In this document: positions 1-64,000 of the stretch, piece after piece
Numbering within the stretch: position 1 is the first letter of the stretch
Layout of the letters: every line of letters starts with the position of its first letter
Assembly: GCF_006094695.1 (NCBI RefSeq)
Contig: NZ_CP035103.1
Location: forward strand, 682,001-746,000
Reading direction: 5' to 3'
DNA from: Kocuria rosea
GTDB taxonomy: Bacteria > Actinomycetota > Actinomycetes > Actinomycetales > Micrococcaceae
DNA: 64,000 bases
Notes under the pieces: generated by a model
Database searches by the model: none
Told to the model about the DNA's origin: nothing
Seen by the model: the letters and a program-made list of their open reading frames with translations, nothing else
Made by a program: the position numbers and the translations under genes

Positions 1-774
1 GACGAGCTCCAGCGGTGGCGGGTCCTGGCGGACGCGATCCACATCCCCTACGACGCCGTGCGCGGCGTGCACCCCTCCAACGAGGGGTTCACGACCTACC
101 GCGAGTGGGACTTCGAGGCCAAGCGCGACGGCTACCCCGTGGAGGAGCACTTCCACTACGCCAAGATCTACCGCCGCCAGATCGTCAAGCAGGCGGACCT
201 GGTCCTCGCCCTGTGGTGGTGCGCCGAGGCGTTCACCCCGGAGCAGACCGCCCGGGACCTGGACTACTACGAGCAGCGCACCGTCCGCGACTCGTCCCTC
301 TCGGCCTGCGTGCAGGCCGTGGTCTGCGCCCGCGTGGGCCACCTGGACCTCGCCCTCGAGCACCTGCGCGAGTCCGCCCTCGTGGACCTGCGGGACATCC
401 AGCAGGACGCCGAGCAGGGCCTGCACCTGGCCTCCGCCGCCGGGTCGTGGCTGGCCGTGGTCTGCGGGTTCGGGGGACTGGACACGGACGGGGGCGAGCT
501 GCGCCTGGCCCCCCGGCTCCCGGAGCGGCTGCACCGGATCGCCTTCCGCCTCCGGTGGCACGGCCGCCGGCTCGGCGTGGAGATCACCCGCTCGGGCACG
601 ACCGTGCGGGTCCTGGACGGGGACGCCGGCGAGGTGGCGCTGCAGATCGACGGCGAGGCCCTGGCCGTCACGGCCGCGCGCCCCGCGACCGCGCCGCTGC
701 ACACGCCGCACCCGCCCACCCCCGCCCCGCACCAGCCCCCGGGACGCGCCCCGCGCGCCCCCCGCACGCCGTGA
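1..774 (+). CDS. Glycoside hydrolase family 65 disaccharide phosphorylase, C-terminal part (start outside window)
   Basis: The reading frame is open from the first base, so the true start lies upstream. The visible part carries the end of the GH65 alpha/alpha-barrel: HPSNEGF near the left edge, then KQADLVLALWW and RDSSLSACVQA, segments that in maltose, trehalose and kojibiose phosphorylases contribute to the phosphate site, then QDAEQGLHLASAAGSW. A small C-terminal beta domain follows (LRLAPRLPERLHRIAFRLRW), then a Pro/Thr-rich tail. The family reversibly phosphorolyses alpha-glucosides such as trehalose or maltose to beta-glucose 1-phosphate and glucose in the cytoplasm; which sugar cannot be decided because the catalytic and +1-site region is missing. 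The stop overlaps the recQ start by 4 bp, so the two genes are probably cotranscribed. Confidence 0.85.
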   Translation, partial: DELQRWRVLADAIHIPYDAVRGVHPSNEGFTTYREWDFEAKRDGYPVEEHFHYAKIYRRQIVKQADLVLALWWCAEAFTPEQTARDLDYYEQRTVRDSSLSACVQAVVCARVGHLDLALEHLRESALVDLRDIQQDAEQGLHLASAAGSWLAVVCGFGGLDTDGGELRLAPRLPERLHRIAFRLRWHGRRLGVEITRSGTTVRVLDGDAGEVALQIDGEALAVTAARPATAPLHTPHPPTPAPHQPPGRAPRAPRTP

Positions 775-2576
775 CGCGCCCCGCGCCCCTCGAGGTGCTC
801 ACCCGCGTCTGGGGCTACGACGCCTTCCGCGGGCAGCAGGCCGAGATCATCGACGCGGTCACCGGCGGCGAGGACGCCCTCGTGCTCATGCCCACCGGCG
901 GCGGCAAGAGCCTGTGCTACCAGATCCCGGCGCTCGTCCGGGAGGGCACCGGGGTGGTCATCAGCCCGCTCATCGCGCTCATGCACGACCAGGTCGACGC
1001 CCTCGAGCAGGTCGGCGTGCGCGCCGCGTACCTCAACTCCACCCAGACCCTCGAGGAGCGCCGCGACGTGGAGCGTCGACTCCTGGCCGGCGAGCTCGAC
1101 CTGCTCTACCTCGCTCCCGAGCGCCTCCCGGTCGCGGCCGATCTGCTCGACCGCGCCCGCATCGCGCTCTTCGCCGTCGACGAGGCGCACTGCGTGGCCC
1201 AGTGGGGCCACGACTTCCGCCCCGACTACCTCGGGCTGACGATCCTCCACGACCGCTGGCCCGGGGTCCCGCGCATCGCCCTCACCGCCACCGCGACCGC
1301 GGAGACGCGCGAGGAGATCGTCCGCAACCTCCGCCTGGACGACGCCCGGGTCTTCGTCTCCAGCTTCGACCGGCCCAACATCCAGTACCGGGTCGGGCCC
1401 AAGAAGGACGCCCGCCGGCAGCTGCTCCAGCTCATCCGGACCGAGCACGACGGCGAGGCCGGCATCGTCTACTGCCTCAGCCGCGCCTCGGTCGAGCGCA
1501 CCGCGGAGTGGTTGGCCGGCCAGGGCGTCACCGCGCTGCCGTACCACGCCGGCCTGCCCGCCGAGGTGCGGTCGCAGCACCAGACCCGCTTCCTGCGCGA
1601 GGACGGCGTCGTCATGGTCGCGACCATCGCCTTCGGCATGGGGATCGACAAGCCCGACGTGCGCTTCGTCGCCCACCTCGACCTGCCCAAGAGCGTCGAG
1701 GGCTACTACCAGGAGACCGGGCGCGCCGGGCGCGACGGGCTGCCGTCGACGGCGTGGCTGGCCTACGGGCTGCAGGACGTCGTCCAGCAGCGCCGGATGA
1801 TCGAGGACGGCGAGGGGGACCGGCAGCGCAAGCGCGCCCAGACGCTGCACCTGGACGCGATGCTCGCGCTGTGCGAGACGGTGCAGTGCCGCCGCCGGCA
1901 GCTGCTGCGCTACTTCGGCGAGGCGAGCGAGCCGTGCGGCAACTGCGACACGTGCCTGGACCCGCCCGAGGCCTTCGACGGCACGGTCCCGGCGCAGAAG
2001 CTCATGTCCACGATCGTGCGGCTGCAGCGGGAGCGGGGCCAGCAGTTCGGCGCCGGGCACCTGGTGGACATCCTGCTCGGCCGGGAGACCGAGCGGGTGG
2101 TGCGGATGCGCCACACCGAGCTCACCACGTTCGGCATCGGCACCGAGCTGAGCGACCAGGAGTGGCGCGGGGTGGTGCGCCAGCTGCTCGCCCAGGGCCT
2201 GCTCCAGGTGCAGGGCGAGTACGGCGTCCTGGCGCTCACCGAGGCCGCCGGGGAGGTGCTGCGCGGGCAGCGGGAGGTGCGCCTGCGGCGCGAGCCGGAG
2301 CGGGCCAGGACCGTCCGCACGCCGAGGACCGCCGCCGCGCCGCCGGTCCTCGACCAGCCCCAGCAGGAGCTCTTCCAGCAGCTGCGGGCCTGGCGCTCCG
2401 CCGTGGCCAAGGAGCAGGGCGTGCCCGCGTACGTCGTCTTCAACGACGCGACCCTCGCCGCGATCGCCCAGGCCCGGCCGAGCTCGCTGGGGGAGCTGCG
2501 CGGCATCTCCGGTGTCGGCGACGCCAAGCTCGAGCGCTACGGCGAGGCCGTCCGCCAGGTCGTCGCCGACGCCTGA
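771..2576 (+). CDS. recQ: ATP-dependent DNA helicase RecQ
   Basis: A 601-aa superfamily 2 helicase that unwinds DNA 3' to 5' in recombination and repair. GTG at 771 is chosen because it gives the GTGA overlap with the upstream stop and the protein then starts just before the helicase core; the frame stays open much further upstream but that part is a shadow of the GH65 gene. Motifs visible are motif I PTGGGKS around residue 41-47, DEAH box at about 137-140 followed by the RecQ-specific CVAQWGHDFRPDYL, ALTATAT (motif III), and QETGRAGRDG (motif VI). The RQC zinc site is present as spaced cysteines ending in CGNCDTC. The last roughly 75 residues form an HRDC domain. Length and order are those of a full bacterial RecQ. 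Confidence 0.95.
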   Translation: MTRPAPLEVLTRVWGYDAFRGQQAEIIDAVTGGEDALVLMPTGGGKSLCYQIPALVREGTGVVISPLIALMHDQVDALEQVGVRAAYLNSTQTLEERRDVERRLLAGELDLLYLAPERLPVAADLLDRARIALFAVDEAHCVAQWGHDFRPDYLGLTILHDRWPGVPRIALTATATAETREEIVRNLRLDDARVFVSSFDRPNIQYRVGPKKDARRQLLQLIRTEHDGEAGIVYCLSRASVERTAEWLAGQGVTALPYHAGLPAEVRSQHQTRFLREDGVVMVATIAFGMGIDKPDVRFVAHLDLPKSVEGYYQETGRAGRDGLPSTAWLAYGLQDVVQQRRMIEDGEGDRQRKRAQTLHLDAMLALCETVQCRRRQLLRYFGEASEPCGNCDTCLDPPEAFDGTVPAQKLMSTIVRLQRERGQQFGAGHLVDILLGRETERVVRMRHTELTTFGIGTELSDQEWRGVVRQLLAQGLLQVQGEYGVLALTEAAGEVLRGQREVRLRREPERARTVRTPRTAAAPPVLDQPQQELFQQLRAWRSAVAKEQGVPAYVVFNDATLAAIAQARPSSLGELRGISGVGDAKLERYGEAVRQVVADA

Positions 2577-2579
2577 TGA

Positions 2580-2626
2580 TCCGCACCTGCGGATGCCGTG
2601 CCGGACGAATGACCGTAGATGCGGAT
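2580..2626. promoter_or_regulatory. Candidate operator with three TGCGGA/TCCGCA half-sites upstream of the molybdate genes
   Basis: Positions 2580-2593 form a perfect inverted repeat TCCGCA-CC-TGCGGA, and TGCGGAT occurs again at 2620-2626, 32 bp (about three helical turns) from the copy at 2588. The sites lie between recQ and the HTH-TOBE gene, and the last one abuts the predicted -10 element. This arrangement suggests autoregulation of the molybdate locus. Binding by the adjacent HTH-TOBE protein is inference. Confidence 0.45.
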
Positions 2627-2638
2627 AGCATGGCGCCA
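2626..2638 (+). promoter_or_regulatory. Leaderless-type promoter of the HTH-TOBE regulator gene
   Basis: TAGCAT at 2626-2631 is followed by six bases and then the ATG at 2638. No Shine-Dalgarno sequence precedes the start, so transcription probably begins at or next to the start codon. Confidence 0.55.
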
Positions 2639-3036
2639 TGACCGAGCTCAGGATCGCCGAGGCCGCCCGCTTCCTCGGCGTCAGCGACGACACCGTCCGG
2701 CGCTGGATCGACCAGGGCGCGCTGCACAGCACCCGGAGCGCGACCGGCCAGACCGTGGTGGACGGACTGGAGCTGGCCCGCCTGCTCAAGGAGCGCGCCG
2801 TCCGGCCCGAGGACCCCGCGCACGTCGCCAGCTCGGCGCGCAACCGGTTCGTGGGACTGGTCACCGAGGTCGTCTCGGACACCGTGATGTCCCAGGTGGA
2901 GCTGCAGTGCGGCCCGCACCGGGTGGTCTCGCTCATGAGCACCGAGGCCGTCCGGGACCTGGGCCTGGAGCCCGGCCGCGTGGCCACGGCCGTCGTCAAG
3001 TCGACCAGTGTCGTCGTCGAGACCCCCGGGGCGTGA
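2638..3036 (+). CDS. HTH regulator with C-terminal TOBE (molybdate-binding) domain
   Basis: A 132-aa protein. Residues 4-52 form a MerR/excisionase-type helix-turn-helix (ELRIAEAARFLGVSDDTVRRW) and residues 66-131 a TOBE/Mop domain starting SARNRFVGLVTEV, a fold that binds molybdate or tungstate oxyanions. It sits directly upstream of modABC and is most likely the molybdate-responsive regulator of that operon, playing the part of ModE with a different DNA-binding domain. Alternatively it could be a molybdate storage molbindin that has kept an HTH. The neighbouring ModC lacks its own TOBE domain, so this protein carries the only one in the locus. Confidence 0.85.
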   Translation: MTELRIAEAARFLGVSDDTVRRWIDQGALHSTRSATGQTVVDGLELARLLKERAVRPEDPAHVASSARNRFVGLVTEVVSDTVMSQVELQCGPHRVVSLMSTEAVRDLGLEPGRVATAVVKSTSVVVETPGA

Positions 3037-3043
3037 GGCGGCG

Positions 3044-3802
3044 GTGCGCACCAGGGCCCCCGCCGCGGCCGTCCTCCTCGCCGCCCTCGGCCTCGGCGCC
3101 ACCGGGTGCGGGGCCGGCGGGGACCCCGCGACCGTTCTCGACGTCCACGCCGCCGCCTCCCTCACCGGCACCTTCACCGAGCTCGCCGAGCAGTTCGAGG
3201 CGCAGCACCCGGGGATCGAGGTGTCCCTGAGCTTCGCCGGGTCCTCCACCCTGGTCCAGCAGCTCACGGAGGGGGCGCCCGCCGACGTCCTCGCCACCGC
3301 GGACGAGCGGAGCATGGCCGGGGCCGTGGCGGCCGGCCTCGTCGACGGCGAGCCCGAGGTCTTCGCGACCAACGTCCTGACCGTGGTCGTGCCCGCCGGC
3401 AACCCCGCCGGCGTCGCGTCCTTCCGGGACCTGGCGGAGCCGGGCGTGCAGGTCGTGGTGTGCGCCCCGCAGGTGCCGTGCGGCGCCGCCGGCGAGCGGG
3501 CCCAGGATGCCTCGGGCGTGCGGCTGAGCCCGGTGAGCGAGGAGGGCTCCGTGACGGACGTGCTCGGCAAGGTCGTCTCGGGCCAGGCGGACGCCGGCCT
3601 GGTCTACGCCACGGACGCACGCTCGGCCGGGGACGCGGTCGAGGTCGTCGAGGTCCCGCAGGCGGCGCAGGCCGTCACCCGTTCCCCCGTCGCCGCGCTC
3701 GCGGACTCCGACGAGCCGGAGCTCGCCCGGCAGTTCACCGAGCTCGTCGCCGGCGACCGCGGCCGGGAGGTCCTGGCCGGGGCGGGGTTCGGGGCGCCGT
3801 GA
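3044..3802 (+). CDS. modA: Molybdate ABC transporter substrate-binding lipoprotein ModA
   Basis: A 252-aa secreted binding protein. GTG at 3044 is preferred over an ATG at 3008 because it follows a GAGGCGG ribosome-binding sequence and starts a clean signal peptide; the other start overlaps the upstream gene and adds a non-hydrophobic leader. The signal peptide runs to Cys22 (GATGC, a somewhat degenerate lipobox), so the mature protein should be lipid-anchored outside the membrane. The mature part has the ModA pattern [17 protein letters not shown], then [12 protein letters not shown] and [12 protein letters not shown], which supply oxyanion-binding Ser/Ala residues, and later [18 protein letters not shown]. 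It delivers molybdate to ModBC. Confidence 0.92.
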
Positions 3803-4605
3803 CCCGGCGCCGTCCCCGCGGGTTCAGCACCGTCCCCGGCTGGGTGTGGATCCCGGCGGCCCTGGGCGCCCTGGTGGTGGTCCTGCCGGTCCTCGGGATG
3901 CTCGCCCGGGTGGACGGGGGCGGCTTCCTCGGCCTGATCACCTCCGAGTCCTCCCGCACCGCGCTGTGGCTGAGCCTGCGCACCGCGACCGTCTCCACCG
4001 CGCTGTGCGTGCTCCTGGGCACCCCGCTGGCCCTGGTGCTGGCCCGCGCCCGGCTGCCCGGGGCGCGGCTGCTGCGGGCACTGGTGCTGCTGCCGCTCGT
4101 GCTGCCGCCCGTGGTCGGCGGGATCGCCCTGCTCCACACCTTCGGGCGCCACGGGCTCGTGGGGCGCCACCTCGAGCTGGCGGGGATCAGCATCGCCTTC
4201 ACCACCGTGGCCGTGGTGCTCGCCCAGACGTTCGTGGCGCTGCCGTTCCTCGTGGTCAGCCTCGAGGGGGCGCTGCGCAGCGCGGCGGCGGGCTACGAGG
4301 AGGTCGCGGCCACGCTCGGCGCCCGGCCCACCACCGTGCTGCGCCGGGTCACCCTCCCGCTGGTGCTGCCGGGGCTGGCCTCCGGCGCGGTGCTCTCCTT
4401 CGCCCGCTGCCTGGGCGAGTTCGGCGCCACTCTGACCTTCGCCGGCAGCCTGCAGGGGACCACCCGGACCCTGCCCCTGGAGATCTACCTGCTGCGGGAG
4501 ACGGACCCGGACGCCGCCGTCGCCCTCTCGCTCGTGCTCGTGGTCGTGGCGGTCCTCGTCGTGGGGCTCTCCGCCCCCGTGCGCCGGACGGCGGGCCGGT
4601 GGTGA
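3799..4605 (+). CDS. modB: Molybdate ABC transporter permease ModB
   Basis: A 268-aa membrane permease starting at GTG 3799, overlapping modA by 4 bp. There are about six membrane segments. The cytoplasmic EAA loop that contacts ModC reads [22 protein letters not shown], as expected for the molybdate/sulfate permease family, and is followed by [27 protein letters not shown], a signature of ModB. It forms the homodimeric channel of the molybdate importer. Confidence 0.93.
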
Positions 4606-5273
4606 CCGGGCCGGCGGCGACGGAGGGGCTGTCCGTGACCGCCCGGCTGGCCGCCCGGGACGTGGACCTCTCGCTGAGCGTCCCGCCGGGGGCCACCGTG
4701 GCGGTGACCGGCCACAACGGCGCGGGGAAGTCCACCCTCTTCGCCGTCCTCGCCGGGCTGCTCGTGCCGGACACCGGCCGGTGCACCCTCGACGGGACCG
4801 TGCTCTTCGACCTCGACGCCACGGGGCGCGGGCGCTGGGTGCCCCCGCACGAGCGCGGCATCGCGCTCATGGCGCAGGAGCCGCTGCTGTTCCCGCACCT
4901 GAGCGTGCTCGAGAACGTGGCCTTCGGCCCGCGCAGCCGCGGGGCGGGCCGGGCCCGGTCGCGGACCGCCGCCCGGCACTGGCTCGCCGAGGTGGGCGCC
5001 GAGCAGTTCGCCGACCGCCGCCCGGCCCAGCTCTCCGGCGGCCAGGCGCAGCGCGTGGCGATCGCCCGGGCCCTGGCGGCCGAGCCGCGGCTGCTGCTGC
5101 TGGACGAGCCGTTCTCCGCCCTGGACGCGGCCGCCCGGCCCCTCGTCCGCGAGCTGCTGGTCCGGGTGCTGGCGGGGCGCACGGCCCTGGTCATCAGCCA
5201 CGACCCCGGGGACGCCGCCGCCCTCGCCGAGCACGTCGTGGTGCTCGAGCACGGCCGGGTCGCGGCGGGCTGA
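4602..5273 (+). CDS. modC: Molybdate ABC transporter ATP-binding protein ModC, short form without TOBE domain
   Basis: A 223-aa ATPase starting at GTG 4602 (an in-frame GTG at 4599 is also possible), overlapping modB by 4 bp. Walker [11 protein letters not shown]-loop [23 protein letters not shown] signature [15 protein letters not shown], Walker [13 protein letters not shown] and switch His in VISHDPGDA are all present. Family members such as E. coli ModC are about 350 aa because they carry a C-terminal Mop/TOBE domain; this protein ends right after the ATPase core. Substrate specificity is assigned from modA and modB. Confidence 0.9.
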
Positions 5274-5278
5274 GCACC

Positions 5279-5298
5279 GCGCCGGAACGCTCCGGCGC
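5279..5298 (+). terminator. Hairpin after modC
   Basis: A perfect 8-bp stem, GCGCCGGA with TCCGGCGC, around a 4-nt loop begins six bases after the modC stop. There is no U tract, as is common in high-GC actinobacteria. Confidence 0.55.
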
Positions 5299-5315
5299 CT
5301 CCCCGGCCCGCGCAG

Positions 5316-5321
5316 TACGAT
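5316..5321 (+). promoter_or_regulatory. Putative -10 element of the acyl-CoA dehydrogenase gene
   Basis: TACGAT lies 76 bases upstream of the ATG at 5398. The gene has a normal ribosome-binding sequence (GAGAGG), so this would be a leadered transcript. No clear -35 element is seen. Confidence 0.35.
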
Positions 5322-5397
5322 CGGGACCACCACCGTTTTCGTATGACCCGGCTCACACGACCCACCCCGTCGTGACGGGCCGACGAGAGGACCACCC

Positions 5398-6606
5398 ATG
5401 ACTCCCGTCCTGCGCGGCGAATCCCCGTCCGTGGAGCAGCACCCCGGCATCCCCTTCCCGGACGCCGACCTCTTCTGCTTCGCCGCCCTGCTCCCCCCGG
5501 AGGAGCGCGCCCGGCTGGCCGACCTGCACACCTTCCTCCAGGAGCAGGTCCGCCCCGTGGTCACGCCCTACTGGAACCGCGAGGAGTTCCCGTCCCACCT
5601 GCTCCCGGCGCTGGCCGCCCACGGGCTCGGCGAGCTCGAGCTCTCCGGGGCGAGCCGGCTCTACCGGGGCCTGGCCTACGCCGAGGTCGCCCGGGCCGAC
5701 GTGTCGCTGAGCGCCCTCGTCGGGATCCACAACGAGCTCATCGTCGACCTGATCGCCGCCCTGGGCTCGGAGGAGCAGAAGAACCGCTGGCTGCCCGACC
5801 TGCGCCGCTTCCGGGCCCTCGGCGCCTTCGCCCTCACCGAGCCCGAGCACGGCTCCGACATCGCCGGCGGCCTGGCCACCACCGCGACCCGGGACGGGGA
5901 CGAGTGGGTGCTCACCGGGACCAAGCGCTGGATCGGCGCCGGCACGATCGCCGACGTCGCGATCGTCTGGGCCCGCGACACCGCCGACGGGAAGGTCAAG
6001 GGCTTCCTCGTGGAGACCGACCGGCCGGGCTGGTCCGCCACGAAGATCGAGCACAAGATCGGGCTGCGGATCATGCAGAACGCCGACATCGTCCTGGACG
6101 AGGTCCGCATCCCGGCGGACAACGCCCTGCCCGGGGCGCAGGACTTCGCCGCGGCCAACGTGATGCTGCGCAACTCCCGCGCCTGGGTGGGCTGGCAGAG
6201 CGCCGGGGTCCAGCTCGCGATCTTCGACGTCGCCCGCGACTACGCCCTGACCCGGCGGCAGTTCGGCCGCCCGCTCGCGAAGTTCCAGCTCGTCCAGGAG
6301 CCCCTCGCCCGGATCCTCGGCAACGCCACGGCCGCCCTGGGCCTCATGGCCCAGATCGCCCGGCTCCAGGAGGACGGGGGCTTCGACATGCCCCACGCCG
6401 CGCTGGCCAAGGCCACCACCACGTCCCTGGCCCGCGAGTCCGCGGCCCTGGGCCGGAACCTGCTCGGCGGCAACGGCGTGGTCACCGACCACGAGATGGC
6501 CAAGCTCTTCAACGACGTCGAGATCCTCTACACCTACGAGGGCACCTACGAGATCAACGCCCTGATCGTGGGCCGCGCCGTCACCGGCGTCTCCGCGTTC
6601 GTCTGA
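5398..6606 (+). CDS. Acyl-CoA dehydrogenase, glutaryl-CoA dehydrogenase-like
   Basis: A 402-aa FAD enzyme. The middle domain has ALTEPEHGSD and TGTKRWIGAGTIADVAIVWAR; the C-terminal domain has LLGGNGV and YTYEGTYEINALIVGRAVTG, in which the Glu of YEGT is the expected catalytic base. That C-terminal pattern resembles glutaryl-CoA dehydrogenase and plant short-chain acyl-CoA oxidase 4 more than generic fatty-acid enzymes. It would introduce the 2,3 double bond in a short or branched acyl-CoA. The HSD10-like dehydrogenase 65 bp downstream suggests a shared beta-oxidation role, perhaps in branched-chain amino-acid breakdown; the true substrate is not shown by sequence. Confidence 0.85.
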   Translation: MTPVLRGESPSVEQHPGIPFPDADLFCFAALLPPEERARLADLHTFLQEQVRPVVTPYWNREEFPSHLLPALAAHGLGELELSGASRLYRGLAYAEVARADVSLSALVGIHNELIVDLIAALGSEEQKNRWLPDLRRFRALGAFALTEPEHGSDIAGGLATTATRDGDEWVLTGTKRWIGAGTIADVAIVWARDTADGKVKGFLVETDRPGWSATKIEHKIGLRIMQNADIVLDEVRIPADNALPGAQDFAAANVMLRNSRAWVGWQSAGVQLAIFDVARDYALTRRQFGRPLAKFQLVQEPLARILGNATAALGLMAQIARLQEDGGFDMPHAALAKATTTSLARESAALGRNLLGGNGVVTDHEMAKLFNDVEILYTYEGTYEINALIVGRAVTGVSAFV

Positions 6607-6671
6607 GCCGGGTCCCCGCACCACCGTCCGGCCCCCACCGCCCCGAGCAGCTCCTTCCGAAAGGACCCCGC

Positions 6672-7430
6672 ATGGACGTCACCGACACCTCCGCCCTCGT
6701 CACCGGCGCCGCCTCGGGCCTCGGCGCGGCCACCGCCGCGCTGCTCGCCGGGCGCGGCGTGCGGGTCTTCGGCGTGGACCTCCCGGCCGCGCTCGAGAAC
6801 GCCCCCGACGTCCCCGGCGTCACCCGCGTGCCCGCCGACGTCACCGACCGGGAGCAGGTGCGCGGGGCCGTCGCGGCCGCGGCCGGGGCCGGGCCCCTGC
6901 GCACCGTGGTCAACTGCGCCGGCATCGGCCCCTCGGCCCGGGTGCTGGGGAAGAAGGGGGTGCACGACCTCGACCTGTTCGAGACCGTGCTGCGCGTGAA
7001 CCTCCTCGGCACCTTCACGGTCCTCGCCCTGGCCGCGGAGCGGATCGCCGCCACCGACCCCGTCGACGACGACGGCCAGCGCGGGCTGGTCGTCAACACG
7101 GCCTCCGTCGCCGCGTTCGAGGGGCAGGTGGGGCAGGCCGCCTACGCGGCGTCGAAGGGCGGGGTGCACAGCCTCGGCATCACCGCGGCCCGGGACCTCG
7201 CGAGCGCCGGCATCCGGGTGAACACCATCGCCCCCGGCGTGATCGAGACGCCCATGCTCGCGGCGGTGGGCGAGGAGTTCCGGGCCGCGCTCGCGGCGGG
7301 TGTGCCGTTCCCGCGCCGGCTCGGCCGGCCCGGGGAGTTCGCCCAGCTCGTGGCGGCGTTCCTCGACAACGACTACCTCAACGGCACCACCGTCCGGATG
7401 GACGGGGCGCTGCGCATGGCGCCCCGCTGA
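6672..7430 (+). CDS. HSD10-like short-chain 3-hydroxyacyl-CoA dehydrogenase
   Basis: A 252-aa short-chain dehydrogenase with RBS AAAGGA. The NAD site is TGAASGLG near residue 12; NCAGIG, the catalytic Ser in NTASVAAFEGQ and YAASKGG complete the active site. NTASVAAFEGQVGQAAY and the ending LNGTTVRMDGALRM match type II 3-hydroxyacyl-CoA/3-hydroxy-2-methylbutyryl-CoA dehydrogenases (HSD17B10 family). It likely oxidises a 3-hydroxyacyl-CoA in the pathway begun by the upstream acyl-CoA dehydrogenase. Confidence 0.85.
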   Translation: MDVTDTSALVTGAASGLGAATAALLAGRGVRVFGVDLPAALENAPDVPGVTRVPADVTDREQVRGAVAAAAGAGPLRTVVNCAGIGPSARVLGKKGVHDLDLFETVLRVNLLGTFTVLALAAERIAATDPVDDDGQRGLVVNTASVAAFEGQVGQAAYAASKGGVHSLGITAARDLASAGIRVNTIAPGVIETPMLAAVGEEFRAALAAGVPFPRRLGRPGEFAQLVAAFLDNDYLNGTTVRMDGALRMAPR

Positions 7431-7442
7431 GAGACCGCCCCA

Positions 7443-7456
7443 TAGACTGGGGCCCA
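7443..7456 (+). promoter_or_regulatory. Leaderless-type promoter of pyrE
   Basis: TAGACT at 7443-7448 is separated from the ATG at 7456 by seven bases and no Shine-Dalgarno is present. Confidence 0.5.
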
Positions 7457-8037
7457 TGACCACCGACTTCTCGCCCGTCGACCTCGCGACGGCCCGCGAC
7501 CGCCTCCGCCAGCTGATCATCGACCTCGCCGTGGTGCGGGGCCGGGTCACGCTCGCCAGCGGCATCGAGGCCGACTACTACGTGGACCTGCGCCGCGTGA
7601 CCCTCCACCACGAGGCGTCGCGCTACGTGGGTCAGGTGATGCTGGCGCTGCTCGACGAGGCCGGGATCTCCTGCGCCGCCGTGGGCGGGCTGACCATGGG
7701 GGCGGACCCCGTGGGCCACGCGATCATGCGCACGGCGGGGGACCAGGGCCGGGCCGTCGACACGTTCGTGGTCCGCAAGGCCCAGAAGAGCTACGGGATG
7801 GGCCGCCAGGTCGAGGGCCCCCCGGTGCAGGGCCGCGACGTCGTCGTCGTGGAGGACACCTCCACGACCGGCGGGTCCGCGCTCACCGCGGTGGAGGCCC
7901 TGCAGCGGGCCGGCGCCAACGTGGTGGCCGTGGCGATCATCGTGGACCGGCGGACCGGCGCCAAGGAGCGCATCGAGGAGACGGCGGGCGTGCCGTGCCT
8001 CTACGCCTTCACGAAGGACGAGCTCGGGCTTGACTGA
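7456..8037 (+). CDS. pyrE: Orotate phosphoribosyltransferase
   Basis: A 193-aa type I phosphoribosyltransferase that joins orotate to PRPP to make OMP in pyrimidine synthesis. The PRPP loop VVVVEDTSTTGGSA lies at residues 129-142; the N-terminal LASGIEADYYVDLRRVTL holds the orotate-binding region and VRKAQKSYGMGRQVEG the flexible catalytic lysine loop. It stands apart from other pyr genes here and overlaps the downstream methyltransferase by 8 bp. Confidence 0.93.
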   Translation: MTTDFSPVDLATARDRLRQLIIDLAVVRGRVTLASGIEADYYVDLRRVTLHHEASRYVGQVMLALLDEAGISCAAVGGLTMGADPVGHAIMRTAGDQGRAVDTFVVRKAQKSYGMGRQVEGPPVQGRDVVVVEDTSTTGGSALTAVEALQRAGANVVAVAIIVDRRTGAKERIEETAGVPCLYAFTKDELGLD

Positions 8038-8683
8038 CCCCGTCGACGGGACCGGCGCCGCGGGACCGGGCCCCGCGGTGGGCGTCGGCCCCTGGGCGGG
8101 CCCGTGGCCCGAGGGGGAGCAGTGGGATCCGGAGCTGCTCGAGCACGGGGACCGGCGCAACGTCGTGGACGCCTATAGGTACTGGACGATGGACGCGATC
8201 GTGGCCGATCTGGACACCCGCCGGCACGGGTTCCACGTGGCGGTCGAGAACTGGCAGCACGACCTGAACATCGGCTCGGTGGTGCGCACCGCCAACGCGT
8301 TTCTCGCCCGGGAGGTGCACATCGTCGGCAGACGGCGCTGGAACCGCAGGGGAGCGATGGTCACCGACCGGTACCAGCACCTGCGCCACCACGCGAGCGT
8401 CGAGGAGTTCGCCGCCTGGGCGGACGCCGAGGGCCTGCCCGTGATCGGGATCGACAACTTCCCCGACTCGCAGCGGCTCGAGACCTACGACCTGCCCGAG
8501 CGCTGCGTGCTGGTGCTCGGCCAGGAGGGGCCGGGGCTGAGCCCCGAGATGCACGCCGCGGCCGGGGCCACCCTGTCGATCGCCCAGTTCGGCTCGACCC
8601 GCTCCATCAACGCCTCCGCGGCGGCCGCGGTGGCGATGCACGCCTGGATCCGGCGCCACGTCTTCGGCCAGCCGGTCGCCTGA
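8030..8683 (+). CDS. TrmH/SpoU-family RNA 2'-O-methyltransferase
   Basis: A 217-aa SPOUT methyltransferase. The start is TTG at 8030, overlapping pyrE by 8 bp, with AAGGA at 8014-8018; a start inside the low-complexity N-terminus is possible. SpoU motifs are present: ENWQHDLNIGSVVRTANAF (motif 1 Asn/Arg), VLVLGQEGPGLSPE (motif 2) and FGSTRSINASAAAAVAMHAW (motif 3), which form the knotted SAM site. It methylates a ribose in tRNA or rRNA; the target nucleotide cannot be told from sequence. The N-terminal 45 residues are Gly/Pro-rich and may be disordered. Confidence 0.85.
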   Translation: MTDPVDGTGAAGPGPAVGVGPWAGPWPEGEQWDPELLEHGDRRNVVDAYRYWTMDAIVADLDTRRHGFHVAVENWQHDLNIGSVVRTANAFLAREVHIVGRRRWNRRGAMVTDRYQHLRHHASVEEFAAWADAEGLPVIGIDNFPDSQRLETYDLPERCVLVLGQEGPGLSPEMHAAAGATLSIAQFGSTRSINASAAAAVAMHAWIRRHVFGQPVA

Positions 8684-8741
8684 CGGGCGACCCGCCGCGT
8701 CCACCCGCCGTCCCCCCGTCGTCCCGCGGCGCGGCTTTGGC

Positions 8742-8747
8742 TAGAGT
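8742..8747 (+). promoter_or_regulatory. Putative -10 element of fba
   Basis: TAGAGT lies 35 bases before the fba ATG, which has a strong AAGGAG ribosome-binding site at 8772-8777. Confidence 0.45.
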
Positions 8748-8782
8748 GGGAGCCAGGCCACACCCGAACCGAAGGAGCCAGC

Positions 8783-9805
8783 ATGCCCATCGCAACCCCT
8801 GATGTCTACGCCGAGATGATCGACCGGGCCAAGGAGAAGGGTTTCGCCTACCCGGCGATCAACGTCACCTCCTCCCAGACCCTCAACGCCGCCATCCGCG
8901 GCTTCGCCGAGGCCGGCTCGGACGGCATCATCCAGGCCTCCACCGGCGGCGCCGCCTACTGGTCCGGGGCCTCCGTCAAGGACATGGTCAACGGCTCGCT
9001 CGCGATGGCCGCCTTCGCCCGCGAGGTCGCCAAGAACTACGACGTCAACATCGCCCTGCACACCGACCACTGCCCGCAGGACAAGCTCGAGGGCTTCGTG
9101 CTGCCGCTGCTGGAGGAGTCGGAGAAGGCCGTGGCCCGCGGCGAGGACCCGATCTTCCAGTCCCACATGTGGGACGGCTCCGCCATCGAGCTCGACGAGA
9201 ACCTCAGGATCGCCCAGGACCTGCTGGCCCGCACGAACAAGGCCAAGATCATCCTCGAGGTCGAGATCGGCGCGGTCGGCGGCGAGGAGGACGGCGTCGA
9301 GAACGAGATCAACGAGAAGCTGTACTCCACCGTCGAGGACGGTCTCGCCACGGTCGAGGCCCTCGGCGCCGGCGAGAACGGCCGCTACCTCACCGCCCTG
9401 ACCTTCGGCAACGTGCACGGCGTGTACAAGCCCGGCGGGGTCAAGCTGCGCCCCGAGCTGCTGCAGCAGATCCAGGCGGAGGTCGGCAAGAAGCTCGGCC
9501 AGGACCGCCCGTTCGACCTCGTCTTCCACGGCGGCTCCGGCTCCTCCGCGCAGGAGATCGCCGACGCCGTCTCCTACGGCGTGGTCAAGATGAACGTGGA
9601 CACCGACACCCAGTACGCCTTCACCCGCCCCATCGCCGGGTTCATGTTCGCCAACTACGACGGCGTCCTGAAGATCGACGGCGAGGTCGGCAACAAGAAG
9701 AAGTACGACCCGCGCGTGTGGGGGGCCCTGGCCGAGGAGTCCATGGCCGCCCGCGTGGTCGAGGCCTGCCAGAACCTCGGCTCCGCCGGGACCTCCGTCA
9801 AGTAG
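8783..9805 (+). CDS. fba: Class II fructose-bisphosphate aldolase
   Basis: A 340-aa zinc-dependent aldolase that cleaves fructose 1,6-bisphosphate in glycolysis and runs in reverse in gluconeogenesis. ALHTDHCPQD carries a zinc His and the catalytic Asp, LEVEIGAVGGEEDG the Glu-rich metal region, HGVYKPG and FHGGSGSS the further zinc His residues and phosphate loop, and KMNVDTDTQ the substrate Asn/Asp. The length is that of the actinobacterial class IIa enzyme. Followed by a strong hairpin, then the DUF3151 gene. Confidence 0.95.
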   Translation: MPIATPDVYAEMIDRAKEKGFAYPAINVTSSQTLNAAIRGFAEAGSDGIIQASTGGAAYWSGASVKDMVNGSLAMAAFAREVAKNYDVNIALHTDHCPQDKLEGFVLPLLEESEKAVARGEDPIFQSHMWDGSAIELDENLRIAQDLLARTNKAKIILEVEIGAVGGEEDGVENEINEKLYSTVEDGLATVEALGAGENGRYLTALTFGNVHGVYKPGGVKLRPELLQQIQAEVGKKLGQDRPFDLVFHGGSGSSAQEIADAVSYGVVKMNVDTDTQYAFTRPIAGFMFANYDGVLKIDGEVGNKKKYDPRVWGALAEESMAARVVEACQNLGSAGTSVK

Positions 9806-9828
9806 CCGCCCCTCCGCGGCCGCGGAGC

Positions 9829-9868
9829 ACGACGGCGGCGTCCTGCCCGAGCGGGGCGCCGCCGTCGT
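9829..9868 (+). terminator. Terminator hairpin after fba
   Basis: A perfect 12-bp stem (ACGACGGCGGCG with its complement at 9857-9868) encloses a second small CCCG/CGGG stem and is followed by TTCCC. Confidence 0.7.
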
Positions 9869-9925
9869 TCCCGCGCCCGTCCTGCACGCCCCGCAGTCCC
9901 GCGCATCGAAAGGACCCCGTCCCTC

Positions 9926-10345
9926 ATGAGCCTCACCGGCAAGAACCTGCTCGGCGGCCCCGAGCCCACCTACCTCACCGAGGACCCGGGCCTGGTCGAG
10001 CGCATCGAGGCGGGCGACGAGGCGGAGGACCTCGCCGCGCGCTTCCCGAAGGCCTCCCTCGCGTGGGCCATGTGCGCCGAGGACGCCCTCACCGAGGGCC
10101 GCGTCCTCGAGGGCTACGCCTTCGCCCGCGTGGGCTACCACCGCGGCCTCGACGCCCTGCGCGGCCACGGGTGGAAGGGCCACGGGCCCGTCCCGTTCTC
10201 CCACGAGCCCAACCGCGGCTTCCTGCGGGCGCTCGCGGCCCTGGGCCGGGCCGCCGCGGCCATCGGCGAGTTCGACGAGGCCGAGCGGATCCAGAAGTTC
10301 CTCAACGACTCGGACCCCACCGCCGCGGAGCAGCTGCAGCGCTGA
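9926..10345 (+). CDS. DUF3151 family protein
   Basis: A 139-aa soluble protein of the DUF3151 family. No catalytic motif is evident. It is mostly helical, with GYAFARVGYHRGLDALR and RALAALGRAAAAIGEFDEAERI resembling a short tetratricopeptide-like helical repeat. The RBS is GAAAGGA. Genes of this family commonly follow fba in actinobacteria, as here, which suggests a link to central carbon metabolism, but no function is established. Confidence 0.75.
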   Translation: MSLTGKNLLGGPEPTYLTEDPGLVERIEAGDEAEDLAARFPKASLAWAMCAEDALTEGRVLEGYAFARVGYHRGLDALRGHGWKGHGPVPFSHEPNRGFLRALAALGRAAAAIGEFDEAERIQKFLNDSDPTAAEQLQR

Positions 10346-10358
10346 CCCGGCGGTCGCC

Positions 10359-10396
10359 AGGGCCCGGGGGACGCCGGAGGACGGCTCCCGGGCCCT
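10359..10396 (+). terminator. Hairpin after the DUF3151 gene
   Basis: A perfect 10-bp stem, AGGGCCCGGG with CCCGGGCCCT, surrounds an 18-nt loop. Confidence 0.55.
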
Positions 10397-10440
10397 CGTC
10401 GTGTCCGGTCACGACCGTTGTCGACCGGCCGGAGCGGTGC

Positions 10441-10453
10441 CAGCATGGAGGCA
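10441..10453 (+). promoter_or_regulatory. Possible leaderless promoter of the first maleate-isomerase-like gene
   Basis: CAGCAT at 10441-10446 sits six bases before the ATG. A GGAGG lies directly against the ATG, too close for normal initiation. The hexamer is weaker than others in the window because it lacks the leading T. Confidence 0.35.
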
Positions 10454-11217
10454 TGGCCGCCCCGCAGACGCCCCTCCCGGAGGGCCCCGGCGTCCAGCGC
10501 GTGCTCGGCGTGGTGAACCCCTACGACATGGCCCTCGACCGCGAGATGTGGCGGTGGATGCCCGCGACGACGTCCCTGGCGGTGGCGCGCACGCCGTACC
10601 ACCCCCTGGTCGTGGACGAGCTCATGGCCGCGCGGATCGGCGACGACGCCGAGATCAGGGCGGCGGCCCGCTCCCTGGCGGCCGTGGGCCCGGAGGCCGT
10701 GGTCTACGCCTGCACGTCCGGCAGCTTCGTGCACGGCCGGCGGGGGGCCCGGCGGATCTCCCGGACGATCGCCGAGGAGACCGGTGTCCCGGCCCTCACC
10801 ACCTCCGAGGCGCTGCTCGAGGCGCTCGACGCCCTGGGCACGACCGCCCTCGCGATCGCCACCCCCTACGTCGAGCGGCTCACGCAGCGGCTGGAGGACT
10901 TCCTCGCGGAGGACGGCAGGGACGTCGTCGCCTGCGCGGGCCTGGGGCTGGACCGGCTCATCTGGCACGTCCCCTACGCCGTGACGGCGGACCTCGTCCG
11001 CCGGGCGGACCGGCAGGAGGCCCGGGCCGTCTTCGTGGCCTGCACCAACCTGCCCACCTACGACCTCATCGCGCCCCTCGAGCAGGAGCTGGGCAAGCCG
11101 GTGCTGACCGCCAACCAGGTCACGCTGTGGGCGGGCCTGCGCCGGCTGGGCCTGACCCCGGAGGGCCCGGGGCAGCGCCTGTGCGCCCTGCCGTCCCGCG
11201 AGGCCGAGCTGCGCTGA
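10453..11217 (+). CDS. Maleate isomerase / Asp-Glu racemase superfamily protein, two-cysteine form
   Basis: A 254-aa protein of the aspartate/glutamate racemase superfamily, in the maleate cis-trans isomerase and arylmalonate decarboxylase branch. Both candidate catalytic cysteines are present: Cys87 in VYACTSGSFVHG and Cys197 in VFVACTNLPTYD. LTANQVTLWAGLRRLGL closes the second half-domain. Two cysteines fit a cofactor-free isomerase or racemase acting on a dicarboxylate. It faces, tail to tail and 11 bp apart, a paralogue that has lost the second cysteine. The family is clear; the substrate is not. Confidence 0.8.
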   Translation: MAAPQTPLPEGPGVQRVLGVVNPYDMALDREMWRWMPATTSLAVARTPYHPLVVDELMAARIGDDAEIRAAARSLAAVGPEAVVYACTSGSFVHGRRGARRISRTIAEETGVPALTTSEALLEALDALGTTALAIATPYVERLTQRLEDFLAEDGRDVVACAGLGLDRLIWHVPYAVTADLVRRADRQEARAVFVACTNLPTYDLIAPLEQELGKPVLTANQVTLWAGLRRLGLTPEGPGQRLCALPSREAELR

Positions 11218-11228
11218 GCCGGCCAGGG

Positions 11229-11939
11229 TCACGCCCGGAAGAGGGCGCCGAGCCGGTCGGCGCGGGCGGGGTGCCCGGCCAGCCGCAGCCCGTGCCACGC
11301 CGTCACCTGGTTCGCGGTCAGCACGGGCAGCCCGAGCGCCCGCTCGAGCTCCGGCAGGGCGGCCACCGTGTGCAGGGCCGTGTCCGGGACGAGCAGGCAC
11401 TCGGCGCCCCGGACGTCCGCGGCGCGCGCGGCCCCGAGCAGCCACTCGGCGTCGAGGCGCCCGGCGTCCTCGCCGCTGGGGACGCCGTGGGCGGACAGCG
11501 CCGTGACCGTGATGCCGTCCCCGGCCAGGAAGGCCGTGAAGCGGACCGCGACGTCCGCCGGGTAGGTCGCCGCCACCGCGACCCGGCGGGCCCCCAGGTG
11601 CCGGACCGCCGCCGAGAACGCCCAGGACGTCGAGGAGGCGGGAGCGCCGCCGGCCTCGGCCACCCAGCGGGCCTGGACGAGCGCGCCCTCCCGGCCGTGC
11701 ACGAAGCTGCCCGACGTGCAGGCCCACAGCACGGCGTCCGGGGCGTGGGCGCGCGCCCGGCGGGCGGCGGGCTCCAGGTGCCGGCGGGCGCCGAGGTCGA
11801 GCAGCGCCCCGACGTCGTGCGCGGTGCCGCCCTCCCAGGTGTGCACCACGGGGAAGGCGGCGTCCGGCACGAGGCGCTCCAGCACCGCGTAGTCGTCCTC
11901 CGCGCTGTGCCCGGGATAGAGCATGACCACGGTGTGCAC
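11229..11939 (-). CDS. Maleate isomerase / arylmalonate decarboxylase-like paralogue lacking the second cysteine
   Basis: A 236-aa protein starting at GTG 11939 with an upstream GGGAGGGGG. It shares CTSGSFVHGREGA (Cys74) and LTANQVTAWHGL with its convergent neighbour. The position of the second catalytic Cys is Asp186 (LLVPDTALHT). Arylmalonate decarboxylases also work with a single Cys, so this may be a decarboxylase or a one-base isomerase; the EutA protein of ectoine-utilisation clusters belongs to the same branch. It is transcribed divergently from the amidase gene across a shared operator, tying it to that operon. Confidence 0.75.
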   Translation of the reverse strand: MHTVVMLYPGHSAEDDYAVLERLVPDAAFPVVHTWEGGTAHDVGALLDLGARRHLEPAARRARAHAPDAVLWACTSGSFVHGREGALVQARWVAEAGGAPASSTSWAFSAAVRHLGARRVAVAATYPADVAVRFTAFLAGDGITVTALSAHGVPSGEDAGRLDAEWLLGAARAADVRGAECLLVPDTALHTVAALPELERALGLPVLTANQVTAWHGLRLAGHPARADRLGALFRA

Positions 11940-11987
11940 GTCGGGGCGCCCCCTCCCGGGAGGGTTGGACGAGATCGGCGAAGAGCT

Positions 11988-11993
11988 TACAGT
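11988..11993 (+). promoter_or_regulatory. Putative -10 element of the amidase operon
   Basis: TACAGT at 11988-11993 places the transcription start near 12000, inside the palindromic operator at 11996-12009, so a bound protein would block initiation. Confidence 0.45.
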
Positions 11994-11995
11994 TT

Positions 11996-12009
11996 GATTG
12001 TCGACAATC
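11996..12009. promoter_or_regulatory. Palindromic operator, probable GntR-FCD site 1
   Basis: GATTGTCGACAATC is a perfect 14-bp palindrome in the gap between the divergent racemase-like and amidase genes. It contains the GT-N2-AC core typical of GntR-family sites and is identical at 13 of 14 positions to the site at 28981-28994. The GntR-FCD gene 2 kb downstream is the best candidate binder (inference). Confidence 0.65.
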
Positions 12010-12030
12010 GTAGCCGCCGGAGGGGGTCCC

Positions 12031-13476
12031 GTGCAGGACGTGCTGGAGCTGTCCGCGCTGCAGCTGTCGGCGGCCTACGCCGCGGGCGAGCTGTCGCCGG
12101 TCGAGGTCGTCGAGGCGACGCTGCGCGCGATCGAGACCGTGGACCCGGTCCTCAACGCCTTCTGCCTCGTGGAGGGCGACGAGGCGCTGCGCGGCGCCCG
12201 GGACTCGCAGGAGCGCTGGGCCCGCGGGGAGGGGCGCGGACCGCTGGACGGGGTGCCCACCACGGTCAAGGACCTGCTCCTGGCCCGCGGCCGGCCCACC
12301 CTGCGGGGCTCCCTGCTCGTCGACGACGCCGGGCCGTGGGACGAGGACGCCCCGTCGGTGGCCCGGCTCAAGGAGGCCGGCGCGGTGCTCGTCGGCAGGA
12401 CGACCACCCCGGAGTTCGGCTGGAAGGGCGTCACGGACAGCCCCCGCACCGGTGTCACGGTCAACCCCTGGGACACCGCCCGGACCCCCGGCGGCTCCTC
12501 GGGCGGCTCGGCCGCCGCCGTGGCGGCCCGGCTCGGCGCCCTGTCGGTGGGCACCGACGGCGGGGGGTCCGTCCGCATCCCGGCCTCCTTCTGCGGGATC
12601 GTGGGGCTCAAGCCCACCTACGGGCTGGTGCCCCTGTACCCGGCGAGCCCCTTCGGCACGCTGGCCCACGCCGGGCCGCTGACCCGCACCGTGGCCGACG
12701 CCGCCGCGATGCTCGACGCCCTGTCCGGGTACGACCCCCGGGACTGGTCCGCGCTGCCCACCCCCACCGGGAGCTTCCTCGGCCGGCTGGCCGGCCCGGA
12801 GCGGGCGGCCGGCCTGCGGGTGGCCTTCAGCCCGGACCTCGGCTACGGCGCCAACGACCCCGGGGTGGAGCGCTCCGTGCGGGCGGCCGTCGGGGTGCTG
12901 GCCGAGCTCGGCGCGGTGGTCGAGGAGGTGGAGCTGGGCCAGGAGGACCCCGTGTGGGCCTACCACGTGCTCTGGTTCAGCGGCGCGGCGGCCGTGGTGG
13001 CCGGCTGCGGGGCGGGCGCGCTCGAACGGATCGACCCCTCCCTGCGCGCCGCGCTCGAGCGGCACCACGGCTTCACCGCCCAGGACTACCTCGACGCCAC
13101 GGCCTGCCGCATGGCCTGGGGCCGCCGGATGGGCCTGCTGCACGAGCGCTACGACGTCCTCGTGACGCCCACCCTGCCCCGGACGGCCTTCGAGGCCGGC
13201 ACGGACGTCCCGGCCGGGTCCCCGAGCCAGGACTGGACCAGCTGGACGCCCTACTCCTACCCCTTCAACCTCACCCAGCAGCCCGCGGTCACCGTCCCGT
13301 GCGGGCTCTCCGCGGAGGGGCTGCCCGTCGGCCTGCAGATCGTGGGCCCGCGCCACGGCGACCAGCGGGTGCTCGACGCCGCGGCCGCCTACGAGGCCGC
13401 GGCCGGCCACGGCGCCCTCCGCCCACCGGCCGCGGCCCGGTCCTCCGCCGCGGTGCCGGTGCGGAGCACCCCGTGA
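12031..13476 (+). CDS. Amidase signature family enzyme
   Basis: A 481-aa amidase starting at GTG 12031 behind GGAGGGGG; the frame is open from a TTG at 11998, but that start would place the operator inside the gene. The Ser-Ser-Lys triad region is complete: Lys in GVPTTVKDLLL, the Gly/Ser-rich segment TPGGSSGGSAAAVAARL, and the nucleophile stretch GTDGGGSVRIPASFCGIVGLKPTYG. VPCGLSAEGLPVGLQIVGP is the usual C-terminal signature. It hydrolyses an amide to acid and ammonia, or a carbamoyl group; GatA is unlikely because gatB and gatC are absent. Overlaps the DUF3830 gene by 4 bp and is led by the GntR-type operator. Confidence 0.87.
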   Translation: MQDVLELSALQLSAAYAAGELSPVEVVEATLRAIETVDPVLNAFCLVEGDEALRGARDSQERWARGEGRGPLDGVPTTVKDLLLARGRPTLRGSLLVDDAGPWDEDAPSVARLKEAGAVLVGRTTTPEFGWKGVTDSPRTGVTVNPWDTARTPGGSSGGSAAAVAARLGALSVGTDGGGSVRIPASFCGIVGLKPTYGLVPLYPASPFGTLAHAGPLTRTVADAAAMLDALSGYDPRDWSALPTPTGSFLGRLAGPERAAGLRVAFSPDLGYGANDPGVERSVRAAVGVLAELGAVVEEVELGQEDPVWAYHVLWFSGAAAVVAGCGAGALERIDPSLRAALERHHGFTAQDYLDATACRMAWGRRMGLLHERYDVLVTPTLPRTAFEAGTDVPAGSPSQDWTSWTPYSYPFNLTQQPAVTVPCGLSAEGLPVGLQIVGPRHGDQRVLDAAAAYEAAAGHGALRPPAAARSSAAVPVRSTP

Positions 13477-13976
13477 CCCGCTACCTCACCGTCGGCCTGG
13501 AGCGGCGCGCCGTCACCGCCCGCGCCCGGCTCCTGGACCGCGAGGCGCCCCGGACCGCCGAGGCCGTCTGGCGGGCGCTGCCCCTCGCCGGCCAGGTCTT
13601 CCACGGGAAGTTCGCCCGCAACGAGATCTACGCCCTGGTCCCGGCGTTCGCGCCCGAGGAGCCGGGGCCCGAGAACCAGACCGTGACGCCCATCCCGGGG
13701 GACCTCTGCTACTTCAGCTTCGACGGGGTGCTCGAGAACCCCGCCTACGGCTACGACGCCTCCTCCGGGACCTCCGAGCACCGCCTGCTCATCGACCTCG
13801 CCGTCTTCTACGGCCGGAACAACCTGCTGCTCAATGGAGACGTTGGGTGGGTGCCGGGCAACGTCTTCGCCACGATCGAGGACGGCCTCGACGAGCTGGC
13901 CGCCGCGTGCCAGGACGTGTGGATGGGCGGGGCCCGGGGCGAGACCCTGCGGTTCGCCCGCGCGGAGGAGCCCTGA
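13473..13976 (+). CDS. DUF3830 family protein (cyclophilin-like fold)
   Basis: A 167-aa protein starting at GTG 13473, overlapping the amidase by 4 bp. DUF3830 proteins adopt a cyclophilin-like barrel. Conserved stretches are GQVFHGKFARNEIYALVPAF, GDLCYFSFDG and FYGRNNLLLNGDVGWVPGNVFATI. No catalytic function is established. The translational coupling to the amidase and the GntR gene 80 bp downstream suggest that it acts on the same substrate or an intermediate. Confidence 0.75.
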   Translation: MTRYLTVGLERRAVTARARLLDREAPRTAEAVWRALPLAGQVFHGKFARNEIYALVPAFAPEEPGPENQTVTPIPGDLCYFSFDGVLENPAYGYDASSGTSEHRLLIDLAVFYGRNNLLLNGDVGWVPGNVFATIEDGLDELAAACQDVWMGGARGETLRFARAEEP

Positions 13977-13997
13977 GCCGGCCGGCACGGCGCGAAC

Positions 13998-14003
13998 TAG
14001 GAT
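13998..14003 (+). promoter_or_regulatory. Putative -10 element of the GntR gene
   Basis: TAGGAT at 13998-14003 gives a short leader before the ATG at 14057, so the regulator may be transcribed on its own as well as with the amidase operon. Confidence 0.4.
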
Positions 14004-14056
14004 GGATCCTCGGCCCGGGCGCCCCGCCCCGGGCCGGACGAGAGATGGAGAGCAGC

Positions 14057-14719
14057 ATGGCAGCCCGGTCGGCCCTTCCCCCCGTGGTCCAGGAGTCGAC
14101 CCCTGCGCTCATCGCCAGGATCCTGCGGGAGGCCATCGCCGACGGCCGCTTCCCGCCCGGGAGCCAGCTCGTGGAGCAGGAGCTGGCCAGGGAGCTCAAC
14201 GTGAGCCGGGGACCCCTGCGCGAGGCCATGCAGCGGCTCACGCAGGAGGGCCTGCTCGTGGGCCACCGCAACCGCGGGCTGTTCGTGATGGAGCTGACCG
14301 AGGACGCGGTCCGGGACATGTACCTCGCCCGGGAGGCCGTGGAGTGCGCGGCCGTGCGCCGGATCGTGGCCACGGGCACCGGGCCCCGGGCCGCCGAGGC
14401 GCTGGCCGTGCCGCTGGCCGAGATGCGGGCCGCCGCCCCGGAGCCGAACGGGCGCGCGATGTCGGAGGCGGACCTGCACTTCCACGAGCTGCTCGTGGAG
14501 CTCGCCGGCAGCCCCCGGCTGCTCGGCATGCACCGGACGCTGCTCACCCAGATCCGGATGTCCCTGACCGGCATGCAGGGGACCTACGGGTCCGCCGACG
14601 CCCGCCTCCGGGAGCACACCGAGATCGCCGAGGCGCTCGACGCGCAGGACGCGGACCGTGCGGACACGCTGCTGCGGGCCCACATGCAGGACGGACTCGA
14701 GCGGGTCCTGGGCGCCTGA
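14057..14719 (+). CDS. GntR family regulator, FCD (FadR) subfamily
   Basis: A 220-aa repressor-type regulator. The start at 14057 is preferred over the in-frame ATG at 14045 because GGAG at 14047-14050 is correctly spaced. The N-terminal winged HTH reads ARILREAIADGRFPPGSQL, then NVSRGPLREAMQRLTQEGLL. The C-terminal FCD domain has DLHFHELLVE, REHTEIAEAL and LLRAHM, with the Asp and His residues that bind a metal and a carboxylate effector in this family. Its likely sites are the palindromes at 11996 and 28981. The effector would be an organic acid from the amide/dicarboxylate pathway (inference). Confidence 0.88.
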   Translation: MAARSALPPVVQESTPALIARILREAIADGRFPPGSQLVEQELARELNVSRGPLREAMQRLTQEGLLVGHRNRGLFVMELTEDAVRDMYLAREAVECAAVRRIVATGTGPRAAEALAVPLAEMRAAAPEPNGRAMSEADLHFHELLVELAGSPRLLGMHRTLLTQIRMSLTGMQGTYGSADARLREHTEIAEALDAQDADRADTLLRAHMQDGLERVLGA

Positions 14720-14758
14720 CCGGGCTGCGCCCCTGCCCGCGCGCGGGCCGGCGGGGCG

Positions 14759-15496
14759 TCAGGACGCGCCGGGCTCCTCGCCGCGGCCGGGACCGCCGGG
14801 CCGGCGCGGACGCCACATCGGGCGGGGCCAGTCCCTGCGGGGCAGGCGCACGTTCCACTCGCCCGCCCCGGGCAGCCGCCACCCCCGGCGCCGGGCCACC
14901 ACGGTGACCGTGGCGGCGGTGAGGATCGCCGCGGCCATGCCCCAGTTGGGGTAGCCCAGACCGTGCAGCACCGCCATCTCGGCGCTGCCGATCACCGCCC
15001 CGGTCGCGTAGAGGGTGTTGCCGCCGAAGATCATCGGCACCCGCCCCACCGCGATGTCGCGGATCATCCCGCCGCCCACGGCGGTGATCACCCCGATCAT
15101 GACGGCCGGCAGCCAGGTCAGTCCCACGTCGAGGGCCTTGCCCGTGCCCGTCGCCGCCCAGCAGCCCAGGGCCAGGGCGTCGGCCACCACCAGGACGCGG
15201 TTGGTCCACTTCCCCCGGAACTGCAGGAAGAACGCGATGGTGGCGCCGGCGATCGCCGTGATCAGGTACGCGGGGTTCGTCAGGGCCACGGGGAAGCCGA
15301 CCTGCAGGAGGGTGTCGCGCAGCAGTCCCCCGCCGAGCGCGGAGACGACGGCCAGGAACGCGAAGCCGACGGGGTCCATCTTCAGCTGGCGCGCCACCAC
15401 CCCGCCCAGGACGCCGTTGGTCAGCACGCCGAGCAGGTCGACGGCGTCGAAGGCCGCGCTCGGGTCGAGATCCTCCACGGCCACCACGACCACCAC
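14759..15496 (-). CDS. Trimeric intracellular cation (TRIC) channel family protein (former UPF0126)
   Basis: A membrane protein of about 245 aa, convergent with the GntR gene. Two glycine hinge repeats, FLAVVSALGGGLLRDTLL and MIGVITAVGGGMIRDIAVG, each end with the GG-x-x-RD motif that marks bacterial TRIC proteins. Seven membrane segments are expected, followed by a basic Arg/Pro-rich tail. The start is one of four clustered GTG codons (15496, 15493, 15487, 15484); GGAG at 15502-15505 favours the first two. Bacterial homologues conduct monovalent cations, but some were proposed to move small metabolites. Confidence 0.82.
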   Translation of the reverse strand: MVVVVAVEDLDPSAAFDAVDLLGVLTNGVLGGVVARQLKMDPVGFAFLAVVSALGGGLLRDTLLQVGFPVALTNPAYLITAIAGATIAFFLQFRGKWTNRVLVVADALALGCWAATGTGKALDVGLTWLPAVMIGVITAVGGGMIRDIAVGRVPMIFGGNTLYATGAVIGSAEMAVLHGLGYPNWGMAAAILTAATVTVVARRRGWRLPGAGEWNVRLPRRDWPRPMWRPRRPGGPGRGEEPGAS

Positions 15497-15539
15497 CGCC
15501 TCTCCCGCGTCACGCCGACGCCCGAGGGTAGCACCGTCT

Positions 15540-16591
15540 CCCGCGCCCCTGCTGGCCACCGCGGCGGCGTTCCTGGGCATCCTCGCTCTGGTGGGCGGGG
15601 TGGTGACGGGCATCGTCCTCGCGGTCCGCAGCGAGTGGGACAACCTCTCGGCCTCGGCCGTGGAGGGGTGGGAGGAGCTGCAGCGCGTGATCATGTCCGG
15701 GCCCCTGCCCGTGGACACCGCCTCCCTGGACGCGCTGCTCCAGCGGGCCACCGACTTCCTCACGTCCAGCGCGTTCGCCGGGGGAGCCATCAGCGGGCTC
15801 ACGGCCGCCACCGAGTTCCTCGCCGGCGTGGTGCTCATGACCGTCGTCCTGTTCTTCTTCCTGAAGGACGGCGCGAAGATGTGGAACTTCACGCTGCGCT
15901 GGTTCCACGGCGGGACCCGGGCGCGGCTCGCCGAGTCCGGGGACCGGGCGGTCCAGGTGCTCGGCGGCTACGTGCGCGGCACCGCGGTCGTCGCCGCCGT
16001 CGACGCGGTGTTCATCGGGGTGCCCCTGGCCCTGCTCGGGGTGCCCTTGGCGCTGCCGCTGGCCGTCATCGTGTTCATCGGCGGGTTCGTCCCGATCGTC
16101 GGCGCCACGGCCGCGGGGATCCTGGCCGCCCTGGTCACGCTCGTGACCAACGGCCCGTGGACCGCCCTGATCGTGGCCGGCGTCGTCGTCGTCGTCAACC
16201 AGATCGAGGGCGACCTCCTCCAGCCCGTGGTGATGGGCCGGACCCTGAGCCTGCACGCGATCGTCGTGCTGCTGGCCCTCACGGTGGGCACCATCGTCGG
16301 CGGGATCTTCGGGGCCATCCTCGCCGTGCCGATCACCGCGGTGGCCTGGGCCGTGATCCAGGTGTGGAGCGGCCGGTACCAGGCGGGGGAGGACCCGGTG
16401 CTGGGACCGGACCCGCTCGACCCCCAGGACACCGCCCGGTCCAAGGCGAGCATGGCCGAGCGGTGGAAGTACCAGCGGATGCGCTACCAGCACCGCCCCG
16501 GCGGCCGGCTCGGGGCCACGGAGCACGACGCCCGCGGGCGGCCGCACGACGGCCCGCCCCGGCCGGGGACGAGCCGGAAGCGCAGGCCTGA
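15540..16591 (+). pseudogene. AI-2E family transporter remnant, truncated at the 5' end and frameshifted at the 3' end
   Basis: The frame encodes most of an AI-2E (PF01594) membrane protein: FLGILALVGGVVTG, FLTSSAFAGGAISGLT, VLFFFLKDGAKMWNF, RAVQVLGGYVRGTAVVA, FIGGFVPIVGATAAG and VVVVNQIEGDLLQPVVMGRTLSLHA. Family members normally have about 100 further N-terminal residues with the first membrane helices; here the homology begins abruptly at about 15540, only 43 bp from the start of the divergent TRIC gene, and no upstream frame holds the missing part. The nearest start codons (GTG 15591, 15600, 15603) lack a Shine-Dalgarno. The coding frame has no stop before running deep into antisense of the next gene; a stop in a shifted frame at 16589-16591 marks the likely original end. 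Probably not functional. Confidence 0.65.
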
Positions 16592-16613
16592 GCGGCCCCG
16601 GAGGGCCACGGCG

Positions 16614-17864
16614 TCACAGGAAGGGGCGCAGCGGCACCAGGACGGTCTCGGCGAACCAGGCCGCGGGGGACCGCTCGTCCCACCGGCCCGCGGTCAGCTC
16701 CCGGCAGTTCTCGCTGTCGGCGGCGAAGACCGCCTCCATGTCCGCGGCCACGTCCCGGTCGTGGATCTCGAGGTTCGTCTCGTAGTTGAAGCCCAGGCTC
16801 AGCCGGTCGATGTTGGCGGTGCCGACGATCGACCACTGCCCGTCGATCGTCGCGGTCTTGGCGTGGATCATGGCGTGGCGGTAGAGCAGCACGGTGATGT
16901 CCGCGGCCAGCAGGGTCGAGTAGAAGCCGCGGGAGAGCCAGTCGGCGAGCACGTGGTTGGAGTCCTCGGGCAGGATGACGCGCACGTCCACGCCCCGCCG
17001 GGACGCCTCGATCAGGGCGGAGAGGATCTGCTGGTCGGGGATGAAGTAGGCGGTGGTCAGGTAGATGTGGTCCGTGGCCCGGTGGATCGCGTCGAGGTAG
17101 ACGCTGCGGATCGGGTACACGAGGCTGGCCGGGATGTTGTTGATCGCGCGCACCCGCGAGTCCCAGGAGCCGGGGTTCACGTGCGGGAGCTTCGGCCGCC
17201 GCGCCGAGGGGTGGTTCCACACCGCGGCGAAGGAGTGGCCCAGCTCGAAGGCGGCGGGGCCGGTGAGCCGCACGTGGGTGTCCCGCCACTGCGTGGCGTA
17301 GAGCGAGCCGAGGTTGTAGCCGCCCACGAACCCGACCTCGTCGTCGACCACCAGCAGCTTGCGGTGGGTCAGCCCGGTCGCCTGCAGGGGGCTCAGCAGC
17401 AGGCGCGGGCGCAGGACGGGGAACCGGAAGACGTGCACGTCCGGGTGGAAGCGGTAGAAGCCGCGGGGCACCACGAGGTTGCCGAAGCCGTCGTACATGA
17501 CGTGCACCTCGACACCGCGGGCGGCGGCGTCGTTGACGGCGTCCAGGAACTCGCGCCCGACCTCGTCGTCCTTCCAGATGAAGGTCTCCAGCAGCACCCG
17601 GTGCCGGGCGCCGCGGATCGCGGCGAGCATGTCCCGGTAGAGGTCCTCGCCGTAGGTGTAGATCGTGGTGCCGGTCTCCGCGACCGTGTGCTCGAACGTG
17701 CCCGGGCGGGGGAACCCGGAGCGCCTCGAGCGGCTCCGGCGCTTGATCGCGTCGGTGGCCACCAGGGTGGCCACCACCGCCGCCTGCACGGCCACCATGC
17801 CCAGGGCGGAGCGGACGGCGAACGAACGGAGCAGGCGGGGCCCGGAGGAACGAGGAATTCTCAT
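16614..17864 (-). CDS. cls: Cardiolipin synthase, phospholipase D type
   Basis: A 416-aa membrane enzyme that joins two phosphatidylglycerol molecules to cardiolipin. It has two HKD motifs: His167-Lys169 in LTHRKLLVVDD and His334-Lys336 in MIHAKTATIDG, the second followed by WSIVGTANIDRLS. One N-terminal membrane segment lies at about residues 15-40. Most bacterial Cls enzymes carry a two-helix PLDc_N domain at the N-terminus; here that domain is in a separate protein encoded immediately upstream. The ATG at 17864 is preceded by a leaderless-type -10 rather than an RBS. Confidence 0.88.
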   Translation of the reverse strand: MRIPRSSGPRLLRSFAVRSALGMVAVQAAVVATLVATDAIKRRSRSRRSGFPRPGTFEHTVAETGTTIYTYGEDLYRDMLAAIRGARHRVLLETFIWKDDEVGREFLDAVNDAAARGVEVHVMYDGFGNLVVPRGFYRFHPDVHVFRFPVLRPRLLLSPLQATGLTHRKLLVVDDEVGFVGGYNLGSLYATQWRDTHVRLTGPAAFELGHSFAAVWNHPSARRPKLPHVNPGSWDSRVRAINNIPASLVYPIRSVYLDAIHRATDHIYLTTAYFIPDQQILSALIEASRRGVDVRVILPEDSNHVLADWLSRGFYSTLLAADITVLLYRHAMIHAKTATIDGQWSIVGTANIDRLSLGFNYETNLEIHDRDVAADMEAVFAADSENCRELTAGRWDERSPAAWFAETVLVPLRPFL

Positions 17865-17876
17865 CCGCGAAGCCTA
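17862..17876 (-). promoter_or_regulatory. Leaderless-type promoter of cls
   Basis: On the minus strand TAGGCT (17876-17871) is followed by TCGCGG and the ATG at 17864. Confidence 0.5.
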
Positions 17877-17906
17877 CCCGGGCGCCGCCGGCGGTGCGGG
17901 GCGGCC

Positions 17907-18380
17907 TCAGACCGTCCGCGCCGCCGCCCGGCCCGCGGCGTCGTCCTCCGCACCGTCCTCCGCGCCGCCACCCGTCGACGACGACGGTGCTGCGGTCGTG
18001 CCGCCGGCGGTCGGCCCGTCCGCGCCCGGGGAGCCGTCGCCCAGGAGCCGGGCCTTCTCGGCCTCGAACTCCCCGGCGGTCAGCGCGCCGCGGTCCCGGA
18101 GGTCCGCCAGGAGCGTCAGCTGGTGGGCACGGCCCCCGTCACCCGGCCCCGGACGCGACCGGGCCGCCGCGAGGCGCTGCTCCTCGGCGGCGCCGACGGA
18201 CCGGGTGAGGAGATAGACCAGCGGTCCCACGAACGGCAGCAGGACGATCACGAGCGCCCACAGCACCTTCGTCCCGCCCCTGATGTCCTCACGGCGGGTG
18301 ATGTCGACCAGCGCCACGCCCCAGAGCAGGGCCAGCGGCGTCCAGATCACCAGCAGCCACAGAAACTCCCAGAAGTTCAT
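17907..18380 (-). CDS. PLDc_N-SHOCT membrane protein
   Basis: A 157-aa protein with two membrane helices at about 6-27 and 38-59, separated by DITRREDIRGGTKVLW, the pattern of the PLDc_N domain (N-terminal membrane domain of cardiolipin synthases). A SHOCT module follows at about 88-113 (LLADLRDRGALTAGEFEAEKARLL), then a low-complexity acidic tail. The ATG overlaps the stop of the LuxR-type gene by 4 bp, so it is made from the regulator's transcript, and cls follows 42 bp downstream. It may anchor or modulate Cls; SHOCT domains are thought to mediate oligomerisation. Confidence 0.8.
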   Translation of the reverse strand: MNFWEFLWLLVIWTPLALLWGVALVDITRREDIRGGTKVLWALVIVLLPFVGPLVYLLTRSVGAAEEQRLAAARSRPGPGDGGRAHQLTLLADLRDRGALTAGEFEAEKARLLGDGSPGADGPTAGGTTAAPSSSTGGGAEDGAEDDAAGRAAARTV

Positions 18381-21196
18381 GAGGTCCTCCCCGGTCCGGC
18401 GGGGCTCTCGGCGTCCCCGGGTTCACCTCCAGGGTCCCGCTCCGCCGCGGGCCGGGCCTCACCCGGCGCGGGTGATCCGGGGGACCCGTCGAGGGTCGTG
18501 TGCTCCAGGAGGCCGAGCGTCCGGGCGCGGAGCACGGCCTCCCGCCGGGTGCTGACGCCGAGCTTGCGGTACAGGGACTTCAGGTGCGCCTTGACGGTGT
18601 TCACCGACAGGTACAGCTCGGCGCCGACCTCCGTGTTGCTCATCATCGTCGGCAGCAGCAGGAGCACGCTGCGCTCGCGGCTGGTCAGCGACTCCAGCAC
18701 GGCCGGTGCGCGGGCGGGGGTGCTGCCGCCGAGGAGGTCCAGGACGGTCCCGACGAACTCCCGGTGCGTGCCCACGGCCCGCCGGTGCAGCTCCAGCAGT
18801 CTCCTGACCCGCTGCCCGTCCACGAGCAGGAAGGGGCGCACGATGTGCTCGGGGGCCGCCACGGCCAGACAACGCCCGAGGCAGGCATGGGCCTGCACCT
18901 CGTCGCGGAGCCGGTCGTGGGCGAGGGCCGCCAGCAGCCAGGCCTCGACGGCGGGTCCTCCGTCCACCTCGGTCTCCCGGAACAGGTGCTGCAGCTGCCG
19001 CAGGCACTGCGCGGGGTCGTTGGTCTCCAGCAGGGCCCGGGCCCGCAGGACGATCCGGTGCCCGTGGGGCCGCCCCCGGGACGGGGCGGTGACGGGCGGG
19101 TCGCCGAGCAGCGCCGGGACGGCGGCGGGCCGTCCCTCCGCCAGGAGGATCTCGGCCCGGACCAGCTCGCACCACTGGGCGAGGAAGTCCGGCATCGCCC
19201 AGTCCTGCGTGCTCCCGCGCAGCCGCCCCAGGAGGTGCCGGGCCGCGGTCACGTCCCCCTTCGAGAGCTCGAGCCGCACGCCCACCAGGGCCAGGCCGGT
19301 CTCCGCGTAGCGGTCCGGCACCCGGCCCACGCACGCCCTCCCGCGGTCGAGGGCGGCGGCGCAGGCCCCGACGTCGTGCTCCAGGAGCCGGATCACCGCC
19401 TCCGCCAGGAACGCCGTGGCCGTCAGCGGGAGGAAGGTCCAGCCGGACTCCTCCGCGACGGCCAGTGCGACGTCCACCTCGCGGCGAGCCTCCCGCAGCC
19501 GGCCGCGCATCGCCTTCAGGGCGGCGAGGTTCCCGTGCAGGTGCAGCGCGAGCACCGGGGTCATGGCGGAGCGGTCCGCGAGGGCCGCGACCGTCCGGGT
19601 GAGGGTGGTCTCGGCGGCGCCGAGCTCACCGGTCCACAGGAGGCCCATGGCCAGCACCGTGGCGGTGGCGATGCGGTACACGGGGGCGGCCGGGAGCTCC
19701 TCGGGGAGCACCTCGTCCAGCTGCCGGATCGCGGTCCTGGAACGGCGGACCTGCTCGGTGGCGTCCGCATGCATCCACGCCAGAACGGCGTCGAGCGTGG
19801 CGAGCACCACCGTGGTCAGCCGGGCGTCCTGCGCGGACAGCCGGGGCAGCAGCTCGCGGGCGCGCGCGGCGTGGGAGGCGACCCCCACCGGGTCGTAGGC
19901 GGCGTAGCGCACGGCGGCGATCGCGGCGGCCACCTCGCAGTCCCGGGCGACCAGCTCGTCCGGCACGCCGCTGAGCAGCGCGACGACGGCCGCGCGGTCC
20001 GTGCCCAGGACCTCCGCGCCGGCGCTGCGCAGGACGAACCGGGCCAGCGCCGGCCAGTCCTGCGCCGCGCGCAGGTGCCGGGCCGCTTCGAGCAGCTCCC
20101 TGTGGGCCGCGAACCAGCCCGCGGCGCGCCGGTGCAGGACGGCCTGCCGCGCGGGGTCCTCCGCCCTGAGCCGGTGGCGCAGCAGGTCGGCGAAGAGGTG
20201 GTGGTAGCGGTACCACTTCCGCCGGTCGTCGAGGGCGACCACGAAGAGGTTCTCGTGCTCGAGCCTGGCCAGCAGCCGCTGGCCGTCGCTGCGGCCCGTC
20301 AGGGTGTCGGCGAGCTCGCCCGAGACGCGCCGGACCACGCAGGTGTCGAGCAGGAACCGGGTCAGCGCGGGCTCCTGCTGCGCGAGGACCTCCTCGGTGA
20401 AGTAGTCGGCGGGACCGCGCTGGTCCCCGGCCAGTCCGCGGACGGCCGCGCCCACGTCCTCGGCGCCCTCGAGGGCCAGCGCGGCGAGACGGAGCCCTGC
20501 CGCCCAGCCCTCCGTCCTCGTCAGCAGCACGGCCAGCTGCGGCGGTGTGGGGGCGACCTCTTGGGCGGCGAGGAGCTCCAGGGCCTCCGCGGGGTCGAAG
20601 CGGAGGTCGTCGGCGCGGAGCTCCGTCAGCCGGCCGCTCAGCCGCAGCCGCTGCAGCGGCAGGTCCGGGTCGCTGCGGGTGGCGATCACCGGGCGGAGGG
20701 CGCCGAGGTCCTTCCGGGCCGCCGCGGCCAGGGTCTCCTCGGCGGGCGAGCCCGCGATGCGGTGCAGGTCGTCGAGCACGAGCACCCGCGGCGCCGGGAG
20801 CAGCCCGCAGGCCTCCACCAGGAGGTCGACGAAGCGGGGGTCGTGGGTCGGCGGGGCGCGCAGACCGGCCAGGGCGCTCCCGGGGCCGACGTCGGACGCG
20901 GCCTGCAGGGACGCCAGGACGCGGGCCCAGAGCTGCTGGGGGTCCCGGTCCTCGGGCTCCACCGACAGCCAGGCCACGGGCGGGCGGCGCGGTGCGGCCC
21001 ACCCCGACAGGAGCAGCGTCTTGCCCGCCCCCGCCGGGGCGGAGACGACCACGGTGCCGGCGGCCACCCCGGCGTCGAGCATCCGCTCGAGACGCGGGCG
21101 GCGCACCGTCCTGGCGGGCACCCGGGGGATCGAGGAGCGCGTGGCGGACAGCGGTTCCGGCGGCGGTGGACGAGCCCCGCTCCGTTCGCCCGTCAT
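18377..21196 (-). CDS. MalT-like LuxR family regulator with AAA/STAND ATPase (LAL type)
   Basis: A 939-aa signal-transduction ATPase and transcription factor. Walker A APAGAGKT is at residues 53-60 and Walker B VLVLDDLH at about 138-145. Helical repeats of MalT type fill the middle, beginning with YRYHHLFADLLRHRL, and the C-terminal LuxR HTH at about 835-895 reads LTSRERSVLLLLPTMMSNTEVG and LSVNTVKAHLKSLYRKLGV. Length and order match the LAL family. It probably activates its targets when an inducer and ATP are bound. A 27-bp inverted repeat just upstream is the likely site of action; a related half-length copy lies in its own 3' end. The C-terminal tail after the HTH is long and Pro/Gly-rich. 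Confidence 0.9.
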   Translation of the reverse strand: MTGERSGARPPPPEPLSATRSSIPRVPARTVRRPRLERMLDAGVAAGTVVVSAPAGAGKTLLLSGWAAPRRPPVAWLSVEPEDRDPQQLWARVLASLQAASDVGPGSALAGLRAPPTHDPRFVDLLVEACGLLPAPRVLVLDDLHRIAGSPAEETLAAAARKDLGALRPVIATRSDPDLPLQRLRLSGRLTELRADDLRFDPAEALELLAAQEVAPTPPQLAVLLTRTEGWAAGLRLAALALEGAEDVGAAVRGLAGDQRGPADYFTEEVLAQQEPALTRFLLDTCVVRRVSGELADTLTGRSDGQRLLARLEHENLFVVALDDRRKWYRYHHLFADLLRHRLRAEDPARQAVLHRRAAGWFAAHRELLEAARHLRAAQDWPALARFVLRSAGAEVLGTDRAAVVALLSGVPDELVARDCEVAAAIAAVRYAAYDPVGVASHAARARELLPRLSAQDARLTTVVLATLDAVLAWMHADATEQVRRSRTAIRQLDEVLPEELPAAPVYRIATATVLAMGLLWTGELGAAETTLTRTVAALADRSAMTPVLALHLHGNLAALKAMRGRLREARREVDVALAVAEESGWTFLPLTATAFLAEAVIRLLEHDVGACAAALDRGRACVGRVPDRYAETGLALVGVRLELSKGDVTAARHLLGRLRGSTQDWAMPDFLAQWCELVRAEILLAEGRPAAVPALLGDPPVTAPSRGRPHGHRIVLRARALLETNDPAQCLRQLQHLFRETEVDGGPAVEAWLLAALAHDRLRDEVQAHACLGRCLAVAAPEHIVRPFLLVDGQRVRRLLELHRRAVGTHREFVGTVLDLLGGSTPARAPAVLESLTSRERSVLLLLPTMMSNTEVGAELYLSVNTVKAHLKSLYRKLGVSTRREAVLRARTLGLLEHTTLDGSPGSPAPGEARPAAERDPGGEPGDAESPAGPGRTS
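18459..18475. promoter_or_regulatory. Second copy of the TCACCC-N5-GGGTGA motif inside the LuxR gene
   Basis: TCACCC-GGCGC-GGGTGA at 18459-18475 repeats the core and the 5-bp spacing of the promoter-region palindrome at 21250-21276. It lies about 80 bp upstream (on the minus strand) of the PLDc_N-SHOCT start, so it could control internal transcription. It may be chance. Confidence 0.3.
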
Positions 21197-21208
21197 CCTT
21201 GGAGGCTA
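21194..21208 (-). promoter_or_regulatory. Leaderless-type promoter of the LuxR-type regulator
   Basis: On the minus strand TAGCCT (21208-21203) precedes CCAAGG and the ATG at 21196. Confidence 0.5.
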
Positions 21209-21249
21209 CTCCAGGAGCCCGGATGCCGGAATTGTGTCCGGCCGGCCCG

Positions 21250-21276
21250 CCGCATCACCCGTCGCGGGTGATGCGG
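21250..21276. promoter_or_regulatory. Long inverted-repeat operator between the LuxR regulator and the 4-TM gene
   Basis: Perfect 11-bp arms CCGCATCACCC and GGGTGATGCGG are separated by GTCGC. The site lies in the divergent gap, 54 bp from the LuxR start and 73 bp from the 4-TM protein start, a position suited to control of both. The LuxR-type regulator is the obvious candidate binder. Confidence 0.6.
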
Positions 21277-21348
21277 GGCCCGGCCGTGGGCGCGACAGTG
21301 GGAGCACCGTCCGGCAGGCAGCGGGGCGCAGCAGGACAGGAGACAGCC

Positions 21349-21747
21349 ATGGTCGTGTCGCTTCTCGTGCGGTGGGCGGTGCTGGCGGGGGCGGTCGAGC
21401 TCACCGCGTGGTTGCTCCCGGGGTTCTCCATCGAGGGCGGTCTGCTCTCCCACCTGGTGGTGGCGCTGTTCATCGGCCTCTGCAACGTGCTCGTGCCGCT
21501 CGTCACCGCCCGGCTGCCCCAGCCGGGGTCGGTGGTGCTGCTGGCGCTGCTCACCCTGGCGGTGAACGCGGTGCTCATCTGGGTCTTCTCCGCCCTGACG
21601 GGCCTGCTGGCCGTCTCCGGGCTGCTCGTCGCCGCGCTGGCGGCGCTGCTCATCTCGGTCTTCGCCGCTGTGCTGTCCCTGGTGGCCGATCGGCTCCTGG
21701 CCGCGCGCGCCCAGCGCACCGGTCCGGCCCCCGCCACTCGCGGGTGA
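21349..21747 (+). CDS. Phage-holin-superfamily IV-like 4-TM membrane protein (PF04020 type)
   Basis: A 132-aa protein with RBS AGGAGA. Four hydrophobic helices are visible: SLLVRWAVLAGAVELTAWLLPG, LVVALFIGLCNVLVPLV, VVLLALLTLAVNAVLIW and LVAALAALLISVFAAVLSLV. The G-F-x-I-x-G motif after helix 1 (LLPGFSIEGG) and GLCNVLVPLV in helix 2 are typical of the small membrane family called mycobacterial 4-TMS phage holin superfamily. There is no prophage around it, so holin activity is doubtful. The divergent operator suggests regulation by the LuxR-type protein. Confidence 0.7.
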   Translation: MVVSLLVRWAVLAGAVELTAWLLPGFSIEGGLLSHLVVALFIGLCNVLVPLVTARLPQPGSVVLLALLTLAVNAVLIWVFSALTGLLAVSGLLVAALAALLISVFAAVLSLVADRLLAARAQRTGPAPATRG

Positions 21748-21779
21748 GGCGCCCCGCAGGCGCCGGGAGGGGCGGCGAC

Positions 21780-21792
21780 TACGCTCGTGCCA
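21780..21792 (+). promoter_or_regulatory. Leaderless-type promoter of the Abhydrolase_9 gene
   Basis: TACGCT at 21780-21785 is followed by CGTGCC and the ATG at 21792, with no Shine-Dalgarno. Confidence 0.5.
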
Positions 21793-23507
21793 TGGACCCC
21801 GGTTCCAGCGCCCCCGCCGTGGCGCGCTCGATCGGCCTCGTGCTCGGGCTCGGCCTCTCCGTGGCGGCGGTGACGCCCTCCCTGCTGCCGCGGCCACCCG
21901 TCTTCCAGGGCTTTCTCGCCGGGGTCGGTTTCACGCTCGGCCACGGCCTGGGGGTCCTGCTCGTGGGGCTCGTGCTCCGGGCCGCTGCCGCCCGCCGCAC
22001 CGGCGGACTCCCACCGGCCCGGGGCTCCGGGCGCGACTCCCGCCGGACCGCCGTGCGGGAGTGGGCGGCGGCCGCCGTCCTCGTGGTCCTGGGCTCGCTG
22101 GCCCTGTCCGCCCTGGTGGTCGAGTGGCAGAACGACGTCCGCGCGAACGTGGACATGCCCCCTCGGGCCGCCGCCGGGCTGGGCCCGTTCCTGCTGTCCT
22201 GGGCGCTGACCTCTGCGGCGGGACTGGGGCTCCTGGGCGCGCTGGGCGCCGTGCGGCGGCGCGCCCGCGACCTCGCCCGCCGTCGCGGCGCCGGCGCGGG
22301 CGCGGCCTCGGCCGTCTCCCTGGCCGCCGCGGGCACGGCCGTCCTCCTGGCCGTCCTGCTCGTGGTGCTCGGCGTGCTGGCCGCGGCGGACCGGGTCTAC
22401 GCGGCACTGGACGCGACGACCCCCGAGGGCGTGGCCGAGCCCGGCTCCCGGTGGCGCTCGGCGGGCGGGGGCTCGCCGGTGCGCTGGGAGGCGCTCGGCA
22501 TGCAGGGCCGCGCCTTCGTCGGCGGCGGGCCCACCCCGGCGCAGATCGAGGAGGTGACGGGCCGTCCCGCGGCGGAGCCGGTGCGGGTCTACGTGGGGCT
22601 GGACCAGGCCGCGACGGCCGAGGAGCGCGCCGCCCTGGCCGTGGACGAGCTGCGCCGCACCGGCGGCTTCGAGCGGGAGGTGCTGGTGGTCGCCGCGCCC
22701 ACCGGGTCGGGCTGGCTCGAGCGCCAGTCCGTGGACACCGTGGAGTACCTCAACGCGGGGCGCACGGCGATCGTGGCCACGCAGTACTCCTACCAGCCCA
22801 GCTGGGTCTCCTTCCTCTTCGCCCCGGAGCTGCCCCGCGCCTCGAGCCGGGCGCTGTTCGACGCCGTGCACGCCGAGTGGGCGCGGATGCCGGCGGGGGA
22901 CCGTCCCCGGCTGGTGGTGTACGGGCTGAGCCTCGGCGCCTCCGGGATGCAGTCCGTGTTCGCCGACGTCCCGGAGATGACCCGCCGCACGGACGGCGCC
23001 GTGTTCACCGGTCCGCCGAACAACGCGCAGCCCTGGCGGAGCCTGCAGGAGGGCCGCGACCCCGGCAGCCCCGTGTGGCAGCCGGTCCTGGACCAGGGCC
23101 GGACCGTGCGCTGGCTCTCCGTCCCGGGGGACTTCGACGCCGTGCCCGGGCCGTGGGAGCGCCCGCGGATCGCCTACCTCCAGCACGCCACGGACCCCAT
23201 CACCTGGCTGGACCCCGCCGTGATCTGGCAGCGGCCGGAGTGGCTGGCGGGATCGCAGGCCGAGGGCGGGCGCGCCGCGGACGTGAGCGACGCCATGGTG
23301 TGGATCCCGCTCCTGACCTACCTCCAGCTGGCCGTGGACATGGTCCTGGGCGAGGCCGTCCCGGCCGGCCACGGGCACAACTACGGGGACGTCGCCGTGG
23401 ACGCGTGGGCCGCCGTCCTGCCGGACCACGGCCTGGACGGGCCGGCCCTGGACCGCGTCCGGGAGGTCATCGCCGCCTACCCCTACGAGGACGCCGGGGC
23501 GGACTGA
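21792..23507 (+). CDS. Membrane-anchored alpha/beta hydrolase (Abhydrolase_9 family)
   Basis: A 571-aa protein with several N-terminal membrane segments (roughly residues 10-200) followed by a soluble alpha/beta hydrolase domain. The nucleophile elbow is YGLSLGASGMQSVF (G-L-S-L-G). RVYVGLDQAATAEERAALAVDELRRTGGF, YSYQPSWVSFLF and GPPNNAQPWRSL are features of the PF10081 family with its PF15420 membrane domain. The substrate is unknown; an extracytoplasmic esterase or lipase role is plausible. It ends at a strong hairpin shared with the convergent aminotransferase gene. Confidence 0.78.
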   Translation: MDPGSSAPAVARSIGLVLGLGLSVAAVTPSLLPRPPVFQGFLAGVGFTLGHGLGVLLVGLVLRAAAARRTGGLPPARGSGRDSRRTAVREWAAAAVLVVLGSLALSALVVEWQNDVRANVDMPPRAAAGLGPFLLSWALTSAAGLGLLGALGAVRRRARDLARRRGAGAGAASAVSLAAAGTAVLLAVLLVVLGVLAAADRVYAALDATTPEGVAEPGSRWRSAGGGSPVRWEALGMQGRAFVGGGPTPAQIEEVTGRPAAEPVRVYVGLDQAATAEERAALAVDELRRTGGFEREVLVVAAPTGSGWLERQSVDTVEYLNAGRTAIVATQYSYQPSWVSFLFAPELPRASSRALFDAVHAEWARMPAGDRPRLVVYGLSLGASGMQSVFADVPEMTRRTDGAVFTGPPNNAQPWRSLQEGRDPGSPVWQPVLDQGRTVRWLSVPGDFDAVPGPWERPRIAYLQHATDPITWLDPAVIWQRPEWLAGSQAEGGRAADVSDAMVWIPLLTYLQLAVDMVLGEAVPAGHGHNYGDVAVDAWAAVLPDHGLDGPALDRVREVIAAYPYEDAGAD

Positions 23508-23510
23508 GGC

Positions 23511-23546
23511 CGGCGGCCGGGCGGGGCGCGGTCGTCCCGGCCGCCG
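23511..23546. terminator. Bidirectional hairpin between the hydrolase and aminotransferase genes
   Basis: CGGCGGCCGGG at 23511-23521 pairs perfectly with CCCGGCCGCCG at 23536-23546 around a 14-nt loop, between two convergent stops. Confidence 0.6.
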
Positions 23547-23566
23547 GGTCCCGGGCCGGCCCGGTG

Positions 23567-24862
23567 CTACCGCCCCGTCAGCTCCGCCCGGGCGAGGTCC
23601 AGGGCCCGGGCCAGGCGCTGCACGCCCACCTCCGTGCGCTCCGGGCTCGTGGAGGCGAAGCACAGCCGGAAGGCGTCCTGGAACCGGCCCGAGGGGGACA
23701 GCGCGGGACCGGGGATGAAGGCGACCCCCTCGGCGAGGGCGATCTCGAACAGCCGGGGCGTGGCCACGGCCGCGTCGTCGCCCTGCAGGGTCACCCACAG
23801 GAAGAAGCCGCCCTCGGGGTCGGTCGTGACCACCCGGGAGCCCAGGTGACGGGCGATCGAGGCGTCCATGGCCTGTTTGCGCCGCCGGTACTCCGTGCGC
23901 AGGCCGGCCAGGTGGTCGTCGTAGCCGCCCTGGCGCACGAACCGCTCCACGATGTGCTGACCGGGGACGTTCGTGCAGGTGTCCATGGCCTGCTTGCCGG
24001 CGATCAGCAGCCTCCGCAGCCGCGGGTCGGCGTCCACCCACCCCACGCGCAGCCCCGGGGCGAGGACCTTGGAGAAGGTCCGCACCGAGAACACGAGCGG
24101 GTCGTCCGGGCTGATCTCGCGGAAGCCGGGGACGTCCTCGCCGGCGAAGCGCAGGCCCCCGTACGGGTCGTCGTCGATGATCACGGCCCCCCACCGGTGC
24201 GCGAGGTCCAGGAGGCGCCGCCGGCGCGGCTCGCTCAGCGTGGTGCCGGAGGGGTTCTGGAAGTTCGGGATCGTGTAGACCGCCCGCGGGGTGCGCCCCG
24301 TCTCGGCGACCAGCGTCTCGAGCGCGTCCACGTCCATGCCGTCCTCGTCGACCGGGACCTCGAGCAGGTCCGCGCCGTAGCTGAGGGCGGTGCCGGAGCC
24401 GTTCGTGTAGGTGGGGGACTCGACCACCACGAGGTCGCCCGGGTCCACGAAGAGCTTGAACGCGAGGTCCAGGCCCTGCATGCCGCCGGAGGTGATGACG
24501 AGCCGTTCGGGCCGGGTCGGCTCCGGGGTCGTGGAGTGGTGGGCCACGACGGTCTCGAGCAGACCGGGCTCGCCCTCCGTGGCCCCGTACGTGAACGAGC
24601 CGGCGCCGAGGACCTCGGCGGCGATCCGCCGGAACTGCTCCGTGGGGATCACCTCGGCGGCCGGGGCGCCCATCGCGAAGCGGACGATGTCGTGGGTCTG
24701 GGCGGCGAGCAGGGACGTCGAGGAGTCGATGACCGACCCCACGAGCCCGTCCGCCCGGCGGGCCAGGGGCAGCAGGCCCCGGGCGGGGTCGCCGCCCACC
24801 CCCGCGGTGGGGGCGGTGCGCAGGCCGGCCACGGTGGTGAGGGATGCGGCGGTGGTGGTCAT
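23567..24862 (-). CDS. PLP-dependent class I/II aminotransferase (2-aminoadipate aminotransferase-like)
   Basis: A 431-aa fold-type I enzyme with RBS AGGAAG. FTYGATEGEPGLLE, TSGGMQGLDLAFKLFVDPGD, ESPTYTNG, YTIPNFQNPSGTTLS and DDDPYGGLRF are the PLP pocket; Lys in VRTFSKVLAPGLRVGWV binds PLP. The pattern is that of LysN/MocR-type aminotransferase domains without a regulatory HTH. The start is four bases downstream of the M24 gene stop, so it is the last gene of the operon that includes the semialdehyde dehydrogenase. The amino donor is unknown. Confidence 0.85.
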   Translation of the reverse strand: MTTTAASLTTVAGLRTAPTAGVGGDPARGLLPLARRADGLVGSVIDSSTSLLAAQTHDIVRFAMGAPAAEVIPTEQFRRIAAEVLGAGSFTYGATEGEPGLLETVVAHHSTTPEPTRPERLVITSGGMQGLDLAFKLFVDPGDLVVVESPTYTNGSGTALSYGADLLEVPVDEDGMDVDALETLVAETGRTPRAVYTIPNFQNPSGTTLSEPRRRRLLDLAHRWGAVIIDDDPYGGLRFAGEDVPGFREISPDDPLVFSVRTFSKVLAPGLRVGWVDADPRLRRLLIAGKQAMDTCTNVPGQHIVERFVRQGGYDDHLAGLRTEYRRRKQAMDASIARHLGSRVVTTDPEGGFFLWVTLQGDDAAVATPRLFEIALAEGVAFIPGPALSPSGRFQDAFRLCFASTSPERTEVGVQRLARALDLARAELTGR

Positions 24863-24866
24863 GGGA

Positions 24867-26081
24867 TCACTTCCTGATGAGGGCTCGGGGGAAGGAGGTC
24901 AGGGCCTCCGTCCCGGTGGCGGTGATGCGGATCGACTCGGAGACCTCGTAGCCGTACCCGGTCATCCACATGCCGCAGATGAGGTGGAACGTCATGTTCT
25001 CGGCGAGCACGCTCTCGTCCTCCGAGCGGATGCTGATGGTGCGCTCGCCCCAGTCGGGGGGATAGCCGATGCCCACGGAGTAGCCGAGCCGGCTGGGCTT
25101 CTCGAGCCCGAACTCCGCGAGCGCCCAGTTCCAGGTGCTCGCGAGCTCGCGCACCGGGACGCCCGCGGCGGTGACGTCGAGCACGGCCTCGAGCCCCGAG
25201 GCCACGGCCTCCTCGAGCAGGCCCAGCTCGGCCGTGGGCGGGCCGAGCATCACCGTGCGGGCCAGCGGCACGTGGTAGCGCCGGTGCACCCCGGCGAGCT
25301 CCACCACCACGGCGTCGCCCTCCCGCAGCACCCGGTCCGACCACGTGAGGTGCGGGGTGTCGGCGGAGGCCCCGGTGGGGAGCATCGGGACCATGGCCGG
25401 GAAGTCCCCCCACGCGTCGTCGACCCCCTCGACCTGGGCCCGGGCCACCTGCGCCGCGACGAGGTGCTGCGGGACCCCGGGCTCGATCGTGTCGATCGCG
25501 GCCTGCATCGCGGCCGTCGTGACGCGGGCGGCCGTGCGCAGGTACTGGATCTCCGCCGGGGACTTCACGGCGCGCACCCAGTTCACGAGGTCGAAGGCGT
25601 CCACGAGGGTCCACTCCGGGAGGGCGTTGACGAGCGAGCGGTAGCCCTTGGGGGAGAAGAAGTGGGAGTCCATCTCCAGACCCACGCACCCCCGGGCGGC
25701 GGGGGCGACCCGGCCGCGGCGGCGCAGGGCGAAGGCCACCCAGTCGAAGGGGTGCAGGTGCGGGCGGTGCACGTAGCGCTCGGGGTAGCCGACGATCTGC
25801 CCGGGGTCCAGCCGGGCCGTGCGGAACGCGCCGTTGGCGTCCATCTCCCGCAGGAACAGCAGCAGCTCGCCCTCCGCCGGCACGAACAGCAGCTGCGGGG
25901 TGTAGAAGGACCAGGCGTCGTAGCCCGTCAGGTAGAACAGGTTCGCGGGGTCGGTCACCAGCAGCGCATCCAGGCCCTGCTCCGCCATCCGCCCCCGCAC
26001 CGCGCGCAGCCGGGCGGCGTACTCCGCGTCGGGGAACAGCGCGGGGCGGACGTCCGGACCGGCCGCGGTGTCATCGGCCAC
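24867..26081 (-). CDS. M24 family creatinase/ectoine-hydrolase-like protein (DoeA/EutD-like)
   Basis: A 404-aa pita-bread-fold protein starting at GTG 26081, overlapping the dehydrogenase gene by 11 bp. The N-terminal domain reads LLVTDPANLFYLTGYDAWSF; the C-terminal domain has VVVELAGVHRRYHVPLART, YSVGIGYPPDWGERT and ENMTFHLICGMWM. The two metal-binding Asp residues of true M24 aminopeptidases are replaced (VELAG and HVPLART), as in metal-independent creatinase and in ectoine hydrolase, so a hydrolase of a small cyclic or guanidino compound is more likely than a peptidase. Ectoine hydrolase is my best guess; the partner deacetylase (DoeB) is not in the window. Aminotransferase and semialdehyde dehydrogenase neighbours fit such a pathway. 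Confidence 0.7.
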   Translation of the reverse strand: MADDTAAGPDVRPALFPDAEYAARLRAVRGRMAEQGLDALLVTDPANLFYLTGYDAWSFYTPQLLFVPAEGELLLFLREMDANGAFRTARLDPGQIVGYPERYVHRPHLHPFDWVAFALRRRGRVAPAARGCVGLEMDSHFFSPKGYRSLVNALPEWTLVDAFDLVNWVRAVKSPAEIQYLRTAARVTTAAMQAAIDTIEPGVPQHLVAAQVARAQVEGVDDAWGDFPAMVPMLPTGASADTPHLTWSDRVLREGDAVVVELAGVHRRYHVPLARTVMLGPPTAELGLLEEAVASGLEAVLDVTAAGVPVRELASTWNWALAEFGLEKPSRLGYSVGIGYPPDWGERTISIRSEDESVLAENMTFHLICGMWMTGYGYEVSESIRITATGTEALTSFPRALIRK

Positions 26082-27588
26082 GGGGCACCGCCGTGTACTT
26101 CGTCTCGAGGAACTCCTCGATCCCCGTGCGGCCGCCCTCGCGCCCGAGGCCCGAGGCCTTGACCCCGCCGAAGGGCGCCGCCGGGTTGGAGACCAGCCCC
26201 GTGTTGATCCCGACCATGCCGACCTCGAGGGCCTCGCTGACGCGGAAGCTGCGGTCCACGTCGCGGGTGAAGAGGTAGCCCACGAGCCCCCACGGGGTGT
26301 CGTTGGCCCACCCGAGCACCTGCTCCTCGGAGTCGAACGCCACCACGGGCGCCACCGGCCCGAAGATCTCCTGGGACATGAGCGCGGCCTCGGAGCTGAC
26401 CCCGGACAGCACGGTGGGGGCGTAGAACCAGCCCCGGCCCCCGGCCCGGCGTCCCCCGCACAGCACGGACGCCCCCCGGGCCAGGGCGTCGTCCACGAGC
26501 TCCTCCACCTTGGCCAGGGCCTTCTCCTCGACGAGGGGGCCCACCTGGGTGCCCTCGGCCACGCCGTGGCCCACGGTGAGGGAGCCCATGCGCTCCGCGA
26601 GGCGTGCGGAGAACTCCCCGGCCACGGAGCGGTGGACGAACAGGCGGTTGGCCGCCGTGCAGGCCTCGCCCATGTTGCGCATCTTCGCGGTCATCGCGGC
26701 CTCGACCGCCACGTCGAGGTCGGCGTCCTCGAACACGATGAAGGGGGCGTTGCCGCCCAGCTCCATGGACGAGCGCATGACGTGCTGGGCCGCCTGCTCG
26801 AGCAGCCGCACCCCCACCTCGGTGGAGCCGGTGAAGGAGATCTTGCGGGCGATCCCCGAGGACATCCAGGGCCCGACCACCGAGGAGGCCCTCGAGGTGC
26901 ACACGACGTTGAGCACCCCCGCCGGCAGTCCGGCCTCCACCAGGACGTCCACGAGGGCCAGGGAGGACAGCGGCGTGAGGTTCGCGGGCTTGAAGACCAT
27001 CGTGCAGCCGGCCGCGACGGCCGGGCCGATCTTGCGGGTGCCCATGGCCAACGGGAAGTTCCACGGGGTGACCAGCACGCAGGGTCCCACCGGCTCCTTG
27101 GAGACCAGGATCCGGGTCCTCCCGTCCCCCGAGAGGGTCATGTCCCCGCCGATCCGCACGGCCTCCTCGGAGAACCAGCGGAAGAACTCGGCGGCGTAGG
27201 CGACCTCCCCGCGGGCCTCGGCGAGGGGCTTGCCCATCTCCGTGGACATCACCAGCGCGAGCTCGTCCCGGCGGGCCATGATGAGGTCGTGGGAGCGGCG
27301 CAGGATCTCGCCGCGCTCGCGGGGCGCGGTCCGGGCCCAGTCCTTCTGGGCCCGCCCCGCGGCCTCGATCGCCCGGACGGCGTCCTCCGGGCCGCCGTCC
27401 GCCACCGTGGCGACGACCTCCTCGGTGGCCGGGTCCACCACGTCGAAGCGGCGCCCGGAGGCGGCCTCGGTCCACTCGCCGTCGACGAAGACCCCGGTGC
27501 TGACCCCGGCGACGGCCTCCCGGGACCGGCGCAGGACGTCCTCGGAGGCGGTGATGGGGGCGGTGGTGGGGGCGGCGGAGTCGGTCAC
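26071..27588 (-). CDS. gabD: NAD(P)-dependent succinate-semialdehyde dehydrogenase family protein
   Basis: A 505-aa aldehyde dehydrogenase starting at GTG 27588 behind GGAAGGA. VTPWNFPLAM and FKPANLTPLSS form the cofactor site, FTGSTEVG the Rossmann turn, MELGGNAPFIVF holds the catalytic Glu and GEACTAANR the catalytic Cys; QEIFGPVAPV and PFGGVKASGLGREGG are typical of succinate-semialdehyde dehydrogenases. With the upstream class III aminotransferase it could convert GABA to succinate, or, if the M24 protein is an ectoine hydrolase, act as DoeC on aspartate semialdehyde. The specificity is inferred from family and context. Confidence 0.85.
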   Translation of the reverse strand: MTDSAAPTTAPITASEDVLRRSREAVAGVSTGVFVDGEWTEAASGRRFDVVDPATEEVVATVADGGPEDAVRAIEAAGRAQKDWARTAPRERGEILRRSHDLIMARRDELALVMSTEMGKPLAEARGEVAYAAEFFRWFSEEAVRIGGDMTLSGDGRTRILVSKEPVGPCVLVTPWNFPLAMGTRKIGPAVAAGCTMVFKPANLTPLSSLALVDVLVEAGLPAGVLNVVCTSRASSVVGPWMSSGIARKISFTGSTEVGVRLLEQAAQHVMRSSMELGGNAPFIVFEDADLDVAVEAAMTAKMRNMGEACTAANRLFVHRSVAGEFSARLAERMGSLTVGHGVAEGTQVGPLVEEKALAKVEELVDDALARGASVLCGGRRAGGRGWFYAPTVLSGVSSEAALMSQEIFGPVAPVVAFDSEEQVLGWANDTPWGLVGYLFTRDVDRSFRVSEALEVGMVGINTGLVSNPAAPFGGVKASGLGREGGRTGIEEFLETKYTAVPRGR

Positions 27589-27682
27589 GGGGTGTCCTTC
27601 CGGTCGGGATCGGCGCGGGGTGCGGCGCGGGGTCCGAGGCGGGATCCGGTGCGTCCGGGCGCGGTGCGGGACGGGACGGGGC

Positions 27683-28954
27683 TCATGCGGTCGCCGCCGC
27701 CCCGGCGAGGACCTCGGCCAGGGCGGCCTCGAAGCGCTCGAGGCCCGTGCGGATCTCCTGCTCGGAGACCACCAGTGCGGGGATCAGCCGGACCACGTTG
27801 CCGGCCGGCCCGCAGGTCAGGGTGAGCAGCCCGTGGCCGGTGGTGGCCTGCTGCACGGCGAGCGCGGCGGCGGCGTCCGGGGAGCCGTCCTCCTGCGCGA
27901 ACTCGACGCCCTGCATCAGCCCGCGGCCGCGGACGTCGCTGATCCCGGGGTAGCGCTGCTGCAGGGGCCGCAGCCCCGCCTGCAGCTGGTCCCCGCGGAC
28001 CCGCGCGTTCTCCACCAGGTGCTCGTCGCGGACCACGTCCAGGGTGGCGCAGGCCGCCGCGGCGGCCACGGCGTTGCCGCCGTAGGTCCCGCCCTGCGAG
28101 CCGGGCCAGCCCCGCTCCATCAGCGCGGTCGGCGCCGCGATCGCGGAGATCGGGAAGCCCGAGGCGAGGCCCTTCGCGGTGATCAGCACGTCCGGTACCA
28201 CGTCCGCGAACTGGTGGCCCCAGAACCGCCCGGTCCGCCCCACCCCGGCCTGCACCTCGTCCAGCACCAGCAGGATCCCGTGCCGGTCCGCCCGCTCCCG
28301 CAGCCCCTCGAGGAAGGCCGGCGGGGTGGGCAGGTAGCCGCCGTCGCCGAGCACGGGCTCGATCAGGAGGGCCGCGGTGTCCTCGGGCGCCGTCCGGGTC
28401 ACCAGGAGGTAGTCCAGCTCCCGCAGGGCGAAGTCGACCGCCGTCCGCTCGTCCCACCCGTAGCGGTGGGCGTAGGGGAACGGGGCCATGTGCACCCCGC
28501 CCATGAGCGGGGAGAAGCCGGCGGAGAACCGGGTGCCCGCTGTGGTGAGGGTCGCCGCGGCCACCGTGCGGCCGTGGAAGCCGCCCTGGAAGACCACCAC
28601 GTTGGGCCGGCCCGTGGCCATCCGGGCCAGCCGCACCGCGGCCTCGACCGCCTCGGAGCCGGAGTTGGCGTAGAACACGGAGTCCAGGCCCGGCGGCAGG
28701 ACCTCGCCCAGCTTCTCGGTGAGCTCGAGCAGCGGGGGGTGCAGCACGGTCGTGTACTGGGCGTGGATGACCCGGCCGACCTGCTCGCGGGCCGCCTCGA
28801 CCACCCGGGGGTGGCAGTGGCCCGTGCTGGTCACCCCGATCCCGGTGGTGAAGTCCAGGTACTCGCGCCCGTCCGTGCCGGAGATCCAGCAGCCCCGGGC
28901 GGAGTCGACGACGACCGGGGTCGCCTGCTTCAGGAGCGGACTCAGTGAGGTCAT
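27683..28954 (-). CDS. gabT: Class III aminotransferase (GABA/diaminobutyrate/omega-amino acid type)
   Basis: A 423-aa PLP enzyme. YLDFTTGIGVTSTGHCHP, YANSGSEAVEAAVRLAR, GGFHGRT, LLVLDEVQAGVGRTG and ITAKGLASGFP (PLP lysine) are all in place; GGTYGGNAVAAAAA closes the site. Family members use GABA, acetylornithine, diaminobutyrate or beta-alanine with 2-oxoglutarate or pyruvate. It leads the operon with the semialdehyde dehydrogenase 94 bp downstream. Its -35 element lies inside the GntR-type palindrome at 28981-28994. The alanine dehydrogenase nearby would regenerate pyruvate if pyruvate is the amino acceptor. Confidence 0.85.
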   Translation of the reverse strand: MTSLSPLLKQATPVVVDSARGCWISGTDGREYLDFTTGIGVTSTGHCHPRVVEAAREQVGRVIHAQYTTVLHPPLLELTEKLGEVLPPGLDSVFYANSGSEAVEAAVRLARMATGRPNVVVFQGGFHGRTVAAATLTTAGTRFSAGFSPLMGGVHMAPFPYAHRYGWDERTAVDFALRELDYLLVTRTAPEDTAALLIEPVLGDGGYLPTPPAFLEGLRERADRHGILLVLDEVQAGVGRTGRFWGHQFADVVPDVLITAKGLASGFPISAIAAPTALMERGWPGSQGGTYGGNAVAAAAACATLDVVRDEHLVENARVRGDQLQAGLRPLQQRYPGISDVRGRGLMQGVEFAQEDGSPDAAAALAVQQATTGHGLLTLTCGPAGNVVRLIPALVVSEQEIRTGLERFEAALAEVLAGAAATA

Positions 28955-28959
28955 GGCCC

Positions 28960-28989
28960 ATCATGGGAACAGCCCGTGCAGATTGTCAA
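28960..28989 (-). promoter_or_regulatory. Promoter of the class III aminotransferase operon
   Basis: On the minus strand TTGACA (28989-28984) and CATGAT (28965-28960) are separated by 18 bp, with the ATG five bases further. The -35 is contained in the palindromic operator. Confidence 0.45.
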
Positions 28990-28994
28990 CAATC
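28981..28994. promoter_or_regulatory. Palindromic operator, probable GntR-FCD site 2
   Basis: GATTGTCAACAATC has perfect 6-bp arms (GATTGT/ACAATC) and differs from site 1 at 11996 by one central base. It lies between divergent aminotransferase and hydroxyacid dehydrogenase genes and overlaps the predicted -35 elements of both. Confidence 0.65.
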
Positions 28995-29006
28995 GGACCG
29001 CCCCCG

Positions 29007-29019
29007 TAGGGTGGCCCCA
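29007..29019 (+). promoter_or_regulatory. Leaderless-type promoter of the D-2-hydroxyacid dehydrogenase gene
   Basis: TAGGGT at 29007-29012 is followed by GGCCCC and the ATG at 29019. TTGTCA at 28983-28988, 18 bp upstream, is a possible -35 inside the operator. Confidence 0.55.
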
Positions 29020-30020
29020 TGAGCACCGTGCGCGAGCCGCCCCGTGTCGTCGTGCTGACCGCCGAGGGCACGCCACCGCCCGGCAACGAGGAGGCCCTCC
29101 GGGCCCTCGCCGACGTCACCGTGGTGACGCGCGAGGGCCTCGCCGACGCCCTCGCGGGGACCGGCGGGCGGCGCCCGGCGGAGGTGCTGCTGCTGTGGGA
29201 CTTCTTCTCGGACGCGCTCGCCGGCGCGTGGGACGCCGCGACGGGGCTGCGCTGGGTGCACGTCGCGGCCGCCGGGGTGGACGCCGTGCTGTTCCCGGCG
29301 CTGCGCTCCTCGGCGGTGCTGGTGACCAACGCGCACGGCGTCTTCGACCGGCCCATCGCCGAGTTCGTCCTCGCCGCGGTCCTGGCCCAGGACAAGCAGC
29401 TGCACCGGAGCGCGCGGCTGCAGCGCGAGCACCGGTGGGTGCACCGCGAGCTGCGGCGCACCCAGGGCTCCACGGCCCTCGTCGTGGGCACCGGGGGGAT
29501 CGGCCGCGCCACCGCCAGGCTGCTGCGGGCGGTGGGGGTGGAGGTCCGCGGCGCCGGGCGCACGGCGCGGACGGAGGACCCGGACTTCGGGACCGTCGTC
29601 CCCGCCGCCGAGCTGGCCGAGCACGCCGGGTGGGCGGACCACGTGGTGCTGGCCGCCCCGCTGACCGGGCGGACGCACGGGATCGTGGGCCCCCGGGTGC
29701 TCGCGGCGATGTCCCCGCACGCCCACCTCGTGAACGTGGGCCGGGGCGCGCTGGTGGACGAGGACGCGCTGCTGGAGGCCCTCCGGGCGGGGCGTCCGGC
29801 CGCCGCGACCCTGGACGTCTTCGACACGGAGCCCCTTCCGCGGGACCACCCCTTCTGGGCGATGGACAATGTGCACGTGTCCGCGCACATGTGCGGGGAC
29901 GTGGAGGGGTGGCGGGACGAGCTCGCCGCCCAGTTCGAGGACAACCTCCGGCGCTGGACGGCCGGGGAGCGGCTGGTCGACCAGGTGGACAAGAACGCCG
30001 GCTACGTCCGCTCCCGGTGA
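29019..30020 (+). CDS. D-2-hydroxyacid dehydrogenase family protein
   Basis: A 333-aa NAD(P)-dependent oxidoreductase of the D-isomer-specific 2-hydroxyacid dehydrogenase family. The cofactor fingerprint is VVGTGGIGRATARLL; the catalytic set is Arg in HLVNVGRGALVDEDALL, Glu in TLDVFDTEPLP and His in NVHVSAHMCGD. It reduces a 2-oxoacid or oxidises a D-2-hydroxyacid; the substrate is not evident. Sharing the operator with the aminotransferase suggests that it removes or recycles an oxoacid in the same pathway. Confidence 0.85.
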   Translation: MSTVREPPRVVVLTAEGTPPPGNEEALRALADVTVVTREGLADALAGTGGRRPAEVLLLWDFFSDALAGAWDAATGLRWVHVAAAGVDAVLFPALRSSAVLVTNAHGVFDRPIAEFVLAAVLAQDKQLHRSARLQREHRWVHRELRRTQGSTALVVGTGGIGRATARLLRAVGVEVRGAGRTARTEDPDFGTVVPAAELAEHAGWADHVVLAAPLTGRTHGIVGPRVLAAMSPHAHLVNVGRGALVDEDALLEALRAGRPAAATLDVFDTEPLPRDHPFWAMDNVHVSAHMCGDVEGWRDELAAQFEDNLRRWTAGERLVDQVDKNAGYVRSR

Positions 30021-30095
30021 GGGGGCGGCGGGACCGCCGGCGACGGCGCCGCGGGTCCCGTGCCGGCGGGCCACGACGAGAGGAGAGCACGGACC

Positions 30096-31190
<1,095 letters not shown>

Positions 31191-31192
31191 GT

Positions 31193-31213
31193 CCCGGCGG
31201 ACGTCCCGCCGGG
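31193..31213. terminator. Hairpin between ald and the MarR gene
   Basis: CCCGGCGG pairs with CCGCCGGG around a 5-nt loop immediately after the ald stop and before the convergent marR stop. Confidence 0.55.
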
Positions 31214-31215
31214 GC

Positions 31216-31716
31216 TCAGTCCGGCGCCGGGCCGTCCGCCGTGAGCAGGCGGAGCAGCCGCTCCAGCTCGACCCGGTCCTCCGGGGCCAGCCGCGAGAAG
31301 TACTCCTCGGACTCCCGGCGCCGGTCCTCCCGGACCCGCTCGCGCAGACCGGTGCCCCGGGGCGTCAGCGCCACCAGTGTGGCCCGCCGGTCGGACGGGT
31401 CCGGGACCCGTTCCACGAGCCCCTTCTGCTCGAGCAGGTCCACCACCTCCGTGGCGGACCGCGGGGCGATGCGCAGGGCCTCGGCGAGGTCCTTCACCCG
31501 CAGGCTGGCGGACCCGCCGCCGTGGCGGCAGGTCCCGGCCGGGCCTTGCCGGTGCCCCGGCTCACCGGCACATCCGGCGAGGGCGTCGAGCGCCCGGAAC
31601 TGGTGCGGGGTCAGTCCGAAGGGGGCCAGCTGCTCGGCCCACCGGCGGCGCAGCCGGCGGAAGACGGCGTGCAGCAGGTCCCCCAGGCGGGCCGGATCCG
31701 GAGCGTCGTTGGGCAT
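31216..31716 (-). CDS. MarR family repressor with a Cys/His-containing insert
   Basis: A 166-aa winged-helix regulator. [49 protein letters not shown], in pieces, shows the recognition helix and the DRR wing. Between the second helix and the HTH there is an insert of about 20 residues containing Cys49, His55, Cys63 and His65 that most MarR proteins lack. It is divergent from an ABC exporter gene, with a perfect inverted repeat in between, so it probably represses that exporter and itself. Confidence 0.85.
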
Positions 31717-31728
31717 GGCGTCATCCTA
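31714..31728 (-). promoter_or_regulatory. Leaderless-type promoter of the MarR gene
   Basis: On the minus strand TAGGAT (31728-31723) is followed by GACGCC and the ATG at 31716. Confidence 0.5.
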
Positions 31729-31739
31729 TCCCCATTGCG

Positions 31740-31762
31740 GGTTACCTCATAGAGAGGTAACC
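31740..31762. promoter_or_regulatory. MarR operator candidate
   Basis: Perfect 9-bp arms GGTTACCTC and GAGGTAACC flank ATAGA, in the gap between the divergent marR and ABC exporter genes. The arm sequence contains GGTAAC, a common MarR-type half-site. Confidence 0.65.
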
Positions 31763-31789
31763 TCCTTGATAGTTCCCGAGGAGGATCCC

Positions 31790-33724
31790 ATGGCGACGAC
31801 CCAGCACCCCGCGCGCGTCCGCACCCCGGCGCACGACGGCGGAGGCACCCCGGCCGACAGCCCGGGCGTCCTGCCCGGCGCCGGCCCCGGAGGCGGCGGG
31901 GGCGGAGGTCGGCCTGCGCGCCGGAACCCCGCGGACCGGACGCAGCTCGCCCGGCACCCCGTCAGCCCGCGCCGGATCGCGGCGCTGTTCGCCCCGCACC
32001 GGGGCACGATCGCGCTCGTCGTCGTGCTCATCACCGCGTCCTCGGTCGTCAACCTCGCCCAGCCGTTCCTGGTCCGCGGCGTGATCGACGACGCCCTGCC
32101 GGGCGGCGACACCCGCCTGCTGGTGCTGCTCACCGCCTCGATGGTCGGGGTCGCGGCGCTCACCTCCGTGATCGGCGTGGTCCAGACCTGGATGGCCACC
32201 GCCATGGGCCAGCAGGTGATGCACGCGCTGCGCGTGCAGCTCTTCACCCACCTGCAGGCCCAGTCGCTGGGGTTCTTCACCCGGACCCGGGGCGGGGAGG
32301 TGCAGTCGCGGCTCACGCACGACATCGCGGGGATGCAGTCCGTGGTCACCAGCTCCGCCACGGGCGTGGCGTCCAACCTCACCACCGCCGTGGCGACGGC
32401 CGTGGCCATGGTGGCGCTGTCCCCGGCGATGAGCCTCGTCTCCCTGGTGGTGCTGCCGCCGGCGATCTGGCTCTCCCGCCGCGTGGCCCTGATCCGCCGG
32501 GACGTCACCGACGAGCGCCAGCGGGAGCTCGCCGCGCTCCACACCCAGGTGGAGGAGGGGCTGTCCGTCTCGGGGGTCCGCCTGGCCAAGACCCTGGGCA
32601 CCACCGCGCGGGACGCGGAGCGCTTCACCGAGCGCTCCGACCGGCTCGTGGGCCTGGAGCTGCGCAGTCAGCTGGCCGGGCGCTGGCGGATGGCCACCAT
32701 GCAGATCGTCTTCGCCGCCATCCCCGCCGTGATCTACCTGGCCGCCGGCTTCCCGGCCACCAGCGGCGGCATGACCATCGGCACCCTCGTGGCATTCACC
32801 GCCCTGCAGGGGACCATCTTCCGGCCCGTCATGGGTCTGCTGAACATCGGCGTGCAGTGGGTGTCCGCGCTGGCCTTCTTCAGCAGGATCTTCGAGTACC
32901 TCGACCTCGAGCCGCAGATCGTCCCGCCCGCCGCGCCCGTCCGGCTGGACCCGGCCGCCGTGCGCGGCGAGGTCCGGTTCGAGGGCGTGCGCCACGCCTA
33001 CGACGACGGGGCCGACGTCCTGCACGAGCTCGACCTGGTGCTGCCGGCGGGCACCACCACGGCGGTGGTCGGACCCACCGGCTCGGGCAAGAGCACCCTC
33101 GGCTCCCTGCTGCCGCGGCTCAACGACGTCGCCCGCGGCAGGGTGACGATCGACGGCGTCGACGTGCGGGAGATCGATCCGGCGGACCTCGCCCGGATCG
33201 TGGGCGTCGTCTCTCAGGAGACCTACCTGGTGCACGCCACGGTGCGCGCGAACCTGCTGCTGGCCGATCCGGACGCCTCCGACGCCGAGCTGTGGGCCGC
33301 CCTGGGCGCCGCGCGCGTCGCCGACACCGTCGCCGGGCTGCCGGATGGGCTGGACACCGTGGTCGGCGCGCGCGGCCACCGCTTCTCCGGCGGGGAGCAG
33401 CAGCGCCTGGCCATCGCCCGGACCGTGCTGCGCAACCCGCCCGTGCTGGTCCTCGACGAGGCCACCAGCGCGCTGGACAACACCACCGAGGCGCAGGTCC
33501 AGGAGGCCCTCGACCGGCTGGCCGCCGGCCGCACGACCCTGACCATCGCGCACCGGCTCTCCACGGTCGAGAACGCCGACCAGGTCGTGGTGCTCGAGGG
33601 CGGACGCATCGTCGAGCGGGGCGCGCCGCGGGAGCTGCGCGCGGCCGGCGGCCCGTTCGCCCGGCTGGCCGCCCGGACCGGCCCGGCCGGCGGCGCCGGC
33701 CCGCGCCCCGGCGCCGCCTCCTGA
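31790..33724 (+). CDS. ABC transporter with fused permease and ATPase domains (multidrug exporter type)
   Basis: A 644-aa half-transporter with RBS GAGGAGG. After a Gly/Pro-rich leader of about 55 residues come six membrane helices (about 70-350), then the ATPase: Walker A GPTGSGKST, Q-loop VVSQETYLVHATVRANLL, signature FSGGEQQRLAIARTVL, Walker B VLVLDEATSALD and H-loop TIAHRLSTVE. Only one half-transporter is encoded, so it should work as a homodimer. The divergent MarR repressor points to drug or toxic-compound export. Confidence 0.88.
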   Translation: MATTQHPARVRTPAHDGGGTPADSPGVLPGAGPGGGGGGGRPARRNPADRTQLARHPVSPRRIAALFAPHRGTIALVVVLITASSVVNLAQPFLVRGVIDDALPGGDTRLLVLLTASMVGVAALTSVIGVVQTWMATAMGQQVMHALRVQLFTHLQAQSLGFFTRTRGGEVQSRLTHDIAGMQSVVTSSATGVASNLTTAVATAVAMVALSPAMSLVSLVVLPPAIWLSRRVALIRRDVTDERQRELAALHTQVEEGLSVSGVRLAKTLGTTARDAERFTERSDRLVGLELRSQLAGRWRMATMQIVFAAIPAVIYLAAGFPATSGGMTIGTLVAFTALQGTIFRPVMGLLNIGVQWVSALAFFSRIFEYLDLEPQIVPPAAPVRLDPAAVRGEVRFEGVRHAYDDGADVLHELDLVLPAGTTTAVVGPTGSGKSTLGSLLPRLNDVARGRVTIDGVDVREIDPADLARIVGVVSQETYLVHATVRANLLLADPDASDAELWAALGAARVADTVAGLPDGLDTVVGARGHRFSGGEQQRLAIARTVLRNPPVLVLDEATSALDNTTEAQVQEALDRLAAGRTTLTIAHRLSTVENADQVVVLEGGRIVERGAPRELRAAGGPFARLAARTGPAGGAGPRPGAAS

Positions 33725-33780
33725 CCCGCGGGAGCCCGCGTGACCACGGACGTTCGTGGTCACGCGGGCTCCCGCGGGTC
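33723..33780. terminator. Very long perfect bidirectional terminator hairpin
   Basis: A perfect 26-bp stem (33723-33748 with 33755-33780) encloses a 6-nt loop. It begins inside the stop codon of the ABC gene and ends 18 bp before the convergent metE stop, so it can terminate both transcripts. Confidence 0.8.
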
Positions 33781-33797
33781 GGCCGGTGCGCCCGGGG

Positions 33798-36203
33798 TCA
33801 GCCGCGGGTGCCGTGCTGGACGATCAGCGGCCGGCCGGCGGGCTGCGCCACCCGCTCGCGCGCCGTCCGGGCCGCCGCCACGAGGTGCTCCAGCGACGCC
33901 CTCGTCTCCTCGTAGCCGCGGGTCTTCAGGCCGCAGTCCGGGTTGACCCACAGGGTCCGCGCCGGGACGTGCTCGAGGGCCCGCTCGAGCAGCTGCTCGA
34001 TCTCCTCCTGGGAGGGCACGCGCGGGGAGTGGATGTCCCACACGCCCGGCCCGATGCCCCGGGAGAAGCCGGCGGCCTCGAGGTCGGTCAGCACCTCCAT
34101 CCGGGACCGGGCCGCCTCGATGCTCGTGACGTCGGCGTCCAGGCCGTCGATCGCCCCCACCACCTCGCCGAACTCCGAGTAGCACAGGTGGGTGTGGATC
34201 TGGGTCTCGTCCCGCACCCCCGAGGTGGCCAGGCGGAACGCGTCCACCGACCAGCCGAGGTAGGCGGGCTGGTCCGCGCGGCGCAGCGGCAGCAGCTCCC
34301 GCAGCGCCGGCTCGTCCACCTGGATGATCCCGATCCCGGCGGCCTCGAGGTCCGCGACCTCGTCCCGCAGCGCGAGCGCCACCTGGTTCGCCGTCTCGCC
34401 GAGCGGCTGGTCGTCGCGCACGAAGGACCACGCGAGGATCGTCACCGGGCCAGTCAGCATGCCCTTGACCGGCTTGTCGGTGAGGGACTGGGCGTGGCCG
34501 ATCCACGGCACCGTGAACGCCTCGCCGCGCAGGCCCGGACCCTCCCGGCTGACGTCGCCCCACAGGATCGACGGGCGGGTGCAGCGGGAGCCGTAGGACT
34601 GGACCCAGCCGTGGACGGTGGTCGCGAAGCCGTCGAGGTGCTCGGCGAAGTACTGGACCATGTCGTTGCGCTCCGGCTCGCCGTGCACCAGCACGTCCAG
34701 GCCCAGCTCCTCCTGCAGCCGCACGACCCGCTCGATCTCCTCCCGCAGGAAGGCGTCGTACTGCGCGTCCGTCAGGGCGCCGGCGCGGTGCCGGGCGCGG
34801 GCGGCACGGACCTCGGCGGTCTGGGGGAAGGATCCGATCGTGGTGGTGGGCAGCGGGGGCAGGGGGCCGGAGGCCGTGAAGGCCCGGCCGTCCTGGGCGC
34901 TCCGGCGGACCTCCGCGGCAGACCGTCCGATGTCCGCGGCGGTCAGCGACCCGGCGCGCTCGCGCACGGCCGCGTCCCGGACCCCTGCGGCGTCCTGCCG
35001 GGTGCGGCGGGCCTCGGCGGCCTCGGCCAGCTCCGGCGCGACCGCCTCCGTCCCGGCGGCGAGACCGCGGGCCAGGGTGACGATCTCGCCGACCTTCTGG
35101 TCGGCGAAGGCGAGCCAGCTCCGCAGCTGCGGGTCCAGCCGGGTCTCCTCGGCCACGTCGTGCGGGACGTGGAACAGGGACGTGGAGGAGGCCACGGACA
35201 CCTGGGCGCCCCCGCGGGCCAGCTCCGCGAGCTGGTCGAGCCGGCCGGCCAGGTCGGCCCGCCACACGTTGTGCCCGTCCACGGCGCCGGCCACGAGCAC
35301 GGCGGAGTCCTCGCCCCGGAAGAGCTCCAGCTCCTCGGCGGTGGGGGCGGCGCCCTTGACGAGGTCGAGGTGCAGGGCCTCCACCCCGGAGCAGGCCAGC
35401 GGGTGCAGCAGCGGCCCGGGGGAGCCGTAGGACGTGGTGACGAACAGCTGCGGGCGCCCGGTCACGGCGGTCAGGCCCGTGTAGGCGTCCCACACGGACG
35501 AGGCGAGCTGCTCGCCGGTGACGTCCTGGTCCGCCACGAGGGCCGGCTCCTCCAGCTGCACCCAGTCCGCGCCGGCGGCGGCGAGCTCCTGGAGCAGCCG
35601 CGCGTACACGGGCAGCAGCTCGGGGAGCCGCTGCAGCGGGTCGAAGCCCGCGGGGGCGTCGTCGTCGGCCTTGGCGAGGAGGAGGAAGGACACCGGGCCC
35701 ACGAGGACCGGGCGGACGGTGAAGCCGTGCGCGGCGGCGCGGCGGACGTCGGCCACGAGCCGGTCGGCGGTGGCGCGGAGCGGGGTCTCCGGGCCGATCT
35801 CGGGCACGAGGTAGTGGTAGTTGGTGTCGAACCACTTGGTCAGCTCGAGGGGAGCGCGCCCGGCGTCGCCGCGGGCCAGCACGAAGCTCGCGTCGAGGCC
35901 GAGCCGGCCCTCGGCGTCGGCGAGATCGGCGAAGCGGGCCGGCACCGCCCCGAGGGCCACGGTGGTGTCCAGGACCTGGTCGTAGAGGGGGAACGCCGCG
36001 GGCAGGGACGAGTCCCGGGCGCCGAGGCCCAGCTCCACGAGCCGGCGGTGGGTCGCCAGCTGCAGGTCGGCGGCCGCCGACTCGAGCTCCTCGCGGGTCG
36101 AGCGCCCGGCCCAGTAGGCCTCCAGGGCCTTCTTCAGCTCGCGGCGGCGGCCGATCCGGGGGTAGCCGGTGATGGTGGCGGCGGGGAACGGGACAGTGGT
36201 CAT
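33798..36203 (-). CDS. metE: Cobalamin-independent methionine synthase
   Basis: An 801-aa zinc enzyme that transfers the methyl group of 5-methyltetrahydropteroyl-triglutamate to homocysteine. The N-terminus ITGYPRIGRRRELKKALEAYW is diagnostic. The C-terminal barrel has TTTIGSFPQTAEVR, VHGEPERNDMVQYF, and the zinc ligands in IHTHLCYSEF and WVNPDCGLKTRGY. ATG 36203 follows AGGAG; the frame extends upstream but that part overlaps the metF gene antiparallel frames and is not coding. It lies 56 bp after metF and is probably on the same riboswitch-controlled transcript. Confidence 0.96.
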   Translation of the reverse strand: MTTVPFPAATITGYPRIGRRRELKKALEAYWAGRSTREELESAAADLQLATHRRLVELGLGARDSSLPAAFPLYDQVLDTTVALGAVPARFADLADAEGRLGLDASFVLARGDAGRAPLELTKWFDTNYHYLVPEIGPETPLRATADRLVADVRRAAAHGFTVRPVLVGPVSFLLLAKADDDAPAGFDPLQRLPELLPVYARLLQELAAAGADWVQLEEPALVADQDVTGEQLASSVWDAYTGLTAVTGRPQLFVTTSYGSPGPLLHPLACSGVEALHLDLVKGAAPTAEELELFRGEDSAVLVAGAVDGHNVWRADLAGRLDQLAELARGGAQVSVASSTSLFHVPHDVAEETRLDPQLRSWLAFADQKVGEIVTLARGLAAGTEAVAPELAEAAEARRTRQDAAGVRDAAVRERAGSLTAADIGRSAAEVRRSAQDGRAFTASGPLPPLPTTTIGSFPQTAEVRAARARHRAGALTDAQYDAFLREEIERVVRLQEELGLDVLVHGEPERNDMVQYFAEHLDGFATTVHGWVQSYGSRCTRPSILWGDVSREGPGLRGEAFTVPWIGHAQSLTDKPVKGMLTGPVTILAWSFVRDDQPLGETANQVALALRDEVADLEAAGIGIIQVDEPALRELLPLRRADQPAYLGWSVDAFRLATSGVRDETQIHTHLCYSEFGEVVGAIDGLDADVTSIEAARSRMEVLTDLEAAGFSRGIGPGVWDIHSPRVPSQEEIEQLLERALEHVPARTLWVNPDCGLKTRGYEETRASLEHLVAAARTARERVAQPAGRPLIVQHGTRG

Positions 36204-36259
36204 GGTGGTCTCCTGAAGAGGTGTCGAGGGGTTGTGCGGAACGGTGGGTGGTCGCGTGC

Positions 36260-37186
36260 TCAGGCGGGGAGCAGGAGGTCCTCGAGCGCGACGGGCACGT
36301 GCGGGACGCGCGGGAGGTCCACGTGCTCCAGCAGGTCGAGCGCTGCCCGGTGCTCGTTGAAGGTGTAGAGGTGCAGCCCGGGGGCGCCGGCGTCCAGGGC
36401 GGCGCGGGCCAGCCGCGCCGCGAAGGCCACGCCGGCGCGGTGCCGCTCGGCAGGACCGGGCGCGTCCTCCAGCGCGGCGGCCAGGCCCGGGTGGGGCGCC
36501 AGGCCCGCCAGCCGGCACAGCGTCCGGAGCCGCCGCGGGTCGGTGACCGGCATGATCCCCGGGACGATCGGGATCGTCACCCCGGCCGCCCGCGCCGCCG
36601 CGACCAGGCGCTCGTAGCGCTGCGGGCGGAAGTAGACCTGCGTGATCGCGAAGTCCGCCCCGGAGCGCTGCTTGGCCAGCAGCACCTCGACGTCGTGCCG
36701 GAAGGACGGCGACTCCGGGTGCCGGGTCGGGTAGGCGGCCACGCCCACGGCGAGCCGGCCGGCCGCCAGGGCCGCGGTGTGGCGCTGCTCGACCTCGCGC
36801 ACGAGCTCCACGAGCTCGCCGGCGTGCCGCAGCTCGCCCGGCTCGGCCCCCGGGTCGAGGTCGCCGCGCAGGGCCAGGACGCCCCGGACGCCGCGGCGGA
36901 CCAGTGCGGCCACGGTCTGCTCCAGCTCGGCCCGGGTGCTGCCGACGCACGTCAGGTGGGCCAGGGGCCGCAGGCTCGTGCGCGCCAGGAGGTGGTCGAG
37001 CAGGGCGAGCGAGCTGTCCCGGCGCTGCTCGTCCCCGCTGTACGTCACCGAGACGTGGTCGGGACGGGTGGGCTCGAGCTCCTCGATGGTCCGCAGCAGC
37101 ATGTCGGCGCTCGCCGCGCTGCGCGGCGGATAGAGCTCGTAGGACAGGGACGGCGGCGCCGGCCGGGCGGTCGGGCGTGGTGTCAC
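36260..37186 (-). CDS. metF: Methylenetetrahydrofolate reductase
   Basis: A 308-aa flavoenzyme that makes 5-methyltetrahydrofolate for MetE. It starts at GTG 37186 behind GGAGGAA. SYELYPPRSAASADML, VSVTYSG, PLAHLTCVGSTRAEL, GVAAYPTRHPES, ITQVYFRPQRYERLV and IPIVPGIMPV are the MTHFR signatures, with Glu in the YELYPPR segment as the expected proton donor. The product is the methyl donor of the next gene, metE. The leader contains a SAM-I riboswitch. Confidence 0.93.
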   Translation of the reverse strand: MTPRPTARPAPPSLSYELYPPRSAASADMLLRTIEELEPTRPDHVSVTYSGDEQRRDSSLALLDHLLARTSLRPLAHLTCVGSTRAELEQTVAALVRRGVRGVLALRGDLDPGAEPGELRHAGELVELVREVEQRHTAALAAGRLAVGVAAYPTRHPESPSFRHDVEVLLAKQRSGADFAITQVYFRPQRYERLVAAARAAGVTIPIVPGIMPVTDPRRLRTLCRLAGLAPHPGLAAALEDAPGPAERHRAGVAFAARLARAALDAGAPGLHLYTFNEHRAALDLLEHVDLPRVPHVPVALEDLLLPA

Positions 37187-37220
37187 GTTCTTCCTCCAAG
37201 GGTCACCCCGAGGGAGGGCA

Positions 37221-37252
37221 GCAGCCGTCCCGGAGTGGACCCGGGAGGCTGC
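37221..37252 (-). terminator. Hairpin downstream of the SAM riboswitch, possible expression platform
   Basis: On the minus strand GCAGCC/GGCTGC and inner TCCCGG/CCGGGA stems form one hairpin just after the aptamer and about 22 nt before the metF ribosome-binding site. No U tract follows, so Rho-independent termination is uncertain; it may act with the aptamer to gate transcription or translation. Confidence 0.4.
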
Positions 37253-37258
37253 GACAGC

Positions 37259-37361
37259 TCCATCGGTCCTGGCGGGAGCACCGTTCCGCGCACCCCGTGG
37301 CGGGGGCGCGGATGGTTGCTGCGGCGTCGACGAGCCAGGTCTCTCGGCCGCTCTGGATAGA
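37259..37361 (-). ncRNA. SAM-I (S-box) riboswitch of metF-metE
   Basis: Read on the minus strand, the leader shows the S-box order: P1 strand TCTATC, the conserved CAGAG, P2 GCGGC closing with GCCGC, GAGAGACCTGGCTCG in between, the invariant CAGCAACC, P3 with arms CCGCGC/GCGCGG, the conserved GGTGCTCC, P4, and the second P1 strand GATGGA pairing with TCTATC through five Watson-Crick pairs and one G-U pair. Binding of S-adenosylmethionine should switch off metF and metE. It was identified by motif order only; a covariance-model search would settle the class. Confidence 0.8.
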
Positions 37362-37475
37362 TGCAGGACCCATTCCAGCGGCTGCCCCGCCGCGCTGCCA
37401 AGTGCGGGCGCCCAGAAGACGCCGGTGCGCCGACTGTGACGACCGCGGCGTCACAGGACGCAACACGGACGCGCG

Positions 37476-37510
37476 GCGACGCACCGGCGGCGACGCACCG
37501 GCGGCGACGC
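37476..37510. repeat. 14-bp tandem repeat, about 2.5 copies
   Basis: GCGACGCACCGGCG is repeated exactly at 37476-37489 and 37490-37503 and begins a third, partial copy at 37504. Confidence 0.7.
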
Positions 37511-37585
37511 CCATGCGGAGCGCAGGTCCGGGTCCGTCACGATCCGGTCTCGGGTCTTGCCGGGCCGGGGCGGGCGGCCTAGTCT

Positions 37586-37603
37586 TTGACAACCAACAGG
37601 TTG
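37586..37603 (+). promoter_or_regulatory. ArsR operator and -35 region
   Basis: TTGACA at 37586-37591 is a good -35. CAACC-N4-GGTTG at 37590-37603 overlaps it and is a typical operator for ArsR repressors that precede SRPBCC genes. Confidence 0.5.
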
Positions 37604-37616
37604 ATCAAGGAATCAG

Positions 37617-37982
37617 TTGACAAACACCGTGGACCCCGGCGACGACGAGCTCGACAGGGCCTTCCTGGCCCTGGCCGACCCGGTCCGCCGCCGCATCGTC
37701 GCCCGGCTCAGCCGCGGACCGGCCACGGTCACCGAACTGGCGGAACCCTTCGCGATCTCCCTCCAGGCGGTCTCGAAGCACATCCAGGTCCTCGAGCAGG
37801 CGCAGCTCGTCACGCGCACCCGTGACGCCCAGCGCCGGCCCGTCCACCTGGACCCCGCACGGCTCGAGGCGCTCACCGCGTGGATCGACCGGTACCGGCT
37901 GGTCCGGGAGGAGCAGTTCCGCCGCCTCGACGCCGTGCTCGACACCCGAGCCGCGGACCGCGGCGAGCACACCCAGGACTGA
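37617..37982 (+). CDS. ArsR family transcriptional regulator
   Basis: A 121-aa winged-helix repressor. It starts at TTG 37617 after AAGGAA; GTG 37629 is an alternative. ADPVRRRIVARLSRGPATVTELAEPF and AISLQAVSKHIQVLEQAQLVTRTRDAQRRPVHL show the HTH and wing. No metal-binding Cys cluster is seen, so it is not an arsenic or cadmium sensor. ArsR genes coupled to an SRPBCC (AHSA1) gene as here are common in actinobacteria; the inducing signal is unknown. Confidence 0.88.
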   Translation: MTNTVDPGDDELDRAFLALADPVRRRIVARLSRGPATVTELAEPFAISLQAVSKHIQVLEQAQLVTRTRDAQRRPVHLDPARLEALTAWIDRYRLVREEQFRRLDAVLDTRAADRGEHTQD

Positions 37983-37985
37983 ACC

Positions 37986-38483
37986 ATGGGACACGCACTG
38001 CACCTGACCGTCCCCGACGGCCTGCCCTTCATCGACTTCGAGCGCGAGTTCGACCACCCCGTGGCCGACGTCTTCCGCGCCCACGCCGACCCCGAGCTGT
38101 TCCGGCAGTGGATCGGGCCGCGCGGGCTGCGGACCCGGATCGACGGCTTCGAGTTCCGCCCCGGCGGCGCCTACCGGTTCGTCCAGCGCGGCGAGGACAG
38201 CACCGAGGAGTACGCCTTCCGCGGCGTCTTCCACACGGTGCGCGAGAACGAGCTCGTGGTCCAGACCTTCGAGTACGAGGGCTGGCCCGACGCCGTGGAC
38301 CTGGAGTACCTGCATTTCGAGGACCTGGGCGACGGCCGGTGCCGGCTGCGCGGGCACACCGTCCACGCGTCCCAGGAGGCCCGCGACGGGATGGTCGGAT
38401 CCGGCATGGAGAAGGGCATGGCCGAGGGCTACGAGCGGCTCGAGGAGCTGCTGGGCGGGCGGACCGCGCAGGGCGGGGCCTGA
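37986..38483 (+). CDS. SRPBCC (AHSA1/START-like) family protein
   Basis: A 165-aa protein with the helix-grip fold: IDFEREFDHPVADVFRAHADPELFRQWIGP, FEFRPGGAYRF and MVGSGMEKGMAEGYERLEELL are the signature parts of the AHSA1-like branch. Such proteins bind a hydrophobic ligand in a central cavity. The start is four bases after the arsR stop, so the genes are cotranscribed. No catalytic role is evident. Confidence 0.83.
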   Translation: MGHALHLTVPDGLPFIDFEREFDHPVADVFRAHADPELFRQWIGPRGLRTRIDGFEFRPGGAYRFVQRGEDSTEEYAFRGVFHTVRENELVVQTFEYEGWPDAVDLEYLHFEDLGDGRCRLRGHTVHASQEARDGMVGSGMEKGMAEGYERLEELLGGRTAQGGA

Positions 38484-38485
38484 CC

Positions 38486-38902
38486 GTGGACTGGACGCTC
38501 GAGGTGGTGCTGGTGCCGGTGCGCGACGTCGACCGGGCCGTGGAGTTCTACCGGGACCAGGTCGGCTTCCACCTCGACCACCACACCACCACCGAGCAGA
38601 TGGACATCGCCCAGCTGACCCCGCCCGGGTCCGGCTGCTCGATCGTGGTGGGCAACCTCCCCGCCCACCGGGAGATGGCCCCCGGATCCCTGCGCGGGCT
38701 CCAGCTGGTGGTCGCGGACGCCCGGGCGGCCCGCGAGGAGCTGCTGTCCCGGGGCGTGGAGGTGAGCGGGATCACGGTGCTCGACGAGCGGGACGGCGGC
38801 ACCGTCTTCGGCTTCAGCGACCCCGACGGCAACTCGTGGGCGGTCCAGGAGCTGCGGGTCCGCGCCGAGCGCCCGCTGATCCCGCCGGAGCACCGCCTCT
38901 GA
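38486..38902 (+). CDS. VOC family (glyoxalase/bleomycin-resistance-like) protein
   Basis: A 138-aa protein starting at GTG 38486, three bases after the upstream stop. Paired beta-alpha-beta-beta-beta modules are seen in VLVPVRDVDRAVEFYRDQVGF and LQLVVADARAAREELLSRGVEV, ending in FGFSDPDGNSWAVQEL. Family members are metal-dependent lyases, dioxygenases or drug-binding proteins. In this operon it may act with the SRPBCC protein on the same ligand; the substrate is unknown. Confidence 0.83.
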   Translation: MDWTLEVVLVPVRDVDRAVEFYRDQVGFHLDHHTTTEQMDIAQLTPPGSGCSIVVGNLPAHREMAPGSLRGLQLVVADARAAREELLSRGVEVSGITVLDERDGGTVFGFSDPDGNSWAVQELRVRAERPLIPPEHRL

Positions 38903-38904
38903 CA

Positions 38905-38926
38905 CCGTCACCGGCGCCGGCGACGG
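38905..38926. terminator. Hairpin after the VOC gene
   Basis: CCGTC and CCGG arms pair with CCGG and GACGG, with one unpaired base on each side, just after the VOC stop. Confidence 0.5.
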
Positions 38927-38959
38927 CCGCGCACCGCGGCATGTCCTGTGCCCGTGGCC

Positions 38960-38983
38960 CCGGCGGAGCCGCGGCTCCGCCGG
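38960..38983. terminator. 24-bp perfect palindrome between convergent genes
   Basis: A perfect palindrome (arms CCGGCGGAGCCG) lies directly before the stop of the minus-strand permease gene and opposite the VOC gene end; probably a bidirectional terminator. Confidence 0.55.
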
Positions 38984-38984
38984 A

Positions 38985-40388
38985 TCAGTCCTGCGGGGCG
39001 TGCTCGGCCCGGCGGCCGAGCACCTTCGAGGCCAGGGCGATGAGCGCCACCAGCCCGGCCGTGAGCAGGAGCTGGCCCCGCACGGCGCCGTCGAGCAGCC
39101 CGAGCAGGACGATCCCGGCGAGGAGCGCCAGCGCCAGGTACGACAGCCACGGGAAGGCCCACATCCGCAGGGGCAGCTCGGTGCCGTCCCGGTCCGCGCG
39201 GCGGCGCAGGACGATCTGCGAGACCAGCGCGAGCCCCCAGACGACCAGGCAGGTCGCGCCCACGGTGTTGAGCATCCACAGCAGCACGGTCTCGGGCCAC
39301 AGGTAGTTCAGCACCACGGCGGCGAAGCCGAAGAGCACGGAGACGACCACCGCGCTCCGGGGGACCCCGCGGTCGGAGACGTCGGCGAAGGCCCGCGGCG
39401 CCGAGCCGCGGCGGGCCAGCGACCAGAGCATCCGGGACGCGCCGTAGATGTTCGCGTTGAGGGCCGAGAGCAGCGCCAGGATGATGACCACGGCCATCAG
39501 CACGTCCGCGCCGGGCACCCCGGCGGTCTCCAGCACGGCCACGAACGGGCTGACCGAGAGCTGCTCGTCGTTCCACGGCAGCACCAGGACCATGACGGTC
39601 ACGGCGCCCACGTAGAAGACGAGGATCCGGACCAGGATGGTGCGCACGGCGCGGGCCACGTTGCGCTGCGGGTCCTCGGTCTCCGCGGCGGCGATGGTCA
39701 CGAGCTCCGTGCCGCCGAACGCGAAGACCACCACGAGCAGCGCGGCGGCCACCCCGGTCGGGCCGTGGGGCAGGAAGCCGCCGTGAGCGGTGAGGTTCGC
39801 GAGCCCCGGGGAGGGCTCCTCGGTCAGGCCCAGGAGCACGGCGATCCCGACCGCGAGGAAGGCCAGCACCGCGAGCACCTTCATCAGCGCGAACCAGAAC
39901 TCGGTCTCCCCGAGCGTGCGCACCCGCACCAGGTTGATCGCCGTGAACACCACCATGAACAGCAGCGCCAGCACCCACTGCTCGGCCACCGGCCACAGCT
40001 CCGCGAGCAGCTGGGCCGCGGCCGTGGCCTCCGCCGCGACCACCACCACGATCTGCGCCCACCACAGCCAGCCGAGGGTGCGTCCCACGGTGCGGCCCAT
40101 GGCCTTCTCGGCGTAGGTGGAGAACGCGCCGGGGGACGGATCCGCGGCGGCCATCTCGCCCAGCGCCCGCATCACGAGCACGAGCAGCACGCACGCCACC
40201 AGGAAGGACAGCAGCACCGCCGGCCCGGCGGTGCGGATCGCGGCGCCCGTGCCGATGAACAGGCCGGTGCCGATCGCGCTGCCCAGGGCCATCATCACGA
40301 GGTGCCGGGCCTTGAGGTGGGTGCCCGGGGCGGCCGCGGGCACGGAGGACGGGGACCCGCCCGGGGTCCACGTGGAAGGGGAACTCAT
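38985..40388 (-). CDS. APC family amino acid permease
   Basis: A 467-aa, 12-helix membrane transporter. [23 protein letters not shown] is the substrate-binding first helix; [30 protein letters not shown] and [28 protein letters not shown] are typical of the amino acid transporter family of D-serine/D-alanine/glycine, aromatic and GABA permeases. ATG 40388 was chosen; ATG 40394 is also possible, and no good RBS is seen for either. TACCCT lies 8 bases before 40388 on the minus strand. Likely a proton symporter for an amino acid. Confidence 0.87.
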
Positions 40389-40460
40389 GAGCATCGAGGG
40401 TATCGGACCGCGGCGGCCGCCGGACGGGGCGGCGGATGCCGGTCCCGGGTCACGGCCCGC

Positions 40461-40466
40461 TAGACT
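40461..40466 (+). promoter_or_regulatory. Putative -10 element of purA
   Basis: TAGACT at 40461-40466 would give a leader of about 157 nt before the purA ATG at 40630. Confidence 0.45.
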
Positions 40467-40478
40467 TGCACGGTACGA

Positions 40479-40549
40479 GCCCCTGGGTCTCCTCCTGCCG
40501 GCGTCGCGCCGTCCCGGTCGCGCGGGTGGGAGCGGGCCGACGCAGGGGC
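40479..40549 (+). ncRNA. Structured 5' leader upstream of purA
   Basis: GCCCCT (40479-40484) pairs with AGGGGC (40544-40549), and directly inside GCGTCG (40501-40506) pairs with CGACGC (40538-40543), leaving a 16-nt one-sided bulge (40485-40500) and an apical CCCG/CGGG stem. The whole lies within the predicted purA leader. I do not recognise the class. Confidence 0.35.
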
Positions 40550-40629
40550 GTTGTCGTGCCCGGCCGGTGCGCGCCTCCGCCGGGGCCCGCGGGAGAAGTC
40601 CCGTTCCATCCAGGCAGGAGAGTCGTTCA

Positions 40630-41916
<1,287 letters not shown>

Positions 41917-41947
41917 TCCCTCCTCTCCTCCGCGCGGTTGCACGCGT

Positions 41948-41974
41948 CGGCGACCTCGAGCGCCCCGGTCGCCG
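41948..41974. terminator. Hairpin after purA
   Basis: CGGCGACC pairs perfectly with GGTCGCCG around an 11-nt loop in the purA / DUF202 convergent gap. Confidence 0.5.
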
Positions 41975-42008
41975 GCACGTGCGACCTCGCGGGCAGGCAG
42001 GGAAACGC

Positions 42009-42377
42009 TCAGACGAGGACCAGGACCACCCAGATGCCGAGGGCGCCGAGGGCGAGCATCGCGGCCGAGGTCGCCAGCACGGCGCCGACCTCCGGCTCCG
42101 TGCCCTCCTCGACGATGCCGCGGGCGCTGCGGACGTAGCGGGGGCGCTGCGTGACGTAGATCGCCGCCGCCGTGAGGACCGCCAGGCCGAACAGCACCAG
42201 CACGAACGGCCCGTGGTGCGGCAGCCAGCGCAGGAAGATCGCCGAGACCACCACGAAGGACATCAGGGTCCGGCCCCAGGCCATCGTGGTGCGCTCCGGC
42301 TGCAGCCCGGGGTCCCCGTGCGGCGGCCGAGGGGGGTCCGGGGGCCCCGGAGGGCGGCGGAGCTGCGGGCGGGGCAT
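42009..42377 (-). CDS. DUF202 (YidH-like) membrane protein, second of pair
   Basis: A 122-aa protein with a Pro-rich N-terminus, then QPERTTMAWGRTLMSFVVVSAIFLRW, the DUF202 motif, and two further membrane helices (FVLVLFGLAVLTAAAIYV and AMLALGALGIWVVLVLV). The start is one base from the stop of the upstream DUF202 gene, so the two small membrane proteins are coexpressed and may form a hetero-oligomer. Function unknown. Confidence 0.75.
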   Translation of the reverse strand: MPRPQLRRPPGPPDPPRPPHGDPGLQPERTTMAWGRTLMSFVVVSAIFLRWLPHHGPFVLVLFGLAVLTAAAIYVTQRPRYVRSARGIVEEGTEPEVGAVLATSAAMLALGALGIWVVLVLV

Positions 42378-42378
42378 C

Positions 42379-42765
42379 TCAGCCCTGCAGGACGACGACG
42401 ACGAGCACTCCCGCCGCGATCGCCCCGCCCACCGCGAGCACCGGTGCGAGCAAAGGCAGGGGCAGCGGGGCCTGGCGCCGCATGCTCCGCTCCACCCCGA
42501 TCCAGCGGAACGTGGCGCCCGCGCTGAGGAGCATGCTCAGCACCAGCAGCACGATCGCGAGGAACTTCCGCACGCCGTCGTCGAACAGGTCCGCGGTGAA
42601 CGCCTCGATGGCGATCCCGCCGGCCAGGAACGCGAGCGCGGTCCGGATCCAGGCGAGGAACGTGCGCTCGTTGGCCAGCGTGAACCGGGGGTCGGGGGCG
42701 GTCCCGCCGCCGAGCACGCGCTCGGACAGCCGGCGTCGCCCCGGGGTCTCGGACTGCTCGCCCAT
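42379..42765 (-). CDS. DUF202 (YidH-like) membrane protein, first of pair
   Basis: A 128-aa protein with FTLANERTFLAWIRTALAFLAGGIAIEAF, the hallmark of the DUF202/YidH family, followed by helices at FLAIVLLVLSMLLSAGATF and LAPVLAVGGAIAAGVLVVVV. ATG 42765 is supported by GAAGGGCAGG upstream. Divergent from the nitrilase-family gene. Function unknown. Confidence 0.8.
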   Translation of the reverse strand: MGEQSETPGRRRLSERVLGGGTAPDPRFTLANERTFLAWIRTALAFLAGGIAIEAFTADLFDDGVRKFLAIVLLVLSMLLSAGATFRWIGVERSMRRQAPLPLPLLAPVLAVGGAIAAGVLVVVVLQG

Positions 42766-42861
42766 CGCCTGCCCTTCGCTCGCACGGTCGTGTCGGCCCC
42801 ATCCTGCCACGGGCCGTGCCGCGAGCTGTGCCACGGGTGGGGGCACAGGCAGGCGCACGGG

Positions 42862-42891
42862 CCGGTCGCGGATGCACCGGTCGCGGATACA
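42862..42891. repeat. 15-bp tandem duplication in the nitrilase-family gene promoter
   Basis: CCGGTCGCGGATGCA at 42862-42876 is followed directly by CCGGTCGCGGATACA. The second copy runs into the putative -10 TACAGT at 42888-42893, so the repeat covers the -35 region and could be a regulator site. Confidence 0.55.
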
Positions 42892-42929
42892 GTGGGAGCT
42901 CCAGCCGCGACCCGCCGAGGAGGACACCC

Positions 42930-43736
42930 GTGAAGATCGCCGTCGGACAGTTCGCACCCACCGCCGACACGGCCGAGAACCTGGGGACCATGCGCCGGCT
43001 CACCGAGCAGGCCGCGGCCGGCGGGGCGCAGCTGGTGGTGTTCCCGGAGGAGGCCATGTTCTCCGAGCGGCTCCTCGGGGAGGACTTCGAGGAGCTGGTC
43101 CTGCGCGGCTGGTCCGGGTTCGTCCAGCAGCTGTCCTTCCTGGCCGCGCAGACCGGCGTCGCCGTGATCGCGGGCGGCTACGAGGGCTCCGCCGACGGGC
43201 GCCCCTACAACACGCTCGTGGCCGTGGACGCGCAGGGCGCGATCCTCGGCACGTACCGCAAGCTCCACCTCTACGACGCCTTCAGCCACCGGGAGTCCGA
43301 CCGGATCCGCCCGGGCGACAAGGGCGTCACGGTGGTGCGGATCGGGGAGCTCGCGGTCGGCATGATCACCTGCTACGACCTGCGCTTCCCCGAGATCTGC
43401 CGCGCCGTGGTCGACGCCGGGGCGGAGCTGCTCACCGTGCCCGCGGCCTGGTTCGCCGGCGAGCACAAGGTGGACCACTGGCAGGCGTTGCTCAAGGCCC
43501 GCGCGATCGAGAACACCGTCTGGGTCGCGGCCGCGGACACCTGCTCCGAGCACACGGTGGGCCGCTCCGCGGTGCTCGACCCGCTCGGCGTGGTGGTCGC
43601 CGAGGCGGGGGAGGACGAAACCGTGCTGACCGCCGACGTCATGCGCGAGCGCATCGCCGAGGTGCGCGAGACCGTGCCCGTGCTCGCGAACCGCCGGTTC
43701 GGCCCGGCGGAGCTGCTGCCCTCCGACGAGGGCTGA
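42930..43736 (+). CDS. Carbon-nitrogen hydrolase (nitrilase superfamily amidase)
   Basis: A 268-aa enzyme starting at GTG 42930 behind GAGGAGGA. The catalytic triad is Glu40 in LVVFPEEAMF, Lys111 in GTYRKLHLYD and Cys148 in MITCYDLRFPE. The pattern is of the amidase branch related to omega-amidase and deaminated-glutathione amidase rather than true nitrilases. It hydrolyses a small amide to acid and ammonia. Confidence 0.87.
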   Translation: MKIAVGQFAPTADTAENLGTMRRLTEQAAAGGAQLVVFPEEAMFSERLLGEDFEELVLRGWSGFVQQLSFLAAQTGVAVIAGGYEGSADGRPYNTLVAVDAQGAILGTYRKLHLYDAFSHRESDRIRPGDKGVTVVRIGELAVGMITCYDLRFPEICRAVVDAGAELLTVPAAWFAGEHKVDHWQALLKARAIENTVWVAAADTCSEHTVGRSAVLDPLGVVVAEAGEDETVLTADVMRERIAEVRETVPVLANRRFGPAELLPSDEG

Positions 43737-43744
43737 GGCGACCG

Positions 43745-43795
43745 CCGACCGACCGATTGAACCGACCGACCGACTGAACCGACCGACCGGTCTGA
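43745..43795. repeat. 17-bp tandem repeat, three copies
   Basis: CCGACCGACCGAYTGAA is repeated at 43745-43761 and 43762-43778, with a diverged copy at 43779-43795, in the gap after the nitrilase-family gene. The unit itself is built from GACC tetramers. Confidence 0.7.
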
Positions 43796-43826
43796 CCGAC
43801 TGCACCGACGACCCCTGGAGGACCCC

Positions 43827-44201
43827 GTGGACGACGACCGCTCCGATGCCCCGCCGCGCCCGGACGGCCCCGGCGGGTCCGGGCACGCCGGCGGCGGCCC
43901 GACGATCCCGGGCGGCCCGACGACCCCGTGGGGCCCACCCCCGCCGTGGCAGGCGGAGCGCTTCGCCGTGGGCCGCAGCCACGCCGACACCGCGCTGATC
44001 CTCGGCATCCTGAGCGTGGTGGTGCTGCCCCTGCTGGGCCCCTTCGCGATCTGGCAGGCGCGGGAGGCCGAGAAGCTCGGCACCCCCGCCGTTCCCGGGC
44101 GGGTGCTCGGCTGGGTCGGCACCGTCCTGCTCGGCGTCCTGGTGCTGTTCCTCGTCCTGTGGCTGGTCGCCGTCGTGTTCCTGGTCAGCTCCGGCGGCTG
44201 A
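43827..44201 (+). CDS. DUF4190 domain membrane protein
   Basis: A 124-aa protein starting at GTG 43827 behind GGAGGA. A Pro/Gly-rich cytoplasmic leader of about 50 residues precedes two membrane helices (TALILGILSVVVLPLLGPFAIW and VLGWVGTVLLGVLVLFLVLWLVAVVFL). The helical hairpin with an intervening AREAEKLG is typical of DUF4190. Function unknown. Confidence 0.7.
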   Translation: MDDDRSDAPPRPDGPGGSGHAGGGPTIPGGPTTPWGPPPPWQAERFAVGRSHADTALILGILSVVVLPLLGPFAIWQAREAEKLGTPAVPGRVLGWVGTVLLGVLVLFLVLWLVAVVFLVSSGG

Positions 44202-44207
44202 GCCGGA

Positions 44208-44227
44208 GGCCGGGACGGATCCCGGCC
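44208..44227. terminator. Bidirectional hairpin between the DUF4190 and M13 peptidase genes
   Basis: A perfect 8-bp stem, GGCCGGGA with TCCCGGCC, around CGGA, between convergent stops. Confidence 0.6.
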
Positions 44228-44232
44228 CCCGG

Positions 44233-46215
44233 TCACCAGATGCGCACGCGCTCCACCTCGGGCAGCCACAGCGCGTCCGTCTCCTGCACCCCGAACGCCT
44301 CGTAGAAGGCGGGGACGTTGCGGACCGTCTGGTTGGCCCGGAACTCGTTGGGGGAGTGCGGGTCGGTGGCGATGCGGTGGCGCAGCGCCTCGTCGCGGGA
44401 CTTCTGCTGCCACACGTAGGCCCAGGACAGGAAGAGGCGCTGCTCGGGGCTGTAGCCGTCGATCAGCTCCCCGGGGCCGAAGGCGCTGCCGGTCTCCCGG
44501 GACATCCGCCACGCCTGGTGGGCGATCGTGAGCCCGCCCAGGTCCCCGATGTTCTCCCCGAGGGTGAGCTCGCCGTTGACGTGCGTGCCCTCCTCCGCGA
44601 GCTGCTCCGGGACCAGGCGGTCGTACTGGCGCACCAGCTCCGCCGTGCGCTCCTCGAAGGCCTGCCGGTCGGCGTCGGTCCACCAGTTGCGCAGCCGGCC
44701 GTCGCCGTCGCAGGTCGAGCCCTTGTCGTCGAAGCCGTGGCCGATCTCGTGGCCGATCACGGAGCCGATCGCGCCGTAGTTCACGGCGTCGTCGGCGTCC
44801 TCGTCGAAGAACGGGGGCTGCAGGATCGCGGCCGGGAAGACGATCTCGTTGCGCAGCGGGTGGTAGTAGGCGTTGACCGTCTGCGGGGTCATGAGCCACT
44901 CGTGCTTCTCCACCGGCTGGCCCGCCTTGCGGACGAGCTCGGCGAGCCGGAACTCCGTGGTGCGGATCCGGTTGCCCACCAGGTCCTCGGGGTCGATCCG
45001 CAGGGAGGAGTAGTCCTTCCACTTCTCGGGGTAGCCGATCTTCGGGGTGAACTGGGAGAGCTTCTTCAGCGCCTCCTGGCGGGTCTCCTCGGTCATCCAG
45101 TCCAGGCCCGTGATCGAGACGCGGTAGGCCTCCAGGAGGTTGGCCACGAGCTCGTCCATCCGCTCCTTGGCGGTGGGGGAGAAGTGCGCGGCGACGTAGA
45201 GCTCGCCCACGGCCTCGCCGAGGACCCCGTTGACGAGCTCGACCCCGCGCTTCCAGCGGTCCTTGAGCCGCGGGGTCCCCGAGAGCACGGTGCCGTAGAA
45301 GGCGAAGTCCTCCTCGACGAACGCGGACGACAGGTAGGAGGCGCGCGCGGAGACCAGGTGCCAGCGGGCCCAGGACCGCCAGGCCGGCAGCAGCTCGTCG
45401 ACGAGCAGCTCCTCGACCCCGGTGAAGAAGCTCGGCTGGGCGTTGACCACGGTGCGCAGCGCCGTCCCGGGCAGCTCCGCGCCCTCGGCCAGGAGCCGCC
45501 AGTCGAGGACCGCGGTGGAGGCCGCGAGCTCCTCGAAGCCCATGGGGTTGTACATCTTGGTGAGGTCGCGGACCGTGACCTTGTCCCAGTGGTGGGCGGC
45601 GATCCGCGTCTCGAGGTCCACCACGGCGCGGGCCTGCTCCTCGGCGTCCTCCACCCCGGCCAGGGACAGCATGGTCCGCACGTGCTCCAGGTACTTCCCG
45701 CGGATCGCGGCGTGCTGGTCGTCCCGGTAGTACTCCTCGTCGGGCAGGCCCAGCCCCGACTGCCCCACGAACACGAGCTGGCGCTCGGGGTCGCCCGGGT
45801 CGGCGTCGACGTCCACGCCGACCAGGCCGCCCGCACCGCGGCGGATCATCCGGCCCAGGTGGCGCACCAGGCCGGGGACGTCCGCCACGGCGTCGACCTC
45901 CGCGAGGTCCGGGGCGAGGGGGGAGGCGCCGAGCGCCTCGATCCGCTCCTCGTCCATGAAGGACGCGTAGAGGTTCGCGATCTTGGACTCCACGGCCTCC
46001 GGGTCCCCGGCGCGGGCCCGGGTGATGAGCTCGCGCACGGCGGCCTCCGCCTGGTCCCGCAGCTCGATGAACGCGCCCACGGACGGCTTGTCGTCGGGGA
46101 TCTCGGTCCGGCGCTGCCAGGTGCCGTTGACGTGGCGGTAGAGGTCGTCCTGGGGGCGGACGGAGCGGTCGAAGCCGGAGAGGTCGAACACCGAAGAGGT
46201 CACCGTGGATGTCAT
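44233..46215 (-). CDS. M13 family zinc metallopeptidase (neprilysin/PepO-like)
   Basis: A 660-aa endopeptidase. The N-terminal half (FDRSVRPQDDLYRHVNGTWQ) is the M13 N domain, and the catalytic half has VNAYYHPLRNEIVFPAAILQPPFF, the zinc motif VIGHEIGHGFDD and the third ligand in LGENIGDLGGL. RVRIW at the C-terminus is the normal M13 ending. No signal peptide or membrane anchor is visible, so it is cytoplasmic like PepO. The start has no RBS but a leaderless-type -10; the open frame continues far upstream but is not coding there. Confidence 0.92.
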   Translation of the reverse strand: MTSTVTSSVFDLSGFDRSVRPQDDLYRHVNGTWQRRTEIPDDKPSVGAFIELRDQAEAAVRELITRARAGDPEAVESKIANLYASFMDEERIEALGASPLAPDLAEVDAVADVPGLVRHLGRMIRRGAGGLVGVDVDADPGDPERQLVFVGQSGLGLPDEEYYRDDQHAAIRGKYLEHVRTMLSLAGVEDAEEQARAVVDLETRIAAHHWDKVTVRDLTKMYNPMGFEELAASTAVLDWRLLAEGAELPGTALRTVVNAQPSFFTGVEELLVDELLPAWRSWARWHLVSARASYLSSAFVEEDFAFYGTVLSGTPRLKDRWKRGVELVNGVLGEAVGELYVAAHFSPTAKERMDELVANLLEAYRVSITGLDWMTEETRQEALKKLSQFTPKIGYPEKWKDYSSLRIDPEDLVGNRIRTTEFRLAELVRKAGQPVEKHEWLMTPQTVNAYYHPLRNEIVFPAAILQPPFFDEDADDAVNYGAIGSVIGHEIGHGFDDKGSTCDGDGRLRNWWTDADRQAFEERTAELVRQYDRLVPEQLAEEGTHVNGELTLGENIGDLGGLTIAHQAWRMSRETGSAFGPGELIDGYSPEQRLFLSWAYVWQQKSRDEALRHRIATDPHSPNEFRANQTVRNVPAFYEAFGVQETDALWLPEVERVRIW

Positions 46216-46228
46216 GCCCACCACGTTA
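46213..46228 (-). promoter_or_regulatory. Leaderless-type promoter of the M13 peptidase gene
   Basis: On the minus strand TAACGT (46228-46223) is followed by seven bases and the ATG at 46215. Confidence 0.45.
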
Positions 46229-46340
46229 ACCGGCTCCCGGCGGAGCGGGCGGGCTGTTCCCCGACCGCTTAACCCGGTTCGTCCCGGGTCCGGCCCGCGT
46301 GCGCCCCGGGGCCCGGACCCGGCGGGACCGTCCTCCCGGG

Positions 46341-47117
46341 TCAGGACCGGCCGCCGGTGAACCGCGGCGGGCGCTTCTGCTGGAACGCGGCGAAGCCCTC
46401 GGCGTAGTCGGCGCTGCGGCACAGCTCGCCCTGCACCCGGTTCTCGTTCTCGACGGACTCCCACAGCCCCAGGCGCTCGTCGCGGATCTGGGCCACGAGC
46501 TCGCGGGAGGCGAGGAACGCGCCGGTCGCGCCCTCGGCCACGGCCGCCGCCTTGGCCCGGGTGAGCTCGAGCAGCTCGTCGGCGGGTACCGAACGGCTGA
46601 ACAGCCCGGAGCGCACGGCCTCCTGGCCGCTCATCAGCTCGGCCGTGTAGATGAGGTCCAGGGTCCGGTGGGCGCCGAGCCGCTCGGTGAACAGGGCGTG
46701 CCCGCCCGAGTCGAGGGTCGCGCCCAGGTTCGCGAAGGGGGAGCCGATCTTGGCGCTGTCCGCGACGTAGACCACGTCCGTGGCGATCGCCAGGCCGAGC
46801 CCCACGCCCAGGCACGCGCCCTGCACGGCGGCGAACGTCGGGGCGGGGAACCGGGTCATGGCGCGCAGCAGCGGGGTGACCTTCCCGGCCAGGAAGCCGT
46901 GGGCGTCGTCGCTCGCGGGGTCCACCGCGGAGATGTCGCGGCCGGCGCAGAAGCCGCGGCCCTCGCCGCGCAGCACGAGGGCCCGGACGCCGGCCCTCGC
47001 CGCCTCGGCGTAGGCGTCGCCGAGCTCGGCGAGTGCCGCCTCGTCCAGGGCGTTCATCCTGCCGGGTGCGTTCAGCACCACTTCGGCCACGGATCCGTCG
47101 ATGGTCAGGTCGATCAC
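46341..47117 (-). CDS. paaG: Enoyl-CoA hydratase/isomerase family protein, probable PaaG (ring-1,2-epoxyphenylacetyl-CoA isomerase)
   Basis: A 258-aa crotonase-fold enzyme starting at GTG 47117 behind GAGGAG. GFCAGRDIS and FAAVQGACLGVGLGLAIATDVVY form the oxyanion hole; NLGATLDSGGHALF keeps the Asp used by isomerase-type members, while the hydratase Glu pair is absent, which favours PaaG over a hydratase. It follows paaE after a terminator hairpin. PaaG turns the epoxide made by PaaABCE into oxepin-CoA. The role is inferred from motif and position. Confidence 0.75.
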   Translation of the reverse strand: MIDLTIDGSVAEVVLNAPGRMNALDEAALAELGDAYAEAARAGVRALVLRGEGRGFCAGRDISAVDPASDDAHGFLAGKVTPLLRAMTRFPAPTFAAVQGACLGVGLGLAIATDVVYVADSAKIGSPFANLGATLDSGGHALFTERLGAHRTLDLIYTAELMSGQEAVRSGLFSRSVPADELLELTRAKAAAVAEGATGAFLASRELVAQIRDERLGLWESVENENRVQGELCRSADYAEGFAAFQQKRPPRFTGGRS

Positions 47118-47162
47118 TGCTGCTCCTCGGTGAGGTCGGGACTGGGGGCGGGACGGCCCGGA

Positions 47163-47189
47163 GGCCCGGCACCTGCACGGTGCCGGGCC
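47163..47189 (-). terminator. Terminator hairpin after paaABCDE
   Basis: A perfect 11-bp stem (GGCCCGGCACC with GGTGCCGGGCC) with a 5-nt loop follows the paaE stop on the minus strand and precedes paaG. Confidence 0.65.
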
Positions 47190-47204
47190 CCCGGAGCGAG
47201 CGGC

Positions 47205-48365
47205 TCAGGCGTCGAAGTCGACGACGAGCTCCTTGGAGGTGGGACGGGTCTGGCAGGTGAGCACGTAGCCCTTCTCGATCTCGTCCTTCTCGAGGGCGTA
47301 GTTCTCCTCCATCACGAACTCCCCGGAGACGACCTTCGCGCGGCACGTGCCGCACACCCCGCCGGCGCACGCGAACGGGACGTCGGGGCGGACCCGGAGC
47401 GCGGCGTTGAGGACCGTCTCCTGCGCGTTCTTCGGGGACTCGATCGAGCTGGACAGGCCGTCCAGGTTGAACGTGATGTCGTAGCTCTCGCCCGAGGGGT
47501 CGGCCTGGACCACGCGGCCCTGCTGGCCCTGGGGGTTCTCGGGGCGGCCGGTGCTGAAGAGCTCGAAGCGGATCTTGTCCTCGGCCACGCCGCGCTCGGC
47601 CAGGGTGTCCCGGCACAGCTGGACGAGCTCGAACGGCCCGCACAGGAACCACTCGTCCGTCCGGTCCACCTGGAGCACCTCGTCCAGGATGTCCTGGAGC
47701 TTGTCGGCGTCGATCCGCCCGGACATCAGCGGGCTGATCCGCTGCTCGCGGGAGAGCACGTGGTGGACCGCCAGGCGGGACGGGTACTTGTCCTTGAGGT
47801 CCCCGAGCTCCTCGGCGAACATGACCTCCATCGCGGAGCGGTTCGCGTAGACGAGGTCGAACGTGGAGGACTCCGAGGCGCGCAGCACGGCCTTGGCGAT
47901 CGCCATGATCGGGGTGATCCCCGAGCCCGCGGCGAAGGCCACGAGGTGCACCGAGGCGTTCTTCGCGACCTCCTCGGCGGCGAGCCGCTCGGGGTCGTTC
48001 ATGCTGGTGAGCCCGAGCTTGGAGATGAACGCGCCCTGGGGGTTCATGACGTCGAGCGTGTCGCCGGCCTTCAGGGAGCTGTTGGCCCAGGTGGAGAAGA
48101 CCCCGCCGATGTCCTGCTTGATCGCCACCCGGATCTCGCCCGGCCGCGGCTCCGCGCAGATCGAGTAGGACCGGCGGACCTCCTGCCCGTCGATGTGGGC
48201 GCGCAGCGCCACGTACTGCCCGGGCAGGTAGTCGTAGTCGTCCACGAGCTCCGGGGGCACCGTGAAGGCCACCTCGACGGAGTCCGCGGTGAGCTTGCGG
48301 ACCTGGGCGACCTCGAGGGTGTTGAACGTGGCCCGGCGCCGGGCGGGGGCGGTGATCTCGGTCAT
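47205..48365 (-). CDS. paaE: Phenylacetyl-CoA epoxidase reductase subunit PaaE
   Basis: A 386-aa electron-transfer subunit. An FAD domain (LPGQYVALRAHIDGQEVRRSYSIC), an NAD(P) domain (FAAGSGITPIMAIAKAVL, WFLCGPFELVQLC) and a C-terminal plant-type 2Fe-2S ferredoxin (CAGGVCGTCRAKV with the fourth Cys in LTCQTRP) occur in that order. It passes electrons from NADPH to the di-iron site of PaaA. The ATG overlaps the paaD stop by one base. Confidence 0.95.
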   Translation of the reverse strand: MTEITAPARRRATFNTLEVAQVRKLTADSVEVAFTVPPELVDDYDYLPGQYVALRAHIDGQEVRRSYSICAEPRPGEIRVAIKQDIGGVFSTWANSSLKAGDTLDVMNPQGAFISKLGLTSMNDPERLAAEEVAKNASVHLVAFAAGSGITPIMAIAKAVLRASESSTFDLVYANRSAMEVMFAEELGDLKDKYPSRLAVHHVLSREQRISPLMSGRIDADKLQDILDEVLQVDRTDEWFLCGPFELVQLCRDTLAERGVAEDKIRFELFSTGRPENPQGQQGRVVQADPSGESYDITFNLDGLSSSIESPKNAQETVLNAALRVRPDVPFACAGGVCGTCRAKVVSGEFVMEENYALEKDEIEKGYVLTCQTRPTSKELVVDFDA

Positions 48366-48904
48366 CAGTGCACCTTGAAGTAGTCGAAGGGTTCCAGGCA
48401 CTCGTTGCAGACGTGGAGCGCCTTGCAGGCGGTGGACCCGAAGCGGGTCAGCTCGCGGGTGTTCAGGGAGTGGCAGCGCGGGCACTTGACGGTGAGCCCC
48501 AGCCGGACGGGGCCGGCGGCGGCCCGGCCGCTGGGCGGGGCGATGCCGTACTCGTCGAGCTTGCGCCTGCCCTCGTCGCTCATCCAGTCCGTGGTCCACG
48601 CCGGCTGCAGCACGAGGTCGACCCGCACGTCGTCGTAGCCCTCGGCGTTGAGCGCCCGGGTGACGTCCGTGGTGATGGTCTCCATCGCGGGGCACCCGGA
48701 GTAGGTCGGGGTGATGACGACGACGGCGCGCGCGCCCTCCAGCCGGGCGTCCCGCAGGATGCCGAGGTCGGCGATGGAGAGCACGGGGACCTCGGGGTCG
48801 TTCACCGTGGCGGCGATGTCCCAGACGCGGCCGGCGGCCTCGTCCCGGGGGCGCAGCTCGCGGCCGGTCACCTGCGTGGCGCCCGTCTGCTCGGAGCCGG
48901 TCAT
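48365..48904 (-). CDS. paaD: Phenylacetate degradation protein PaaD (MIP18/SufT-type iron-sulfur assembly factor)
   Basis: A 179-aa protein. The MIP18/DUF59 domain reads VWDIAATVNDPEVPVLSIADLGILRDA with the conserved Cys in TPTYSGCPAMETI; a zinc-ribbon-like C-terminus has KCPRCHS and HVCNECLEPFDYFKVH. It is needed for assembly of the epoxidase complex, probably its iron-sulfur centre. ATG 48904 is favoured over 48910 because GGAGG is then eight bases away. Confidence 0.92.
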   Translation of the reverse strand: MTGSEQTGATQVTGRELRPRDEAAGRVWDIAATVNDPEVPVLSIADLGILRDARLEGARAVVVITPTYSGCPAMETITTDVTRALNAEGYDDVRVDLVLQPAWTTDWMSDEGRRKLDEYGIAPPSGRAAAGPVRLGLTVKCPRCHSLNTRELTRFGSTACKALHVCNECLEPFDYFKVH

Positions 48905-48917
48905 CGTCATCGCCTCC

Positions 48918-49745
48918 TCACCAGGTGGCGCCGGGATGCCGGCGGGCCAGCACCTGCATCTCGGCGAGGATGTGGCCGCGCTGCTCGCTGAACTGCCCCG
49001 AGCGGTCGCCGCCCCAGGCACCCAGGACCTCGGGGACGGACAGCCCCGCCTCGTCGAGGATCGCGGTGATCCGGCGGTCGAAGTCGGCGCGCAGGGAGGA
49101 CGGGAGCACGGCGACGTCCCCGAGGGACTTGACGAGCTCGTCGTCGTGGAACAGCTCGTCCACGTAGGGCCACATGTAGGTGAGGCCGGCCTGGACGCGG
49201 CGCTTGGACTCCTCCGTGCCGAGGCCCAGGCGCAGGATCCACTGGCTCGCGTGGTCCTGGTGGTACTCGACCTCCTTGAGCGCCTTGTCCGCGATGGCCG
49301 CGAGCGTCGGGTCGGTGGAGCGGACGAGGCGGCGGTAGAGCTCGTACTGGTAGTAGGAGAAGATCAGCTGCCGGGCGATGGTCTGCCCGAAGTCGCCGTT
49401 CTCCTGCTCCACGAGGCGGCAGGAGCGGAACTCCTCCTCGTCGCGGAAGTAGGCGAGGTCGTCCTCGGTCTTCCCCCACGCGGTGCCCGCGTAGGTGAGC
49501 AGGAAGCGGGCGTGCCCGAGCAGGTCCAGGGCGATGTTGGCCAGCGCGATGTCCTCCTCGAGCTCCGGGGCCCGGGCGATCCACCAGCCGAGGCGCTGGG
49601 CGAGCATCAGGGCGTCGTCGCCCAGGTACAGGGCGTAGCGGGCCACGTCCTCGGGGGCCTTCGCGCCGCCGGCCCGGATGTCCTCCGCGGTGATGGCGTC
49701 GCCCGCGCTCTGCCGGGTCGCGGACTCGTGGGATGCGAAGCTCAC
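48918..49745 (-). CDS. paaC: Phenylacetyl-CoA epoxidase structural subunit PaaC
   Basis: A 275-aa ferritin-like subunit starting at GTG 49745, overlapping the paaB stop by 4 bp. ARYALYLGDDALMLAQRLGWWIARAPELEEDIALANIALDLLGHAR (in parts) and LKEVEYHQDHASQWILRLG are typical PaaC segments. It pairs with PaaA as the structural partner of the di-iron oxygenase. Confidence 0.95.
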   Translation of the reverse strand: MSFASHESATRQSAGDAITAEDIRAGGAKAPEDVARYALYLGDDALMLAQRLGWWIARAPELEEDIALANIALDLLGHARFLLTYAGTAWGKTEDDLAYFRDEEEFRSCRLVEQENGDFGQTIARQLIFSYYQYELYRRLVRSTDPTLAAIADKALKEVEYHQDHASQWILRLGLGTEESKRRVQAGLTYMWPYVDELFHDDELVKSLGDVAVLPSSLRADFDRRITAILDEAGLSVPEVLGAWGGDRSGQFSEQRGHILAEMQVLARRHPGATW

Positions 49746-50059
49746 AGGTGCTTCACCCCTTCGCTCTTGGTGTAGTACGTGGCGTGGCGGTAGCTCTTGC
49801 CCTGGGCGGACTCGAAGAACCCGCCCTTGGAGTCGGGGTCCGAGGCGGTGATGGCCGCGGAGGGCACCACCCACACGGAGGTCCCCTCGTTGCGGCGGGT
49901 GTAGAGGTCCCGGGCGTTGCGCACGGCCATCGTGGCGTCCGGGGCGTGCAGGGATCCGGCGTGGACGTGGGAGAGCCCGCGCGAGGACCGCACGAACACC
50001 TCCCACAGGGGCCACTCGTCCGAGGGCGCGCCGATCGGGCTCACGGTGTTCTCGCTCAT
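49742..50059 (-). CDS. paaB: Phenylacetyl-CoA epoxidase subunit PaaB
   Basis: A 105-aa subunit with EWPLWEVFVRSSRGLSHVHAGSLHAPDATMAVRNARDLYTRRNEG (in parts) as the conserved core. It bridges the PaaAC dimers and is required for full complex activity. It lies two bases after the paaA stop and overlaps paaC. Confidence 0.94.
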   Translation of the reverse strand: MSENTVSPIGAPSDEWPLWEVFVRSSRGLSHVHAGSLHAPDATMAVRNARDLYTRRNEGTSVWVVPSAAITASDPDSKGGFFESAQGKSYRHATYYTKSEGVKHL

Positions 50060-50061
50060 GC

Positions 50062-51078
50062 TCAGGCTCCGATGAGTTCGGCGGAGGCGCGCTCCGCGGC
50101 GGTCTTGCGGGCGTAGGCGGCGGCGGCCTCGCGGACCCAGGCGCCGTCCTCGTGCGCCGTGCGGCGGCGCTGCATGCGCTGGAGGTTGCACGGGCCCCGG
50201 CCGCCGACGACGGCCTTGAACTCGTCCCAGTCCAGCGGTCCGTAGTCGTAGTGGCCGCGCTCCTCGTTCCACTTGAGGTCCGGGTCCGGCAGGGTCAGGT
50301 CCAGTGCCGCGGCCTGCTCCACGATCATGTCCACGAAGCGCTGGCGCAGCTCGTCGTTGGAGAAGCGCTTGATGTTCCACGCCATGGACTGCTTCGAGTT
50401 GGGCGAGTCGTCGTCCGGGGGGCCGAACATCTGCAGCGAGGGGCCGTAGAAGCGGTTCACGGCGTCCTGGGCCATCTGCTTCTGGGCGGGCGTGCCGTGG
50501 GAGAGCTCGTAGAGGATCTCCCAGCCCTGGCGCTGGTGGAAGGACTCCTCCTTGCAGATGCGGACCATGGCCCGGCCGTAGGGGCCGTAGGAGGCCCGGC
50601 ACAGCGGGACCTGGTTGGCGATCGCCGCGCCGTCCACGAGCCAGCCGATGGCGCCCATGTCGGCCCAGGTGCGCGCGGGGTAGTTGAAGATCGAGGAGTA
50701 CTTGGCCCGGCCGTCCAGCAGCTGCTGGTTGAGCTCGGAGCGGGGGGTGCCCAGGGTCTCGGCGGCGGAGTAGAGGTACAGCCCGTGGCCGGCCTCGTCC
50801 TGCACCTTGGCCATGAGGATGGCCTTGCGCTTGAGGGACGGCGCCCGGGAGATCCAGTTGCCCTCCGGCTGCATGCCGATGATCTCGGAGTGGGCGTGCT
50901 GCGAGACCTGGCGGACCAGGGTCTTGCGGTAGGCGGCGGGCATCCAGTCGCGCGGCTCGATCCGGGAGTCCTCGGCGATGATGCGGTCGAAGTGCTGCTC
51001 GCCCGCGCGGTCCAGCTCCGCCTGCTCGGCCGCGTCCGCGGCGGGCACGGCGTGGAGCCCCGTGTTCTGCGTAGTCAT
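50062..51078 (-). CDS. paaA: Phenylacetyl-CoA epoxidase catalytic subunit PaaA
   Basis: A 338-aa di-iron oxygenase subunit. [41 protein letters not shown] (in parts) holds the first iron-binding Glu and ExxH, and [17 protein letters not shown] the second ExxH. It epoxidises the ring of phenylacetyl-CoA. First gene of the paaABCDE operon, with an operator covering its transcription start (51135-51150). Confidence 0.96.
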
Positions 51079-51134
51079 GGTGTCCCTCTTCCGACGAGAT
51101 GGCGCCGCGGGGCGGAAGGGCCGCACGCGACTAA

Positions 51135-51156
51135 CTGACCGTTCGTTCAGAATATA
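51135..51156 (-). promoter_or_regulatory. paaA promoter with PaaR-type operator
   Basis: CTGACCGTTCGTTCAG at 51135-51150 is a near-palindrome (arms agree at 6 of 7 positions). On the minus strand a TATATT -10 (51156-51151) directly precedes it, so a bound repressor would cover the transcription start. Confidence 0.65.
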
Positions 51157-51225
51157 AGCCCCCGGGGGTGGCGTCAACAGGTGACGCCGATGGTGTGCTC
51201 CCGCGCTCCTCCGGGGCGGTGCGGG

Positions 51226-51271
51226 TTGACACGGGCGGCGGAGTGGGATTGTCTACTGAACATTCGGTCGT
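51226..51271 (+). promoter_or_regulatory. Promoter of the paaI-paaK operon with PaaR-type operator
   Basis: TTGACA at 51226-51231 is a consensus -35. CTGAACATTCGGTCGT at 51256-51271 is a related operator in opposite orientation to the paaA site. The -10 is not clear. Confidence 0.55.
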
Positions 51272-51290
51272 GAACTGTGAGGAGAGTTAC

Positions 51291-51806
51291 ATGTCCCAGG
51301 GCCATCCGATCCTCGCGGGGGACCGCACCTCGCGCTGGATGGGCATCACCGTGGACCGTGCCGAGTACGGCCACGCCCAGATCCGCATGACCCTGCGGGA
51401 GGAGATGCTCAACGGGTTCGGCATCGCCCACGGCGGCATGGTCTTCGCCTTCGCGGACACCTGCTTCGCCCTCGCCTGCAACGACCCCGCCGGGGACGGC
51501 ACCACCATCACGGTGGCCGCGGGAGTGGACATCAACTTCCTCGCCTCGGCCTACCGCGGGCAGGAGCTCACCGCCGTGGGGACCGTGCGCGCCCAGGCGG
51601 GGCGCAGCGGCGTCTACGACATCCAGGTCCTGGCCGACGGCCGGCTCATCGCCGAGTTCCGGGGCCGCAGCCGCACCATCCCCAACCCCGCCCTCCGCGC
51701 GGCGAAGCCCGCGGAGCGCCCTGCCGAGGACCCTGCCGGGGACCCGGCCGCGCAGCCCGTCCTGCAGTCCGCCCAGCCGTCCGCCCCGCAGCCCGAGGAA
51801 GTCTGA
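51291..51806 (+). CDS. paaI: Hydroxyphenylacetyl-CoA thioesterase PaaI
   Basis: A 171-aa hot-dog-fold protein. GFGIAHGGMVFAFADTCFALACN carries the conserved HGG and the catalytic acidic residue; VDINFLASAYRGQELTAVGTV is typical of PaaI. It hydrolyses dead-end CoA esters such as ring-hydroxylated phenylacetyl-CoA and so frees CoA. A Pro/Ala-rich tail of about 40 residues is unusual. paaK starts two bases after the stop. Confidence 0.9.
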   Translation: MSQGHPILAGDRTSRWMGITVDRAEYGHAQIRMTLREEMLNGFGIAHGGMVFAFADTCFALACNDPAGDGTTITVAAGVDINFLASAYRGQELTAVGTVRAQAGRSGVYDIQVLADGRLIAEFRGRSRTIPNPALRAAKPAERPAEDPAGDPAAQPVLQSAQPSAPQPEEV

Positions 51807-51807
51807 C

Positions 51808-53151
51808 ATGACCGAGTGCTCCGTCCCGAACCCCTACACCCCCGCCCCCGCCCCGGCGGACCGGTCGCAGCCGGACCCCGAGGAGACGATGAGCCGGGAC
51901 CAGATCGAGTCCCTGCAGGTCGAGCGGCTGCGCTGGACCCTGCACCACGCCTACGAGAACGTCGCCGCCTACACGGAGCTCTTCGACGCGCACGGCGTGC
52001 ACCCCGGCGACTTCAAGGAGCTCGAGGACCTCCGGCTCTTCCCGTACACGGACAAGGAGTTCCTGCGGAAGGCGTATCCGTTCAAGTCCCTCGCGGTGCC
52101 GATGTCCGAGGTCCGGCGGATCCACGCCTCCTCCGGCACCACCGGGCAGCCCACCGTGGTGGCCTACACGCAGAACGACATCGACACCTGGGCGGGCCTC
52201 GTGGCCCGCTGCTTCCGGCTCTCGGGCGTGCGCCCCGGGGACAAGGTGCACAACGCCTACGGCTACGGTCTGTTCACGGGCGGGCTCGGTGCCCACTACG
52301 GCGCCGAGCGCCTGGGCTGCGCCGTCATCCCGATGTCCGGCGGGCAGACCGAGAAGCAGGTCCAGATGATCCGGGACTTCCAGCCCGAGGCCATCCTCTC
52401 GACCCCCACCTACCTGCTGACCATCGCCGACGGCTTCAGGAAGCTCGGCCTGGACCCGCGGGAGACGTCGTTGCGCACCGCGGTGCTCGGGGCGGAGCCC
52501 TGGACCGAGGAGATGCGCCGCGAGATCGAGACGGCCTTCGACGTCGACGCGTGCGACATCTACGGCCTCTCCGAGGTCATGGGCCCCGGCGTGGCCGGCG
52601 AGTCCGCCGCGTCCAAGGACGGCTCGCACATCTGGGAGGACCACTTCCGCCCCGAGATCATCGACCCGTTCACGGACGAGGTCCAGGACACGGGCCGGCC
52701 CGGCGAGCTCGTCTTCACGGCGCTCACCAAGGAGGCCCTGCCGATCATCCGCTACCGCACCCACGACCTGACCCGACTGCTGCCCGGCACGGACCGGCCC
52801 GGGCACCGGCGGATGGGTCGGATCACGGGCCGCTCCGACGACATGATCATCCTGCGCGGGGTCAACCTGTTCCCCTCCCAGATCGAGGAGCTCGCCCTGC
52901 AGGTGCCGGAGCTGAGCCCGCACTTCACGCTCGAGATCACCCGTCCGCACCGGATGGACCAGATGACCATCAACATCGAGCGGCGCGAGCAGGTGACCGT
53001 CGAGGCCGCCGAGGCGGGCGGCCAGAAGCTCCTGCACGCCATCAAGACGAAGATCGGCTCCTCGGCCTCGATCCGGATCGCCGAGCCGGGGACCCTCGCC
53101 CGGTCCTCCGGCAAGCTGCGCCGCGTCTACGACCACCGCAAGGACGCGTGA
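51808..53151 (+). CDS. paaK: Phenylacetate-CoA ligase
   Basis: A 447-aa AMP-forming ligase that activates phenylacetate, the entry step of the pathway. The P-loop is IHASSGTTGQPTVVAYT; YGYGLFTGGLGAHYG, YGLSEVMGPGVAGE and ITGRSDDMIILRGVNLFPSQIEE are the PaaK-specific adenylate and hinge motifs. Its start is directly coupled to paaI. Confidence 0.95.
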   Translation: MTECSVPNPYTPAPAPADRSQPDPEETMSRDQIESLQVERLRWTLHHAYENVAAYTELFDAHGVHPGDFKELEDLRLFPYTDKEFLRKAYPFKSLAVPMSEVRRIHASSGTTGQPTVVAYTQNDIDTWAGLVARCFRLSGVRPGDKVHNAYGYGLFTGGLGAHYGAERLGCAVIPMSGGQTEKQVQMIRDFQPEAILSTPTYLLTIADGFRKLGLDPRETSLRTAVLGAEPWTEEMRREIETAFDVDACDIYGLSEVMGPGVAGESAASKDGSHIWEDHFRPEIIDPFTDEVQDTGRPGELVFTALTKEALPIIRYRTHDLTRLLPGTDRPGHRRMGRITGRSDDMIILRGVNLFPSQIEELALQVPELSPHFTLEITRPHRMDQMTINIERREQVTVEAAEAGGQKLLHAIKTKIGSSASIRIAEPGTLARSSGKLRRVYDHRKDA

Positions 53152-53179
53152 CGCACCGGCGCCGACCCGTGCCGCGGCT

Positions 53180-53203
53180 GGCCCCCGGGACGGCCCGGGG
53201 GCC
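53180..53203 (+). terminator. Terminator hairpin after paaK
   Basis: A perfect 10-bp stem, GGCCCCCGGG with CCCGGGGGCC, around a 4-nt loop. Confidence 0.65.
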
Positions 53204-53213
53204 CGCCGCGGCA

Positions 53214-53219
53214 TAAGAT
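53214..53219 (+). promoter_or_regulatory. Putative -10 element of the TetR (paaR) gene
   Basis: TAAGAT lies 37 bases before the ATG at 53257 and after the paaK terminator. Confidence 0.4.
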
Positions 53220-53256
53220 CGTTGTCCTGCCCGTCCCCACCGAGATCGAGGTCCCC

Positions 53257-53880
53257 ATGACGCACGCACCGGCGCCCGCCCCTCCGGACGGCGCGGCCCC
53301 GCGCCGGGGCCGGCCCGGCTACGACCGCGAGACGCTGCTCGCCGTGTGCGTGGAGGTCTTCAACGTGCACGGCTACGACGCCACGTCGATGGGAACGCTG
53401 TCCAAGCACCTGGGGATCTCCAAGTCCGCGATCTACCACCACGTGGAGTCCAAGGAGGAGATCCTCGAGCAGGCGCTGGGCCGGGCCCTCGACGCGCTCG
53501 AGGAGGTCCTGGCCGCCGCCGAGCGGACGCAGGCCCCGGCGGTCGAGCGGCTCGAGCAGGTGATCCGCGGGACCGTGCACGTGCTCGTGGAGCAGATGCC
53601 GTACGTGACCCTGCTGCTGCGGCTGCGGGGCAACTCGGAGGTCGAGACGAGGGCGCTCGAGCGCCGCCGCACGGTCACCCGCCGGGTCGGCGCGCTCATC
53701 GAGCAGGCGCAGGCGGAGGGCGACCTGCGCCGCGACCTCAGCGGCCGGTCCGCCTCGCGGCTGCTCCTGGGCATGATCAACTCGATCGTCGACTGGTACC
53801 GGCCGGACCCGGACAGGGCCGACGACGGGCTGGCCGACACCGTGGTCGCGCTCGCCTTCTCGGGGCTGCGGGCCTCCTGA
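53257..53880 (+). CDS. paaR: TetR family repressor of the paa genes (PaaR)
   Basis: A 207-aa regulator. The N-terminal HTH is GYDRETLLAVCVEVFNVHGYDATSMGTLSKHLGISKSAIYHHVESKEEIL, in pieces, with the ISKSAIYHHV recognition helix. The C-terminal part forms the ligand domain. It lies inside the paa island between paaK and paaZ, and the four operators of the island match TetR-type sites, so it is very likely PaaR, which releases DNA when phenylacetyl-CoA binds. No operator is evident in front of its own gene. Confidence 0.85.
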   Translation: MTHAPAPAPPDGAAPRRGRPGYDRETLLAVCVEVFNVHGYDATSMGTLSKHLGISKSAIYHHVESKEEILEQALGRALDALEEVLAAAERTQAPAVERLEQVIRGTVHVLVEQMPYVTLLLRLRGNSEVETRALERRRTVTRRVGALIEQAQAEGDLRRDLSGRSASRLLLGMINSIVDWYRPDPDRADDGLADTVVALAFSGLRAS

Positions 53881-53930
53881 GCCCTCGCCCGGTCGCTCCG
53901 CCGAGCCCCGACCGCGGAGGCCGCTCGCCG

Positions 53931-54000
53931 CCGGGTCCCCCGAAGCACGCGATCCCCCACGCCCGGTGCGTGAGGGATCGCGTGCTTCGGGGGGACCCGG
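53931..54000. terminator. Very long bidirectional terminator hairpin between paaR and paaZ
   Basis: A 26-bp arm (53931-53956) pairs with 53974-54000 with a single bulged base, and an inner CACGC/GCGTG stem closes a 5-nt loop. It separates two convergent genes. Confidence 0.8.
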
Positions 54001-54024
54001 CAGTCCGGGCGGGTCTCGCCCGGG

Positions 54025-56115
54025 TCAGGCGGTGGGCCAGGTCTTCGCGACCAGGGTCAGCACGTCGTAGGTCGCCACGATCTCGTCGTGCTGGTTGTGC
54101 AGGATCGCGTCCCAGCAGACCTCGCCGTACTCGTCGGTGACCCGCGGGGTGATCTGCTTGGCGGTGAGGGTCACCCGGATGTGGTCGTCGTAGGTCACCG
54201 GCGTGATGAAGCGCAGGTTCTCCAGGCCGTAGTTCGCCAGGACGGGACCGGGGGCGGGCTCCACGAACAGCCCGGCGGCCCAGGAGACCAGCAGGTAGCC
54301 GTGGGCCACCCGGCGCGGGAAGAACGGGTTGGCCGTGGCGGCCTTCTCGTCGGTGTGCGCGTAGAAGGTGTCGCCGGTCTTCTCGGCGAACTCGGTGATG
54401 TCCTCGAGGGTCACGGTGCGCAGCTCGGAGGCGAACTGGTCGCCGATCCGCAGCGTCTCCAGGGACTTGCGGAACGGGTGCTCGCCGGTGCCGTTCTCGA
54501 CCGCCTCGCGGGTCACGGTGTTCGCCGCGGCGCCCCGGTGCCAGACCCCGGTCACCGCCGTGAGGATGTCCGGGGGCCCCTGGATCGCGGTGCGCTGCAT
54601 GTAGTGCTTGACGCCGCGCACGCCGCCCAGCTCCTCGCCGCCGCCGGCGCGGCCGGGGCCGCCGTGGACCAGGTGCGGCATGGGGGAGCCGTGGCCGGTG
54701 GAGGTCTTCGCGTCCTGGCGGTTGAGGAAGTGCACGCGCCCGTGGTGCGAGCCGATGCCCGCGGTGAACCGGGCGGCGGTCGCGCCGTCGTTCGTGCACA
54801 CGGTCGCCACGAGCGAGCCGCCGCCGAGCGCGGCGAGCCGCACGGCGTCGTCGACGTCGGTGTAGCCGAGCACGGAGGTGACGGGGCCGAAGGCCTCGAC
54901 GAAGTGCACCTCCGGGGTGTCCGGGTCGTCGAAGGACAGCACCGTGACGGGGAAGAAGGCGCCCGCCCCGGTGTCGGCGTCGCCGACGGAGGCGTCCGGG
55001 CCGCCCAGGCGGACGGTGCCGCCGGCGGCGACCAGGCGCTCCACGGCCTTGCGGACCTCGCCCTGCTGCTCCTTGGAGGCCAGGGCGCCCATGGTGACGC
55101 CCTCGGTGCGGGGGTCGCCGATGACCACGCGCTGCTGCACGCGCTCGGCGACGGCGGCCACGACGTCCTCCACGCGGTCCTGCGGGACGATGACGCGCCG
55201 GATGGCCGTGCACTTCTGCCCGGCCTTGGAGGTGATCTCGACGAACACCGCCTTCACGAAGGCGTCGAACTCCGGGGTCTCCGGGGTGGCGTCGGGGCCG
55301 AGGATCGCGGCGTTGAGGGAGTCCGTCTCGGCGGTGAAGCGCACTCCGCCGTCGATGACGTTCTCGTGGTGGCGCAGCGACTGCGCGGTGCCGGCGGAGC
55401 CGGTGAAGGCCACGTGGTCGCGGTAGTCCAGGTGGTCGAGCAGGTCCCGGGCGGAGCCGGAGACCAGCTGCAGGGAGCCCTCCGGCAGGATGCCGGAGTC
55501 GATCATCAGGCGCACGCAGGCGGCCGTGACGTAGCCGGTCGGCGTGGCCGGCTTCACCAGGGTCGGCATGCCGGCGATGAAGGCGGGGGCGAACTTCTCG
55601 AGCATGCCCCACACCGGGAAGTTGAACGCGTTGATCTGCACGGCGACGCCGGGCATGCGGGTGTAGATGTGCTCGCCCAGGAAGGACCCGTCCTTGGAGA
55701 GCTGCTCCACCGCCCCGTCCACGACGACGTTGGCGTTGGGCAGCTCGCGCCGGCCCTTGGAGGAGAACGTGAAGAGGGTGCCGATGCCGCCGTCCACGTC
55801 GAAGAAGTGGTCCTTCAGCGTGGCCCCGGTCGAGTAGGAGACGTCGTAGAGCTCCTGCTTGTGCTCGGTGAGGTACTGGGCGAGCTCCTTGAGCTTGAGC
55901 GCCCGCTCGTGGATGGTGAGCTCCCCGAGGGAGCGCTGCCCCGCGGTCCGGCCGTAGTCCACGGCGGAGGCGATGTCGATGCCGTCCGTGGACACGCGCG
56001 CCACGACCTCGCCGGTCGAGGCGTCGGCCACCTCCGTCACCTTCTGCGGGTTCTCCGGCGACCACCACCGGCCCCTCAGGTAGCTGGGAAGGATGGTCTG
56101 GGTCTGTGCTGCCAC
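54025..56115 (-). CDS. paaZ: Bifunctional PaaZ: oxepin-CoA hydrolase / 3-oxo-5,6-dehydrosuberyl-CoA semialdehyde dehydrogenase
   Basis: A 696-aa fusion starting at GTG 56115 behind AAAGGA. Residues up to about 530 are an aldehyde dehydrogenase (INAFNFPVWGMLEKFAPAF, FTGSAGTAQSL, catalytic Cys in AGQKCTAIRRV, FVEAFGPVTSVL). The C-terminal 150 are a MaoC-type (R)-hydratase domain (FFPRRVAHGYLLVSWAAGLF, with DQFASELRTVTLEDITEF before it). The hydratase opens the oxepin ring and the dehydrogenase oxidises the reactive aldehyde. The divergent operator at 56171-56186 serves this gene and the thioesterase gene. Confidence 0.94.
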   Translation of the reverse strand: MAAQTQTILPSYLRGRWWSPENPQKVTEVADASTGEVVARVSTDGIDIASAVDYGRTAGQRSLGELTIHERALKLKELAQYLTEHKQELYDVSYSTGATLKDHFFDVDGGIGTLFTFSSKGRRELPNANVVVDGAVEQLSKDGSFLGEHIYTRMPGVAVQINAFNFPVWGMLEKFAPAFIAGMPTLVKPATPTGYVTAACVRLMIDSGILPEGSLQLVSGSARDLLDHLDYRDHVAFTGSAGTAQSLRHHENVIDGGVRFTAETDSLNAAILGPDATPETPEFDAFVKAVFVEITSKAGQKCTAIRRVIVPQDRVEDVVAAVAERVQQRVVIGDPRTEGVTMGALASKEQQGEVRKAVERLVAAGGTVRLGGPDASVGDADTGAGAFFPVTVLSFDDPDTPEVHFVEAFGPVTSVLGYTDVDDAVRLAALGGGSLVATVCTNDGATAARFTAGIGSHHGRVHFLNRQDAKTSTGHGSPMPHLVHGGPGRAGGGEELGGVRGVKHYMQRTAIQGPPDILTAVTGVWHRGAAANTVTREAVENGTGEHPFRKSLETLRIGDQFASELRTVTLEDITEFAEKTGDTFYAHTDEKAATANPFFPRRVAHGYLLVSWAAGLFVEPAPGPVLANYGLENLRFITPVTYDDHIRVTLTAKQITPRVTDEYGEVCWDAILHNQHDEIVATYDVLTLVAKTWPTA

Positions 56116-56170
56116 GGTGCGTGGTCCTTTCGCTCGGGTGCGCGCGGGCGGCCGGTCCGTCGCCCGCATC

Positions 56171-56192
56171 CTGACCGATCGTTCGGTATTAT
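56171..56192. promoter_or_regulatory. PaaR-type operator and promoter between paaZ and the thioesterase gene
   Basis: CTGACCGATCGTTCGG at 56171-56186 is the best match among the four operators to a symmetric TetR site. TATTAT at 56187-56192 directly follows and can serve as the -10 of the plus-strand gene. Confidence 0.65.
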
Positions 56193-56272
56193 GACCACGA
56201 TAACCTACGTCACACCCCGGGACCACTGCCCCACGGTGGTCCTGCCCCGTCGCCGAGCGCCCGAGGAGTGCC

Positions 56273-56710
56273 ATGACCACGACCGAGACCCACGAGCCCT
56301 GGCGCATCGTCCTGGGCGAGCTCGACGAGAAGATGGGCGTCACCGTCCTCGAGGAGTCGGCGGAGCGCGTGGTCGCCTCCATGCCCGTCGAGGGCAACCG
56401 CCAGTCGCTGGGCCTGCTCCACGGCGGCGCCATGGTGGCCCTCGGCGAGGCCGTCGGTTCCTGGGCCGCGGTGATCCACGCCTCCACGATGGGCAAGGTC
56501 GCCGTGGGCGTGGACGTCAACGCCACCCACCACCGGTCGTCCCGCACGGGCACCGTGACCGCCACGGCCACCGCCCTGCAGCTCGGACGCTCCCTCACGT
56601 GCCACGAGGTGGTCCTCGAGCACGAGGACGGCGCCCGGCTGTGCACCGTGCGGATCACGAACTTCCTCAAGGACAAGCCGCAGCAGGCCACGAACCCCGC
56701 CGAGGGCTAG
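56273..56710 (+). CDS. Hot-dog-fold thioesterase (PaaI/YbgC-YdiI type)
   Basis: A 145-aa protein with RBS GAGGAG. QSLGLLHGGAMVALGEAVGSWAAV contains the HGG motif and the catalytic Glu of the YdiI/EntH/DHNA-CoA thioesterase group; VGVDVNATHHRSSRTGTVTA is typical of it. It is a second acyl-CoA thioesterase in the paa island, controlled by the operator shared with paaZ, so it probably removes a stalled paa intermediate rather than serving menaquinone synthesis. Confidence 0.82.
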   Translation: MTTTETHEPWRIVLGELDEKMGVTVLEESAERVVASMPVEGNRQSLGLLHGGAMVALGEAVGSWAAVIHASTMGKVAVGVDVNATHHRSSRTGTVTATATALQLGRSLTCHEVVLEHEDGARLCTVRITNFLKDKPQQATNPAEG

Positions 56711-56794
56711 ACCGGGAACCAGGCCCGGGGGTCCGCCCGCCGGCGGGCCGGGAGCTGCTGTACGGATCCGTCCGGGACGCCGGAAAAGGGCGGA

Positions 56795-57505
56795 TCAGGA
56801 CGGGCCGTGGAGCCGCCGGCGCAGGGCGGCCAGCTCCTCGGGCGACAGCCCGGCGTCCACGAGCCAGCGCTCGGCGTCGAACCCGTCCAGCAGCTCCTCG
56901 AGGGCCGCGCGACGCCCCGCGAGCAGCGGGGCGAGCTCGTGCTCGGGGTGGTGGCGCTCGACCGGGTGGGGGACGGGCGAGACGCGGTGCCACTCGTTGA
57001 TCCCGCGCGCGGCGGCCTCGTCCTCCGCGACGAGGCGCTCCGGGGGCGCTCCGGCCAGCCCCAGGAGCAGCAGCGCGAGCACCCCGGTGCGGTCGCGGCC
57101 GGCCGAGCAGTGCACCACCACGGCGCCCTCGGCGGTCGCCACCGCCCGCACCGCCTCGGCCAGGAAGGCCGGGAACAGCCGCAGGTAGTCGCGGTAGCCG
57201 CGCGGGTGGTGGAGGTAGGGCGTGCCCACCAGCGGGAACTGCGGATGGGCGGGGTCCTCGGTGGGGCGGTGCAGGACCGTGATGCCGGCGCGGGCGGCCG
57301 GGTCGTCCGCGGGGTCCGTGGGCCGGCGCCGCCGCTCGTCCGCGTTGCGCAGGTCCACGACCGTGCGCACCCCGTCCGCCGCGGCGGCGCGCCACCCCGA
57401 GGGGCTCAGCCGCTCGGAGCGGCCCATCCGCCACACGTCGCCGGCCAGGCGCCGGGCGTTGAGCGCGCCGTCCCACGCGGCGGGGGTCCCGGGCTGTGCG
57501 TGCAT
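56795..57505 (-). CDS. Tyrosine-protein phosphatase (PTP-like, CX5R)
   Basis: A 236-aa phosphatase of the bacterial Tyr/lipid phosphatase type (Y_phosphatase3). The P-loop is VVVHCSAGRDRTGVLA with Cys133 and Arg139; GVRTVVDLRNADERRRR is the conserved upstream segment. It lies inside the paa island in the paaF-J direction but has its own leaderless promoter, so a link to phenylacetate is not evident. Confidence 0.85.
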   Translation of the reverse strand: MHAQPGTPAAWDGALNARRLAGDVWRMGRSERLSPSGWRAAAADGVRTVVDLRNADERRRRPTDPADDPAARAGITVLHRPTEDPAHPQFPLVGTPYLHHPRGYRDYLRLFPAFLAEAVRAVATAEGAVVVHCSAGRDRTGVLALLLLGLAGAPPERLVAEDEAAARGINEWHRVSPVPHPVERHHPEHELAPLLAGRRAALEELLDGFDAERWLVDAGLSPEELAALRRRLHGPS

Positions 57506-57517
57506 GCCCCCACCCTA
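57503..57517 (-). promoter_or_regulatory. Leaderless-type promoter of the tyrosine phosphatase gene
   Basis: On the minus strand TAGGGT (57517-57512) is followed by GGGGGC and the ATG at 57505. Confidence 0.5.
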
Positions 57518-57584
57518 GGACCCGCGTCCGACGGCGCGTCCCGCCCGCCCGCGCCCGGGAGGGCGGGACGGCAGGGGGCGGGTG

Positions 57585-58454
57585 CTACTGGTCGTAGTCG
57601 AAGAAGCCCTTGCCGGTCTTGCGGCCGAGCTCGCCGCGGGCCACCATGTCCCGCATCAGCTGCGGGGGGGCGAAGCGCGGGCCGAGCTGCGACTCGAGGT
57701 ACTCGGCGATGCCCAGGCGCACGTCCAGGCCCACGATGTCCGTCAGGGCCAGGGGGCCGACCGGGAACCTGTAGCCCAGGACCATGGCGTTGTCGATGTC
57801 GGCGGGAGAGGCCACGCCCTCCTCGACCATCCGGATGGCCTCGAGGGCGATCGCCACGCCCAGCCGCGACGAGGCGAAGCCGGGGGCGTCGTTGACGACC
57901 ACCGGGGTCTTGCCGAGGCCCTCGACCCACTGCACCGAGAGCCGCCTGAGCTCCTCGCCGGTGTGCTTCGAGTTCACGACCTCCACGAGCTTCGAGGCCG
58001 GCACGGGGTTGAAGAAGTGCAGCCCGCAGAACCGCTCGGGGCGTCCCAGCTGCTCGGCCAGCCCGTCCACGGACAGCGAGGAGGTGTTGGTGGCCAGCCA
58101 CGCGGTCTCGGCGAGGTGGCGCTCGACCTCCTGCAAGGCCGTGACCTTCAGGTCCCACGCCTCGGGGACGGCCTCGACGACGAGCTCGCAGTCCGCGAAG
58201 TCGGCGTGGTCGAGGGAGACGGTCAGGTTCTCGGCCCACTCGTCCAGGTTGCCGTCCACGCCCCCGCGCTCCAGGGACTTGGCGAGGTCCCGCTCGATCC
58301 GCTCGCGGGCGGCCTCCGCTGCCTGCCCGTCCCGCTCCACCACGGTCACCCTCGCCCCGGCGAGCAGGAAGGCGTGGGCGATGCCTGCGCCCATGCGGCC
58401 TCCGCCCAGGACGCCGACGACGGCGGGAACGGCCAGTGCGTGCATCTCGGTCAT
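57585..58454 (-). CDS. paaH: 3-hydroxyacyl-CoA dehydrogenase PaaH
   Basis: A 289-aa NAD-dependent enzyme. GVLGGGRMGAGIAHAFLLAG is the Rossmann fingerprint; LATNTSSLSVDGLA, FCGLHFFNPVPASKLVEVV (catalytic His) and VVVNDAPGFASSRLG are diagnostic. It oxidises 3-hydroxyadipyl-CoA to 3-oxoadipyl-CoA. Fourteen bases after the paaF stop, so part of the paaJ-paaF-paaH operon. Confidence 0.93.
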   Translation of the reverse strand: MTEMHALAVPAVVGVLGGGRMGAGIAHAFLLAGARVTVVERDGQAAEAARERIERDLAKSLERGGVDGNLDEWAENLTVSLDHADFADCELVVEAVPEAWDLKVTALQEVERHLAETAWLATNTSSLSVDGLAEQLGRPERFCGLHFFNPVPASKLVEVVNSKHTGEELRRLSVQWVEGLGKTPVVVNDAPGFASSRLGVAIALEAIRMVEEGVASPADIDNAMVLGYRFPVGPLALTDIVGLDVRLGIAEYLESQLGPRFAPPQLMRDMVARGELGRKTGKGFFDYDQ

Positions 58455-58467
58455 GGTCGGGGTGCTC

Positions 58468-59253
58468 CTACTTCTTGTTCTTCTTGCGGTCCAGGAAGGC
58501 CTGCATGCGGTCGAACTTCGCCTCCGACTCGAAGAGCACGGCCTGGGCCAGCTCGTCGATGTGCGGGTGGGCGGACGGGGGCGCCGCGAAGACCCGCTTG
58601 GAGATCCGCACGGCCAGGGGGTCCTGGGCGCTGATCCGGTCGGCGAGCGCGTGCGCGGCGCCGACGAGCTCCGCGGGCTCGTGCAGCTCGGTGACGAGGT
58701 GCAGGGCCAGGGCCTCGTCCGCGCCGAGGAGCCGGCCGGCGAGCAGGATGTCCAGGGCGACCGCCTCGCCGACCAGCTCCTTGAGCCGCCACAGCCCGCC
58801 GGCGGCGGCGATGATGCCCAGGTTCGTCTCCGGCTGGCCGATCGTGAGGTGCGGGGTGGCGATGCGGAAGTCCGCGGCGTAGGCCAGCTCCGCGCCGCCG
58901 CCCAGGGCGTAGCCGTCGATCGCGGCGATCACCGGCATGGGCAGCCTGTGGATCCGGTCGAAGATCCGGGAGTTGATCCCGGCCAGGGCGTCGTCGCGGC
59001 GGCGTTCCCGCAGCTGCGCGATGTCGGCGCCGGAGGCGAAGACCCCCCGGCCGTTCACCTCGGTGCCGGAGAGTATCAGGATCTTCGGGTGCCGCTCGAG
59101 GTGGCTGCACACGGTGTGCAGCTCCTCGACCATGGTCGCGTCGATGGCGTTGCGCACGGCGGGGCGGTCCAGGACCACGTGCAGGCGGTCCTCGCGCTCC
59201 TCGAGCCGCAGGGCGGTGAACTCCGCGCCGAGGATCTCGCTGGGCCCGACCAT
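58468..59253 (-). CDS. paaF: Enoyl-CoA hydratase PaaF
   Basis: A 261-aa crotonase. GVFASGADIAQL and IAAIDGYALGGGAELAYAADFRIA form the oxyanion hole; PETNLGIIAAAGGLWRL provides the second catalytic segment, although its canonical Glu is replaced by Ala-rich sequence. It would hydrate 2,3-dehydroadipyl-CoA. The start overlaps the thiolase stop by one base. Confidence 0.85.
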   Translation of the reverse strand: MVGPSEILGAEFTALRLEEREDRLHVVLDRPAVRNAIDATMVEELHTVCSHLERHPKILILSGTEVNGRGVFASGADIAQLRERRRDDALAGINSRIFDRIHRLPMPVIAAIDGYALGGGAELAYAADFRIATPHLTIGQPETNLGIIAAAGGLWRLKELVGEAVALDILLAGRLLGADEALALHLVTELHEPAELVGAAHALADRISAQDPLAVRISKRVFAAPPSAHPHIDELAQAVLFESEAKFDRMQAFLDRKKNKK

Positions 59254-60461
59254 CAGAGCTTCTCCACGAGCATCGCGGTGCCCTGGCCCACGCCCACGCA
59301 CATGGTGGCCAGGCCGCGGTCGGCGCCCTCGCGCTCCATCCGGCCCAGCAGCGTCACCACGAGCCGGGAGCCGGAGGAGCCCAGGGGGTGGCCGAGCGCG
59401 ATCGCCCCGCCGTCGTTGTTGACGGTGCCGGCGTCGAGGCCGAGGCGGCGGATGCAGGCCAGGGACTGGGAGGCGAAGGCCTCGTTGAGCTCGACCGCCC
59501 CGAGGTCGCCGATGCCCCACCCGGTGCGCCCGAGCACCTTCTGGGTGGCGGGGACAGGGCCGATGCCCATGATCTCCGGGGCCACGCCGGCGGAGGCGCC
59601 GTCGACGATCCGGGCCCGGGCGGCCAGCCCGTACTTCTCGGCCGCGCGCTCGGAGACCACGAGGATCGCCGAGGCGCCGTCGTTGAGGGAGGAGGCGTTG
59701 CCGGCGGTGACGACCGTCCCGTGGTCCACCACGGGACGCAGCTTCGCGAGGGCGTCCATCGTGGTGCCCGGGCGGGGGCCCTCGTCCGTGTCGACGACGG
59801 TCGTCGCACCCTTGCGGCCCGTGACGGTCACCGGGACGATCTCGGGGGCGAAGCGCCCGGCGTCGATCGCGGCGATCGCCTTCTCGTGGGAGGCCACGGC
59901 GAAGGCGTCGGCGTCCTCGCGCGAGATCCCGTCGACGATCGCGACCTCCTCGGCCGTCTCCGGCATCGAGTAGGTCATCTTGTCCTGCTTCTTGAACTCG
60001 GGGTTGGTGAAGCGCCAGCCGATGGAGGTGTCGAAGACGTCGCCGGGCTTCGCGAACGCCTTGGCCGGCTTCTCCATCACCCAGGGGGCCCGGGACATGG
60101 ACTCCACGCCGCCGGCGACGACGATGTCGGCGGCGCCGGCCTTGATCATGTGGGAGGCCATGATGATGGCCGAGAGCCCGGAGGCGCAGAGCCGGTTGAC
60201 GGTGATGCCGGGGACGGTGTCGGGGAAGCCGGCGAGCAGCCAGGCCATGCGGGCGACGTTGCGGTTCTCCTCGCCGGCGCCGTTGGCGTTGCCGAGGATC
60301 ACCTCGTCGACGTCGTGCGGGTCGATCCCGGCGTCGGTCACCGCGTGCCTGACCACGAGGGCGGCGAGGTCGTCGGGGCGCACGCTCGCCAGCGCGCCGC
60401 CGTAGCGGCCCACCGGGGTGCGGGCCCCGCCGACGAGGAGGGCCTGAGGGGTTGCGGGCAT
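59253..60461 (-). CDS. paaJ: 3-oxoadipyl-CoA thiolase PaaJ (acetyl-CoA C-acyltransferase)
   Basis: A 402-aa thiolase that splits 3-oxoadipyl-CoA to succinyl-CoA and acetyl-CoA. The nucleophile is Cys92 in VNRLCASGLSAI; ELNEAFASQSLA, GGAIALGHPLGSSGSR and MCVGVGQGTAML hold the remaining active-site His and Cys. ATG 60461 follows AGGAG; an upstream in-frame ATG is rejected because the operator at 60521-60536 would then lie in the gene. First gene of the paaJ-F-H operon. Confidence 0.92.
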   Translation of the reverse strand: MPATPQALLVGGARTPVGRYGGALASVRPDDLAALVVRHAVTDAGIDPHDVDEVILGNANGAGEENRNVARMAWLLAGFPDTVPGITVNRLCASGLSAIIMASHMIKAGAADIVVAGGVESMSRAPWVMEKPAKAFAKPGDVFDTSIGWRFTNPEFKKQDKMTYSMPETAEEVAIVDGISREDADAFAVASHEKAIAAIDAGRFAPEIVPVTVTGRKGATTVVDTDEGPRPGTTMDALAKLRPVVDHGTVVTAGNASSLNDGASAILVVSERAAEKYGLAARARIVDGASAGVAPEIMGIGPVPATQKVLGRTGWGIGDLGAVELNEAFASQSLACIRRLGLDAGTVNNDGGAIALGHPLGSSGSRLVVTLLGRMEREGADRGLATMCVGVGQGTAMLVEKL

Positions 60462-60520
60462 GGGTGGGCTCCTGTCGCGACGGGGTGCGGCCGGCGTCCG
60501 GGCATCGTCGCCCGAATTTA

Positions 60521-60536
60521 CCGACCGATCGTTCAT
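60521..60536. promoter_or_regulatory. PaaR-type operator between paaJ and the MBL-fold gene
   Basis: CCGACCGATCGTTCAT matches the other three sites in the core GACCG-N2-CGTTC. It lies 60 bp before paaJ and 155 bp before the divergent MBL-fold gene. Confidence 0.6.
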
Positions 60537-60635
60537 CAAACCTTCCCACGCGTGCGCCCGCGGGGTCAACAGAGCTGCGACAGCAATCGCCTGTGGCCTG
60601 CTTCACAAATCAAGGTCCGGGGGCTACCGTGGAAC

Positions 60636-60641
60636 TAATAC
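60636..60641 (+). promoter_or_regulatory. Putative -10 element of the MBL-fold gene
   Basis: TAATAC at 60636-60641, 49 bases before the ATG; the gene has a good GAAGGAG ribosome-binding site. Confidence 0.35.
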
Positions 60642-60690
60642 AGCATTTGACTATCCCGGGCCCTGCGCGGCCCCACGAAGGAGACGGCAC

Positions 60691-61659
60691 ATGGGCACCA
60701 CCAAGTCGTTCGCGTCCTCGGCGGACCTCGGCGAGAAGCAGAAGACCCTCGAGATCCTGGCCGAGGGCGTCTACGCCCTCACGGCCGAGGGGGACCCGAA
60801 CATCGGGGCGATCGAGGGGGAGGACTTCCTGGTCTGCTTCGAGGCCCTGGCCACCCCCGTGGTGGCCGCCGAGTGGCTGACGGAGCTGCGGAAGCACACC
60901 GACAAGCCGATCCGCTACCTGGTGCTCTCCCACTACCACGCGGTGCGCGTGCTCGGCGCCTCGGCCTTCCACGCCGAGACGATCGTCGCCCACGAGAACA
61001 CCTACGACCTCATCGTGGAGCGCGGCAAGGAGGACTGGGCCTCCGAGTTCGGCCGCATGCCGCGCCTGGCCAAGGGCGCGGACACCGTCCCGGGCCTGAC
61101 CTGGCCCACGGTGACCTTCCGGGACAAGCTGACCATCGACCTCGGCGGGGACCGCGGGGACCTCGTGCTCCAGCACTTCGGCCGCGGCCACACCGAGGGC
61201 GACATCGTCGCCTGGCTGCCCCAGCAGAAGATCCTCTTCGCCGGGGACCTGGTCGAGGCCGAGGCCGCCCTCTACACCGGGGACGCCTTCCACCGCGACT
61301 GGGCGAGCCACACCCTCGACGCCGTCAAGGCGCTGGGTGCGGAGCAGCTCGTGGGCGGGCGCGGGGCGGTCTCGAGGGGCCGGGAGGCCGTGGACGCGGC
61401 GATCGAGCAGACCCGCCGCTTCCTGGACGTCATGATCGAGGAGGTCGGCACCGTCCAGAAGAACGGCGGGACGCTCAAGGACGCCTTCGAGGCCGTGCAC
61501 ACCGCCCTCTACGACGACTTCGGCCACTGGCCGATCTTCGAGCACTGCCTGCCCTTCGACGTCTCCCGGCTGTGGGACGAGCTCTCGGGCATCGAGCGGC
61601 CCGTCATCTGGACCGCCGAGCGCGACCGCGAGGTCTGGGACCAGCTCCAGAACGGCTGA
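60691..61659 (+). CDS. MBL-fold metallo-hydrolase-like protein with altered metal motif
   Basis: A 322-aa metallo-beta-lactamase-fold protein. The usual HxHxDH motif reads HYHAVR (His81, His83, then Val85 and Arg86 in place of Asp and His), while the later ligands His167 (GRGHTEGD) and Asp186 (FAGDLVEAE) are kept. It may bind one metal or a different one. Two bases downstream contexts link it to the FAD monooxygenase, 43 bp away in the same orientation. It may open a ring lactone or hydrolyse a thioester made by the monooxygenase; this is inference. Confidence 0.8.
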   Translation: MGTTKSFASSADLGEKQKTLEILAEGVYALTAEGDPNIGAIEGEDFLVCFEALATPVVAAEWLTELRKHTDKPIRYLVLSHYHAVRVLGASAFHAETIVAHENTYDLIVERGKEDWASEFGRMPRLAKGADTVPGLTWPTVTFRDKLTIDLGGDRGDLVLQHFGRGHTEGDIVAWLPQQKILFAGDLVEAEAALYTGDAFHRDWASHTLDAVKALGAEQLVGGRGAVSRGREAVDAAIEQTRRFLDVMIEEVGTVQKNGGTLKDAFEAVHTALYDDFGHWPIFEHCLPFDVSRLWDELSGIERPVIWTAERDREVWDQLQNG

Positions 61660-61702
61660 CCCGGTCCCCACGAGCAGCGACACGAGAACGAGGAGGGCGA
61701 CA

Positions 61703-63412
61703 GTGAGACGATTCGACTCCGGCAAGGTGCTGGTGCTCGGCAACGGGCCCGTGGGCCAGACCGCGGCGCTGCTGCTGGCGCGGTGGGGCATCCCCGTCAC
61801 GGTCCTGGACGCCCGCGCCGAGCGGGACCCCATCGGGTCCAAGGCGATCTGCCAGCAGCGCGACGTCCTGGAGGTCTGGGAGGCCGTGGGCGTGGGCCGG
61901 CAGGTGGCCGCCGAGGGCGTCACGTGGGACACCGCGCGCACCTTCTACCGGGAGAAGGAGCTGTTCGCCCAGCCCTTCCGGGACAGGGGGCAGTCCCCGT
62001 TCCCGCCGTTCGTGAACATCTCGCAGACCCGCACCGAGGAGCTGCTCGCGCAGAAGATCGCCGCCGAGCCGCTGATCGAGGAGGTCTGGGGCCACGAGAT
62101 CGTCTCGATCACCCAGGACGAGCGCTCCGTGACCGTGGTGTGCTCCTGCCGCGACGGGGGCCGGGCCGAGATCGTGGCCGACTACGCGATCGCCGCGCTC
62201 GGCTCGAAGGCGCGCTGGCTGCGCGACCAGCTCGGGGTGAGCTTCGACGGCCGCTCGTTCGAGGACAAGTTCCTGATCTGCGACATCCGGGCCGACATCC
62301 CCGGCTGGGCCACCGAGCGCCGCTTCTACTTCGACCCCGAGTGGAACCCCGGCCGGCAGGTGCTCATCCACCCGTGCCCGGACTCGACCTTCCGGATCGA
62401 CTGGCAGGTGCCCGGCGACTACGACCTCGACGCCGAGGAGGCCTCCGGGGCCCTCGACGCGAGGATCCGCCAGATCATCGGGGACACGGACTACGAGATC
62501 GTCTGGAAGTCCGTCTACCGCTTCCACGCCCGGCTGGCCTCCCGGATGCGGGTGGGCCGGGTGCTGCTGGCCGGGGACTGCGCGCACATCGTCTCCCCGT
62601 TCGGCGCCCGCGGGCTCAACTCGGGCGTGGGCGACGCCGAGAACGCCGCCTGGAAGCTGACCTCGGTGCTGCGCGGCAACGCCGATCCGGCGCTGCTGGA
62701 GTCCTACGACGTCGAGCGCCGCGCCGCCGCCGTCGAGAACCTCGAGGTCACCGAGGCCACCATGGACTTCCTCGTGCCCCGCACCGAGGAGCAGCTGGCC
62801 GAGCGGCTCGCCAAGCTCGAGCGGGCGATCGGCGACCCGGCCGCGTCCACCTACGTGGACTCCGGGCGCCTGGCCGAGCCCTTCTGGTACGTCGACTCCC
62901 CGCTCACCACCCCGCACCCCACCCGGACCTTCGCCGGGCGCCCGCCCAAGGGGGAGGTCCCCGACCCCGTCCCCGGCGTGCTGCTGCCGGACGTCCCGGT
63001 CGCCGTCCCGGGCATCGCCGCCGACCGCGTCCGCGAGCTCGCCCGCTTCGGGATCCTGCTCCTCACCGGCCCGGCGGTCGACCAGGAGCTCGTGCGCGGG
63101 ACCGCGCTCGCCGCCATCCGGTCCCCGCTGCGCCTGCACGCCATCGCGGACATCGACACCACCGGCAAGCTCGCCGAGGCGCTGAAGCCGGAGCCGACCG
63201 ACGTGTGGGTGATCCGCCCCGACTCGCACATCGCGGCCGTGGTGGACGGCACGGACCCCCGTGCGCTGAGCCGGGCCCTGCGGAACACCGTCGCCGCCCC
63301 CGGTTCGGAGGCGGCCCGGGTCCTCGCCGAGCGCGAGCGGCCGCCGGGGCCCCCCAGGCGGCGGGGCTCCGTGCCGGAGACCGTGCCCCAGGAGGTCGCC
63401 GCCGCCGGCTGA
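61703..63412 (+). CDS. FAD-dependent aromatic monooxygenase
   Basis: A 569-aa flavoprotein hydroxylase of the PF01494 family starting at GTG 61703 behind GAGGAGGG. FAD motifs: VLVLGNGPVGQTAALLLARWGIPVTVLDAR, the DG-like segment in the middle, and VLLAGDCAHIVSPFGARGLNSGVGDAENAAWKL. The C-terminal thioredoxin-like part resembles that of 3-(3-hydroxyphenyl)propionate and phenol hydroxylases. It hydroxylates an aromatic compound with NAD(P)H and O2. Its position next to the paa island suggests an aromatic acid or phenol feeding into central metabolism; the substrate is not determined. Confidence 0.85.
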   Translation: MRRFDSGKVLVLGNGPVGQTAALLLARWGIPVTVLDARAERDPIGSKAICQQRDVLEVWEAVGVGRQVAAEGVTWDTARTFYREKELFAQPFRDRGQSPFPPFVNISQTRTEELLAQKIAAEPLIEEVWGHEIVSITQDERSVTVVCSCRDGGRAEIVADYAIAALGSKARWLRDQLGVSFDGRSFEDKFLICDIRADIPGWATERRFYFDPEWNPGRQVLIHPCPDSTFRIDWQVPGDYDLDAEEASGALDARIRQIIGDTDYEIVWKSVYRFHARLASRMRVGRVLLAGDCAHIVSPFGARGLNSGVGDAENAAWKLTSVLRGNADPALLESYDVERRAAAVENLEVTEATMDFLVPRTEEQLAERLAKLERAIGDPAASTYVDSGRLAEPFWYVDSPLTTPHPTRTFAGRPPKGEVPDPVPGVLLPDVPVAVPGIAADRVRELARFGILLLTGPAVDQELVRGTALAAIRSPLRLHAIADIDTTGKLAEALKPEPTDVWVIRPDSHIAAVVDGTDPRALSRALRNTVAAPGSEAARVLAERERPPGPPRRRGSVPETVPQEVAAAG

Positions 63413-63490
63413 CGGCGGACCCGTGAGATCCTGGCGTCCTCATCGCAGACTCGAGCCGGCGCGTCCCGCCGGGGTCACCGGAGGTGCAGG

Positions 63491-63871
63491 ATGTCGTTCC
63501 AGGAGTCCATGGAGCTGGTCGGGGAGGCCGTCGACGTCGCCGGCGTGGTCGCCATCGTCGTCGGGACGGTGGTGGCGACCCTCCTGGCCGGGCGGGACCT
63601 GCTGGGGCGGGGGAGCGGGGAGCGCGACACCTACGAGAGCTACCGGCAGCGGCTCGGCCGTTCGATCCTGCTGGGCCTGGAGCTGCTCGTGGCCGCGGAC
63701 ATCATCAAGACCGTCGCCATCACCCCCACGTTCGAGTCGGTGGGGGTGCTGGCGCTCATCGTGGTCGTGCGGACCTTCCTCAGCTGGTCCCTCGAGCTCG
63801 AGATCAGCGGGCGGTGGCCGTGGCAGAAGAAGCAGGGCGAGGCGGCGCCCCTGCCCGAGCGCGCCGCGTAG
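63491..63871 (+). CDS. DUF1622 family membrane protein
   Basis: A 126-aa protein with three hydrophobic segments: VAGVVAIVVGTVVATLLAG, ILLGLELLVAADIIKTVAI and VLALIVVVRTFLSWSLELEI. YESYRQRLGRSILLGLELLVAADI is the DUF1622 hallmark. RBS GGAGGTG. Function unknown; not obviously linked to the monooxygenase. Confidence 0.82.
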   Translation: MSFQESMELVGEAVDVAGVVAIVVGTVVATLLAGRDLLGRGSGERDTYESYRQRLGRSILLGLELLVAADIIKTVAITPTFESVGVLALIVVVRTFLSWSLELEISGRWPWQKKQGEAAPLPERAA

Positions 63872-63893
63872 GCCCGCCGGGCCCCGGCCGGGC
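63872..63893. terminator. Hairpin after the DUF1622 gene
   Basis: GCCCG and CCGG arms pair with CCGG and CGGGC with one bulged base, just after the DUF1622 stop and before the convergent partial gene. Confidence 0.5.
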
Positions 63894-63895
63894 GC

Positions 63896-64000
63896 TCAGG
63901 CCTCGGGCGGGTACTCCTCCGGGCGCAGGTCCCGGCTGCACGGGACCCGGTGGCCGGGCACCAGCTGGTTGGCGGCCCGCGCCAGGCTGTCCCGGTGCCG
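63896..64000 (-). CDS. C-terminal end of an unidentified protein (start beyond window)
   Basis: An open frame of 34 codons runs from the right edge to a TGA at 63896-63898 and ends LRPEEYPPEA. It contains two motifs typical of protein rather than spacer (RAANQLVPGH, VPCSRDL) and normal codon use, but it is too short to assign to a family. Confidence 0.4.
   Translation of the reverse strand, partial: RHRDSLARAANQLVPGHRVPCSRDLRPEEYPPEA

Follow-up and report, generated by a model that had tools for sequence, protein, structure and literature searches.

Ectoine is a common salt-stress protectant, and ectoines are widespread both as protectants and as nutrients. Among the closest described systems for their consumption, the ehu/ueh-eutABCDE-asnC-ssd-atf clusters of Sinorhizobium meliloti and Ruegeria pomeroyi are controlled by EnuR, and Halomonas elongata employs doeA, doeB, doeC and doeD together with DoeX. 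The available text of a 2018 review (PMC5924519) restricts ectoine consumers to Proteobacteria. A 2026 study (PMC13188858), in its available portion, describes putative Gram-positive ectoine clusters found by EutD and EutB searches, including Bacillales pucR-eutBCD-atf clusters with abgB-thrA-adh, and regards the clusters it reports from Gram-positive bacteria and archaea as provisional.

In the current study, a stretch of 64,000 nucleotides of the Kocuria rosea genome (contig NZ_CP035103.1, positions 682,001 to 746,000; hereafter the window) was analysed. Based on sequence comparison, we propose, with a probability of about 0.72, that two divergons in this window are parts of one GntR-FCD-repressed regulon for the uptake and degradation of ectoine and/or 5-hydroxyectoine.

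Results

Gene content of the two divergons

The genes described below had all been named in an initial annotation of the window and were confirmed, save for the Amd2 gene (10453-11217) and an oxidase remnant (27585-27686), both of which were missing from it. Amd1 (11229..11939, minus strand; 236 aa) resembles members of the arylmalonate decarboxylase/EutA/maleate isomerase family, with a PF17645 score of 82.4 bits and a single catalytic-type Cys, while Amd2 (10453..11217, plus strand; 254 aa, two Cys) is a second such protein, whose orthologue in genome G003 (locus L056) matches PF17645. Amd1 and the Amd2 proteins of two relatives exceed the cut-off of the Pfam Amdase model, and the equivalog cut-offs for EutA and for the decarboxylase are not reached by the Amd proteins. 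Among five aligned proteins of each kind, Amd1 has the first Cys only (5/5) and Amd2 has both (5/5).

The signature amidase (12031..13476, plus strand; NCBIfam PRK06169, 689.4 against a cut-off of 506) is followed by the gene for a 167 aa DUF3830 protein (13473..13976, plus strand; PF12903, 209 bits), of which 13482-13976 was used as the query in most searches. The latter protein is a relative of the uncharacterized structure 3kop; the quality of its predicted structure (mean pLDDT 59) did not suffice for fold comparison, and no DUF3830 match was found in a plasmid collection, so that no annotated parallel was obtained from there. The GntR-FCD gene claimed to follow the amidase operon is indeed present at 14045..14719 (plus strand), and both domains of its product are over cut-off (PF00392, 64.2 against 27 bits; PF07729, 82.3 against 24.3 bits). 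Residues D143, H147, H191 and H213, which correspond to the conserved metal- or ligand-holding Asp and His residues of the FCD subfamily, are invariant among 11 aligned regulators.

The second divergon comprises, on the minus strand, AT1, a LysN/kynurenine-aminotransferase-like class I/II aminotransferase (23567..24862), an M24 hydrolase resembling ectoine hydrolase (DoeA; 24867..26081), a succinate-semialdehyde-dehydrogenase-like enzyme (SSADH; 26071..27588; TIGR01780, 578.7, below the cut-off of 646), a 33-codon remnant of a FAD-oxidase/4Fe-4S gene (FADox; 27585..27686), which is complete at the same place in G003 and in the C4 copy of G021, and AT3, a GABA-aminotransferase-like class III aminotransferase (27683..28954). 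On the plus strand, the gene for a D-2-hydroxyacid dehydrogenase (HADH; 29019..30020; PF02826, 162 bits) is followed by an alanine dehydrogenase gene (30060..31190; TIGR00518, 465.8 against 391.9), possibly in the same operon.

Two candidate operators and their distribution

Two palindromes reported at 11996-12009 (GATTGTCGACAATC, operator 1) and 28981-28994 (GATTGTCAACAATC, operator 2), neither assigned to a strand, were recovered by motif search at these positions and differ at one of 14 bases. In the window, a search allowing up to three mismatches gave four strand-matches, all on operators 1 and 2; four strand-matches were also reached in 15 of 100 shuffles, so that the window alone constitutes weak evidence. 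Across the whole 3.95 Mb genome (3,946,651 bases, one contig; up to two mismatches), every site other than operators 1 and 2 had two mismatches, and the palindrome is thus not scattered in many copies.

The proposal of the initial annotation that both divergons form one regulon under the GntR-FCD protein is strongly supported by comparative genomics, through this uniqueness of the sites, their co-occurrence with the regulator, joined clusters in relatives and permuted controls. Nine of 27 genomes of the genus possess an orthologue of the regulator (E<=1e-35) and carry 31 perfect sites, of which 30 were examined and all lie in the gene cluster (the 31st is in G009); the remaining 18 genomes carry seven perfect sites. 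A single cluster with several sites unites the regulon genes in G006 and in one copy (C32) of G021. A total of 120 loci (L053-L172; one set of 80 loci being the best 80 of at least 576) was reduced to 111 non-redundant actinobacterial loci by removal of nine duplicates. These hold 219 perfect ATTGTNNACAAT sites, 205 of them in the zone before regulon genes, a fraction that is conditional because loci were chosen for holding the site, DUF3830 or M24, and for which random positions (14.6% in this zone; 120 loci) and 19 permuted palindromes (at most two matches each; 120 loci) served as controls. No perfect site was found in 13 of the 111 loci, and in four genomes (L079-L082) no site accompanies DUF3830, the amidase and the two Amd genes. 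In L067, DUF3830 has neighbours that look unrelated, among them genes for a DNA polymerase and an S1 protein.

The palindromic operator has a GT..AC core and adjoins the regulated genes, as in the FCD (FadR-type) subfamily, and the GntR-FCD protein is most likely the repressor of both divergons. FCD-type operators have a common TTGT..ACAA core, and similar sites can therefore serve different regulators; this, the chance likeness that the window alone allows at three mismatches, and the presence of one or two sites in six of the 18 genus genomes without this GntR would agree with two operators of unrelated GntR proteins, or a fortuitous resemblance, and independently regulated divergons. Near the site of G020 (L061), the one inspected of the seven in such genomes, no regulon genes were found. 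The explanation by independent regulation is highly improbable and already contradicted by the joined clusters, the co-occurrence with one orthologous GntR, the position of 205 of the 219 sites and the uniqueness of both operators genome-wide.

Predicted promoter overlap

The overlap with promoter elements previously predicted for both sites held for operator 2, which contains a TTGACA that is the probable -35 of the AT3 promoter (18-bp spacer and CATGAT, minus strand), but not for operator 1, at which a search for a sigma-70-like promoter found none. The GTG start of the amidase lies 21 bp past the end of operator 1, and the amidase genes of G003 and of the G021 C4 copy are preceded by the same site. 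TTGACA is present in 155 of 218 perfect sites (one near a locus end was omitted from base counts). A -10-like hexamer at a spacing of 16-18 follows in 32 of the 155 on that strand against one on the opposite strand and is absent from 123; the opposite strand gave up to nine matches at non-promoter spacings, for example 14. The -10 test thus supports promoter overlap partially. Wherever an AT3 gene of at least 74% identity is preceded by a site (23 genes), a site lies at a distance of 28-30 bp, as opposed to none of 12 genes of at most 69% identity, whose sites lie at 16-150 bp.

Relation to ectoine degradation

The nearest solved relative of the M24 enzyme is ectoine hydrolase DoeA (6twj/6twk, 375 bits), and the DoeA model TIGR02993 scores 411.6 bits, below its cut-off of 613. 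S. meliloti DoeA is identical at 94 of 115 positions that are near-invariant among 56 M24 proteins, which include the window's own, a distant paralogue (L154) and four whose loci hold no perfect site. An ectoine transporter of the EhuBCDA type lies behind the regulon's site in Arthrobacter and Cryobacterium: in L075, the only locus tested in full, EhuB, EhuC, EhuD and EhuA each exceed their curated cut-offs (TIGR02995, 03004, 03003 and 03005), and EhuB is over cut-off with a site upstream also in L116, G034 and G181. EhuBCDA (at least 58% identity) occurs in 10 of the 111 loci, eight with a perfect site approximately 90-120 bp before ehuB; this count omits L080 (EhuB 30% identical, no site) and L113 (a duplicate), and stretches of G034 and G181 add two cases. 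EhuB is over cut-off in only six of 19 cluster genomes. It is also over cut-off in G003, G085 and G059, where the stretch searched holds no perfect site, and the EhuB model is therefore not wholly specific. The Ehu-like loci of these three genomes and of G171 and G115 (no perfect site in the stretch; EhuB 29-31% identity) were not accepted as members; in that of G059, a site with one mismatch lies next to a GntR gene (36% identity). In one genome alone, that of Citricoccus (G084), the cluster has ect genes next to it, namely ectB and ectC, each above its cut-off.

From the tested gene set, five congeners (G001, G002, G007, G009 and G018) carry only M24, AT1, M20, MFS, GntR, SSADH, FADox and HADH, with AT3 in four of the five, and are without DUF3830, the amidase and both EutA-like proteins; theirs is a set comprising a transporter and a candidate for each ectoine step.

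The label of amide/dicarboxylate catabolism initially given to the genes was not supported and, like the maleate, nicotinate, GABA, nylon-oligomer, pantothenate and creatine routes considered from the enzyme list, was dropped because the M24 enzyme is nearest DoeA and the co-regulated transporter is Ehu-type. Ectoine had figured in the initial annotation only as one of several compounds to screen; in the present analysis it was a hypothesis for the substrate before the Ehu-type transporter came to light.

Neither DoeB/EutE (TIGR02994; one sub-threshold match, 239 bits, G085) nor EutB (TIGR02991; sub-threshold matches in 19/19 and in 14/14 controls) was over cut-off in any of the 19 cluster genomes, and since the DoeA score is also below cut-off, the set was not classed as a standard Doe/Eut system. 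Within the ectoine region of S. meliloti, the closest match to AT3 has only 28% identity. The DoeA, DoeB and EutB results likewise favour a real regulon whose substrate is another ectoine-like amidine, amide or diamino-acid derivative, with the Ehu-type transporter and DoeA-like enzyme recruited to it, as do the commonest DUF3830 partners (amidase, HADH and two EutA-like proteins), which are not known ectoine enzymes, and L079, in which an oligopeptide-type ABC transporter and an acetamidase/formamidase stand beside DUF3830, amidase and EutA-like genes. Such a substrate is nevertheless unlikely in view of the Ehu transporter, whose four subunits all exceed their cut-offs downstream of the same operator, the ectBC genes of Citricoccus and the near-invariant M24 positions kept in DoeA; ectoine and/or 5-hydroxyectoine are preferred.

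The window strain has a reduced gene set, as no EhuB or M20 orthologue was found in its genome at E<=1e-20, its best MFS is 42% identical and only the remnant of the FAD-oxidase gene is left. It is possible, although we lean against it, that the system is decaying in this strain, which would have lost growth on the substrate, and is functional in relatives. However, the other genes are open frames and both operators are intact, and as neither M20 nor MFS lies close to the cluster in G003 and the C4 copy of G021 either, the reduced set could be a variant that works.

Discussion

In the proposed ectoine regulon, the GntR-FCD repressor would bind GATTGTNNACAATC, and since the TTGACA found in most operator copies looks like a promoter -35 box in part of them, operator 2 included, bound repressor would exclude RNA polymerase. 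By analogy with EnuR, release may be brought about by an early pathway metabolite, acetylated diaminobutyrate. The DoeA-like M24 enzyme would open the ring of ectoine or 5-hydroxyectoine, acetate would be removed by the ArgE-like M20 deacylase in relatives and by other means in the window strain, and diaminobutyrate would be converted to aspartate by AT3 and the SSADH-like enzyme, with AT1 taking aspartate further. The EutA-like pair, the amidase and DUF3830 (missing in some members), and perhaps the hydroxyacid enzymes, may deal with hydroxylated or other side products.

We tentatively suggest, at somewhat less than even odds, that actinobacteria possess their own ectoine/5-hydroxyectoine route, in which an M20 deacylase stands in for DoeB, and a LysN-like aminotransferase, D-2-hydroxyacid dehydrogenase, YdiJ-like oxidase, amidase, DUF3830 and two EutA-like proteins stand in for EutB/EutC, for example via a 3-hydroxyaspartate-type intermediate. 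If so, DUF3830 would take part in a new reaction, either as an enzyme in its own right or as a subunit together with the EutA-like pair.

The regulon represents a testable, operator-defined gene list across many actinobacterial genera, gives DUF3830 its first context and supplies candidates for both the repressor and the operator of a Gram-positive switch that responds to ectoine. The initial description of the gene set as undescribed holds as far as the literature search shows: no work was found on a GntR family FCD regulator with ectoine or on an arylmalonate decarboxylase and amidase gene cluster in Arthrobacter, and DUF3830 was not mentioned in the literature searched.

Compared with known systems, the H. 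elongata genes share with the present set the proposed order of hydrolase, deacetylase, aminotransferase and dehydrogenase leading to aspartate, but have the AsnC/Lrp-type DoeX and the DoeB deacetylase, and their available description names neither DUF3830, amidase nor EutA-like pair. The clusters of PMC13188858, as far as its available portion describes them, share an EutD-type hydrolase, an aminotransferase, an amidohydrolase (abgB), the lack of EutE and Gram-positive hosts including Actinomycetota; its Bacillales clusters have EutB/C, whereas the 120 present loci gave a sole EutB match (36% identical, L132), and the actinomycete clusters of its Fig. 7 may overlap with the present set. The EnuR-controlled clusters of S. 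meliloti and R. pomeroyi share a DoeA/EutD-type ring hydrolase, an EutA-like protein, a semialdehyde dehydrogenase, a class III aminotransferase, a regulator of the GntR superfamily and, in some members, EhuABCD. Their EnuR is of the MocR type and the present regulator of the FCD type; neither EutE/DoeB nor EutB is over cut-off in the 19 genomes, relatives have an M20 deacylase, and the present set has two EutA-like proteins and adds an amidase, DUF3830, a LysN-like aminotransferase, a hydroxyacid dehydrogenase and a FAD-oxidase.

Two operators and the layout of the divergons

The initial annotation had claimed that two divergons 17 kb apart share a GntR-type palindrome and form a candidate undescribed regulon. 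Both 14-bp palindromes were read in the window sequence exactly where it had placed them (operator 1, 11996-12009; operator 2, 28981-28994), and a search of the whole genome (3,946,651 bases, one contig) revealed that all further sites carry at least two mismatches. In the left divergon, operator 1 is followed on the plus strand by genes for an amidase, a DUF3830 protein and a GntR-FCD regulator, the proposed repressor (12031-14719), the first two sharing a GTGA overlap. On its other side lies the minus-strand gene for Amd1 (11229-11939), a EutA/arylmalonate-decarboxylase-like protein, on which a second EutA-like gene, Amd2 (10453-11217), converges. The right divergon comprises, on the minus strand from 28954 down to 23567, genes for a class III, GABA-aminotransferase-like protein (AT3), a succinate-semialdehyde-dehydrogenase-like protein (SSADH), a DoeA-like M24 hydrolase and a LysN-like class I/II aminotransferase (AT1), and, on the plus strand at the other side of operator 2, those for a D-2-hydroxyacid dehydrogenase (HADH) and an alanine dehydrogenase (29019-31190). 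An in-frame remnant of a YdiJ-like FAD-oxidase/4Fe-4S gene (FADox), 33 codons in length (27585-27686), lies between AT3 and SSADH; the gene is complete in congener G003 and in one of two copies in congener G021 (G021:C4), the window being approximately 3 kb shorter there, and a paralogue lies at 843-846 kb in the window genome.

The genes separating the divergons include a glycine-transporter-type protein, a phospholipase-D-type pair, a LuxR-type regulator of 939 aa (18377-21196) and an alpha/beta hydrolase, types which are also found, the LuxR-type regulator among them, in G021:C4. In G003 the halves are approximately 2 kb apart and the glycine-transporter gene is the only one recognised in the gap.

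Distribution of the regulon

Among 27 genomes of the genus, 38 perfect ATTGTNNACAAT sites were found, 31 of them in the nine genomes with a GntR orthologue (E<=1e-35) versus seven in the remaining 18 (Mann-Whitney P 8e-6, uncorrected for kinship), and 30 of those 31 fall within the gene cluster. The window-type arrangement with the same two operators recurs in G003 and G021:C4, while the regulon genes are joined in one place, with several sites, in G006 and in the second G021 copy (C32), so that a single congener (G021; L062-L065) holds both the window type and a compact second type. Five further congeners (G001, G002, G007, G009, G018; L053-L055, L058-L060) possess a smaller cluster with three sites each, composed of M24, AT1, an ArgE-like M20 deacylase, a symporter gene (MFS), GntR, SSADH, FADox and HADH, with AT3 in all but G018; their fetched stretches contain no amidase, DUF3830 or Amd genes.

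The same pattern was observed in other genera of the family, as in G176 (M24-AT1-M20, HADH, AT3-FADox-SSADH, MFS and GntR, with sites), where the stretch examined contains no DUF3830, a gene present in 30 of 197 family genomes. Genome contigs were searched with a profile built from a DUF3830 alignment and the best 80 of at least 576 loci, all actinobacterial, were retained. Since the flanks stop at 10 kb, the numbers of these 80 with a match above 40% identity are lower bounds: at least 80 for DUF3830, 72 for Amd2, 60 for Amd1, 52 for HADH, 46 (type-2 query) or 18 (window query) for the amidase, 37 (type-2) or 11 (window) for GntR, 37 for M24, 36 for AT1, 35 for M20, 31 for SSADH, 25 for MFS, 23 for FADox and 22 for AT3. 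The genes that separate the divergons in the window gave no such match in these 80 loci.

Removal of nine duplicates from 120 loci (L053-L172) left 111, of which 98 carry at least one perfect site; 205 of their 219 sites (219 of 234 in all 120 loci) fall in a zone that begins 350 bp ahead of a regulon gene and ends 60 bp within it, and that takes in 14.6% of random positions in the 120 loci. When the half-site letters were permuted, 17 of 19 control palindromes gave no site in the 120 loci, one gave one and one gave two. The observation is confirmed, and one shared regulon for both divergons is as secure as comparison alone allows.

In four loci (L079-L082) DUF3830, the amidase and two EutA-like genes occur without any site; in L079 (3830-16356) an oligopeptide-type ABC transporter and an acetamidase/formamidase adjoin them. 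A RidA/YjgF-type gene follows a regulon palindrome at L123:6238-6711, and likewise in L124 and L130, a hint that one of the intermediates is a reactive imine or enamine. At L100:18956-20134 an enolase-superfamily (muconate-cycloisomerase-like) gene follows a palindrome, divergent to GntR.

Operator, promoter and regulator

The hexamer TTGACA lies inside 155 of 218 sites. Downstream -10-like hexamers (at least 4/6 matches, A2 and T6 present) occur at spacings of 16, 17 and 18 in 5, 10 and 17 cases (32 distinct sites, versus one on the opposite strand); since 123 of the 155 sites have none, and other spacings reach 6 on the TTGACA strand and 9 on the opposite strand, the test is informative for only part of the sites. 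Operator 2 itself reads TTGACA-18-CATGAT on the minus strand, and the start codon of AT3 (ATG) is five bases past CATGAT, on account of which the AT3 transcript is probably leaderless. All 23 AT3 genes of at least 74% identity with a site in front have one at 28-30 bp, and 12 more distant AT3 genes have sites at 16-150 bp, none of them at 28-30. The simplest mechanism would be occlusion of the -35 box by a repressor predicted to bind the operator. In an alignment of 11 regulators, nine (the window regulator counted) share an identical VSRGPLREAMQRL stretch, and the FCD-domain residues D143, H147, H191 and H213, to which a metal role is ascribed, are invariant in all 11.

Enzymes and transporter of a probable ectoine route

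The function of the regulon, as read from its genes, is likely to be the use of ectoine/hydroxyectoine by a variant route. The best solved relatives of the M24 protein are structures of the ectoine hydrolase DoeA (375 bits; next best 77), the alignment retaining motifs such as PPDWGERT, and S. meliloti DoeA matches 94 of 115 near-invariant positions of 56 M24 proteins (loci and window); the window protein, however, scores under the DoeA model cut-off (411.6 of 613). Its nearest named relatives are Kocuria proteins (91% identity to that of Kocuria sp. CPCC 205300), which suggests Kocuria as the genus of the window strain. Among relatives of the cluster, AT1 and an M20 deacylase of the ArgE/DapE type (218.4 over a cut-off of 217.6) come after the M24 gene, and a ProP-like symporter, under its cut-off (414.7 of 544), belongs to the set.

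The ectoine hypothesis had been recorded before a later search for more site-bearing genes found a solute-binding protein, EhuB by NCBIfam, followed by EhuC, EhuD and EhuA (264.5/190.9, 258.1/196.95, 259.9/205.2 and 374/345.4 bits, score/cut-off). EhuBCDA of at least 58% identity to those four occur in 10 of the 111 loci, with a perfect site approximately 90-120 bp before ehuB in eight; of the other two, L126 has an ehuB truncated at the locus boundary and L150 has no site directly upstream. Two further site-bearing EhuBCDA sets are present in G034 and G181. The window genome has neither EhuB nor an M20 match at E<=1e-20, no close MFS and no ectoine synthase.

Overall, six of the 19 cluster genomes encode ectoine synthase. 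In Citricoccus (G084; L195:3890-5700) ectC and ectB, both products scoring over cut-off, stand beside the catabolic cluster, the only region with ectoine synthase among loci L053-L196, and ectoine making and eating may therefore be wired together there.

Comparison with known systems

The DUF3830 protein, the amidase and the two EutA-like proteins have roles that ectoine itself does not account for. In the available portion of PMC5924519, EutA and EutB belong to the hydroxyectoine branch of proteobacteria; as EutB is missing here, hydroxyectoine is the natural suggestion as to what these proteins might serve. The DoeB and EutB models each gave no hit over cut-off in the 19 genomes. One EutB-like gene, the only one in 120 loci, directly follows DUF3830 in Segeticoccus (L132:9726-10643; 36% identity to S. 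meliloti EutB).

No description of the regulon was found in the literature searched, the figures of PMC13188858 lying outside that search, and the portion of PMC9608346 available held nothing relevant to it. As far as the accessible parts of these sources go, ectoine consumers are restricted to Proteobacteria and some ectoine clusters carry a hydroxyacid dehydrogenase gene (PMC5924519), EutR regulons occur in Proteobacteria (PMC5320631), and Gram-positive ectoine clusters have been located, provisionally, via EutD and EutB (PMC13188858). We do not class the present regulon as a Doe/Eut system because models for parts that define that system (DoeA for the window protein, DoeB and EutB in the 19 cluster genomes) gave no score over cut-off.
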